Below, one piece after another: positions 1 to 35,748 of a stretch of DNA of 35,748 bases. Numbering within the stretch: the stretch's first letter is position 1; the number at the start of each line of letters is the position of its first letter. The notes beneath the pieces were generated by a model. The model was not told where the DNA came from. It searched no databases and saw only the letters and a list, made by a program, of their open reading frames with translations. This stretch comes from Clostridiales bacterium (GTDB lineage: Bacteria > Bacillota > Clostridia > Christensenellales > Borkfalkiaceae): contig SVIN01000018.1 of assembly GCA_015069495.1 (NCBI GenBank), positions 1 through 35,748 of the forward strand. Reading direction: 5' to 3'. The translations under genes were made by a program, and so were the position numbers.

Positions 1-12
1 TTTTGTTTTGTT

Positions 13-92
13 TTTTGTTATAAGATTATATATAATTTCAGGTCGGAAAGTTTTGTACTTTTTATTGAAATTGAATTTGTCTTATAACAAAA
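13..92. repeat. 13-bp perfect inverted repeat downstream of rpsR
   Basis: The arms TTTTGTTATAAGA (13-25) and TCTTATAACAAAA (80-92) are perfect inverted copies separated by 54 AT-rich bases. They lie just past the rpsR stop codon. No T-run follows the stem in the minus-strand direction, so it is not a classical intrinsic terminator. It may be a long-loop 3' end structure or a protein-binding site. Confidence 0.5.
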
Positions 93-100
93 CTTGTCAA

Positions 101-349
101 TTACTCACCTTTGAAGGGGAGAAGAGCCGTGATTCTTGCACGCTTGATTGCGGTTGCAACCAATCTTTGATGTGCTGCGCAAGTACCGCTCATTCTGCGG
201 GGAAGGATTTTACCGCCTTCCGTGATGAATTTCTTCAAACGGTTTACGTCCTTGTAATCGATCACGTCCAACTTTTCCTGGCAGAATGCGCATACCTTTT
301 TACGGGGCGCTTTTTTGAATACCTTTTTAACAGGTGCTTTTTCTTCCAT
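101..349 (-). CDS. rpsR: 30S ribosomal protein S18
   Basis: This 82-residue protein is a primary binding protein of the small-subunit platform and forms a heterodimer with S6. The S18 signature is clear: a CAFC segment, then [14 protein letters not shown], a GKILPRR loop and a basic C-terminal helix containing [13 protein letters not shown]. Its length is normal. The start at 349 has an AGGAG Shine-Dalgarno about 9 nt upstream. It is the last gene of the rpsF-ssb-rpsR operon, 41 bp after ssb, and depends on the promoter upstream of rpsF. The N-terminal lysine-rich stretch is ordinary for Firmicutes. The CxxC pair suggests a zinc-binding form of S18, which is an inference. Confidence 0.97.
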
Positions 350-390
350 AATCCGTTAACTCCTTTGAAAATTTTTCTTTCCGTCTATGA

Positions 391-813
391 TTAGAACGGA
401 ATGTCACTGTCGTCGTCCATTGCCTGAAGCGTAGGCTTCTTTTTAGGGGCGGACTGACGGGGCATATCGGGGATTTCGTCAAAACCATCACCGTTCTCTC
501 TAGGGGAGAGGAATTCGCAATCCTGGACGATAATGTCCACAGCGGTGCGTCTTGCGCCCTGGTTGTCTTCGTAGTTGCGAAGCTGGATACTTCCGCTTAC
601 GGCAACCTTTTTGCCCTTTTTGGTGTAACGCGCAATCGTTTCGCCTAAACCACGCCATGCGGTACAATCAAAAAAGTCCGTCTGACGTTCGCCGTCTTGA
701 CCCGAATAGGGTCTTTGTACAGCGATAGAGAAACGACACATGGGAACGCCCGAAGGGGTTTCTCTGATTTCAGGGTCACGCGTTAAGTTGCCAATTAAAA
801 ATACTTTGTTCAT
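391..813 (-). CDS. ssb: Single-stranded DNA-binding protein SSB
   Basis: This 140-residue protein coats single-stranded DNA in replication and repair. Residues 1-105 form the OB fold, beginning MNKVFLIGNLTRDPE and including FFDCTAWRGLGE and the KGKKVAVSGSIQ strand. A short flexible linker leads to the acidic tip DDDSDIPF, the conserved docking peptide for partner proteins. The length suits a Clostridial housekeeping SSB. It sits between rpsF and rpsR, the standard Firmicute arrangement, 14 bp after rpsF, with a GAGGAAAA ribosome binding site. Confidence 0.97.
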   Translation of the reverse strand: MNKVFLIGNLTRDPEIRETPSGVPMCRFSIAVQRPYSGQDGERQTDFFDCTAWRGLGETIARYTKKGKKVAVSGSIQLRNYEDNQGARRTAVDIIVQDCEFLSPRENGDGFDEIPDMPRQSAPKKKPTLQAMDDDSDIPF

Positions 814-827
814 ACTGTTTTCCTCGA

Positions 828-1112
828 TTAGTTGAGCTTCGTGATCAAACGTCTTACAACGTCAGCGTCGATAAGTGCGATACGCTTAAGCTCTTCTACT
901 ACCTTGCCGTCTGCTTCGAACGTCATAAGAACATAATAAGCTTCGTTCTTAAACTTGATGGGATAAGCCGTTTTCTTCGTACCCCACTTGTCCGAACCAG
1001 CAACGCTGCCGCCCATCGAAGTAACTACGTTTTCGAATTTAGCGATCTTTGCGTCTTTTGCTTCGTCAGACAAATCGTTGTTGAGCAAATAAAGCATTTC
1101 GTATTTAGCCAT
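828..1112 (-). CDS. rpsF: 30S ribosomal protein S6
   Basis: This 94-residue protein of the small-subunit platform partners with S18. The family pattern is present: MAKYEMLYLLNNDL at the start, the GTKKTAYPIKFKNEAYYVLMTFEA core and a C-terminal DADVVRRLI. The ATG at 1112 follows a strong AGGAGGTG sequence at 7 nt spacing. It is first in the rpsF-ssb-rpsR operon, behind a sigma-A promoter at 1196-1224 and a structured leader. Confidence 0.97.
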   Translation of the reverse strand: MAKYEMLYLLNNDLSDEAKDAKIAKFENVVTSMGGSVAGSDKWGTKKTAYPIKFKNEAYYVLMTFEADGKVVEELKRIALIDADVVRRLITKLN

Positions 1113-1190
1113 ATTTTTTCACCTCCTGGTCTTATTCGGCACATCTGCCCCGATGTGCAAGGTTAAAACAGCTGTCTATACAGCCGTACT
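1113..1190 (-). ncRNA. Structured 5' leader of the rpsF operon, possible S6:S18 autoregulatory element
   Basis: The predicted 5' UTR contains two perfect hairpins: GCTGT-CTAT-ACAGC at 1171-1184 and GCACATC-TGCCCC-GATGTGC at 1139-1158. The second is followed in the mRNA by CCGAA, shortly before the AGGAGGTG. S6:S18 leaders known from many bacteria use a hairpin with a CCG element that mimics the 16S rRNA site. Placement and sequence agree with that class, but I could not score it against a covariance model. Confidence 0.5.
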
Positions 1191-1195
1191 ATATG

Positions 1196-1224
1196 ATTAT
1201 ATCCTATTTTATAGGAATAGTCAA
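1196..1224 (-). promoter_or_regulatory. Sigma-A promoter of rpsF-ssb-rpsR with a palindromic spacer
   Basis: On the minus strand, TTGACT (1219-1224) and TATAAT (1196-1201) are separated by exactly 17 nt. Most of the spacer is a perfect inverted repeat, TCCTAT-AAA-ATAGGA (1202-1216), which could be an operator. Confidence 0.85.
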
Positions 1225-1284
1225 CTGTTTTTTATTGGTTTTTGGAATTATTACAATTTATTTTGTCGATAAAGTTTTAACTTA

Positions 1285-3681
1285 TTAGGGCATTGCGCTT
1301 ATCAAAACGCTCATATACGTCAAAATTATATCTGTTTTCATAGTACCCAAGGTGGGGTATAAAGTAGGTTCAAAGCCTTTCGCTCTTAACTCATCGGAAA
1401 GGTCGATTTCTGCAATTGTGCCTTCCAAGAATACAGTACGAATAGGGGTGTTTAACGTTGCATCGTCCAAGGACATAATACCGTCCGTCTTCAAATCGTT
1501 TAAGGTTGCTTTTTGCATGTTTGCGGTCATGTTGGCAATCATCTGATTCATGTCCGACGTGACTTTATATTCGGTATTCACTACGCCGTCTTCCATCAAC
1601 AGATATTTCCACGTGCCTTGTACCGCTTTTTCCGTATCACTGCGGTGGGTCTTTCCGTTTTTGTCTACGTAGTACCAATCACCCGTTTCAACCATGATAG
1701 GATTGCCGAGCGCATCCTTGTCGTCTGATGCGAAGGGCGCGCCTTCGTTTAAAGTGCAGTTTATAAAAATTTCCTCTTCGAATACGTCGCAGAATTTCAA
1801 ATTGCTGATTTCGTTTGGTAAGTTGGTAACCGTGCTGTCTTTGAGGTGTTTCAATAATTTATTTTCTGCAACTGACTCTTCACCGAAAATCTCTGACACA
1901 GTCAAACGATTGGTCATATTAGAAACCAAGTTATCACCGCCCGCCAAGAAACCGAGGGTATGCGCGGTATACATAGCAGGGGTGCCGTTTTTCTCGTTGA
2001 GATAATATACCCTAATTTCGCCTGTGCCATCGTTTGCCGTAATCGTTTTTACGGGATCGGGTTCGGCGTAGTAGAAGACGTTGCCGTCATAATCGGTGTA
2101 TGCCTTTTCTGTTGTGTCTAAGGTGTATTCGTTATTGTGCAACAATTCACCGTATTCATTATACACGCGGGTAAAATCGTCGGAAATGGCGATATATCTT
2201 TGCAACATAATGATGTTGTCTTCCGCGTCTAATTCGTAATGAATACCCTCTTTACCATACAGCATATACATGGTCAAAGCGTCGTGATGGTCCACGCTCA
2301 TGATATCCGAAATGGCGATATCGTTGATTAAGTTTGTACCGCTTCCGCGTAAATCACCGATGGTGCGGGGTTGCGAACCGTTGATCATTTCAATCGTCCA
2401 AGTGGTGGAATCATCGGGGTTCGGCTTATGCACGATATAATCCACGCCTTCCCTGCCATAGGCAAGGGAGAACATGATTTTGTGGGGGGCGGGATTGTTG
2501 CCAAGATAGTAAATATTCATGGCGTCTTTCAACATAATCCCATCGATAAGATTTGCAGAATTTTCTGTGATAGAACCAATCATCGTCTTTTTGAAAAGTA
2601 CGGCTTCGGCACCGTCGGCGGGTTCTTTATACGCGTAGAATTTTCCGTCGCTGTTCGTTTCCTTCGCGTAATAGGTTTCGATGGTGTCGCCGTTGACGTT
2701 GGTTTTGGTAATCATTACAAACCCGTTTGCATCCGCTTCGCTGACAAGATATGTCAATTCCTTACCCGAATAATCCGTCCAAATACCATCCTCAGTTTTT
2801 ACGAAGTACATAGGAAGCATGGTGACTTCGGGACAGCCTCTCGAATCAAGCACTGCATTCCCGCTTTCATCTTTCACAAGATTGTAAGTAGTGCCTTCAA
2901 GACCGTAACACATAGACATCATCAAGGGGTCGTTTGCTTTGGGAGATACGACAGATGCCAAGGAGATATTGTTCATCAAGGAAGTAGGTTCACCCGCGAA
3001 AGTTTCAATCATGGCAGGCTGTTTACCGTTCAGCATGATGATTTCCCCTGTTTCACTGTCGATGGTATAATCAAGCCCTTCTTGACCGTAACAAATTTCC
3101 ATCAAAAGGGGTTCTAAGTCCTTACCGCCCGCCGTTGCTTTTAAGATATTCCCCAAGGGGGTGGTGCGGAACGTTTCACCTAAGTAATTGGGCAATTCGG
3201 CAAATTCGGTGTTAATCATGGCGTCAGAATCCAAGTTTAACCCAAACTGTGTGTTCATGTTGCCGATCATTTCTCCGATATAATCCCCAAAAGCAGGGAC
3301 AACGCGGTTAATCCCCGCGAGGTTTTTGTCGGTGACCACAGAGCCCAACTCTTTTACGATTTCCAAAATGGTTTTATTTTCATACTCTTCCGAGAGGAGT
3401 TTATTTTTTACAGTTTCCTCATAATTCAAACCCGTGAATTTGCCAAGCAATTCAATGGTAGGGCGAACGGGTCGTCTCAGGGCGAGATACCCGCCGGCGA
3501 AAATACCGCCAAGGGCAATGACAGCGCCTAAAACGAGCGCAATGGCTGCCTTCAGCCATCCGCCCCCGCCGATGTGTATGTGTTTTTTCATTCCGGTTGT
3601 TTTGTCGGGATTGCCGTAACCTTCAGGTAAAAGGTCATCTGTTTCCAACTCTAAACCGTATTCCTCGTAAATGTCAGACAT
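1285..3681 (-). CDS. Membrane-anchored extracytoplasmic repeat protein, unknown function
   Basis: This is a 798-residue protein of no family I recognise. Residues 1-41 are an acidic cytoplasmic head, and one membrane helix spans about 42-67. The rest should lie outside the membrane. A pattern YGxEGxxY occurs four times, near residues 198, 259, 408 and 474. These alternate with segments of the type LIxxIxLxDxM and with MLNGxQPxxI, so the ectodomain looks built from diverged repeats of roughly 60-150 residues. The start at 3681 was chosen because AGGAG lies 8 nt upstream. An in-frame ATG 24 codons further up has no such site. It is monocistronic with its own promoter and 87-nt leader. It is probably a cell-envelope protein. 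Confidence 0.85.
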   Translation of the reverse strand: MSDIYEEYGLELETDDLLPEGYGNPDKTTGMKKHIHIGGGGWLKAAIALVLGAVIALGGIFAGGYLALRRPVRPTIELLGKFTGLNYEETVKNKLLSEEYENKTILEIVKELGSVVTDKNLAGINRVVPAFGDYIGEMIGNMNTQFGLNLDSDAMINTEFAELPNYLGETFRTTPLGNILKATAGGKDLEPLLMEICYGQEGLDYTIDSETGEIIMLNGKQPAMIETFAGEPTSLMNNISLASVVSPKANDPLMMSMCYGLEGTTYNLVKDESGNAVLDSRGCPEVTMLPMYFVKTEDGIWTDYSGKELTYLVSEADANGFVMITKTNVNGDTIETYYAKETNSDGKFYAYKEPADGAEAVLFKKTMIGSITENSANLIDGIMLKDAMNIYYLGNNPAPHKIMFSLAYGREGVDYIVHKPNPDDSTTWTIEMINGSQPRTIGDLRGSGTNLINDIAISDIMSVDHHDALTMYMLYGKEGIHYELDAEDNIIMLQRYIAISDDFTRVYNEYGELLHNNEYTLDTTEKAYTDYDGNVFYYAEPDPVKTITANDGTGEIRVYYLNEKNGTPAMYTAHTLGFLAGGDNLVSNMTNRLTVSEIFGEESVAENKLLKHLKDSTVTNLPNEISNLKFCDVFEEEIFINCTLNEGAPFASDDKDALGNPIMVETGDWYYVDKNGKTHRSDTEKAVQGTWKYLLMEDGVVNTEYKVTSDMNQMIANMTANMQKATLNDLKTDGIMSLDDATLNTPIRTVFLEGTIAEIDLSDELRAKGFEPTLYPTLGTMKTDIILTYMSVLISAMP

Positions 3682-3773
3682 GTACGTTGCTCCTTTGGAT
3701 ACCCATATCATAAGGGTAAAAATTCTCGTGCGCGTATATGCATAATGCGCCACTCTGCATGGTATACGTAATC

Positions 3774-3802
3774 ATTATAAACGATATATTAAAAAAAAGC
3801 AA
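3774..3802 (-). promoter_or_regulatory. Sigma-A promoter of the 798-residue repeat protein
   Basis: Minus-strand TTGCTT (3797-3802) and TATAAT (3774-3779) are separated by 17 nt. The leader to the ATG at 3681 contains a small inverted repeat, TACCC-N9-GGGTA (about 3701-3719). Confidence 0.75.
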
Positions 3803-3813
3803 GTATTTTTGAT

Positions 3814-3847
3814 AAAAATAAAGGCGAAAACATAAAATGTTTCCGCC
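3814..3847 (-). terminator. Intrinsic terminator after the phosphoribosyltransferase gene
   Basis: In the minus-strand RNA, GGCGGAAACA pairs with TGTTTTCGCC (3823-3847, one G-U pair). It is followed by TTTATTTTT. Confidence 0.8.
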
Positions 3848-3864
3848 AAAATGTAGCAAAATTC

Positions 3865-4404
3865 TTATTTAAACAAGGGGATAGTTGCCAAGTAAATCAC
3901 GTCCGTACGATCCGCCGCGTCTGCTTCTGCCAAGACGAAGGCTTTCTTGTGAATGATACCGCCCGCTTTTACAACCAAATCTTCCAAACCTTGCAAGGAA
4001 GCACCCGTGGATACAACGTCGTCTACGATGCCGACTTTTTTACCTTTAATCAAATCCACGTCGTGCTTGGAAAGGTATAATTTTTGGGGTTGGCCCGTTG
4101 TAATGGACGACTCGATGGTGATTTCGATGCCGTCTTGCATGTATAATTTTTTGCTCTTTCTAGCAACAGCATAATACCTTTGACCCAATTCTCTTGCGGT
4201 GCAATGCGCCAATTGCAAGCCCTTGGATTCTGCGGTAATCAATACGTCGCAATCGGAAAGCAGGGGGGCAAGGCTCTTCGCACAATGTTCCGTCAGATCG
4301 CTATCACCGTGCAAATTGAAAAAGGCGATACCGATTCCGCTGGGAAGGGATAAGATGGGCAATTCGGCTTTGAAACCTGCAATATCAACGGTATGAACTT
4401 TCAT
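3865..4404 (-). CDS. Adenine/xanthine-type phosphoribosyltransferase
   Basis: This 179-residue type I phosphoribosyltransferase should attach a purine base to PRPP in purine salvage. The PRPP-binding loop VGIVDDVVSTGAS lies near residues 124-136, and an LITAESKGLQLAH segment near residue 56 matches the purine-recognition region of the Apt group. The length agrees with Apt or Xpt enzymes. The base specificity cannot be decided from sequence alone; the overall pattern is closest to Apt-like proteins. It is a single gene with its own promoter, an AGGAGG site 6 nt before the ATG, and its own terminator. It is divergent from recX, with only 128 bp between them. Confidence 0.85.
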   Translation of the reverse strand: MKVHTVDIAGFKAELPILSLPSGIGIAFFNLHGDSDLTEHCAKSLAPLLSDCDVLITAESKGLQLAHCTARELGQRYYAVARKSKKLYMQDGIEITIESSITTGQPQKLYLSKHDVDLIKGKKVGIVDDVVSTGASLQGLEDLVVKAGGIIHKKAFVLAEADAADRTDVIYLATIPLFK

Positions 4405-4436
4405 AAAATCCTCCTAAGTGTCTAATCGACCGCTTT

Positions 4437-4464
4437 ATTATAACACATTTTTAAAAAAATGCAA
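4437..4464 (-). promoter_or_regulatory. Promoter of the phosphoribosyltransferase gene
   Basis: Minus-strand TTGCAT (4459-4464) and TATAAT (4437-4442) are separated by 16 nt. No purine riboswitch is seen in the 30-nt leader. Confidence 0.75.
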
Positions 4465-4483
4465 ACGGATTTTAAGGGGTTGG

Positions 4484-4512
4484 TTGACATTTTTGTATAA
4501 ATGTGTTATAAT
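4484..4512 (+). promoter_or_regulatory. Sigma-A promoter of recX
   Basis: TTGACA (4484-4489) and TATAAT (4507-4512) are perfect consensus boxes with a 17-nt spacer. No LexA-type box is evident. Confidence 0.9.
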
Positions 4513-4532
4513 CCTAGCTAAGAGGTGAGGAT

Positions 4533-5156
4533 ATGAACGAGATAACGGCAATTACACCGCAAATCAAGGACAAACGTCGCTGTAATATTTACATTGACGG
4601 TCGGTTTTGCTGTGGTTTGACACTGGAAGCAACGGTGAAAAACCGTTTGAAAGTTGGACAGATTATCACCCCTGAACGGCTGTCGGAGATTCAGTTGGAC
4701 AGTGAGAAAAACACCGCCTTTGATAAGGCGTTGACTCACCTTTCCGCAACCCAAAAAACGGAAAAACAAGTGCGTACTTTTTTGGAAGGGAAGGGGTATT
4801 TGCCTGCGGTGGTAGAGTACGTTATGGAGAAACTCCGCTCGTACAATTTTCTTAACGACGGGCAGTACGCGGAAAGCTATGTAGAATGTGTAAGCAAGCG
4901 CAAAGGCAGTAAGCTTATCCGTATGGAATTGAAAAAGAAAGGGGTGTCAGACGAAGCGATTGATACCGCGATTGAGGGACTTTCCCCCGAACGGGAACAA
5001 GAAACTGCGACGGCAATTTTGGAAAAGTATATGCGCGGGAAAACTTGCGATAAACCTACCTTGCAAAAAGCATACCGTTATCTGATGGGAAAGGGGTATG
5101 ATTATGAGGTAATCAAATCCGTGCTGACCGCTTACGGTGATTGTGAAGAAGAGTAA
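4533..5156 (+). CDS. recX: Regulatory protein RecX
   Basis: This 207-residue protein is expected to bind RecA filaments and modulate recombination. The N-terminal 60 residues form a small beta-rich extension (NIYIDGRFCCGLTLE) found in Firmicute RecX. After it come three helical repeats, with hallmarks ALTHLSATQKTEKQ, LRSYNFLNDGQYAESYV, LIRMELKKKGVSDEAI and a C-terminal YRYLMGKGYDYEVIKSVL. The start has GAGGTGAGG just upstream and a consensus promoter. It is followed after 11 bp by the biotin ligase gene and probably cotranscribed. RecA is not in this window. Confidence 0.93.
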   Translation: MNEITAITPQIKDKRRCNIYIDGRFCCGLTLEATVKNRLKVGQIITPERLSEIQLDSEKNTAFDKALTHLSATQKTEKQVRTFLEGKGYLPAVVEYVMEKLRSYNFLNDGQYAESYVECVSKRKGSKLIRMELKKKGVSDEAIDTAIEGLSPEREQETATAILEKYMRGKTCDKPTLQKAYRYLMGKGYDYEVIKSVLTAYGDCEEE

Positions 5157-5161
5157 ATGCA

Positions 5162-5194
5162 GGGGGCATGTACGCGATGAAAATAAAAAATGAA
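5162..5194 (+). repeat. Dispersed CATGTACGC motif, copy 1 (start of birA)
   Basis: GGGGGCATGTACGCGATGAA followed by an A-rich tail. It supplies two in-frame ATGs (5168, 5177) for the biotin ligase gene and a G-run 10 nt before the second. Confidence 0.65.
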
Positions 5195-5878
5195 GCAAAA
5201 CGCGTTCACTTTGACACCCTGCCGTCCACGCAGGATTATGCCAAAGAAAAACGTGCGGATGGGCAATCGTTGATTGTGACGGCAACCTCGCAAAGCGGGG
5301 GGAAGGGGACGAAAGGCAGAAGTTTTTCTTCCGCGGTCGGCGGAGTATATTTGTCCAGGCTGACCTTTTATGAAGAGTTTCCCGCAAAGCATGCGTTTTT
5401 GATTATGGCGCACGCGGCAACCGCGGTGTGCGAAACTTTACGTTTTTATGGATTGAACCCTTTGATTAAATGGCCAAACGACGTTTGGGTGAACGATAAA
5501 AAAATCTGCGGGATATTGATTGAAAACGTGTTTTCGGGCAGTGAAATTTCCTCCTCGGTGGTGGGGATTGGGTTAAACGTGTACAATCGATTGCCTGAGG
5601 ACTTGTACCCGATTGCCACTACGATGCAAGAGGCTTCGGGGAAAAGGTACGAAGTAGAGGCCGTTACGGCACGGTTGATTGATGAATTAAACAAACCGCG
5701 CGGTATGGATGAATATCGCAGATATATCGGTTACATGGGTAGGCAAGCCACCTTGATTTTGGGGGATGAACGCATACCTGCTACCCTCGTTTGCGTGGAC
5801 GATGAGGGCGGGTTGACGGTGGAAATAGACGGAACAAAGCGCCGATTGACGGCGGGGGAAGTGTCCGTAAGGATATAG
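5168..5878 (+). CDS. birA: Biotin--[acetyl-CoA-carboxylase] ligase, catalytic domain only
   Basis: This 236-residue enzyme activates biotin with ATP and attaches it to a carboxylase lysine. The sequence shows STQDYAKEK, a biotinoyl-AMP loop in the variant form GGKGTKGRSFSS, IKWPNDVWVNDKKICGILIE and VVGIGLNV, then a short C-terminal beta domain. The N-terminal winged helix of regulatory BirA is absent, so it should not repress transcription. The start is uncertain: ATGs at 5168 and 5177 both lie inside a dispersed repeat, and the G-run is better spaced for 5177. It sits between recX and the NAD(P)HX repair gene, 8 bp before the latter. Confidence 0.93.
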   Translation: MYAMKIKNEAKRVHFDTLPSTQDYAKEKRADGQSLIVTATSQSGGKGTKGRSFSSAVGGVYLSRLTFYEEFPAKHAFLIMAHAATAVCETLRFYGLNPLIKWPNDVWVNDKKICGILIENVFSGSEISSSVVGIGLNVYNRLPEDLYPIATTMQEASGKRYEVEAVTARLIDELNKPRGMDEYRRYIGYMGRQATLILGDERIPATLVCVDDEGGLTVEIDGTKRRLTAGEVSVRI

Positions 5879-5886
5879 GTGATGAT

Positions 5887-7389
5887 ATGTATATACTGAC
5901 CAATGCACAAATGCGCGAAGCGGATCACTACACGATTGAGGAATTGGGAGTACACTCGTTACTCCTAATGGAACGTGCGGGGACTGCGCTCGCGGATGAG
6001 GCGGAAAAGATGTCGCCAAACGGTAAAATCGTTTGCCTTTGCGGCGGCGGGAACAACGGCGGGGACGGATTTGTCTGCGCGCGTATTTTGAAGAGCCGCG
6101 GCCGTGAGGTTGAGGTGGTTTGCAGTGCGGAAAATTTTTCAGCGGATTGCCGAGCCAACATGGAAAAATGGTTGAGCTTGGGCGGTGAAATTTTACCCGA
6201 ACTGACCTATGGTTACGGGCTGATTGTCGATTGTTTGTACGGTACGGGTTTTCACGGCTCGTTGTCGGGGGCGGATGCGGAAAACGTTTCGCGGGCTTTG
6301 CGCTTAAGGGAAAACGGAGTGAAAATTTTATCGGCAGATATTCCCTCGGGGGTCAACGGTGACAATGGTCAAGTGCTTGGCGTGGTTATGACAGCGGATA
6401 AAACGCTGTGTATTGGCGAAATCAAGGCGGGGGTTCTCTTGGGCGACGGTATTGACCATGCGGGAAAAATTCAGCGCGCGGATATTGGTATTGAGGTGAA
6501 AGACGGCGTGGGGCTTGCACAGTTTATCAATCGAGCGTATGCGCGGGAAATTTTACCCAAACGCCCTCGGTATTCACATAAAGGGAAATACGGCCGTGCG
6601 GCAATTGTCGCAGGCAGTGAAACGTATATGGGTGCGGCATATCTTTCCGCGTCGGCTTGTTTGCGCGCGGGAGCAGGGTATACCACCTTGTTTGTGCCGA
6701 GTGCGCTGGTGCCTGCGTTCGCGTTAAAAGCACCTGAGGTGCTGTTAAAAATATCAAATGAGGGCACCATGTATGCGTTTAATGCATCCGTCATGTCTGC
6801 TTTACAAGAATATGATTGTGTGGCATACGGTATGGGTATGGGTGTGAGCGAGGACGTTGCCAGGGGCGCGGCTTGGTTGCTGTTACAATATCAAGGAAAA
6901 TTGATTTTGGATGCGGATGGGTTGAACAGCCTTGCCTGCTACCATCATGATTTGCCTGCCCTGTTCCGTACGAAAAAATGCGACGTATTATTGACGCCGC
7001 ATGCAAAAGAGTTTTCCCGTTTGTCGGGGTTGGGGCTTGAGTATATTACTTTGTGCGGATTGGTGCAGCCGAAAGAGCTTGCACAAACCTTAGGGGTAAA
7101 TATTTTATTAAAAAATGCGGTGTCCGTGATTTCGGACGGCGCGCGGGTTTCCGTCAACGCTTCGGGTTGCTCGGGACAAGCCAAGGCGGGCAGCGGCGAC
7201 GTGTTGGCAGGCGTGATTGCAGGGCTGTGCGCAATGGGGCTTTCCGCCTTTGATGCAGGGGTATTGGGCAGTTACTTGACAGGGAAAGCGGCAGAGTTCG
7301 CTTCGGAGACGGTCGGGGAGTATTCGATGACCGCAAGCGACGTCATTGCATACCTGGGTAGGGCATTTTTATATTTGACCGAGGTGTAA
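5887..7389 (+). CDS. nnrDE: Bifunctional NAD(P)HX epimerase and dehydratase
   Basis: This 500-residue enzyme repairs hydrated NADH and NADPH. Residues 1-210 are the YjeF-N epimerase domain (MREADHYTIEELGV, LCGGGNNGGDGFVCAR, DCLYGTG, SADIPSGVNGD). Residues 225-500 are the ribokinase-like dehydratase domain (HKGKYGRAAIVAGS, LDADGLN, LLTPHAKEFSRL, and the AGSGDVLAGVIAG catalytic loop). The length matches fused NnrD/NnrE proteins. It is probably cotranscribed with birA. The segment encoded at 6761-6785 resembles the dispersed CATGTACGC motif, with no obvious effect on the protein. Confidence 0.95.
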   Translation: MYILTNAQMREADHYTIEELGVHSLLLMERAGTALADEAEKMSPNGKIVCLCGGGNNGGDGFVCARILKSRGREVEVVCSAENFSADCRANMEKWLSLGGEILPELTYGYGLIVDCLYGTGFHGSLSGADAENVSRALRLRENGVKILSADIPSGVNGDNGQVLGVVMTADKTLCIGEIKAGVLLGDGIDHAGKIQRADIGIEVKDGVGLAQFINRAYAREILPKRPRYSHKGKYGRAAIVAGSETYMGAAYLSASACLRAGAGYTTLFVPSALVPAFALKAPEVLLKISNEGTMYAFNASVMSALQEYDCVAYGMGMGVSEDVARGAAWLLLQYQGKLILDADGLNSLACYHHDLPALFRTKKCDVLLTPHAKEFSRLSGLGLEYITLCGLVQPKELAQTLGVNILLKNAVSVISDGARVSVNASGCSGQAKAGSGDVLAGVIAGLCAMGLSAFDAGVLGSYLTGKAAEFASETVGEYSMTASDVIAYLGRAFLYLTEV

Positions 7390-7394
7390 GCCAA

Positions 7395-7631
7395 TTATTT
7401 GTATCCCCAAATACGTATCGCAACCGAGGTTGCCAACATTGCGAAACCGAAGATAAGATAGTAGCGCGGAAAGGGACTGACGAGGGCGGTGGTCAAGGTG
7501 AGTACCGAGGCAGTTAAAAAAGGTTTTGCATTTTTTCGGGAAAACCACAGCTGCAAACGACGTTGGCGTTTGTTTTCGCTTGTTTCCTCATGGGGGTATT
7601 TTTCGGGCAGAGCGTTGCGTTCTTTCAACAT
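7395..7631 (-). CDS. C-terminal piece of a frameshifted membrane protein
   Basis: This is a 78-residue reading frame beginning MLKERNALPEKY, then a basic stretch, then two membrane helices (about residues 38-55 and 58-75). The frame is open upstream of this ATG and reads LTGNEVYAMLKERNALPE. That text directly continues the end of the preceding 160-residue frame (RFQIRV) if one -1 shift is allowed at about 7650-7655. No convincing ribosome binding site precedes the ATG, so it is more likely part of one longer gene than a separate gene. Function unknown. It converges on nnrDE, 5 bp apart. Confidence 0.55.
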   Translation of the reverse strand: MLKERNALPEKYPHEETSENKRQRRLQLWFSRKNAKPFLTASVLTLTTALVSPFPRYYLIFGFAMLATSVAIRIWGYK

Positions 7632-7651
7632 AGCGTATACTTCGTTACCCG

Positions 7652-8134
7652 TTAAACGCGGATTTGGAAACGTTGTGCAAGGGCGTAGGCTTGGTCTTCG
7701 ATTTTGTTGCAGAGCAATACTTTCTCCTTGTCGGTTTTGTGGCGGTGGAGTTGGACAATCTCGTCTGCATGGACGGGTTGAAAGGTAAAACGGAGCCAAT
7801 ACATTGTCTGTTCGTTATGCAAACGAAGTGGGGGTAAAGGCTTGGTTGCCGATAAGCGGTCAAGGAAAAAAATCGTTTTTTCCGTATTACTTATACAGGC
7901 AAGGTGAAATAATAATTTTTCCTTCTGCGCCTCGTCGGAGCGTTTTAAAAACACCGACTTGCGTTTGTTTTGCAACCATGCGGCGGTGGCGCACGCGGAT
8001 AATCCACCGCATATACTGGATAAAATGACGGCGGGAAATAGACGGATTTGTAAGTGGCGAAAAAGGAACAGCGTACAAAAAAACGCTACGATAAAGGAAA
8101 AAATAATATCAGAAATCAAGGCAGAACGTTTCAT
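7652..8134 (-). CDS. N-terminal piece of a frameshifted membrane protein
   Basis: This is a 160-residue frame with two membrane helices (about 8-24 and 33-52) and a cytoplasmic segment. The end KVLLCNKIEDQAYALAQRFQIRV resembles the last strand and helix of restriction-endonuclease-like folds, but no catalytic residues are evident. It stops abruptly where related architectures would continue into a linker and a second membrane hairpin, and that continuation is present in the -1 frame (7395-7650). Together the pieces would give a protein of about 240 residues. The start at 8134 lacks a clear Shine-Dalgarno. It is divergent from nadD. Confidence 0.6.
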   Translation of the reverse strand: MKRSALISDIIFSFIVAFFCTLFLFRHLQIRLFPAVILSSICGGLSACATAAWLQNKRKSVFLKRSDEAQKEKLLFHLACISNTEKTIFFLDRLSATKPLPPLRLHNEQTMYWLRFTFQPVHADEIVQLHRHKTDKEKVLLCNKIEDQAYALAQRFQIRV

Positions 8135-8169
8135 ATTTTGATTTTTGACGGAAAAGCGGTCTGCTATAC

Positions 8170-8198
8170 TTGAAAAAAATAAAAAAATGTAGTATAAT
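8170..8198 (+). promoter_or_regulatory. Sigma-A promoter of nadD-yqeK and rsfS
   Basis: TTGAAA (8170-8175) and TATAAT (8193-8198) with a 17-nt spacer. A GGATGGAG sequence lies before the ATG at 8227. Confidence 0.85.
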
Positions 8199-8226
8199 GA
8201 TAAGGAAGAGGATGGAGTAAGAGCCT

Positions 8227-9372
8227 ATGAAAATTGGGATTTTCGGCGGGTCGTTTGACCCTGTGCATAAGGAACACGTACGTTTTGTCCGCGCGGCAAT
8301 CGATTGTCTGCGTTTGGATAAAGTGTTTGTGATGCCCGCGCATACACCGCCCCATAAACCTTACCGCATACTCTCGTCCGATGCCGATCGTTTGGAAATG
8401 TGCCGATTGGCATTTTCACCAGTACCGCAGGTGGAAATCAGCGATTATGAAATCACGCAGGGCGGGACAAGTTACACCTACTTGACTTGTCGGCATTTCC
8501 GTACCTTATTCCCCGATGCGGAGATTTTTTTCTTGGTCGGTACGGATATGTTGCGCGATTTTCCGACTTGGAAACATCCTCAATCGATTGTCGAGGACGT
8601 GACGGTTGCCGTGTGCGGTCGAAACGATACGGACGGTTGGTGGGATGCGGAACAGAAAATTTTTACCGAGAAATTTGGCAAATCGTTCGCGCGGGTGGAT
8701 TACAACGGAGAGGACGTGTCTTCGACCAAAATTCGCGTTTTGGCGGGGGCAGGTATGCGTTTAACGGATTTTTTGGATGAGAAAACCGCTGGATATATCC
8801 GCGGGAAGGACTTATACAAAATTCCAAATGCGGACAAAGCGTTGGCGTTGGAGAAAACCGAACGCCAAGCGCACAGTATCCGTGTTGCCAACCTTGCCGC
8901 GGCGCGCGCATTGAAATTAAAAATACCTGAACGGCAGGCAATTGCCGCCGCGTTATTTCACGATTGTGCAAAAAATTTATCTCCCGACAGCCCGTATCTG
9001 GAAGGGTTTATTCCGCCTGATATTTGGGGTGAGGTCCCGAAATCCGTTTGGCATCAATATGCAGGCGGGTTCGTTGCAGAGCATGTTTTTGGCGTGGCGG
9101 ACGAGGACGTGTTGAACGCGGTACGCTATCACACCAGCGGTCGGCCGAACATGAGCGAGTTGGAAAAATTGATTTTCCTTGCCGATATGTTGGAAGAGGA
9201 GCGCCGTTACGAGGGCGTGGATATGCTTCGACGGTTGTTTTGGCAGGGTGAAAGTTTAGACGAGTGTTTGGAGACGGCGTTGTTTGAAACGTTGAAATTT
9301 TTAGAAACAAAAAAAGCGGACGTTTATCCGCTGACACAACAAGCATATTTATTTTATAAAAAGGAAAGGTGA
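8227..9372 (+). CDS. nadD: Nicotinate-nucleotide adenylyltransferase fused to a YqeK-type HD phosphohydrolase
   Basis: This 381-residue fusion joins two proteins that are usually separate neighbours. Residues 1-197 are NadD, which makes deamido-NAD from nicotinate mononucleotide: GIFGGSFDPVHKEHV carries the HxGH-like nucleotidyltransferase motif (here HKEH), VMPAHTPPHK binds substrate, FFLVGTDML follows, and VSSTKIR matches the usual ISSTxIR. Residues 205-381 are an HD domain of the YqeK type: HSIRVANLAA, LFHDCAKNL, RYHTSGRPNMSELEKLIFLADMLE. YqeK enzymes are known to hydrolyse diadenosine tetraphosphate. The next gene, rsfS, is 4 bp away, the usual nadD-yqeK-rsfS order. Confidence 0.93.
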   Translation: MKIGIFGGSFDPVHKEHVRFVRAAIDCLRLDKVFVMPAHTPPHKPYRILSSDADRLEMCRLAFSPVPQVEISDYEITQGGTSYTYLTCRHFRTLFPDAEIFFLVGTDMLRDFPTWKHPQSIVEDVTVAVCGRNDTDGWWDAEQKIFTEKFGKSFARVDYNGEDVSSTKIRVLAGAGMRLTDFLDEKTAGYIRGKDLYKIPNADKALALEKTERQAHSIRVANLAAARALKLKIPERQAIAAALFHDCAKNLSPDSPYLEGFIPPDIWGEVPKSVWHQYAGGFVAEHVFGVADEDVLNAVRYHTSGRPNMSELEKLIFLADMLEEERRYEGVDMLRRLFWQGESLDECLETALFETLKFLETKKADVYPLTQQAYLFYKKER

Positions 9373-9376
9373 GATT

Positions 9377-9763
9377 ATGGCAGAAATTAGCAGTAAGGAT
9401 TTGGCAATTTCGGTATGTAAAGCATTGGCGGATAAGCGCGGTAAGGACATCGTGGCTTTGTACGTGCGTGAAAAGACTGACCTTTGCGATTATTTTGTAA
9501 TTGCAAGCGGCAGCAATGCCCCTCAGATTCGCGCGATGGGGGAAAGAGTGGAAGAATTGATTGAAAGAGAACACGGCTTGGTGCCGTCCCGCACCGAGGG
9601 TGTACGCGACGGTCGTTGGGCGGTTGTGGATTACGGTGACGTTATCGTGCATATTTTCAACGATGAAACCCGTTTGTTCTACCATCTCGAACGCTTGTGG
9701 GCGGACGGCGGTAACTTGCAGAAATTTGACGAACAAGCGGAAGATTTGGTCGCAAATTCGTAA
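9377..9763 (+). CDS. rsfS: Ribosomal silencing factor RsfS
   Basis: This 128-residue protein binds L14 on the large subunit and blocks subunit joining in starvation. Family features: DIVALYVREKTDLCDYFVIASGSNAPQIRA (shown in two parts, about residues 24-54), then GVRDGRWAVVDYGDVIVHIF and RLFYHLERLW. The AAAGGAAAGGTGAG ribosome binding site overlaps the end of the nadD fusion, so translation is probably coupled. The gene order nadD-yqeK-rsfS is standard in Firmicutes. The next gene converges from the other strand. Confidence 0.95.
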   Translation: MAEISSKDLAISVCKALADKRGKDIVALYVREKTDLCDYFVIASGSNAPQIRAMGERVEELIEREHGLVPSRTEGVRDGRWAVVDYGDVIVHIFNDETRLFYHLERLWADGGNLQKFDEQAEDLVANS

Positions 9764-9790
9764 AAACATGAGGGCAGGTATGTGTTGAAG

Positions 9791-10081
9791 TTAATTTTGC
9801 CCCTTAAAATTGATTTGTTTCGGTTCGCCGTAGGTAGGTTTTGCACGGCGCGTTTTCCGTTCGACAATGTAATAAATCGGCTCTGCCTGTTTCTCGGGCG
9901 GAGTCTTTTTTTCTTCGGGTTTTTCTTCGCTTTTTTCGGGGGTGGCGGGTGTGTTGCGCTGTTGAAATTCCCACCCGAAACGGGCAAGAATAATGACGTG
10001 CGTACCGATAAAACAGATGAGAAACAGTAAAATTGTCCACAAGAATCCCTTTATGGGTAAGGCAATAAGTAGAGTATTCAT
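9791..10081 (-). CDS. Small membrane protein with a charged proline-rich tail
   Basis: This 96-residue protein is not assigned to a family. It has a single membrane helix at about residues 6-32 with a short N-terminal lead, then a Lys/Glu/Pro-rich linker and a conserved-looking C-terminus, YYIVERKTRRAKPTYGEPK. The ATG at 10081 was chosen because TATACT (10088-10093) ends 6 nt before it; an in-frame ATG at 10111 lies upstream of that box. No ribosome binding site is visible, so the mRNA may be leaderless. It converges on rsfS and diverges from the DeoC-like gene. Confidence 0.6.
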   Translation of the reverse strand: MNTLLIALPIKGFLWTILLFLICFIGTHVIILARFGWEFQQRNTPATPEKSEEKPEEKKTPPEKQAEPIYYIVERKTRRAKPTYGEPKQINFKGQN

Positions 10082-10150
10082 ACGGACAGTATACAGCTTT
10101 TTTGCTGTCATAATATGGAAAATGCAGGTTTAAAAGGGCTAGGTTTGTCG

Positions 10151-10156
10151 TATAAT
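10151..10156 (+). promoter_or_regulatory. -10 box placed for a leaderless DeoC-like mRNA
   Basis: TATAAT ends 6 nt before the ATG at 10163, which would put transcription start at or beside the start codon. A matching -35 is weak. Confidence 0.45.
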
Positions 10157-10162
10157 CAAGCT

Positions 10163-11086
10163 ATGGAAAACGTGGAAACAAAAAACAATGAAAATGATTC
10201 TACCGAGGAAAAAGGCTTAGAAAACGACGGGAAGCTGTTGTTGACGGCTACGGATATAGAGGAATATTACTGCTATAAAAAGCAGAAAAAGATTGGCGAA
10301 ATTATGGACGCCTTATCCAAAACGGAAGGGGTGTTGGGGGAAACGGACGACGTGGCAAGGGCGGTGGAGCGCGCTTCGAGGATTCGTCAAGTTGCGCTCA
10401 GGCTTACGCCCACGCATTTTGCGCGTTCGAAGGGGTATTTTGTCCATGGGAAACTTGCGGTTGATTGTTGTGTCGGCGGTGATGGGGAGGTTTTACCACA
10501 GGTCAAAGCATACGAAATGAAGGTTGCGCGGAAAATGGGCGCGAAGGAACTGACGGTGGCGTTGACGCCTTCGTTGGTGGATGGATGTCGGTATACGGAA
10601 CTTCGCAGGGAAATGAAAATGATGAGACGTGCCGCGGGGAAACGCGTGTGGAAGGTATGGGTGGATAAACAATACCCCTATACGACCTTGATGCGCCTTG
10701 CGCGATTGGCTTCGGAAGCGGGGGCTGATTATTTCAGCGTCCCCTATTTTGCGGGTTGCGAGCAGTTGCGGTATGAGTTATACCGCGGTTGCCGTTTGGA
10801 AATTTTAGGGGTGGAAACGCTTGGTGAATTGAAGAAAATGACGGCTGCGGGCGTGGGTAGAATTGTTACCGCGCGCGGTTATGAACTGTACACGCAATGG
10901 ATGCAGGAAGCGGATAAGATACGCTATATACCCCCGAAAAAACAGTCTCTTACGATGGAAACACCCACTATGCAAACGCAGAAAAATGAAATGCAAGAGG
11001 GGGATGTGCAGGAAGAGAAAATAAAAGAATCGGAAGAGGATTATCAAGCTCGATTGGAGAAAACGGAGTTGTTTAAATATCTATAA
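10163..11086 (+). CDS. Degenerate deoxyribose-phosphate-aldolase-fold protein
   Basis: This protein of about 307 residues follows the DeoC barrel in order. ALRLTPTHFARSKGYF corresponds to VCVNPxYV, KLAVDCCVGGDGE to the VIGFPxG strand, VKAYEMKVARKMGAKELTVAL to the KxxExxxAIxxGAxEID helix and strand, SEAGADYFSVPYF to KEAGADFVKTSTGF, and GVGRIVTARGYEL to GATRIGTSSG. The Schiff-base lysine of KTSTGF is absent (SVPYF), and the lysine of the following strand is replaced within LEILGV. It is therefore unlikely to be an aldolase. Residues 1-45 and the last 45 are charged and low complexity. The start at 10163 is preferred over 10115 because TATAAT lies just before it. Function unknown. Confidence 0.7.
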   Translation: MENVETKNNENDSTEEKGLENDGKLLLTATDIEEYYCYKKQKKIGEIMDALSKTEGVLGETDDVARAVERASRIRQVALRLTPTHFARSKGYFVHGKLAVDCCVGGDGEVLPQVKAYEMKVARKMGAKELTVALTPSLVDGCRYTELRREMKMMRRAAGKRVWKVWVDKQYPYTTLMRLARLASEAGADYFSVPYFAGCEQLRYELYRGCRLEILGVETLGELKKMTAAGVGRIVTARGYELYTQWMQEADKIRYIPPKKQSLTMETPTMQTQKNEMQEGDVQEEKIKESEEDYQARLEKTELFKYL

Positions 11087-11116
11087 AGAAACCGCGCAAA
11101 TCTGCGCGGTTTCTTT
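11085..11116 (+). terminator. Intrinsic terminator after the DeoC-like gene
   Basis: A perfect 14-bp stem, AAAGAAACCGCGCA (11085-11098) with TGCGCGGTTTCTTT (11103-11116), and a 4-nt loop. The left arm overlaps the stop codon. Dispersed motif copy 2 follows within 5 nt. Confidence 0.9.
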
Positions 11117-11120
11117 ATAC

Positions 11121-11153
11121 GGGCATACCATGTACGCGTTGAAAATGAAAAAC
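11121..11153 (+). repeat. Dispersed CATGTACGC motif, copy 2
   Basis: GGGCATACCATGTACGCG, then TTGAAAATGAAAAAC. This is the fullest copy and lies in intergenic DNA between a terminator and the cwlD promoter. Confidence 0.7.
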
Positions 11154-11158
11154 ATTGG

Positions 11159-11187
11159 GTATATTCTTAGTAGACCGAACATATAAT
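11159..11187 (+). promoter_or_regulatory. Sigma-E-like promoter of cwlD
   Basis: GTATATT (11159-11165), 14 nt, then CATATAAT (11180-11187). The B. subtilis sigma-E consensus is KMATATT-N13/15-CATACAAT; here 6/7 and 7/8 positions agree. The ATG at 11193 is only 5 nt beyond. Confidence 0.6.
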
Positions 11188-11192
11188 AGGGT

Positions 11193-11897
11193 ATGAAAAA
11201 GACGATATTTGCGCTGTGTATGGCGGTGGTAGTGGTATTTTCGACGGCGGTTGGGTTATGTGTGCAGGTGTTGGGTTCTCCGCGGGCGGCGTCGGTGTTT
11301 GACAATGCGTTGTGCGTGGTGTTGGATGCTGGACATGGCGGGATTGACGGCGGAGTTGTCGGGAAAAATACGGGGATTAAGGAAAGTGATTTGAATCTCG
11401 CAATTGTATACAAATTGAAAACTGCATTGGAAGATATGGGGTTTCAGGTAGAGTTGACTCGCAAGACGGAAGCTGGGTTATATGGTACGACAGCGAAGGG
11501 TTTTAAAAAGCGGGATATGCAAAGGCGGAAGGAGATTATCGAGAAAGCCGATCCCGCGCTGGTGATTTCCATTCATCAAAATTATTATCCAGCGCGCGGT
11601 ACGCGCGGCGGACAGGTATTTTACAGTAAGGAACAAGAGGGAAGCGGAAAATTAGCGGTTGGATTGCAAGGAAAATTGAATGCTTTATACGCCAAGGAAG
11701 GGGCGCGGGCACGTGTGGCAACCAGCGGGAAATTTTTCATGTTAGAGTGTGCCGATTGTCCTTCGGTGATTGTGGAGTGCGGTTTTTTATCGAACGCTGA
11801 TGACGAGCGGTTGCTTTCCAATGCAACGTGGCAACAGGTATTGGCGGAAACCTTGGCGGGCGGGGTGATGGAATATTTTTCCGACGTATCGGCATGA
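11193..11897 (+). CDS. cwlD: Germination-type N-acetylmuramoyl-L-alanine amidase CwlD
   Basis: This 234-residue exported zinc amidase is expected to cleave peptide side chains during spore cortex synthesis so that muramic-lactam can form. Residues 1-28 are a signal or anchor helix. The Amidase_3 domain shows VVLDAGHGGIDGG (zinc His), KESDLNLAI (zinc Glu), LVISIHQN (zinc His) and VIVECGFLSN (catalytic Glu). The length matches CwlD, with no extra wall-binding domain. The start is preceded by a sigma-E-like promoter ending 5 nt before the ATG. An AGGG is present but too close for a normal ribosome binding site. Confidence 0.9.
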   Translation: MKKTIFALCMAVVVVFSTAVGLCVQVLGSPRAASVFDNALCVVLDAGHGGIDGGVVGKNTGIKESDLNLAIVYKLKTALEDMGFQVELTRKTEAGLYGTTAKGFKKRDMQRRKEIIEKADPALVISIHQNYYPARGTRGGQVFYSKEQEGSGKLAVGLQGKLNALYAKEGARARVATSGKFFMLECADCPSVIVECGFLSNADDERLLSNATWQQVLAETLAGGVMEYFSDVSA

Positions 11898-11947
11898 TTT
11901 ACACAGTGTAAGAGCGTGGAAAGTTTAAAAATGGCAGGCGGATTTGC

Positions 11948-11976
11948 TTGTCATTTTTTATGCGGTGTGTTATAAT
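11948..11976 (+). promoter_or_regulatory. Promoter of mrnC-rlmB-sigH
   Basis: TTGTCA (11948-11953) and TATAAT (11971-11976) with a 17-nt spacer. The 5' UTR to the ATG at 12031 is about 48 nt. Confidence 0.75.
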
Positions 11977-12030
11977 GTCTTTGTATGGTTAATATTATGT
12001 ATAATATTAAACTTTGAAACGGAGAAAGAT

Positions 12031-12477
12031 ATGCTGACGGAAAGGGAAATTTTAACAAAAACGGAAGCGATGCAATTGAATCCTGTTGCATTGGCGTTTG
12101 TCGGGGATACAGTGTACTCGTTGTACGTGCGCGAACGCTTGGCGCTGTCGGGGTGCGGGAAAGTGGCACAACTTCAACGCGTGGCGGCGCAAGTAGTGTC
12201 TGCCAAAGGGCAAAGCGTGTTTTTGGATAAGTTGATTCCCTTGTTCACCGAAGAAGAATCAGATATCTTCCGTCGTGGTAAAAATGCAAAAAAGGCAACC
12301 AAGAGTAAGAGCGCGACTTCGTTGGAATATAACCGTTCGACAGGATTGGAAGCAGTGCTTGGGTTCTTGTATTTGACGGGACAAGAAGAACGTATAAAAG
12401 AACTTTTATCGGTGAGCGAAGTGGAAAGCTTCGCCATTCAAGCAGAAACGACACCCTTTAAACCAGGTAGATTTTAA
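12031..12477 (+). CDS. mrnC: Mini-ribonuclease III
   Basis: This 148-residue RNase III-like protein lacks a double-stranded RNA-binding domain. In B. subtilis the homologue matures 23S rRNA. Motifs: LNPVALAFVGDTVYSLYVRE with the catalytic Asp, RRGKNAKKATKSKSATSLEY with the conserved basic and Ser/Thr segment, and TGLEAVLGFLYLTGQEERI with the catalytic Glu. The ATG at 12031 has ACGGAGAAAG upstream; the frame is open further upstream only through promoter DNA. About 20 residues after the catalytic core are unremarkable. It precedes rlmB by 23 bp, as in B. subtilis. Confidence 0.93.
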   Translation: MLTEREILTKTEAMQLNPVALAFVGDTVYSLYVRERLALSGCGKVAQLQRVAAQVVSAKGQSVFLDKLIPLFTEEESDIFRRGKNAKKATKSKSATSLEYNRSTGLEAVLGFLYLTGQEERIKELLSVSEVESFAIQAETTPFKPGRF

Positions 12478-12500
12478 CAGAATATAGAAAGAGGAAAAAT

Positions 12501-13220
12501 ATGAAAACGGAAGGAAGAAACGCAGTTATCGAACTGCTGAAAACGGACAAAAATATTGATAAAATTTTATTGGAAAAGGGCGCGCAAGGTTCGCTTGGTT
12601 TGATTTTTGCGCAGGCGCGCAAGAAAAATATCCGCGTGCAGTTCGTGGATAAGCAGGTTTTGGAAAAGGAAAGCGAAACCAAACGCCATCAAGGCGTTAT
12701 CGCGTACACGACCGATTACGAATATTATGACCTCGATGAAATTATTGCCGAGAAAAAGAGTGAAAAAGGCGGGTTTGTGGTGTTGTGTGACGGCATTGAA
12801 GACGTGCACAATCTTGGCAGTATCATTCGTGTGGCAGAATGTGCGGGCGCGGACGGCGTGGTTATCCCGAAATCGGGCAGTGCGTCGGTAACGGAAGCAG
12901 TGATTCGTATCTCCGCGGGTGCGGCTGAACATATGAAGGTTGCCAAAGTACCCAACCTCAACCAAGCGGTTGAAAAATTGCAGATAGAAGGGTATTGGGT
13001 ATACGCTTTGGAAGCGGGCGGCGAGGATATCTACAAGGAGAATTTCTCGGGTAATGTTGCCTTGATCGTTGGCGGTGAGGACAGCGGTGTAAAACGCTTG
13101 ACCAAGGAAAAATGTGATAAAATTTTGTCCATTCCTTTGCAGGGGCAAGTCAATTCGCTGAACGCATCGGTGGCTTTGGGTATCGCGGCGTATGAGGTCG
13201 TAAGAAATCGGTTGGGTTAA
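12501..13220 (+). CDS. rlmB: 23S rRNA 2'-O-ribose methyltransferase of the RlmB/TrmH family
   Basis: This 239-residue SPOUT methyltransferase is expected to methylate a guanosine in 23S rRNA using S-adenosylmethionine. An N-terminal L30e-like substrate-binding domain (residues 1-75, starting EGRNAVIELL) is followed by the knotted catalytic domain. Its three motifs are ILCDGIEDVHNLGSIIR-like (seen as LCDGIEDVHNLGSIIRVAE), IVGGEDSGV and IPLQGQVNSLNASVALGIA. The length is normal. GAAAGAGGAAAA precedes the start. It lies between mrnC and sigH, the conserved Firmicute order, though the NYN-domain gene often found here (yacP) is absent. Confidence 0.94.
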   Translation: MKTEGRNAVIELLKTDKNIDKILLEKGAQGSLGLIFAQARKKNIRVQFVDKQVLEKESETKRHQGVIAYTTDYEYYDLDEIIAEKKSEKGGFVVLCDGIEDVHNLGSIIRVAECAGADGVVIPKSGSASVTEAVIRISAGAAEHMKVAKVPNLNQAVEKLQIEGYWVYALEAGGEDIYKENFSGNVALIVGGEDSGVKRLTKEKCDKILSIPLQGQVNSLNASVALGIAAYEVVRNRLG

Positions 13221-13222
13221 AA

Positions 13223-13255
13223 GGGCATACCATGTACGAGTTGAACGCTAAAAAA
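13223..13255 (+). repeat. Dispersed CATGTACGC-type motif, copy 3 (start of sigH)
   Basis: GGGCATACCATGTACGAG, then TTGAACGCTAAAAAA. It differs from copy 2 by one base in the first 18. Its ATG (13232) is the sigH start codon. Confidence 0.65.
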
Positions 13256-13807
13256 TCGGATGAAGAGTTGGTGACTCTTTCGCAAAACGGGGACAAGCAG
13301 GCGACGGAAATTTTGATGCTTCGCCATGCAGGGCTTGTTCGTGGTTGTGCGCGCGGTTTTTTCTTGATTGGCGGTGAAACCGAGGATTTGATACAGGAAG
13401 GGATGATTGGATTATACAACGCCATTGGCGAATATAGGCAGGGCGAGAGGAACAGCAATTTTAAAAATTTTGCCTATCTTTGCGTATCAAGGCGTATTAT
13501 TGATGCGGTGAAAGCTTCCGCGCGGAAGAAAAATTCACCATTGAACACCGCAACCTCTATCGTGGCAGAGGCAGAGGTTTTGACGGGCGGTTTGAACCCT
13601 GAAGATATGCTGATTTTGCAGGACGACCGCAGGGAATTTCGACAGAAAATGAGCGGGGTTTTGTCTGATTTTGAGTTTAAAGTAACGACCATGTATATGG
13701 ACGGTATGAGTTGCGCAGAAATTTGCGAAGCGACGGGTAAGAGCGGTAAAAGCGTAGACAACGCCCTGCAACGCAGTAAAAGAAAATTACAAGAAGTATT
13801 GAGGTAA
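13232..13807 (+). CDS. sigH: RNA polymerase sigma-H factor, sporulation type
   Basis: This 191-residue sigma-70 family factor is expected to direct early stationary-phase and sporulation genes. Region 2 includes DEELVTLSQNGDKQATE, ETEDLIQEGMIGLYNAI and FKNFAYLCVSRRIIDAVK. Region 4 includes LSDFEFKVTTMYMDGMSCAEI and KSVDNALQRSKRKLQ. The length is slightly below the 210-218 usual for SigH. The first seven residues (MYELNAK) are encoded by the dispersed motif, whose AAAGGG is the only candidate ribosome binding site. It follows rlmB by 11 bp and precedes dnaX by 2 bp. Confidence 0.9.
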   Translation: MYELNAKKSDEELVTLSQNGDKQATEILMLRHAGLVRGCARGFFLIGGETEDLIQEGMIGLYNAIGEYRQGERNSNFKNFAYLCVSRRIIDAVKASARKKNSPLNTATSIVAEAEVLTGGLNPEDMLILQDDRREFRQKMSGVLSDFEFKVTTMYMDGMSCAEICEATGKSGKSVDNALQRSKRKLQEVLR

Positions 13808-13809
13808 AT

Positions 13810-15555
13810 ATGGCATATTTGGCATTATACCGTATGTTTCGACCGACGACGTTAAACGACGTTGTGCGTCAGGAACATATCGTGACCGTATTGAAAAATC
13901 AAATTGACACGGGCAGGATAGGACATGCCTATCTATTTTGCGGACCGCGCGGTACGGGTAAAACGAGTATCGCGAAAATTTTCGCTGCGGCAATTAACTG
14001 TGATACGCCCGTCAATGGTTCGCCGTGCGGTAAGTGTGAGCGCTGTAAGGCGTTGAAAGATCCGTCCAATTTGGACATCACGGAAATCGACGCGGCATCC
14101 AACAATGGCGTGGATGAAATGCGCGATTTGCGCGAAAAGGTGCAATATCCACCCGTTGCGGGTAAATACAAAGTATTTATCATCGACGAAGTCCACATGC
14201 TTTCACCAGGTGCGTTCAATGCGTTGCTGAAGACGTTGGAAGAACCGCCTGCGCATGCCGTGTTCGTGTTGGCTACTACCGAATCGCAAAAGATTCCTGC
14301 GACCATCTTGTCTCGCTGTATGCGGTTTGATTTTAAGTTGATTCCACAAGGTGATTTGGAAGACCGCTTGCGCTTTGTATTTGATCAAATCGGGAAAAAG
14401 TACGATGATGAAGCGATTGCGGCGATTGCGCGCGCGGGTGCGGGAAGTGTCCGTGATATGTTGTCGGTGGCAGATACCTGCGTATCGTACGCAAGTGGGA
14501 AATTGACCTATGCGGACGTTACGACGGTGCTTGGCAATACCGATTTTTCCGCGGTGGCTTCACTGTGTAATGGGATTTTGCAGGGGGATACAGGTTCAGC
14601 GTTTGAGAAAACGGAAGCCTTCCTCGCCGCAGGGAAAAGCGTGGGAATGTTGTTGAAAGACGTGATGAATTTCCTCAATGCATGCGCGGTTGCAAAAACT
14701 TGTCGGGATGGGAAAACGATTTTGGCGTTTCCTGATGCAATGTACGGTGAAGTGGCAAACGTTGCCAAGGCAACGGATGGACATCGATTGCTCCGTGTGA
14801 TGGAAATTTTTGCGCGTGTGGAAACGGAGTTGAAGTATTCGACTTCTCCCCGTATCTTATTTGAAACGGCAGTTTTGAAGGCTTCTATGCCACAAGAAGA
14901 TTATGACATTGAAAGCTTGATTTCACGTATTGCGGCGTTGGAAAAACAGATAGCCGAAGGTAATTTTACCGTAAATGCGGGGGGCATGTCTGCGTTGAAT
15001 AACAAAATTGTACCCGCGAAGGCGGAGCCGATAAAACAAGAAACACCCCCGCCGAAAGCGGAAGTGAAGGTGGTGAAAGAGGAATTCGAACCGATATTCG
15101 ATGCTCCGCCCGATGATGAACAAACGGGTGGTAACGTGTACTTTGGCGGATTTGAACCGCCCGCGCCCCCCAAAGTGAAAGAGGTGGAAAAACCTGCTCC
15201 CGCGCCCGTGAAAGCGGTAAAACCGACTGTTGGCGGCGGTGGAAAGGCGACCTTTGGCGGGTTCTTGCGCACGATTCGAAAGATAGCGCGCAACGGCGTA
15301 TTGTTGACTTTGTGTATGGATTTGGACGGGGAATACGACGGCGACGTGTTTGCACTGTATACGACCAGCGACACGATTTACCGTTCGTTGACCAAGCCCG
15401 AACATTATGCATTGATAGGACAAGCGTTTGCGGAAATGGGTTTGACGGATGGTCAATTTGAAATCCGTTTGCGCGGTAAGCAGTCGGATAATTTTCAAAA
15501 AATGGTAAACGAAATTAAAGGTACGTTTGAAGGCGTGCCTGTTGAAATAAAATAA
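13810..15555 (+). CDS. dnaX: DNA polymerase III subunits gamma/tau
   Basis: This 581-residue clamp-loader ATPase begins with an AAA+ module: GPRGTGKTSIAKIFA (Walker A, about residue 38), the zinc cluster CDTP...CGKCERC, IIDEVHMLSPGAFNALLKTLEEPP (in two parts, Walker B) and ATTESQKIPATILSRC (sensor 1 and arginine finger). The domain III collar runs to about residue 365. A Pro/Lys/Glu-rich linker (about 395-475) leads to a tau-like C-terminal domain. A ribosome binding site TTGAGGT overlaps the sigH end. The linker segment NAGGMSALNNK is encoded by DNA close to the dispersed motif. ebfC and recR follow in the usual order. Confidence 0.96.
   Translation: MAYLALYRMFRPTTLNDVVRQEHIVTVLKNQIDTGRIGHAYLFCGPRGTGKTSIAKIFAAAINCDTPVNGSPCGKCERCKALKDPSNLDITEIDAASNNGVDEMRDLREKVQYPPVAGKYKVFIIDEVHMLSPGAFNALLKTLEEPPAHAVFVLATTESQKIPATILSRCMRFDFKLIPQGDLEDRLRFVFDQIGKKYDDEAIAAIARAGAGSVRDMLSVADTCVSYASGKLTYADVTTVLGNTDFSAVASLCNGILQGDTGSAFEKTEAFLAAGKSVGMLLKDVMNFLNACAVAKTCRDGKTILAFPDAMYGEVANVAKATDGHRLLRVMEIFARVETELKYSTSPRILFETAVLKASMPQEDYDIESLISRIAALEKQIAEGNFTVNAGGMSALNNKIVPAKAEPIKQETPPPKAEVKVVKEEFEPIFDAPPDDEQTGGNVYFGGFEPPAPPKVKEVEKPAPAPVKAVKPTVGGGGKATFGGFLRTIRKIARNGVLLTLCMDLDGEYDGDVFALYTTSDTIYRSLTKPEHYALIGQAFAEMGLTDGQFEIRLRGKQSDNFQKMVNEIKGTFEGVPVEIK
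14979..15006 (+). repeat. Motif-like copy inside the dnaX linker
   Basis: GGGGGGCATGTCTGCGTTGA, then ATAACAAA. It differs from the dispersed consensus in 2 bases of the core and falls in the unstructured linker, where an insertion would be tolerated. It may be coincidence. Confidence 0.35.
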
Positions 15556-15582
15556 TACAAGATAACTTGGAGGAAAAGAAAA

Positions 15583-15915
15583 ATGGCAGGATTCAAAGGC
15601 GGAAACAACAACATGCAAAACTTGATGCGTCAAGCACAAAAGATGCAGGAAGAAATGGAAAAGACGGCTGAATTGTTGGATGATTGGGAAATTGTAGGTA
15701 CGGCGGCAAATGAAGCGGTGGTCGTATACATGAATGCAAAGAAGATTATCAACGGTATCGAATTGGACGAAAGTATCGTTGATCCCACCGACGTGGAAAT
15801 GTTGGAAGACTTGATTATGGCTGCAATCAACGACGGTTATAAAAAGGCTGAAGAAGTTTACGAAGAAAAGATGGGTAAATACGGCGACATGGGTGCGCTC
15901 GGGGGAATGATTTAA
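15583..15915 (+). CDS. ebfC: YbaB/EbfC nucleoid-associated protein
   Basis: This 110-residue protein forms a dimer that binds DNA and accompanies dnaX-recR in most bacteria. The N-terminal helix [20 protein letters not shown], the strand [19 protein letters not shown] and the C-terminal [19 protein letters not shown] are characteristic. The length is normal. A TTGGAGGAAAAG ribosome binding site gives the start at 15583. The gene ends 4 bp before recR, suggesting coupled translation. Confidence 0.95.
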
Positions 15916-15919
15916 CCGT

Positions 15920-16513
15920 ATGGAAATTTTCATCGAACCGATTGGGAAACTTATCAACGAGTTTTCCAAATTGCCCGGCGTGGGGAAAAAGACGGCACAA
16001 CGTTACGCCTATAAAATTATAGATATGCCCGAATCGGAGGCGCGCGCGTTTGCGGACGCCATTTTAGGCGTAAAACGCAAGGTGAAATATTGCAAAGTCT
16101 GCGGGAACTTCACTGAGGAAGAAACTTGTGGAGTGTGCCGTACGCGCGACCACAGTGTGATTTGCGTGGTGAAAGAACCTAAGGACGTGGCGGCGATTGA
16201 AAAACTGCACGAATTTAAGGGCGTATACCACGTTTTACACGGTGTAATCGACCCCCTTTCAGGGGTAGGGCCCAACGATATCCGTATCCGCGACCTGCTT
16301 GCGCGCTTGCAAACGGGCGAGGTGAAAGAGGTTATCGTGGCGACCAATCCCGACGTATCGGGGGATGCGACGGCAATGTATATCGCGAAGTTGATTAAAC
16401 CGTTTGATATTACGGTAACTCGCTTGGCACATGGGATTCCCATTGGCTCGGAAATCGAATACACCGATGACGTTACACTTGCAAGAGCATTCGTTGAAAG
16501 AAATAAAATGTAA
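15920..16513 (+). CDS. recR: Recombination protein RecR
   Basis: This 197-residue ring-forming DNA repair protein acts with RecO and RecF to load RecA. The N-terminal helix-hairpin-helix ([17 protein letters not shown]), the zinc finger [16 protein letters not shown], the Toprim domain ([51 protein letters not shown]) and the C-terminal Walker-B-like [15 protein letters not shown] are all present. The length is normal. It is the last gene of the dnaX run and is followed by a strong terminator. Confidence 0.97.
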
Positions 16514-16516
16514 AGT

Positions 16517-16542
16517 AAAACAGACCCAATTGGGTCTGTTTT
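16517..16542. terminator. Intrinsic terminator between recR and a convergent lipoprotein gene
   Basis: AAAACAGACCC, AATT loop, GGGTCTGTTTT, then more T. A perfect 11-bp stem. T-runs or A-runs on both sides let it serve both strands. Confidence 0.9.
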
Positions 16543-16556
16543 TTACTGCTCCATTT

Positions 16557-17486
16557 TCACACGGGCAATTCGCTTGCGCTGTTCGTTTGTACGCTAGGGT
16601 TGAAATATTCTTCCAATTCCTCAAGCGTGTAGGTTACTTCCTTATCAATGCAATAGGTGGAATTTTCCACCACGGTCACGGGTTCGTTTTCAAAACCAGA
16701 GTTTCGGTAATCGCAGGTGAATACCGCGTCGCCAATCGCACCGACCTCGATATGGAATTCGAAATGTTTGTACTGAAGATCCTTTACGTAGTAGAACCCT
16801 TCAATATACCGATAAGCGGCAAAGGCGTATTTGTCTGCAAGAGTTTCTTGGTTTATACCCATATAACCATGGTACATGCACGAGAAAAATTTATCGCCGT
16901 TGCGGAAGGTAATCATGTTCAAATCATCGTGAATATCCCCCATGGTGATGGCAACTTCGACGATGCCCGTCCCTAAATTTTTGCCAAGAAAAGCATTTTC
17001 GTCCGACAATTCTATCTGGAAATAGATGGTGCGTTTCATGGTGAAAGTGTGCCAACTGTACAGATCGTAATACACTTTTGTATCCGTATCCTGCGGGCGG
17101 TTTGTGTCGATGCTGTCGGGCGGTTCGTACCCATTTTCTTCTTTTTCGCTGATGTCTTTGCCGTATCCACTGTCGGGGATATCCTCGCCGTAATCGCTGT
17201 CAACAGAGGCTTCACCGCTATTTAAGGGGTCCCAGTTGGTGGTTTTTATCGCTTTCGTGGCAAGGTAATCGTCCACGGTTTTGCGCGCCGCGTAGTAATT
17301 CAGTTTATCCAAACTGTTGATAAAACCAGCCGAAAGATTGGGCGGGGGAAGCAGGATATCTTGGTTTTGACTGCTTTCACTGTGAGAGTTTTCTCCATCG
17401 GAAGAAAGCAATGCTAGGGGATTGCATGCGGTAAACGCAAGGCTTGTCAATGCCAACAATGTACATAAAATACGTGTCTTTTTCAT
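16557..17486 (-). CDS. Putative lipoprotein, unknown function
   Basis: This 309-residue exported protein has a lipoprotein signal peptide ending LTSLAFTAC, with the modified Cys at residue 20. A Ser/Asp/Glu-rich linker (about 28-45 and again 85-135, including DSGYGKDI repeats) precedes a mostly beta domain from about residue 140. I recognise no family. It has its own consensus promoter and a TAAGGAGGTAG ribosome binding site, and it stands as a single gene convergent with recR. It resembles the other orphan lipoproteins here in layout only, not in sequence. Confidence 0.85.
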   Translation of the reverse strand: MKKTRILCTLLALTSLAFTACNPLALLSSDGENSHSESSQNQDILLPPPNLSAGFINSLDKLNYYAARKTVDDYLATKAIKTTNWDPLNSGEASVDSDYGEDIPDSGYGKDISEKEENGYEPPDSIDTNRPQDTDTKVYYDLYSWHTFTMKRTIYFQIELSDENAFLGKNLGTGIVEVAITMGDIHDDLNMITFRNGDKFFSCMYHGYMGINQETLADKYAFAAYRYIEGFYYVKDLQYKHFEFHIEVGAIGDAVFTCDYRNSGFENEPVTVVENSTYCIDKEVTYTLEELEEYFNPSVQTNSASELPV

Positions 17487-17508
17487 ACAGCTACCTCCTT
17501 ACGCTTAC

Positions 17509-17537
17509 ATTATAACATACTGAAAAAAAAATGTCAA
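17509..17537 (-). promoter_or_regulatory. Sigma-A promoter of the 309-residue lipoprotein gene
   Basis: Minus-strand TTGACA (17532-17537) and TATAAT (17509-17514) with a 17-nt spacer. Confidence 0.9.
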
Positions 17538-17544
17538 TAGAAAA

Positions 17545-17583
17545 TAAAAAAATCTTTCGGTGTGGAAACCGAAAGATTTTTTT
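17545..17583 (-). terminator. Intrinsic terminator of the 428-residue membrane protein gene
   Basis: TCTTTCGGT (17553-17561) pairs with ACCGAAAGA (17568-17576), flanked by A and T runs of 7. It follows the minus-strand stop codon at 17593 by 10 bp. Confidence 0.88.
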
Positions 17584-17592
17584 ATGCATTGA

Positions 17593-18879
17593 TTAGAAAC
17601 TTAATTCTTTGCGTGCTTTTCTGTAGTAGAGGAGCGACATTGCTGCCAATACGATACTTGAGATGAACGATACAACAGCCGCGGTTGAGATGCTTACACC
17701 CAAGGAAGCAAGCATGGGTACGCTGGAAAGAAGGGAGGACAATGCGATGGTAGGTACAATGTACAATGCGATGAAAGGAAGTGCGCCCAACCAAATGGGA
17801 ATGCTCAAATTGATTGCATTGTTGTAGCTAGCACATTTGATAAGAATCATTACCACAGGGATTGCCCAAACGATAATCGTGAACCATACAACGTAGCCAA
17901 CGTATTTCAATACCGTTGCAATCATACCCGTTGCGCCTTCAATCATACCCATCAACGCTTTGGTTAACTCTTTCTTCAATTCAGCTTTTGAATCGCTTTG
18001 TTCTTCGTTTAAATCGGATTTTGCAGCCATAGGGGTTGCTACTTTTGCACCCGTCTCGCCCGTACCGCCCAAAATGCCAGGGTCGATGCCTTCGCCTTGT
18101 AACAAGCCTAACAAGAACTCATTGGTGAATGCTTCAGGGTCGATTTTACCTTCTTCGTTTTCAAGAATTGCAAATTTGTCTTGCAACATTTCTTTCAATT
18201 CTGCTTCTGATTCGGGCGTGAGTTCTACGTTCGCGTAGGTTTCATTACCCGATGCTTTCATTTGTTCAAGGGATTCTTTCACGATGTCAACGGTTTCGTT
18301 AACAGCGTCTTCAACGGTTGCGTCTTCCTTGTAAATAGTATCAATCAACTGATCGGTTTTTTCATCGATGTACGTATCGGTAAGTCCCAAATCGTCCAAT
18401 TCTTTTTGTACTTCTTCCGTGGTCATATTGGAACTCAAGTTTTCCTTGATTTGTTCCTTTAATTCGGATTTAAAAACGTCTTTTACAACCGTTTTAACAG
18501 CAGTTTTTACGATTTTATTGATATGGGGATCCAATTCATCGACAATTTTATGTACGTTGGAAGATAAGATGTCTTCTACAAGCTGGGTGGGGTCAGAGCT
18601 CATTGCGCTCATAATTTGTTTGGTTTCCAATGCGATGGAAAGTTCCAACTTGATATCTTCCTCGAGAAGAGTCGAGAAGTCAAGACCGCTTAAAAGGTCA
18701 TTCGAATTTTCGGATTTATCCGTGGAAGAATCAGGAAGAATTTCTTCTAAGGTTGCCGCTGTCAACGTGTAGGTAAGATCTACACGGAAGAAGGGCATAA
18801 TGAAATATGCAACGATAGATGCGATACAAAGCGCCGCAATGACTATGTTACAAAGCAAAACAGATTGTTTCGTCGACAT
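17593..18879 (-). CDS. Large membrane protein with a long helical ectodomain, unknown function
   Basis: This 428-residue protein is not assigned to a family. A membrane helix at about 8-30 is followed by some 275 acidic, mostly helical residues rich in Glu, Lys and Asp. Four closely spaced membrane helices then occupy about 310-420. The topology suggests a large loop outside the cell between helix 1 and helix 2. Segments such as DELDPHINKIVKTAVKTVVK and ETVDIVKESLEQMK have heptad character. It is monocistronic, with a consensus promoter, TATGGAGG ribosome binding site and terminator. Confidence 0.85.
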   Translation of the reverse strand: MSTKQSVLLCNIVIAALCIASIVAYFIMPFFRVDLTYTLTAATLEEILPDSSTDKSENSNDLLSGLDFSTLLEEDIKLELSIALETKQIMSAMSSDPTQLVEDILSSNVHKIVDELDPHINKIVKTAVKTVVKDVFKSELKEQIKENLSSNMTTEEVQKELDDLGLTDTYIDEKTDQLIDTIYKEDATVEDAVNETVDIVKESLEQMKASGNETYANVELTPESEAELKEMLQDKFAILENEEGKIDPEAFTNEFLLGLLQGEGIDPGILGGTGETGAKVATPMAAKSDLNEEQSDSKAELKKELTKALMGMIEGATGMIATVLKYVGYVVWFTIIVWAIPVVMILIKCASYNNAINLSIPIWLGALPFIALYIVPTIALSSLLSSVPMLASLGVSISTAAVVSFISSIVLAAMSLLYYRKARKELSF

Positions 18880-18913
18880 ATTGTGCCTCCATAATATATA
18901 ATGTAATAACTAT

Positions 18914-18948
18914 ATTATAATAAGCAAGTGCCTTTTTGTCAAGCACTT
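18914..18948 (-). promoter_or_regulatory. Sigma-A promoter with an inverted repeat over the -35 box
   Basis: Minus-strand TTGACA (18937-18942) and TATAAT (18914-18919), 17-nt spacer. AAGTGC (18926-18931) and GCACTT (18943-18948) flank the -35, a possible operator. Confidence 0.85.
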
Positions 18949-19089
18949 ATGCGAAAAAAATAGAATATTTTCTTTTTTGAACGCGCAAAATATGTGCATG
19001 GAGAAAATCAAGGAACAAAACATGGACGGCAGGACGAGGGACGAGCGGGAAACTTGCTTCCCTTCTGCTTGTCAAAATCGTAAAATGAA

Positions 19090-19119
19090 GGGGGCATGTA
19101 CGCAATGACGGGAAAAAAT
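19090..19119 (+). repeat. Dispersed CATGTACGC motif, copy 4 (start of spoVAC)
   Basis: GGGGGCATGTACGCAATGAC, then GGGAAAAAAT. Its two ATGs (19096, 19105) are both possible spoVAC starts. The 130 bp upstream hold no promoter I can defend. Confidence 0.65.
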
Positions 19120-19557
19120 CGGCAAAATTACAACAAGAATTATATTGCGTACGTGCATTCGTTTGACCCACCTACACAGCATTTTAAAAACTGCTTCCGC
19201 GCTTTTTTGGTGGGGGGATTGATTTGCTGTGTGGGTCAGTGTATACGCGAAATTTTGGAAAAGGCGGTCGGGTTATACGGTGATGAACTGTCTGCGGCGG
19301 TCAGTATTCTGTTGATTTTATTTGGAACGCTGTTGACGGGGTTTGGTGTATACGATCGCATTGGTCGGTATGCGGGCGCGGGGTCGATTGTGCCCATTAC
19401 GGGGTTTGCCAATAGCGTAGCTTCCCCTGCGATAGAGTTCAAAACAGAAGGGTTGGTGTATGGTTTGGCGGCAAAGATGTTTATCGTGGCGGGACCTATT
19501 ATTGTGTACGGCGTGCTTGCGGGCGCGGCGGTTGGTATCATTTATTTGTTTTTATAG
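19096..19557 (+). CDS. spoVAC: Stage V sporulation protein AC
   Basis: This 153-residue inner-spore-membrane protein belongs to the channel that moves dipicolinic acid into the forespore and out at germination. A soluble head (NYIAYVHSFDPPTQHFKNC) leads to four or five membrane helices; the loop YAGAGSIVPITGFANSVASPAIEFKTEG (about residues 91-118) is the family signature. The start could be 19096 or 19105, both inside a dispersed motif; the G-run fits 19105 better. spoVAD follows 12 bp downstream. Confidence 0.93.
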   Translation: MYAMTGKNRQNYNKNYIAYVHSFDPPTQHFKNCFRAFLVGGLICCVGQCIREILEKAVGLYGDELSAAVSILLILFGTLLTGFGVYDRIGRYAGAGSIVPITGFANSVASPAIEFKTEGLVYGLAAKMFIVAGPIIVYGVLAGAAVGIIYLFL

Positions 19558-19569
19558 GGTGGAAGGCGA

Positions 19570-20568
19570 ATGCAGACAATTTTTTTTGATAAAAAGCCGC
19601 GCTTGGCGGCAACGGGTACCATTGCGGGGCCTAAAGAATGCGCGGGCGTGGTGGGAAAATACGTAGATAAAACCTTGGAAGATGATATGTTTGGGGAAAG
19701 TACCTACGAAAAAGCAGAATGTAAAATGTTGACGTATGCCATTCGACAAGCAATCCGCAATGCAGGTGCGAAAGAAACGGACGTGGATATGCTGATTTCG
19801 GGGGATTTGCTCAATCAAATCATTTCAGCATCTTTCGCCGCGCGGGATTTTGACGTTCCCTTTTTAGGGGTGTATGGGGCGTGTTCGACTTTGGCGGAAA
19901 GCATTGCCCTTGCTTCCGCGCTAATCAATGCAGGGTATTACAAAAAAATCGTTGCGGCGACGGGCAGTCACTTCTCGTCCGCAGAACGGCAATACCGCTA
20001 TCCTTTGGAACTTGGTAATACTCGTCCGCCCCAATCACAGTGGACGGTTACGGGGGCTGGTGGGGTATTCATCGCAGACATGGGTGCCTCAAATTCCTCC
20101 ATCGCGGTAGAGTGTGCCACCTTTGGAAAGGTGGTGGATTTTGGGATTACGGACGTGAATAATATGGGTGCGGCAATGGCCCCCGCGGCGGCGGACACCA
20201 TTTTGACCCACCTCAAGGATACGGGGCGTGAAGCGGGGTATTACGACCTGATTGTGACGGGGGATTTGGGTGCGTTAGGTTCGCGTATTTTAAAAGACTT
20301 GACGTGGGAAAAAGGTGTGGAAATCGGTGGAAATCACGTGGATTGCGGGGAGATTGTTTACAACGTAATCGAGGATGAATTTCAAGGCGGCAGCGGTGCG
20401 GGGTGCAGTGCCGTGGTGTTTGGGTCATATTTATTCGACCGATTGAAAAAACGGGAATTGAATCGTGTTTTATTGTGCGCGACTGGCGCGTTGCTTTCCA
20501 CTGTATCAAGCGGACAAGGGGAAAGTATTCCGTGTATTTGTCATACCGTAGCGATAGAAAATGTGTAG
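19570..20568 (+). CDS. spoVAD: Stage V sporulation protein AD
   Basis: This 332-residue thiolase-fold protein binds dipicolinic acid for the SpoVA channel. Hallmarks: the start TIFFDKKPRLAATGTIAGPKE, a YGACSTLAES segment at the nucleophile-elbow position, GSHFSSAERQYRYPLE, WTVTGAGG and a C-terminal GSGAGCSAVVFGSY. The length matches the family (about 330-340). The ribosome binding site is GGTGGAAGG. It lies between spoVAC and spoVAEb, 9 bp from the latter. Confidence 0.96.
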   Translation: MQTIFFDKKPRLAATGTIAGPKECAGVVGKYVDKTLEDDMFGESTYEKAECKMLTYAIRQAIRNAGAKETDVDMLISGDLLNQIISASFAARDFDVPFLGVYGACSTLAESIALASALINAGYYKKIVAATGSHFSSAERQYRYPLELGNTRPPQSQWTVTGAGGVFIADMGASNSSIAVECATFGKVVDFGITDVNNMGAAMAPAAADTILTHLKDTGREAGYYDLIVTGDLGALGSRILKDLTWEKGVEIGGNHVDCGEIVYNVIEDEFQGGSGAGCSAVVFGSYLFDRLKKRELNRVLLCATGALLSTVSSGQGESIPCICHTVAIENV

Positions 20569-20577
20569 AGGTGGAGT

Positions 20578-20961
20578 ATGTACGAGCCGTATTTAGAGAT
20601 ATTGTGGAATTTTATCAAGGCGTTTGCGGTGGGCGGAGTAATTTGCACAATCGCACAAATCGTCATCAATTTTACCGATTTGACTGCGGGGAAAATTTTG
20701 GTGTTGTTTATGTTGAGCGGAGTGGTTTTGCAGGGGCTTGGTTTGTACCAATATCTTGTGGATTTCGCGGGCGCGGGGGCGACGGTGCCGATATCGGGAT
20801 TTGGATATCTGTTGGCGAATGGGGCGATTCGAGGGGCTGAGAAGGGATTTTTCGGCGCAGTTACGGGTGCGCTGTCGGCGGCAAGCGCAGGGATTTCTGC
20901 GGCGGTGATTTTTTCCTTTTTAATCGCCATTGTCTTTCGTTCCAAATCTAAGAAGAATTAA
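20578..20961 (+). CDS. spoVAEb: Stage V sporulation protein AE (AEb type)
   Basis: This 127-residue membrane protein of the SpoVA channel is related to SpoVAC. It has four or so membrane helices with the shared loop GAGATVPISGFGYLLANGAI (about residues 62-81). The length matches the membrane AEb form, and the soluble AEa form is absent. GAGGTGGAG lies directly before the ATG. It is the last gene of a minimal spoVAC-spoVAD-spoVAEb operon and is followed by a strong hairpin. Confidence 0.93.
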   Translation: MYEPYLEILWNFIKAFAVGGVICTIAQIVINFTDLTAGKILVLFMLSGVVLQGLGLYQYLVDFAGAGATVPISGFGYLLANGAIRGAEKGFFGAVTGALSAASAGISAAVIFSFLIAIVFRSKSKKN

Positions 20962-20962
20962 A

Positions 20963-20989
20963 AAAAGCGTAGCGGTGCGCTACGCTTTT
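20963..20989. terminator. Intrinsic terminator between spoVAEb and a convergent lipoprotein gene
   Basis: AAAAGCGTAGC (20963-20973) pairs with GCTACGCTTTT (20979-20989) around a 5-nt loop. Runs on both sides suit both strands. Confidence 0.88.
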
Positions 20990-20995
20990 AGGATA

Positions 20996-22066
20996 TTAGT
21001 TATTGAGGGTAGGGATACCGTCTATGTAGGACCATGTCTCCTTGGAATATACGGCTGATACGTTCGGAAGATAATCAACATCGTTTAAATCCGTTTCGTA
21101 GTCCAAATATATTTCGATGGGGCAATTATTACCGAGGAATGCATAAAAATCAATATCTTCAACGGTCTCGGGGATTATGAGTTTTTGTACATTGCAATCT
21201 GCAAAGGCGCGTTCATCAATACTTATAATCGGTTTACCGCGGTGCGAGATAGGGATTTCAAGAACTGTTGAATCCTTATCGTTGGCTGAGACAATCGAAT
21301 ATCCTTCGGGATATTCAAAATAGGTAAATTTCGCTTGATTGGTTGGAGCGGCACCAATCAAAACTGTGCCTGCAAATGCAATTGTATTGTTCGAGTAATA
21401 CACCACAAATTCGGTGTTTTCATTGAAAGCAAATCCTGTAATATAGATTTCATTTGACGGGTCGAATGTACCTGCGGAGACGCGACGGCCATCATTGTAG
21501 CTAAGGACAAGCTCGTTATGGTTCAATTCGGCGGATTGTATACTGCCATATTGCGATTCTTCAGGGTTTTTAGGGGATACCTTGCCAACAATTAAGGCTA
21601 AAGGTGCTTCCAATCCGTCACCGCCAGCGGTAAAATGAAGTAATCCCAAATTGCTCATATAGATATCTTCGCCTTTAGCATAAGTTGTGTCACGCAGGAA
21701 TTCTTCGTAGGAAACTTCAACAAGTTTTACCGAGTAAAGAGTGTCGTAAATTTTTTGCATGGACCAACGTGCGTCGTTGTTAGAATCGCTGGGCAAAGGG
21801 AAACGTGTCAGGGTTGCAACAGGCGTGGCAGATGCTCCGCAAATCAAACAAGTACCGTCCATAAAGTAGTGTTCGCTCTGTTCAATATCTTCGTAAGTTT
21901 TTTCACCGCAATCGGCGCATAATCTTTCCAGTAGACCTTTTTGCGTACAGCTCGGGGTTTTAATGAGATAGTTCGACCAACTATGCGAGTGCTGTTTGAA
22001 ATTAAAACAAGAAGTCGTTGAAAATAAAGTAGTGATGCATAATGCAAAAATAAATAGTTTTTTCAT
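20996..22066 (-). CDS. Putative lipoprotein with Cys-rich H-x-W repeat and BspA-type LRR
   Basis: This 356-residue exported protein has a lipoprotein signal ending LFSTTSC (Cys 20). Residues 25-80 hold a module HSHSW...CTQKGLLERLCADCGEKT and a partial second copy HYFMDGTCLICG. Both are related to the 38-residue repeats of the lipoprotein at 35,349. A middle domain of unknown type follows. Near residues 280-325, ISIDERAFADCNVQKLIIPE is a BspA-like leucine-rich repeat. The start at 22066 was chosen for its TTTTGGAGGG site and signal peptide; an ATG ten codons upstream lies in the promoter region. It is likely a surface binding protein, ligand unknown. Confidence 0.85.
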   Translation of the reverse strand: MKKLFIFALCITTLFSTTSCFNFKQHSHSWSNYLIKTPSCTQKGLLERLCADCGEKTYEDIEQSEHYFMDGTCLICGASATPVATLTRFPLPSDSNNDARWSMQKIYDTLYSVKLVEVSYEEFLRDTTYAKGEDIYMSNLGLLHFTAGGDGLEAPLALIVGKVSPKNPEESQYGSIQSAELNHNELVLSYNDGRRVSAGTFDPSNEIYITGFAFNENTEFVVYYSNNTIAFAGTVLIGAAPTNQAKFTYFEYPEGYSIVSANDKDSTVLEIPISHRGKPIISIDERAFADCNVQKLIIPETVEDIDFYAFLGNNCPIEIYLDYETDLNDVDYLPNVSAVYSKETWSYIDGIPTLNN

Positions 22067-22087
22067 GTCTTTTACCCTCCAAAATAT

Positions 22088-22116
22088 AGTATACATCTAT
22101 AAAAATTGGAAGTCAA
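22088..22116 (-). promoter_or_regulatory. Sigma-A promoter of the 356-residue lipoprotein gene
   Basis: Minus-strand TTGACT (22111-22116) and TATACT (22088-22093) with a 17-nt spacer. Confidence 0.88.
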
Positions 22117-22160
22117 GTGTTTTATTCGTTATTGTGGCATATAATTCATTTTTATGAGTA

Positions 22161-22185
22161 AAAATAAAAAAATCGATAAAATCGA
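22161..22185 (-). terminator. Weak intrinsic terminator after yunB
   Basis: Minus-strand TCGAT-TTT-ATCGA followed by a run of T with one A. The stem is short (5 bp). Confidence 0.45.
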
Positions 22186-22189
22186 GGTT

Positions 22190-22885
22190 TTACGGGGATA
22201 AATCGGGACGGTTGCCGAAAATGTCCGATTGTAAATAAGCGTCGGGGACGGTGCCGACGATGACTGATTCTCCAATCAAAATATCTGTTGCGACGGCAAA
22301 ATTCTCTGTTCGTGAAGGCATGACGATACTGATATCCGCAATTACGTTTAAGTAAATCGAGTGCTTCGTTTGGTTAATTCCCACGCTTTCAAACGCGGAA
22401 GAAAATTTACAAGATACGCTGCTGACGGGGATGATGCGGAAATGAATGCTCGGTCCAAGCCCCGCAAACGCCTCGATACCCGTCAATGCCCCCAGGGGAA
22501 TGGGGATTCCGTTTAAACTGAGGTTTTTTAAATTGGATTGTGAAATGGACGCTGTGTCACGCGCTATTTTATTGATTTTTAAAGGATTGGCGGCGACTGC
22601 GATGATTTCTCCCTCGGTATCCCGCGTGACCGTCACCAAATCCTCATACCGCATTTCATCCGATAAAGTGTAATACACCGCGTCGTTTACCGCGACGGTG
22701 GTACTTGCACGCATGGTTGCTTCGCTGATGGAAATCAAAACCCGCGTTACGTTCCGCTGAAAATATATCCATAACCCAATAACGCAAAATAGGACGGCTG
22801 TCAAAATGCAAAACAGCCGTTTTTTTACGTTTCGCTGTCGGGGTTGCGTGCGTGCGGGCAGGTTGTAGTGGTGAAATTTACTCAT
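22190..22885 (-). CDS. yunB: Sporulation protein YunB
   Basis: This 231-residue protein is required for sporulation in B. subtilis, where it is made in the mother cell; its biochemical role is not known. A basic N-terminus and one membrane helix (about 24-42) lead to the conserved domain: IPIPLGALTGIEAFAGLGPS, then FESVGINQTKHSIYLNV and the near-terminal ESVIVGTVPDAYL. The length is normal. Its ATG overlaps the murG stop (ATGA), so the two are translationally coupled in one operon. Confidence 0.9.
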   Translation of the reverse strand: MSKFHHYNLPARTQPRQRNVKKRLFCILTAVLFCVIGLWIYFQRNVTRVLISISEATMRASTTVAVNDAVYYTLSDEMRYEDLVTVTRDTEGEIIAVAANPLKINKIARDTASISQSNLKNLSLNGIPIPLGALTGIEAFAGLGPSIHFRIIPVSSVSCKFSSAFESVGINQTKHSIYLNVIADISIVMPSRTENFAVATDILIGESVIVGTVPDAYLQSDIFGNRPDLSP

Positions 22886-23931
22886 TGCAAAGTTTGGCGA
22901 AGCTCCTGTAAAATCCGTGCGTTCCCGCTGTGGAAATCGCTGTCGAGCAACCGTTGGCGCATTTCCTCGTCGGAGAAGGCTTCTTCAATGGTTTGCGGTA
23001 AAGTAAACAAAAAATCCTGCTTTAATACCTTGCATAAGCCCTTGGCTTGAAAATATGCCGCATTTTCCGTTTGATCACCCCGAGTTTGACCTTCCAAGGG
23101 GACGAGGATTGCGGGCTTTTTTAAGGCGAGTAGCTCAAATACTGTGCCTGCTCCTGCGCGTGAAATTACAAGGTCTGCACAAGCGTACGCCATACCCATG
23201 TCTGCGATGAATTCAAATTGTCGGTAGTTTTTAAGGTTATTTTCAACCAAATTTCCCTTTCCGCAAACGTGGAGAATGAGATATTTCTCCGTCAGAGTTT
23301 TTAGGTGTTTGCGCAATGCTTCATTTATGGGCGCGCTGCCGCTTCCGCCACCAAAGATAAGAAGGACTTTCGCTTGAAAGGGTATGGAGAATTTTTTACG
23401 CGCTTCCGCTCTTGTGGCGTTAAAAATCGAACGGCGCAAGGGGGCACCGCTGTACGTGCCGTGGGATAAGCGTTTTGCCGTTTCGGGGAAAGAAGTGAAA
23501 ACGCGTTGGCAACTGCGGGCGGTCAGACGGTTGGCAAGACCTGGCGAAAAATCACTCTCGTGCGCAAAACACGGAATATGCAATTTACGCGCGGCGGCAA
23601 TCACGGGCAAAGCAACGTACCCGCCTTTGGAAAATACGGCATGGGGTTGAATATCTTGCAGAAGAACCTTCGCTTGCGCTTTGGCGCGGTGTAATTCTAC
23701 AGGGATATGCAGATTGCGTTTCCATGCGTTCCACGATTTTCCGCGTATCAATTTGGGGCAGGTGATTTCGTAAAAAGGGATACCCCAATCGGCGATTAAA
23801 CTCTTTTCAATTCCGCCCGTGCCCATGTAACAAATTTCAACGTCGCCGTCTGACAACAGTTCTTCTATCAGTGCGATATTGGGGATAACGTGTCCTGCAC
23901 TTCCCCCGCCCGTAAACAATATCTTTTTCAT
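22882..23931 (-). CDS. murG: MurG-type UDP-GlcNAc transferase, probably sporulation-linked
   Basis: This 349-residue GT28 glycosyltransferase adds GlcNAc to lipid I to give lipid II on the inner membrane face. Motifs: FTGGGSAGHVIPNIAL (G-loop 1), VFSKGGYVALPVIAAARKL, AHESDFSPGLANR, LLIFGGGSGSAPIN (G-loop 3), FIADMGMAYACADLVISRAG and the UDP-GlcNAc site AILVPLEGQTRGDQTENA. It lies outside any division cluster and is coupled to yunB. The upstream region carries a sigma-E-like promoter, which points to a mother-cell MurG for cortex synthesis. Whether another murG exists elsewhere cannot be seen here. The ATG is 6 nt after the -10, with no ribosome binding site. Confidence 0.9.
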   Translation of the reverse strand: MKKILFTGGGSAGHVIPNIALIEELLSDGDVEICYMGTGGIEKSLIADWGIPFYEITCPKLIRGKSWNAWKRNLHIPVELHRAKAQAKVLLQDIQPHAVFSKGGYVALPVIAAARKLHIPCFAHESDFSPGLANRLTARSCQRVFTSFPETAKRLSHGTYSGAPLRRSIFNATRAEARKKFSIPFQAKVLLIFGGGSGSAPINEALRKHLKTLTEKYLILHVCGKGNLVENNLKNYRQFEFIADMGMAYACADLVISRAGAGTVFELLALKKPAILVPLEGQTRGDQTENAAYFQAKGLCKVLKQDFLFTLPQTIEEAFSDEEMRQRLLDSDFHSGNARILQELRQTLQ

Positions 23932-23937
23932 ATATTT

Positions 23938-23966
23938 ATTATAAGCGCGCAGGCGGTAAAATATTA
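23938..23966 (-). promoter_or_regulatory. Sigma-E-like promoter of murG-yunB
   Basis: Minus-strand TAATATT (23960-23966), 14 nt, CTTATAAT (23938-23945). The -35 matches KMATATT fully and the -10 matches CATACAAT at 6 of 8. The ATG begins 6 nt after the -10. Confidence 0.55.
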
Positions 23967-24050
23967 CAAAGAGGAACGCGATGTGTTGTATATGAGGGTT
24001 TATAGACTTGTGAATTACCGTATGTAATAACCATTATTTTCGTCCTCTAT

Positions 24051-24167
24051 GTAAGTATACATTCATATTATAGCAAAACTATAAGTAAAAAGCAACATAT
24101 AGGAAAGTATACATTCCTATATTTTTTATCAAAAAGAATATAATAAATATGGAAGTATTCTTCCGTA
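24051..24167. promoter_or_regulatory. Three palindromic operators upstream of the small XRE regulator
   Basis: Two exact copies of AAGTATACATTC (24053-24064, 24105-24116) are each centred in a larger palindrome. The second, 24098-24121, has perfect arms TATAGGAA and TTCCTATA. A third palindrome, GGAAG-TATT-CTTCC (24151-24164), follows the -10 TATAAT (24139-24144). The middle site covers the -35 position, the arrangement expected for autorepression. Confidence 0.7.
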
Positions 24168-24192
24168 TGTATATTTTTAAGGGAGAAATAAA

Positions 24193-24435
24193 GTGACGGT
24201 TAATGATGCTGTGGCAAAAAGAATAATTGGTTTGCTCGCTGAAAAGCAAATGACTCAGTATCGTTTAGAGCAACTTTCAGGTATTCAGCACGGTCATATG
24301 CAATGGATTATGAGCGGTAAAAGTAAAACGGTTACTTTTTCAACCGTTTTGCGTTTGGCGAATGGTTTTGGTATGACGGTGATGGAATTTTTGGATAACG
24401 ATATGTTTCTATTTGAAAATCTTGAAGTGGAATAG
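24193..24435 (+). CDS. Small XRE-family helix-turn-helix regulator
   Basis: This 80-residue DNA-binding protein is a single Cro/C1-type domain: AVAKRIIGLLAEKQMTQYRLEQ, then the recognition region SGIQHGHMQWIMSGKSKTVT and a third helix VLRLANGFGMTVMEFLDN. The GTG start at 24193 has GGGAG 8 nt upstream. No partner toxin or enzyme is adjacent, since both neighbours are on the other strand and unrelated. Three palindromes in its promoter suggest that it controls itself. Similar stand-alone regulators occur in Clostridia, often with unknown targets. Confidence 0.88.
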   Translation: MTVNDAVAKRIIGLLAEKQMTQYRLEQLSGIQHGHMQWIMSGKSKTVTFSTVLRLANGFGMTVMEFLDNDMFLFENLEVE

Positions 24436-24448
24436 TGATCAACAATAT

Positions 24449-24483
24449 AAAAGCCGAAATTGAGCAAATCAATCTCGGCTTTT
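24449..24483 (+). terminator. Intrinsic terminator of the XRE regulator gene
   Basis: AAAAGCCGA (24449-24457) pairs with TCGGCTTTT (24475-24483). An inner ATTGA/TCAAT extends the stem across one mismatch. Confidence 0.85.
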
Positions 24484-24531
24484 CTTCATTTTTAGGGGGG
24501 CTATTTACTAGAGGGCTTAGGTTTAAAAATG

Positions 24532-24580
24532 GGAAAAATTTAAAAACCGCGTACCCATGTACGCGGTGAAATAAAAAAAT
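24532..24580 (-). terminator. Terminator of the WYL regulator gene built on dispersed motif copy 5
   Basis: The perfect stem ACCGCGTAC-N4-GTACGCGGT (24546-24567) is followed on the minus strand by TTTTTAAATTTTT. Its plus-strand right half and flank read CATGTACGCGGTGAAAT, then AAAAAAATC, the dispersed motif. Confidence 0.8.
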
Positions 24581-25488
24581 CAGCTATAAATTTTTACCAA
24601 ATCTTTGACGGCGGAACGTACTTTTTCACGCAGGGATAAAGGGGTAAGGACTTCGACTGCGTTTCCAAAACCAAGCACAATTTTGACCGCCGTTTCATTG
24701 TTGGGCAGGGATAATTCAGCGAACCACTTCCCGCCTACACATTGTAAAGTTTCCGCCCCCAAACTCGCGCGTAAGCGCGGAACGGCTTGTTCTCGGATAA
24801 GCAATCGCACGCTGACGGTGGTTTCATTTTTGGAAAGGCATGCCACGTCCGACCATTCGAAACTGCGCCTGCGAAAAGGGGTATCCGTTTGTATAATCGC
24901 AGTGATATTCCCCAAAACAAACAATTGAAAATCGCGTGTTTCGTGGGAAAATGCATAGGTATACCAAATTCCTTTACACAGCAATAGTGCGTGCGGTTCG
25001 ATATAATCGGCGCGGACTTCACCGTCGATAAGATGGTTAATTTCCGCAAGGCAATTATTGCGAAGACAAGCCTCTAAAACGCGAATTTTTTCCGAGGACC
25101 CAGGCAGGGAATCTTCCACGTAAAACGCTCCCGCTTCTCCCGTAACGACAAGGGTTTGCTTTTCCGTTTTTACCTGCGCTGACAATTTGCGTTTGGCTTC
25201 TAAAAACCGCGGGTCGGGCTGTCGGGCGTAGGCGGAAACCAACGCTTCGATTGCCGCTGCGTATTCGTCTGCGCTCATAAATCCTACGGGCAAACGATAG
25301 GCGTCTGAAAGGCAGATACCGCCGTTTCGGCCGCGCTTGATGGAAAGGGGTAATTTGGCCGACAGCAACTCCACGTACCGATAAACCGTACGCGGTGAAA
25401 TATCATATTTTTCCGCGAGATAGGCGGCGGTGATTTTACGTTTGGATAACAAATCGAATAACATGTCAATTAAAATGGAAAATTTCAT
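24580..25488 (-). CDS. WYL-domain transcriptional regulator (YafY type)
   Basis: This 302-residue regulator has an N-terminal winged helix-turn-helix (KRKITAAYLAEKYDISPRTV, then YRYVELLSAKLPLSIKRG), a helical linker and a WYL ligand-sensing domain. In that domain IEPHALLLCKGIWYTYAFSH corresponds to the usual P-x-x-L-x-x-x-x-x-WYL pattern. A WCX-like end follows (about 225-302). The ATG at 25488 is only 6 nt from the TACAAT of a consensus promoter, with no ribosome binding site, so the mRNA should be leaderless. It is divergent from tyrS, which is unlikely to be its only target. Ligand unknown. Confidence 0.9.
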   Translation of the reverse strand: MKFSILIDMLFDLLSKRKITAAYLAEKYDISPRTVYRYVELLSAKLPLSIKRGRNGGICLSDAYRLPVGFMSADEYAAAIEALVSAYARQPDPRFLEAKRKLSAQVKTEKQTLVVTGEAGAFYVEDSLPGSSEKIRVLEACLRNNCLAEINHLIDGEVRADYIEPHALLLCKGIWYTYAFSHETRDFQLFVLGNITAIIQTDTPFRRRSFEWSDVACLSKNETTVSVRLLIREQAVPRLRASLGAETLQCVGGKWFAELSLPNNETAVKIVLGFGNAVEVLTPLSLREKVRSAVKDLVKIYS

Positions 25489-25494
25489 ACGGAT

Positions 25495-25523
25495 ATTGTA
25501 TCATATAGGACAGGTTCTGTCAA
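25495..25523 (-). promoter_or_regulatory. Sigma-A promoter of the WYL regulator, leaderless arrangement
   Basis: Minus-strand TTGACA (25518-25523) and TACAAT (25495-25500) with a 17-nt spacer. Six bases, ATCCGT, separate the -10 from the ATG. Confidence 0.88.
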
Positions 25524-25573
25524 GTTTTCTAAGGAAAAATCCTGACCAATCGCCTATAATACGGCGAAAACGC

Positions 25574-25602
25574 TTGACAAATCCATGGGAAAGTTGTACA
25601 GT
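25574..25602 (+). promoter_or_regulatory. Sigma-A promoter of tyrS
   Basis: TTGACA (25574-25579) and TACAGT (25597-25602) with a 17-nt spacer. The leader is about 30 nt, too short for a T-box. Confidence 0.82.
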
Positions 25603-25638
25603 AATAGAGTACATTTTTTAAATATAAGGAGAAAGATT

Positions 25639-26835
25639 ATGGCAGTGAACGTTATGGACACTCTCCGTGCGAGAGGTTTTGTCAAGCAAACGGTTTACGA
25701 AGAAGAACTGTATGAAAAGCTGGGCAAAGAGAGCGTGCCTTTCTATATTGGTTTTGACCCCACGGCAGATTCCTTGCACGTAGGGCACTTTATGCAACTT
25801 ATCGCAATGCACCACATGCAACAAGCTGGTCACAAGCCCATCATTTTGATTGGCGGCGGTACGGCAATGATTGGCGACCCTTCGGGCAGAACGGATATGC
25901 GTTCGATGATGACCAAGGAAACCATCAGACACAACGTGGAATGTTTTAAAAAACAAATGTCTCGTTTTATCAGCTTTGAAGGTGAAAATGCGGCGATTGT
26001 TGTAGACAACGGCGATTGGTTGCTGGATTTGAATTACATCGATTTCCTTCGTGAAATCGGTGCGCATTTCTCGGTAAATAGGATGTTGAGTGCAGAATGT
26101 TTCAAACAACGTTTGGAACGCGGTTTGTCTTTCCTTGAATTTAACTATATGTTGATGCAAGCGTACGACTTCCTCGTATTGCACAGACAGTACGGTTGTT
26201 CGTTGGAACTTGGCGGGGATGACCAATGGAGCAATATCCTTGCAGGCATGAACCTCATCCGTGTCAAAGAACAAAAACCTGCATTTGCAATGACCTTTAC
26301 CCTTTTGACGACTTCGGACGGCAAGAAGATGGGTAAAACGGCAAAGGGTGCGGTTTGGCTTGATGAAAACAAGACAACACCTTACGAATTCTACCAATAT
26401 TGGAGAAACGTAGGCGACGAAGACGTTGAAAAGTGTATGAAGCTTTTGACTTTCTTGCCCGTGGAACAAATCGAAGAACTTTGCGCGCATCGTGACGAAC
26501 GTATCAACAAAGCGAAAGAAGTGCTTGCGTTCGAATTGACGAAAGAAGTGCATGGTGAAGAAAAGGCAAAATTGGCGGAAGGCCAAGCAAAAGCGGCATT
26601 TGGGGGCGGCGACGCGGAACTTTTGACCAAAGAAGTTTCGGACGTTGCGACCGTGGTGGATGCGATGGTGGCGGCAGGCGTTGCAAAATCGAAGGGCGAA
26701 GCACGCCGTTTGATTGAACAAGGCGGTGTTTCTGTGGATGAAACCAAGGTTTCCGATCCCAACATGCCCATCCCTGCAACCGAATTCGTATTGCACAAAG
26801 GTAAGAAAGTACACCTTAAAATCGTTGTAAAATAA
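25639..26835 (+). CDS. tyrS: Tyrosyl-tRNA synthetase
   Basis: This 398-residue class I synthetase charges tRNA-Tyr. [19 protein letters not shown] carries the HIGH signature as [23 protein letters not shown] and [20 protein letters not shown] line the tyrosine site, and GKKMGKT replaces the usual KMSKS. A C-terminal S4 RNA-binding domain ([21 protein letters not shown], in one run with flanks) ends the protein. The start at 25639 follows ATAAGGAGAAAG. An in-frame ATG at 25585 lies inside the promoter and was rejected. The gene is rich in GAA, CGT, AAC and AAA, the pattern of a highly expressed gene here. Confidence 0.96.
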
Positions 26836-26844
26836 GTTGTTATG

Positions 26845-26878
26845 CGGTGAAGTTTTCCAATTAAAACTTCACCGTTTT
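26845..26878 (+). terminator. Intrinsic terminator of tyrS
   Basis: CGGTGAAGTTTT (26845-26856) pairs perfectly with AAAACTTCACCG (26863-26874), then TTTTCT. Confidence 0.9.
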
Positions 26879-26895
26879 CTCAAAAAAAGGAAGTT

Positions 26896-27528
26896 ATGGA
26901 AAAATCGGTACGTACGGTCTATGCGCCTCATGAGAGCGAAAAAATTATTGAAAAATCCCGCTTTATCACCTACAGTACGCACGTGGAAAGCGAGGAAGAA
27001 GCGAGGGGATTTATTGCCAAAATCCGTTCGCAACATTCGCTTGCGACGCACGTGTGCTATGCGTTTATTTCAGACAAGACGGGCAATTTACAACGCTTTT
27101 CTGATGATGGCGAACCGCAAGGTACGGCAGGTGTGCCCATTTTGGAAGTGTTAAAGGCGAAAAAATTGTACGAAACTGCGGTGGCGGTTGTTCGCTATTT
27201 CGGCGGGATTAAGCTTGGCGCGGGCGGTTTGGTGCGCGCGTATTCTTCCTCGGCGGCGGAAAATTTGGATGGGGCGGATATCCGTGTTTTGGAAATGTGC
27301 GCCGAACGGATTATCGAGGTGGATTACACGGGGATAGACGGTGTGCAGAAATATCTCGCGGCGCATGCTTGCACCTTATTGGATACCGAATACGGCGGGG
27401 CGGTACGTTTTCAAGTAGCCGTCAAAAAAGCGGAAGCGGAAGATTTTTGCGCGGGACTTGTCGATTATATGCAAGGTCGGGTGAAGATTGAAAACGGGGA
27501 GGAATATTACGCCCCTTTCCGTGAATAA
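26896..27528 (+). CDS. YigZ/IMPACT family protein
   Basis: This 210-residue protein belongs to the conserved UPF0029 (YigZ/YvyE) family, whose cellular role is not settled. The N-terminal domain shows KIIEKSRFITYSTHVESEEE, IRSQHSLATHVCYAF, RFSDDGEPQGTAGVPILEVL and VVRYFGGIKLGAGGLVRAYS. A ferredoxin-like C-terminal domain covers about 140-205. The length is normal. AAAAGGAAG precedes the ATG. It has no obvious promoter of its own in the 20 bp after the tyrS terminator, so read-through is possible. Confidence 0.93.
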   Translation: MEKSVRTVYAPHESEKIIEKSRFITYSTHVESEEEARGFIAKIRSQHSLATHVCYAFISDKTGNLQRFSDDGEPQGTAGVPILEVLKAKKLYETAVAVVRYFGGIKLGAGGLVRAYSSSAAENLDGADIRVLEMCAERIIEVDYTGIDGVQKYLAAHACTLLDTEYGGAVRFQVAVKKAEAEDFCAGLVDYMQGRVKIENGEEYYAPFRE

Positions 27529-27596
27529 TTGCAGTCAGCTTGATTGCTTTGACGGTCTTGCGCGTACGCGCGTTTATACTAAATGTTATACAAAAT

Positions 27597-27661
27597 GTGC
27601 AAAAGAAGTGCAAATGCTGTGCAAAATGGACAATACAAAGGGTTAAGTTTGTCTATTTTGC
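27597..27661. promoter_or_regulatory. Phased GTGCAAA repeats and a 13-bp inverted repeat upstream of the ABC ATPase gene
   Basis: GTGCAAA occurs at 27597, 27608 and 27619, exactly 11 bp apart. Overlapping the last copy, GCAAAATGGACAA (27621-27633) and TTGTCTATTTTGC (27649-27661) form an inverted repeat with one mismatch. A -10-like TATAGT is at 27683-27688. The rest of 27529-27734 shows nothing else I can name. Confidence 0.55.
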
Positions 27662-27734
27662 CCATTGTATTTTTCTTTGAAATATAGTAAAATGTTATTA
27701 ATGAAAAATTATGTCCTTATAGGAGGAAAATATT

Positions 27735-29102
27735 ATGTCAGGACTTTTGCTGAAAGGCATCAATAAAGTATATCCCTCGGGCGTACAAGCGGTGTTCAAT
27801 TTCTGTCTCGATATCAGAGATAAAGAATTCATCGTACTCGTAGGTCCTTCCGGTTGTGGTAAGTCTACCACCCTTCGTATGATCGCTGGTTTGGAAGAAA
27901 TTTCGTCCGGTGAATTGTATATCGATGGTAAGTTGGTAAACGACGTTGTACCCAAAGACAGAGACATCGCGATGGTATTCCAAAACTATGCTTTGTATCC
28001 TCACATGTCCGTTTATGACAACATGGCATTCGGTTTGAAGTTGAGAAAGGTACCCAAGGAAATCATCGACCAAAAGGTTAAGGCTGCTGCTGAAATCCTC
28101 GGTATTACCGATTACCTTTCCAGAAAACCCAAGGCATTGTCCGGCGGTCAAAGACAACGTGTTGCGCTTGGCCGTACCATCGTTCGTGAACCCAAGGTAT
28201 TCTTGCTCGACGAACCTTTGTCCAACCTCGACGCAAAACTTCGTGCTTCGATGAGAACGGAAATCTCCAAATTGCACGCTCGTCTTGCTACGACCTTCAT
28301 CTACGTTACCCACGACCAGGTAGAAGCTATGACCATGGGTACGAGAATCGTTGTTATGAAAGACGGTTTCATGCAGCAGGTTGATACCCCTCAGAACCTT
28401 TACGATTATCCTGTAAACCTTTTCGTTGCAGGCTTCATCGGTACGCCTCAGATGAACTTCTTCAAGGATTCCACCTTGACCAGCGAAGGCAACAAGATTT
28501 ATATCAACTTCGTTGGTAACAACAAGATTCTTCTTCCTGAATCGGTTGTTGCTCGTATCAAGAACATGAACGAATACCTTGACACTGGTAAGACGATCAC
28601 CCTCGGCGTTCGTCCCGAAGATATTCACCAGGATCAATTGTTCATCTCCAACTCGCCTGAAACGATTGTAAGCGCACGTATCGAAGTTATCGAAAAACTC
28701 GGTGCTGAAACGCAAATCTACTGCGAACTTGACCACGAAGGTAAAGAAAACTCGATTATCGACAACTCCACGCAGATGATCGCTAAGATCTCCAGCCGTG
28801 CAATCGTATCCTTGAGCGACGTTATCGAATTGGCATTCGACGCTAAGCACATCCACATGTTCGACGGCGAAACGGAAGCAACCATCCTTAACAGAGACGA
28901 AGGTTACGAAGTTATCGAAGAAAATGCAGAAGGTTCCGCATTCGTGCCTCCTACACCTCAGGAAATGCGCGCTCGTATCGATGCTGCTCGTATCGTAACG
29001 AAGGAAATGAAAGCTCAGGCAAGAAAGGACGCTCGTATGGAAAGAGCAAAGGCAAAAGCGCAAGCTGCTGAAGAATCCAACGAAGATACGACGGAAGAAT
29101 AA
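27735..29102 (+). CDS. msmX: MsmX/UgpC-type sugar ABC transporter ATP-binding protein
   Basis: This 455-residue ATPase is expected to energise carbohydrate importers. The nucleotide-binding domain has GPSGCGKST (Walker A), the Q-loop VFQNYALYPHM, LSGGQRQRVALGR (signature), VFLLDEPLSNLDAKLR (Walker B and D-loop) and the H-loop YVTHDQVEAM. An MalK-like regulatory domain (TOBE) runs from about 240 to 385. The last 60 residues are a charged Ala/Lys/Glu-rich tail not usual in MsmX. No permease or binding-protein gene is adjacent, consistent with a shared ATPase serving several importers. TAGGAGGAAAA is a strong ribosome binding site, and codons (AAC, CGT, ATC, TCC) differ from the GCG/CGC-rich neighbours, suggesting high expression. 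Confidence 0.93.
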   Translation: MSGLLLKGINKVYPSGVQAVFNFCLDIRDKEFIVLVGPSGCGKSTTLRMIAGLEEISSGELYIDGKLVNDVVPKDRDIAMVFQNYALYPHMSVYDNMAFGLKLRKVPKEIIDQKVKAAAEILGITDYLSRKPKALSGGQRQRVALGRTIVREPKVFLLDEPLSNLDAKLRASMRTEISKLHARLATTFIYVTHDQVEAMTMGTRIVVMKDGFMQQVDTPQNLYDYPVNLFVAGFIGTPQMNFFKDSTLTSEGNKIYINFVGNNKILLPESVVARIKNMNEYLDTGKTITLGVRPEDIHQDQLFISNSPETIVSARIEVIEKLGAETQIYCELDHEGKENSIIDNSTQMIAKISSRAIVSLSDVIELAFDAKHIHMFDGETEATILNRDEGYEVIEENAEGSAFVPPTPQEMRARIDAARIVTKEMKAQARKDARMERAKAKAQAAEESNEDTTEE

Positions 29103-29116
29103 TTTTTGACAATAGA

Positions 29117-29149
29117 AAGAACGCATTCAAGTGAATGCGTTCTTTTTTT
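29117..29149 (+). terminator. Intrinsic terminator of the ABC ATPase gene
   Basis: AAGAACGCATTC (29117-29128) pairs with GAATGCGTTCTT (29133-29144), then T-run. Confidence 0.92.
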
Positions 29150-29237
29150 AATGTTTCGCTATAAAAAAATATACTACAAAGGTAACATGGAGCGTAGCAC
29201 GCGAACCATTTATGGTTGCTTTATGACTAGGTATGAC

Positions 29238-31547
29238 TTATACCGTGATATTTTTAAACAATCGCACCGCAATCGCGGTCATATCGTCTTTTGCGATACC
29301 GCCGTAAGCTTCCAAAGCGCGTTGTAGAAGCGTATCGACAAGCTGTTGAGGATTATGGGTGGGGGTGGCGCGCAGGGCTTCATATAGGTCAGTGGTCGAA
29401 CCAAACGCATCAGCAATTCCGTCGCTGATAAACAGCAATACGTCGTTTTCATTGAGGGTGTGTTCGGTGGAATTGGGGCGGATGGCATCCAAAATGCCCA
29501 ATGGCAGAGATGCGTTCTCCAACACTTTCACAGTGGTATCCGACAGAATAAACCCTGCAGGAGAACCAATTTTCACCACGTCGGCATTACCGCTGTTCAA
29601 ATCTACCACTGCGATATCCACGCAAGCAAAACTTTCTTCCTTGTTAAAAGTCAGCAATTTATTCACGGTGGCAAGTACCAACTCCGACGGCATTTTTGCC
29701 CGATAAAAACTTTCAAGCAAAGAGATGGTCGTTTCGGAAATACGGCGGGCGTATTCTCCGCTTCCCATACCGTCCGATAGGGCAACCATGAAATGACTTT
29801 CATCAATTTTGATGACCGAATGCGTATCCCCGCTTGCGGTTTCTCCATCTTTACGGGCGCATGCAACGCCAAACGCCGCATCATAATGGGGCTTTTTCTT
29901 AAGAATACAGCAAAATTTATCACGGCTGAGCGCAAGACGTTGGGAGATCATCATTTCCACCCCGAACAAATGACTGGCAATTGCCGCAATTTTTTTTACG
30001 TCGGCACGCCCGAAGGTAATCAAGGAAAGGGTAAGGTTGTCTTCTTCACCGTAAATCATCACTTCCGAACAGACAATCCCCGCGCCCAACAACGCCACGT
30101 TCAGCGCGCGCTCTTTATCGGTGTATACACGCAAAGGCTCGCTTTGTTCCAAAGCCAGGTTGCGTAAAATTTCACTGACACCTTTGGCTTGGTTGGCAAG
30201 CATTGCCCGCCCCGATGCAGCGTTGTTGGCTTCGGTCATGTACTTGGTATAATCACGCAGTTGCCGATTCACCGCATATAGCAATTCGCTTTGCTTGTTA
30301 CACACTTCGCAAAGCGCTTTTGGGATATCAATTAGGCTGGCTTTCCCCTTCATGCACCCAATTTCTATCAAACTTTGCAGGGCGGATTCTCCCGCTTTTT
30401 CTTGACAGAGTGCATAATCAGGACATTGTTGGCATACTTCATTGGTCACGCAAGTGCTAATATACGCACGCGCGGAATGGTCAGCTTCTTCGTTGCCCAA
30501 CGATTGAAATGCATTTTCAATCTCGCGGAAGACTGCGGAAATTTCAAACAGCTGTTCCCCGATGGCCGAGCGGTTGCGGTTGATGGCGATGCGGGATAGG
30601 TGTTTTTCGCGGTAGAAGACCAAGCGGTTTTCCATTTCACGGATGATAGGGGTGGGGATAAGGATGAACAGCAGGGCGGGAAGCATAACAGATAAAATAG
30701 ATTGTATCAATAAATCGTTTGTGTAACCATACAATCCGTCCGAATAGCCGTAAGCGAAAAAGACGGCTAACAGAGCGCAGACGGCGGCGATTCGACCCGA
30801 TTTCATAAATAGGGATAAGGCGATACCGTACACGAAAAAACGCGCGGGGGAAAGGTTGCAAACCAGAAAAGGCGGCAGGGAAAGTACAAAGGCACAAATG
30901 CACGCGCTGGCATCTTTGGTGATACAAGTAAACAGCAGTAAAATAAAAAATGAGGCACCCATGTATGCGTTCACACTGAAAAAACGGCAAAATCCTACCC
31001 CAATCAACACCAGCATCAGTAAGGAAAAAATCATTTCATCATCGCGCAAACGGCATCGCAATAGCTTGTGTAACAAGGCTTTCATGGCAACGGAAAATAT
31101 GGCGGATAATAGAAAAATGATGGATGCAATCAACACGCGTTGTGTGATGCTGTCCAAGGTGAAATCTCCCCACGGCAAGGTATAAGGGGAAAAAGGGGCA
31201 AGCGCAAAGAACAGCCCTAAGGAGATGGAAAGGGTAAATAGAGGCAGGAACCCCGTTTTAAAAAAGTCCTTTTGCTTGTACCGCTTTTGCGTGTAAAAGC
31301 TGATGATAAGCAAGAACGCTTGCCCTGCATACAGCAACAACAGGGTCGGGTTGGGAGATGGCAGGGCTGATAAAAGATAAAACAGCGCCGACCACCATGG
31401 GGACAATCCCGCGCTTGCCATTCCGTAAAAAAGGGGAAGCGCAAAGGGTTCGTGATTTTCTCCGATTTGAGCAAGGCAAAACATGCCAAATCCGCAAGCG
31501 ATATGTAAAAATACTTGTGTGAAATCGATTGTTTTTCGTATGCGCAT
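29238..31547 (-). CDS. spoIIE: Stage II sporulation protein E, membrane PP2C phosphatase
   Basis: This 769-residue protein is expected to dephosphorylate SpoIIAA and so activate sigma-F in the forespore. About ten membrane helices fill residues 10-310. A central region (about 320-540) contains a Cys-rich stretch (CVTNEVCQQCPDYALCQ) typical of Clostridial SpoIIE. The PP2C domain has FMVALSDGMGSGEYA, FACVDIAVVDLNSG, DVLLFISDGIADAFG and KDDMTAIAVRLF with metal-binding aspartates. The length is near the usual 800. A CGGAGG ribosome binding site gives the start. The spoIIA operon is not in this window. Confidence 0.95.
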   Translation of the reverse strand: MRIRKTIDFTQVFLHIACGFGMFCLAQIGENHEPFALPLFYGMASAGLSPWWSALFYLLSALPSPNPTLLLLYAGQAFLLIISFYTQKRYKQKDFFKTGFLPLFTLSISLGLFFALAPFSPYTLPWGDFTLDSITQRVLIASIIFLLSAIFSVAMKALLHKLLRCRLRDDEMIFSLLMLVLIGVGFCRFFSVNAYMGASFFILLLFTCITKDASACICAFVLSLPPFLVCNLSPARFFVYGIALSLFMKSGRIAAVCALLAVFFAYGYSDGLYGYTNDLLIQSILSVMLPALLFILIPTPIIREMENRLVFYREKHLSRIAINRNRSAIGEQLFEISAVFREIENAFQSLGNEEADHSARAYISTCVTNEVCQQCPDYALCQEKAGESALQSLIEIGCMKGKASLIDIPKALCEVCNKQSELLYAVNRQLRDYTKYMTEANNAASGRAMLANQAKGVSEILRNLALEQSEPLRVYTDKERALNVALLGAGIVCSEVMIYGEEDNLTLSLITFGRADVKKIAAIASHLFGVEMMISQRLALSRDKFCCILKKKPHYDAAFGVACARKDGETASGDTHSVIKIDESHFMVALSDGMGSGEYARRISETTISLLESFYRAKMPSELVLATVNKLLTFNKEESFACVDIAVVDLNSGNADVVKIGSPAGFILSDTTVKVLENASLPLGILDAIRPNSTEHTLNENDVLLFISDGIADAFGSTTDLYEALRATPTHNPQQLVDTLLQRALEAYGGIAKDDMTAIAVRLFKNITV

Positions 31548-31557
31548 AAAAAAACCT

Positions 31558-31600
31558 CCGCAACGGTACTTCCACCATTATAAGGTCGTTACCATTGCGG
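31558..31600 (-). promoter_or_regulatory. Inverted repeat around the -10 box of spoIIE
   Basis: CCGCAACGGTA (31558-31568) and TACCATTGCGG (31590-31600) form 11-bp arms with one mismatch. They enclose minus-strand TATAAT (31577-31582). No good -35 is seen at 17 or 21 nt, and no clear Spo0A box was found, so activation by a bound protein is likely. The start-proximal arm overlaps the ribosome binding site. Confidence 0.5.
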
Positions 31601-31638
31601 AATTTGTGTTTTTTTGGGGGATGGGGGATGTTTTTGGC

Positions 31639-31989
31639 TTATTGATTGACGGGGAAACCAAGGCTGATTAAAATGGCACGGTTGACCCGCAACATGGTGG
31701 CGGGGGGCAGTTCGCCAATCCGTTCTTTCAATCGCCGTTTGTCAAGGGTGCGGATTTGTTCTAACAAAATCACGCTGTCTTTGGCTAAGCCGTACGCTGA
31801 GGGCAATTCGATATGGGTGGGCAGTTTTGCTTTGTTGATTTTACTGGTTACAGCCGCCGCAATAATGGTTGGGGAATACTTATTCCCGATATCGTTTTGC
31901 ACAACCAAGACGGGACGGATACCGCCCTGTTCGCTACCCACTACGGGGGATAAATCTGCATAATACAGCTCGCCGCGTTTTACATTCAT
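31639..31989 (-). CDS. mazF: MazF/PemK-type endoribonuclease (NdoA-like)
   Basis: This 116-residue toxin-family RNase is expected to cut mRNA at short sequences. The family pattern is clear: [45 protein letters not shown] (shown partly), [19 protein letters not shown] and a C-terminal LISLG. The length matches B. subtilis NdoA. No antitoxin gene lies upstream: the 170 bp before it hold only the pgi terminator and a dispersed motif. GAGGTG precedes the ATG. A TATACT at 32029-32034 is a possible -10 without a clear -35. Confidence 0.92.
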
Positions 31990-32110
31990 GATACACCTCT
32001 TTTGAAAACCGAATACTCTCCTTGCTATAGTATATGTAATGGCAAGAGGAAGTCGTTCGCGCCTCTGTTAAAAGTATTTCCCAAGCTTCTGCGGTTTATA
32101 CAAAAACGGT

Positions 32111-32144
32111 AAAAAAAAGTACCCCCAAATACATTTGAGGGTAC
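32111..32144 (-). terminator. Intrinsic terminator of pgi, joined to a dispersed motif
   Basis: GTACCCCCAAAT (32119-32130) and ATTTGAGGGTAC (32133-32144) pair with one mismatch. On the minus strand TTTTTTTT follows. The outer GTAC is shared with motif copy 6. Confidence 0.85.
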
Positions 32145-32162
32145 CATGTACGCAATGAAAGG
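32139..32162 (+). repeat. Dispersed CATGTACGC motif, copy 6
   Basis: GGGTACCATGTACGCAATGA, then AAGG. It overlaps the pgi terminator at one end and reaches the pgi stop codon region at the other. Confidence 0.65.
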
Positions 32163-33596
32163 TTAAATGATGCAGTTTTCATCCTTTGCGGGAAGGGAAT
32201 CGAGCTCCGCTTTCTTTGCCGCGTAGCCTGCTTTACCAAGCAAAGCGAAGGTTGCTTTTTTGCCTTCTTCAACACCAGGTTGGTTGAAGGTGTCAATGTT
32301 GAGCATTGCGCCTGCATAAGCGGTTTGCAATTCAAACAAGAACAACAACTGACCGAGGGTGAATGCATTAAGTTCAGGGATCCACAGCGTGTAATTCATT
32401 CTGCCCGCTTTTGTCAAAGCATATGCGGTTGCCGCGTTTTCCGCCTGAATCAATTCTTCCATCGTATGTCCGCCAAGGAAGGCTACGTCGGGGATATTTT
32501 CACAACCATGAGGGATGGGCATTTCACAGCCGTATTTCTTCAAGGAAAGGAAGGTAACGACCTTATCGAACGGACCTTCGGTGTAGAGTTGCACCTGCGA
32601 GTGCTGGTCGGTAACACCGAGGGATTTTACAGGGGTCTGACCTACGTTGCAAGGTTTGCCGTCCAAGGTTTCGTTTTTGCCGAGGGATTCTGCCCAAAGC
32701 TGGCAATACCAATCGGCGAGGAATTTAAGGTTATCCGAATAGGGCATCATAACGCCGACGTTTTTGCCTTGTTCCATTGCCGCAACCTGCAATACCGCAC
32801 ACATAAGGGCGGGGTTGTGGCGCATAGCGGGCTTATTGCAAATTTGATCCATGTACGCCGCGCCTGCAAGCATACCTACGATATCAATGCCAAGCACAGC
32901 CGCAGGCAACAATCCTACGGGGCAAAGCTGGGAAAATCTACCGCCAACACCGTCGGGTAAAACGTAACTCTTAATCCCGCCGCATTCATCGGAAATTTTC
33001 TTGAGATTCCCCTTGTTTGCATCGGTGGTGAAGATAACGTTTTCTTTTACGTTTACCCCTGCCTTGGTCAAAAGGTCAAGGATGATAAGGTATTGGGTCA
33101 TGGTTTCGCTGGTCGCACCCGATTTGGAAATAACGTTAAAGCAGGTCTTTTCAGGTTCGATTACGTCCAACAAATCGCGCATACGCACGGGATCTACGTT
33201 GTCTTCTACGTAGAATTTAGGACCCTTTCTCTTATATTTGGGTAAGTCGTTATAGTGCAAATGGCACAATGCATTGAACGCCATGATAGGGCCAAGCGCA
33301 CTGCCGCCGATACCCAATACTACGAAATATTGAAATTTACTCTTTACTTCTTTTGCTGTTTGCAAAATATCTGCAACGATCTCTTTTTGGTTGTAAGGGA
33401 GTTCCGTCCAACCCATGTACAATTCGTCTTTACCGCGGTTTTCCTTGACGAATCTAAACGCCGCGTTTGCGCGCGAAGCGTAAGAAGCAAGCTGCCTGTC
33501 GGTAAAACCCTTGTCGCCTAAAAATTTTTCCGTCATATTGTTGTAATCCAACGTTACGCGCATCGAATTACGCCAGTCTCTCGTTTTGTAACCCAT
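32163..33596 (-). CDS. pgi: Glucose-6-phosphate isomerase
   Basis: This 477-residue enzyme interconverts glucose-6-phosphate and fructose-6-phosphate in glycolysis. Sequence marks: FVVLGIGGSALGPIMAFNAL, FNVISKSGATSETMTQYLI (phosphate loop), GGRFSQLCPVGLLPAAVLGI, GKNVGVMMPYSDNLKFLADW, VGQTPVKSLGVTDQHSQVQL and the C-terminal NIDTFNQPGVEEGKK. The length and order fit the Clostridial group. AAGGAG precedes the ATG. It has a consensus promoter at 33629-33657 and its own terminator. Codon use is that of a highly expressed gene. Confidence 0.96.
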   Translation of the reverse strand: MGYKTRDWRNSMRVTLDYNNMTEKFLGDKGFTDRQLASYASRANAAFRFVKENRGKDELYMGWTELPYNQKEIVADILQTAKEVKSKFQYFVVLGIGGSALGPIMAFNALCHLHYNDLPKYKRKGPKFYVEDNVDPVRMRDLLDVIEPEKTCFNVISKSGATSETMTQYLIILDLLTKAGVNVKENVIFTTDANKGNLKKISDECGGIKSYVLPDGVGGRFSQLCPVGLLPAAVLGIDIVGMLAGAAYMDQICNKPAMRHNPALMCAVLQVAAMEQGKNVGVMMPYSDNLKFLADWYCQLWAESLGKNETLDGKPCNVGQTPVKSLGVTDQHSQVQLYTEGPFDKVVTFLSLKKYGCEMPIPHGCENIPDVAFLGGHTMEELIQAENAATAYALTKAGRMNYTLWIPELNAFTLGQLLFLFELQTAYAGAMLNIDTFNQPGVEEGKKATFALLGKAGYAAKKAELDSLPAKDENCII

Positions 33597-33628
33597 AAAA
33601 ATCTCCTTATTTAGATTTGTATGATACT

Positions 33629-33657
33629 ATTGTACTCCTTTCGCGGGATATTGTCAA
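33629..33657 (-). promoter_or_regulatory. Sigma-A promoter of pgi
   Basis: Minus-strand TTGACA (33652-33657) and TACAAT (33629-33634) with a 17-nt spacer. Confidence 0.9.
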
Positions 33658-33675
33658 GGGCGGGGACGAGAAAAA

Positions 33676-35229
33676 TCAAATTTTTTTCATCTTTCGTTTT
33701 AGGGAAAAGCGCGAAAGGGAGCTTTTCACAGCGGAAAAGGGCAATACCCCTGATATCAGGTAAAGTACAGCCGTCGCGGAAAGGATACACAGCGTGCCGG
33801 CGATAAGGGCGGGCAGGGTACTCATACAGGATGAAAACAACAGGTGTATCAGACGAGCGAATATAGCGAGGGGAAGCATACACAAAAGGGGTATTAAAAT
33901 ATCGTGAATGCGTACATGCCCCTTTGATTTTTGGAAAATAGCACTGTATTTTTGTAAAAAGGTGAGGTTGCAAAGGGCGGTTAAAATAAAGCTTAAGCCT
34001 AAACCGATTAGGTATGCGTACGCTCCGCAGACGGCGGGTAGGAAGAGAATGCAAAGGAGCATCGCCCCCGCACCGACAAAATAAAAGACAAAGGTTTGTT
34101 TTTCAAACCCCATCGAGTTGAGTATGCTTGTGGAAATCATCGTCAAGCTCATGGGTAATAAAATGGGCGCGCTGCGGGTAAGCATTTCACCCGCGATATC
34201 ATTGGAAAACGCCAACGCGCCAAGATCCTTACCCAGCGCGTAAATGATGGGGATTAGCGCGCACGCAAACAAAAAGGAAAAGCGTAATCCGCGCAGGATA
34301 TTCGCACGCAGACGGGGGTAATTTTTACTGTAAAAATCCTCGGATAACTGCGGAACCAACACCAATGCAAGCGACCCGATGATGGTGGATGGGATAAACA
34401 AAATGGGCAAAACCATACCCGAAACAATGCCGAATAAGGTCAATGCTTCACTGCTTTCCAACCCCGCGCGGATCATCATGACAGGCAGTAAAACTGCCAC
34501 CGCAGAATTGACAAGCGACCCGCTTGCGCGCACCGAGGTGAGGGGCAGGGTTGCGTTGAACAACGGTTTTAGCATAGTTTGCGGTCGGGTAAATCTTCCG
34601 CCGCGCAGGAGAAAACAGACGAACGAAGCGGTGAAGGAAAATAGGTAGGATATGACGACCGCCCAAGCGGCTTTTTCCGCGCCGACGGCAGGTGTGGGGA
34701 TATTGTTCAGCAGTAAAATCCCCGCGATGACCATGACGGATTCTTCCGCAAGTTCTAAAATCGAGGGCAAAAGGAATTGTTTGTTGCCCCAAAAACTTCC
34801 GCGGAAAACCGCGTAAAGCGAGGAAAAACAAAGCCCAATCAGCAGAATGCGAAAGACGCCGAACGCGCGGTCGTCCGTGAAAAGAAAATCCAATTTATCC
34901 CCAAATAGGATAAGAAATAGGCAAACGGGCAGGGTAAGGAGCAGGGAAAGCGTTACCCCTGCCGATACGGCGCGGTGTTCGTCATAAGGTCGGCGTTCGG
35001 CTTTGCTTTTGGATATCATGCGGGATACGGTGATGGGGATTCCGCCCGTCCCGATGGTTAAAAACAGACCGAATAGAGAGAGGGCGACTTGGTACAAGCC
35101 CAACCCTTCCGCGCCGATTAGGCGGGAAAGTACAATACGGTATAAAAACCCCAACCCGCGTTCTGCGACAGAGAGCGCGGTAACGGCTGTGGCGGTAATG
35201 GCTGTGTTTTGACGGTGCGATTTTTTCAT
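33676..35229 (-). CDS. spoVB: Stage V sporulation protein B-like MATE/MOP flippase
   Basis: This 517-residue membrane protein of the polysaccharide-flippase superfamily has about 14 helices. SpoVB is required for spore cortex formation and is proposed to flip lipid-linked precursors. The N-terminus, AERGLGFLYRIVLSRLIGAE and GLGLYQVALSLF, then GGIPITVSRMISK, is the SpoVB pattern. The start at 35229 was chosen because TACAAT (35235-35240) ends 5 nt before it; an upstream in-frame ATG at 35256 precedes that box. There is no ribosome binding site. A plus-strand GCATGTACGC-like sequence occurs inside the gene at 33901-33922 on the minus strand. Confidence 0.88.
   Translation of the reverse strand: MKKSHRQNTAITATAVTALSVAERGLGFLYRIVLSRLIGAEGLGLYQVALSLFGLFLTIGTGGIPITVSRMISKSKAERRPYDEHRAVSAGVTLSLLLTLPVCLFLILFGDKLDFLFTDDRAFGVFRILLIGLCFSSLYAVFRGSFWGNKQFLLPSILELAEESVMVIAGILLLNNIPTPAVGAEKAAWAVVISYLFSFTASFVCFLLRGGRFTRPQTMLKPLFNATLPLTSVRASGSLVNSAVAVLLPVMMIRAGLESSEALTLFGIVSGMVLPILFIPSTIIGSLALVLVPQLSEDFYSKNYPRLRANILRGLRFSFLFACALIPIIYALGKDLGALAFSNDIAGEMLTRSAPILLPMSLTMISTSILNSMGFEKQTFVFYFVGAGAMLLCILFLPAVCGAYAYLIGLGLSFILTALCNLTFLQKYSAIFQKSKGHVRIHDILIPLLCMLPLAIFARLIHLLFSSCMSTLPALIAGTLCILSATAVLYLISGVLPFSAVKSSLSRFSLKRKMKKI
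33901..33922 (-). repeat. Motif-like copy inside spoVB
   Basis: Minus-strand GGGGCATGTACGCATTCACG. The core of ten bases is identical to copies 1 and 4, but it encodes GHVRIH in frame and may be chance. Confidence 0.35.
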
Positions 35230-35234
35230 ACCAT

Positions 35235-35263
35235 ATTGTACGAGCTGTTTGGACAAAATAGAA
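35235..35263 (-). promoter_or_regulatory. Sigma-E-like promoter of spoVB
   Basis: Minus-strand TTCTATT (35257-35263), 14 nt, CGTACAAT (35235-35242). This matches KMATATT at 5 of 7 and CATACAAT at 7 of 8. Confidence 0.5.
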
Positions 35264-35284
35264 CGGGAAAATTATAAGGAATTC

Positions 35285-35313
35285 TTGACAACACTTTTGT
35301 AAAGTGTTATACT
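35285..35313 (+). promoter_or_regulatory. Sigma-A promoter of the repeat lipoprotein, spacer is a perfect palindrome
   Basis: TTGACA (35285-35290) and TATACT (35308-35313). The whole 17-nt spacer is ACACTTT-TGT-AAAGTGT (35291-35307), a likely repressor site. Confidence 0.85.
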
Positions 35314-35348
35314 ATTGAAAATAGGAAAAATTTAGAGGTAAAGCTTCT

Positions 35349-35748
35349 ATGAAAAAATTATGGGTGATTTTATTGGCGTGTTTGTGCGCTGGGACGATTT
35401 CTGCGTGTAAGGGCGGTAAGGAAGAACAGAGTTCTTCCATGTCCTCAAGCGTAGAATCTTCAAGCAGTGAAGAAACGAGTTCTTCAGAAGAAGCTGTACA
35501 TACCCACGAATGGGATGAAGGTGTAGTGACGACTGCGCCGACTTGTGAGGGGAAGGGGGAAAAAACTTTTACCTGCGGTTGCGGGGAAAGTTACACGGCA
35601 GAAGTGGATGCACTTGGGCATGAATATGACGACGGTGTGGTAACTACGCAACCTACTTGCGAGGGCAAGGGTGAAAAGCTCTTTACTTGCGCTTGCGGGG
35701 AAAGTTACACGGCAGAGGTGGATGCGCTTGGGCATGAATATGACGACG
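35349..35748 (+). CDS. Lipoprotein with 38-residue Cys-containing repeats (partial, runs off the window)
   Basis: The first 133 codons are present. A lipoprotein signal peptide ends LCAGTISAC (Cys 20). A Ser/Glu-rich linker (about 25-48) leads into tandem repeats of exactly 38 residues starting at 35505, 35619 and 35733. The unit pattern is HExDxGVVTTxPTCEGKGE followed by KxFTCxCGESYTAEVDALG. The DNA of the units is nearly identical, so they duplicated recently. Related single modules appear in the lipoprotein at 20,996. Such repeats occur in Clostridial surface proteins, but ligand and role are unknown. AGAGG lies 11 nt before the ATG. Confidence 0.85.
   Translation, partial: MKKLWVILLACLCAGTISACKGGKEEQSSSMSSSVESSSSEETSSSEEAVHTHEWDEGVVTTAPTCEGKGEKTFTCGCGESYTAEVDALGHEYDDGVVTTQPTCEGKGEKLFTCACGESYTAEVDALGHEYDD
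35505..35748 (+). repeat. Tandem 114-bp coding repeats
   Basis: Units begin at 35505, 35619 and 35733 (period 114 bp). The second and third starts share CATGAATATGACGACG exactly. The array continues past the window end. Confidence 0.9.

Follow-up and report, generated by a model that had tools for sequence, protein, structure and literature searches.

A genus-specific 27-bp motif at the centre of symmetric phased A/T arms suggests a docking site for a DNA-wrapping protein

Here, we describe a dispersed 27-bp sequence motif that is a genus-level feature and in which each core is the two-fold centre of phased A/T arms, a property that is new here. The phased element of about 200 bp points to a docking site encoded in the DNA itself, for a protein that would wrap or supercoil the chromosome.

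Results

The initial annotation of the window, i.e., the whole stretch of 35,748 nucleotides that was analysed, listed six copies of a short motif with a common core word. All six were recovered at their positions and with the sequence described, except that the copy at 13223 carries ATGTACGA instead of ATGTACGC. They are genuine but only a sample, as a matrix search of the window returned 17 copies, 13 on the plus and 4 on the minus strand. With one mismatch or less, CATGTACGC occurs 16 times in the window versus 6.65 expected, a number reached in 0 of 100 shuffles, and the exact word CATACCATGTACGCG is present in the copy at 11117..11143 (+). In the window's own draft genome, the motif 15-mer gave 62 matches and its reversed control 3, whereas the matrix search of 1.63 Mb from eight genomes of the same genus gave 378 copies compared to 10 in the reversed sequence. 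The matrix was refined on the same sequences that were then counted, which is circular; this does not apply to the control on reversed sequence or to counts with fixed patterns. Genome-wide, the copies are thus far above the controls.

The core covers 27 bp (-9..+17), contains approximately 26 bits and is asymmetric. Its flanking AAAYG...G-rich and TGAA blocks are conserved among the copies. GGG is the commonest core subtype (172 of the 378 sites), and TAC accounts for 94. The small inverted repeat that had been noted in several copies belongs only to the TAC subtype, which can pair into a palindrome, and is absent from the GGG subtype, so it is not a defining feature of the motif. Six tandem pairs are spaced 31 bp apart and one further pair 32 bp. 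Inverted pairs of copies occur as well, the perfect ones resembling terminators. A search of the window against Rfam gave 0 matches at gathering scores, and the motif was not reported in the literature searched, which lay mostly outside subscription papers.

Gene calls were made with a simple in-house ORF caller. In the window, the centre of 12 of the 17 copies falls within a called gene, in three cases right at its start. The six initial copies had been placed between genes, which holds for some of them, but three (5162, 13223 and 19090) extend over the first codon of the ORF that follows. The first of these, at 5155..5181 (+, score 31.1), lies between ORFs 4533-5156 and 5168-5878, which we take to be RecX-like and biotin-ligase-like, respectively, and covers the first codon of the second ORF; a copy is found at 13 of 30 orthologous loci including the own genome. 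The core at 13219..13245 (+, 26.7) covers the start codon where ORFs 12501-13220 and 13232-13807 meet and is shared by 3 of 30 loci, again including the own genome, and the core at 19083..19109 (+, 27.4) overlaps the start of ORF 19096-19557. The ORF start at 13219..13245 was compared across orthologues by eye, which, together with the alignments given below, counted against a mobile repeat. Some copies constitute a ribosome-binding region together with the start codon.

Within ORFs, the core at 5766..5792 (-, 25.9) is antisense to ORF 5168-5878 (9 of 30 orthologous loci). ORF 5887-7389 harbors a sense core at 6756..6782 (+, 25.2), shared by 18 of 30 loci and with a nearly ungapped orthologue alignment, and a weak antisense core at 7342..7368 (-, 16.6), shared by 11 of 30 loci and gap-free in the core region of the alignment. 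Further cores lie at 8738..8764 (+, 29.4; 12 of 30 loci) within ORF 8227-9372 and at 14973..14999 (+, 29.9) within ORF 13810-15555, presumably DnaX-like. The product of the latter ORF has only distant relatives in named genomes, the best match being an uncultured Christensenella at 55% identity. Antisense cores are located at 20068..20094 (-, 24.9) in ORF 19570-20568 and, within minus-strand ORFs, at 23185..23211 (+, a weaker core of score 18.2) in ORF 22882-23931, at 30948..30974 (+, 23.9) in ORF 29238-31547 and at 34534..34560 (+, 21.8) in ORF 33676-35256; the last of these ORFs also contains a sense core at 33904..33930 (-, 20.7).

The remaining copies lie at gene ends or in gaps. The core at 9763..9789 (+, 22.3) directly follows ORF 9377-9763, and those at 24544..24570 (+, 19.7) and 32133..32159 (+, 28.3) are found just beyond the stops of the minus-strand ORFs 24580-25488 and 32163-33596, respectively. 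The core at 11117..11143 (+, 29.0) occupies the gap of ORFs 10115-11086 and 11193-11897, with a copy in the same gap at 13 of 30 orthologous loci. The copy at 24544..24570 forms a perfect hairpin, followed by a T run on the minus strand.

Around the core, A/T-rich blocks recur every 11.7 bp for about 100 bp per side, giving an element of approximately 200 bp on average. For these statistics, sites were scored on positions -5..+17 only. Over the 378 sites, the A/T oscillation reached z 22 on the left and z 29 on the right, with amplitudes of 0.10 and 0.13 versus at most 0.017 in matched-word and random controls; some control words with thousands of positions reached z 7.3, at one tenth of the motif's amplitude. 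The two arms mirror each other about +4.0 with r 0.94 (bootstrap centre 4.02, sd 0.06; period 11.71, sd 0.04), which is the exact middle of the core, and the alternative dyads gave r 0.81 at 3.5 and r 0.84 at 4.5. A centre of about 35 bp (-13..+21) is unphased, and the phasing decays slowly, out to about 150-200 bp. For the core at 11117..11143, the arms correspond to positions 11031..11231, taken from the average over 161 to 378 sites and not from the single copy.

The arm phase is identical in five species, each analysed alone. It holds for copies in sense, antisense and intergenic position alike (z 10 to 20) and also for the core subtypes, being weaker where copies are few. The flanks are not mutually homologous, with an in-register identity of 0.261 versus 0.248-0.253 for shifted flanks (198 sites of genome G000). 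In a blind scan of 7-mers for phased flanks, the best 14 of 15,398 words in G000 and the best 14 of 11,956 in G051 were pieces of the motif only.

Of 370 copies, 243 lie within called genes, on both strands; by class, 175 are sense, 68 antisense and 127 intergenic. Compared to expectation, copies are enriched 4.0-fold in convergent, 3.1-fold in co-directional and 1.2-fold in divergent gaps. A stop codon lies 10-20 bp from the core middle at 33 sites, versus 7.2 such distances expected. The view that the copies are not shared operon signals was supported. The initial annotation had placed all copies on the plus strand; the bias is real but partial, since the presumed leading, G-rich strand carries 259 of 358 copies (p about 1e-17) and 96 of 123 intergenic ones, with the replication strand inferred from the GC skew of draft contigs rather than from a mapped origin. 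Copy spacing was somewhat more even than random on only one of eight contigs (C41) and random to clustered on the others, and evenly spaced markers were therefore rejected.

The motif is present in 57 of 57 genomes of the genus, at 1 to 205 copies per genome. In a sample of 295 further genomes of the order, counts were 0 to 4, which corresponds to the control level, and 21 genomes from sister genera also stayed at this level. A scan of phased-flank words for an alternative dialect gave nothing above 3.2 in the low-copy genomes G055, G072, G001 and G057 or in the sister-genus genome G098, its power being limited as it missed the motif itself in G043 and G053 (14 and 13 matrix matches per 200 kb). 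One exact match to a 20-base pattern and none to an 18-base pattern were obtained in a viral collection, and a phage origin was rejected. A plasmid search with one 1.5-kb stretch gave no match.

Copy positions are stable across species at the orthologous loci of the window sites. When 27 orthologues were aligned at two coding sites, the motif-less ones ran through nearly gap-free; at the first site, gaps occurred in 2 of 27 orthologues only, neither of a motif-length pattern. At these two sites, the copies therefore arise by base substitution and not by insertion.

Discussion

Among the options initially put forward for the motif, an uptake or chromosome-organising sequence and a binding site survive, whereas a miniature mobile repeat is not supported. 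The symmetric phased flanks favor the chromosome-organising, DNA-wrapping reading, and we see about an even chance that the copies form a network of fixed sites, hundreds in number, at which a protein that wraps DNA or organises supercoils would dock. The 27-bp core would be read by its sequence and placed at the dyad, and the A/T blocks 11.7 bp apart would let about 100 bp per side bend smoothly along a right-handed path. Copies after genes and between converging genes could then serve as programmed strong gyrase sites at places where transcription accumulates positive supercoils. DNA gyrase would be the likeliest single binder, though as a candidate in its own right it is put forward tentatively, the remainder of that chance falling to a different symmetric protein that wraps DNA or to the pinning of a supercoil tip, either of which would leave the same mark.

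The E. coli gyrase motif, as given in the available part of the Topo-Seq report, has a 36-bp centre and two 47-bp arms with a GC period of 10.75 bp, symmetric about the cut (PMC6379681), and periodic arms were found for gyrases of three species according to the accessible text of a second report (PMC12324340). Two-fold symmetric phased arms around a non-periodic centre were also found here (about 35 bp, r 0.94). Like strong gyrase sites (E. coli Topo-Seq, Mu SGS), the element combines symmetric periodic A/T-G/C arms with a non-periodic centre of about 35 bp, a period above 10.5 bp and a tendency to lie past genes; in the portion of the source at hand, E. coli gyrase cleavage is concentrated in BIME-2 and in regions downstream of transcribed operons (PMC6379681). 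The core preferences of type II topoisomerases (-4G/+8C, -2A/+6T, +1G/+4C) gave a mixed picture when compared to the base table: 4 of 6 agreed at dyad 3.5, where -4G, +1G, +6T and +8C are the commonest base and -2A and +4C are not, and 1 of 6 at dyad 4.5. However, the known gyrase motif is degenerate, whereas the core described here is specific, at about 26 bits, and asymmetric. The period is 11.7 bp here versus 10.75 bp in E. coli, and the phasing reaches about 150-200 bp, whereas the known motif ends near 65 bp as far as the available text describes it.

Several observations speak against gyrase. The asymmetric core is ill-suited to an enzyme with A2B2 symmetry, the arms mirror best about a dyad at 4.0 whereas a cut staggered by 4 bp would require 3.5 or 4.5, and tandem pairs at 31 bp are too close for two simultaneous gyrases. 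The same two topoisomerase subunits are present in motif-less sister genera, and no genus-only insertion in GyrA was evident among the matches listed, some of which were in the wrong frame, so a GyrA change as the cause was set aside. Gyrase alone therefore fails to explain the genus restriction. The irregular copy spacing argues against the docking-site reading as a whole.

Supercoil tips pinned by curvature likewise position supercoils by means of DNA that is curved over some 70 bp or more, and are described upstream of promoters in the available part of the source (PMC6301789). Here, in contrast, divergent gaps are the least enriched and a conserved core word is present.

A bolder proposal, which we hold to be possible though somewhat doubtful, is that the motif represents a new class of chromosome-organising element: a genus-specific 27-bp address, written by point mutation and marking the dyad of a phased stretch of about 200 bp, that would fix wrapping or supercoil tips after genes, polarised along the replication arm, as a hard-wired supercoil map. 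If this is true, a strong address repeated hundreds of times in one genus, with arms that seem made for wrapping, would show that the positions of supercoils can be written into DNA and come under selection, and such encoding could be tested site by site. In E. coli, by contrast, the attraction of gyrase past operons is transcription-driven and not hard-wired in the sequence, according to the text available (PMC6379681).

The main rival to the DNA-wrapping reading, in our estimate an improbable one, is a DNA uptake sequence, i.e., a label of self-DNA preferred by the competence machinery, which would have spread through point mutations combined with biased uptake, like Neisseria DUS and Pasteurellaceae USS. 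It accounts for a long word that occurs in hundreds of copies, far above chance, in genes and gaps, for their origin by substitution at the sites examined and for positions that are stable across species. ORF-start copies and terminator-like perfect inverted pairs are both known for uptake sequences (PMC2346458, PMC7811141, PMC1852404, each as far as available), and in the accessible text USS too combines a core with A/T tracts tied to a bend (PMC7811141). ComEC was found in 57 of 57 genus genomes. In contrast, a strong match to the pilus-type ATPase PF00437 was obtained in only 3 of 57 of these incomplete drafts (G000, G019 and G045, with G047 marginal). The window's own genome is among the three, whereas the high-copy drafts G011, G016, G020, G024, G051 and G069, also incomplete, have none or weak ones below the cut-off. 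The strong strand bias contrasts with 'no general orientation bias' in the available part of one report, which also gives an orientation bias within reading frames (PMC2346458), and symmetric phased arms as long as 100 bp do not appear in the available descriptions of USS. If the motif nevertheless were an uptake signal, a lineage probably near Christensenella would use one mostly without the usual pilus motor, which would be equally unexpected.

Unlikely as well is a binding site not of the gyrase type, at which a genus-specific nucleoid or regulatory protein would nucleate on the core and spread along the phased DNA. The asymmetric 26-bit core, the gradual fading of the phasing, the 31-bp tandem pairs and the genus restriction all fit such a protein, whereas the location of 243 of 370 copies in genes, on both strands, is unlike ordinary regulator sites. 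No candidate was found: a 223-aa protein encoded beside the densest cluster of copies also occurs in low-copy and sister-genus genomes, matches no family above cut-off and shows no link to copy number, and was rejected as the cognate protein. KOPS and Chi are polar words of about 8 bp for translocases or recombination enzymes, G-rich and biased to the leading strand; the motif shares both properties, with a core of 27 bp and arms.

REP elements of enterobacteria occur in many dispersed copies. A miniature mobile repeat (REP/RAYT, MITE or solo transposon end) would fit the dispersed, intergenic-enriched copies with one palindromic subtype and tandem and inverted pairs, but is highly improbable: copies lie in conserved proteins in both sense and antisense, motif-less orthologues are nearly ungapped at two coding sites, positions are identical in many species, and insertion would need to hit phase-locked arms every time. 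The Y1 transposase PF01797, matched in 12 of 41 genomes, gave no match in the high-copy genomes G004, G006, G011, G020, G023 and G024. Unlike REP/BIME-2, the latter of which holds gyrase cleavage sites in the available text (PMC6379681), the motif has no consistent palindrome, no insertion where examined and no RAYT link, and about two thirds of its copies lie in genes.

Equally hard to credit is an ordinary by-product, in which codon usage and GC skew would have multiplied a functionless G-rich word of translation starts or coding sequence; copies that act as ribosome-binding region plus start codon and skewed genomes that favor G-rich words on one strand are in line with it, but antisense copies and intergenic copies after stops carry identical phase-locked arms, which refutes it as a full account, and counts are at control level in the 21 sister-genus genomes. 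A ribosome-binding or start signal was rejected as the general function since most copies lie within genes or after stops, and a hairpin RNA or terminator since no hairpin forms in the commonest subtype, although terminator-like hairpins are seen in a few copies.

A dispersed core motif is over-represented

The initial annotation had described six dispersed copies of a short motif. All six are present in the window where it placed them, and the motif was confirmed and much extended by window, genome and matrix counts. Within the window, CATGTACGC with up to one mismatch occurred 16 times in comparison to 6.65 expected, a number reached by none of 100 shuffles. G000, the draft genome to which the window belongs, comprises 1.74 Mb in 50 contigs and is 76% complete; allowing up to two mismatches, CATACCATGTACGCG matched it 62 times versus 3 for the reversed pattern, and a 19-mer of the motif gave 44 versus 0 for its control. 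Applied to 1,625,458 bases drawn from eight genomes of the genus, a weight matrix, built from a seed set and then refined, identified 378 sites versus 10 in the DNA read backwards; the window itself holds 17 copies by matrix, 13 on the plus and 4 on the minus strand.

With position 0 set to the T of TACCATGTACGCG, the core extends from -9 to +17. It consists of AAAYG and a loosely conserved G-rich stretch, followed by a variable triplet, CAKGTAYGCG and WTGAA, totaling ~25.7 bits. The triplet is GGG in 172 of the 378 sites, TAC in 94 and ACC in 43, and varies in the remaining 69. A small hairpin is possible in the TAC subtype and none in GGG, the commonest. Motif pieces were the most over-represented 9-mers in genome G051, ranked behind an unrelated repeat in G000 and were absent from the top over-represented 9-mers of G055. 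In G000, the leading 9- to 11-mers resemble GTGACGAGTATTGG, are unrelated to the motif and perhaps come from a repeat array in one or a few genes.

Phased A/T-rich arms flank the core

Around 161 sites chosen on positions -5 to +17 alone, mean A/T content rose to a peak every ~11.5 bp in either direction, out to ~90 bp and beyond. For the 378 sites, the phase-locked A/T signal reached z values of 22 on the left (-88 to -19) and 29 on the right (20 to 89), with identical phase in G000, G051, G069, G024 and G016 analyzed singly. Amplitudes at the motif were 0.10 and 0.13 in comparison to at most 0.017 for controls (short motif pieces or random positions), some of which, with thousands of positions, reach z 7.3. 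The same arm phase was observed for sense (z 15.7/20.0), antisense (10.2/12.4) and intergenic (12.0/16.3) copies and in every core subtype, weakly in the mixed one. The arms are mirror-symmetric about +4.0 (r 0.94; 0.81 at 3.5 and 0.84 at 4.5), the middle of the core, and bootstrapping placed the centre at 4.02 (sd 0.06) with a period of 11.71 bp (sd 0.04). An unphased centre of 35 bp covers about -13 to +21, and phasing fades slowly, reaching 150–200 bp.

The flanks of different copies are unrelated by descent: among 198 G000 copies, mean pairwise identity of flanks in register (0.261) is close to that of shifted flanks (0.248 to 0.253). A/T content also had a weak periodicity of 11.1 to 11.4 bp genome-wide, in stretches of G000, G051 and the copy-poor G055, and such a background is described as common in bacterial genomes (PMC4132750). 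From autocorrelation we estimate that the arms exceed this genome background two- to fourfold. In a blind scan, in which every sufficiently common 7-mer was checked for phased flanks, all 14 entries listed for G000 (15,398 words) and G051 (11,956 words) were motif pieces or their complements. No word exceeded 3.2 in G055, G072, G001, G057 or G098; these negatives are weak, since the scan also returned no motif word in G043 and G053 despite 14 and 13 matrix matches per 200 kb.

The element is restricted to the genus

The dispersed element is real and restricted to the genus. At least one match to CAKGTAYGCGTTGAA with up to one mismatch was found in all 57 genus genomes (controls 0 to 2), copy numbers ranging from 1 (G001 and G002) to 205 (G016). 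The 295 non-genus genomes of an order sample (n = 297) yielded 0 to 4 matches, like their own controls, and the 21 sister-genus genomes of the same family among them 0 to 2. Of 24 relatives in the genus, 19 carried a longer 19-mer, as did 1 of 16 genomes from other families. Among named genomes, the DnaX search gave distant matches, the closest, at 55% identity, being to an uncultured Christensenella. Within the genus, the matrix found no site in G072 (160 kb scanned) or G001 (60 kb); the sister-genus genomes G073 (40 kb) and G098 (80 kb) had none either. A viral collection contained one exact copy of the GGGGGC subtype, at L354:1559-1578 in a 4,956-base contig, and no exact copy of a second subtype. 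Three G000 stretches are nearly copy-free (C30, 0–40 kb; C34, 60–100 kb; C39, 20–40 kb) and possibly represent recently acquired DNA.

Copies favor gene ends and the presumed leading strand

Placement was classified with our own gene caller for 370 sites, G055 being excluded and one contig-end site dropped. Within genes, 175 sites were sense (163 expected) and 68 antisense (164 expected); 93 lay between co-directional (30 expected), 26 between convergent (6.5 expected) and 8 between divergent genes (6.9 expected). A stop codon was located 10–20 bp from the core middle at 33 sites versus 7.2 such distances expected. The pattern was the same under a first, poorer gene caller. On the basis of local GC skew, the presumed leading strand carries 259 of 358 copies (p about 1e-17) and 96 of 123 intergenic copies. 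For in-gene copies, coding direction also affects strand; in lagging-side genes, 22 copies share the strand of the gene and 14 lie on the leading one (older gene calls).

Perfect inverted copy pairs form 35-bp palindromes at about 4430–4460 of G000 contig C39 (L143) and about 20493–20523 of C40 (L269), the former followed by T-rich DNA and resembling an intrinsic terminator. Overlapping plus and minus matches suggest inverted pairs in G058 and G059 too. Window ORFs 5168, 13232 and 19096 have their listed starts inside the motif and begin MYAM, MYEL or MYAM; their true start may be a second ATG or TTG.

Copies at the examined sites arise and decay in place

Across 30 orthologous loci around window gene 5887-7389, G000 included and not every locus spanning every position, above-threshold copies recurred at the same few positions, with few elsewhere: the junction before ORF 5168 (13 loci), antisense inside ORF 5168 (9), a pair of sites within 5887-7389 (18 and 11) and ORF 8227-9372 (12). 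In a protein alignment of 27 alignable loci, a gap crosses the first in-gene site of 5887-7389 in two (L160 and L178), and three others carry a one-residue gap several residues beyond it. At the second site the core is gap-free in all 27, length differing only in the tail that follows. At the 13219 junction, the motif is present in 3 of 30 loci, and locus L184 has a coding start of equal length with other bases. The near-gapless alignments and the L184 start therefore show that copies at these sites come and go through base substitution, which excludes an inserting element as general source. Some in-gene copies may be kept partly through protein-level constraint. A REP/RAYT element is not supported by the Y1 transposase survey, the non-hairpin GGG subtype or the orthologue alignments. 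At C34 72159-72515, G000 carries a complete Y1 transposase domain (PF01797) whose length is IS200-like.

A candidate DNA-wrapping site

The architecture fits no family known to us or found by us. Gyrase wraps DNA along a right-handed path, and A/T blocks phased at more than 10.5 bp would suit such a path. In its presumed working, the element most resembles a strong gyrase site and is a candidate for one. The E. coli gyrase motif is described as a 36-bp centre, similar to the 35 bp here, flanked by two 47-bp arms that have a 10.75-bp period and are symmetric around the cut (PMC6379681). Periodic arms are reported for gyrase from E. coli, B. anthracis and M. tuberculosis, and type II enzymes are reported to share -4G/+8C, -2A/+6T and +1G/+4C (PMC12324340). 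Of these six preferences, the motif would agree with four if its dyad lay at 3.5 and with one if it lay at 4.5. E. coli cleavage is enriched past transcribed operons, an enrichment that its authors describe as not hard-wired in sequence, and in BIME-2 (PMC6379681). However, the core here is specific and asymmetric, the period is longer (11.71 versus 10.75 bp), phasing dies away only gradually, tandem copy pairs exist 31 bp apart, and sister genera lacking the motif possess the same two topoisomerase subunits; an incomplete comparison of GyrA revealed no evident change. Weighing the gyrase-like symmetric arms against these points, we therefore give a DNA-wrapping or supercoil-placing site an even chance overall, and consider gyrase itself the likeliest single binder, though at clearly less than even odds.

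A DNA uptake sequence, which we consider doubtful, would share many features with the element, among them terminators formed by inverted pairs and ORFs starting inside the motif, as described in reports on uptake sequences (PMC2346458, PMC7811141, PMC1852404). ComEC is encoded in all 57 genus genomes. However, a strong match to PF00437, the pilus/type II secretion ATPase family, was found in only three of the 57 (G000 C13 20794-21921, G019 C30 and G045 C21), and the motif is strand-biased, whereas uptake sequences are reported to show no general strand bias (PMC2346458).

Recognition by another binding protein is likewise doubtful. The one gene followed up is common to low-copy and sister-genus genomes. 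It adjoins the densest cluster, six copies within 1.4 kb in G024, and encodes a 223-aa protein without assigned family (L252:4758-5429, C32). Of 65 genus and family genomes searched, 57 had a match to the protein, which aligned in two pieces around residues 148–170 in the low-copy genomes G045, G072, G010 and G048 and in several sister-genus genomes.
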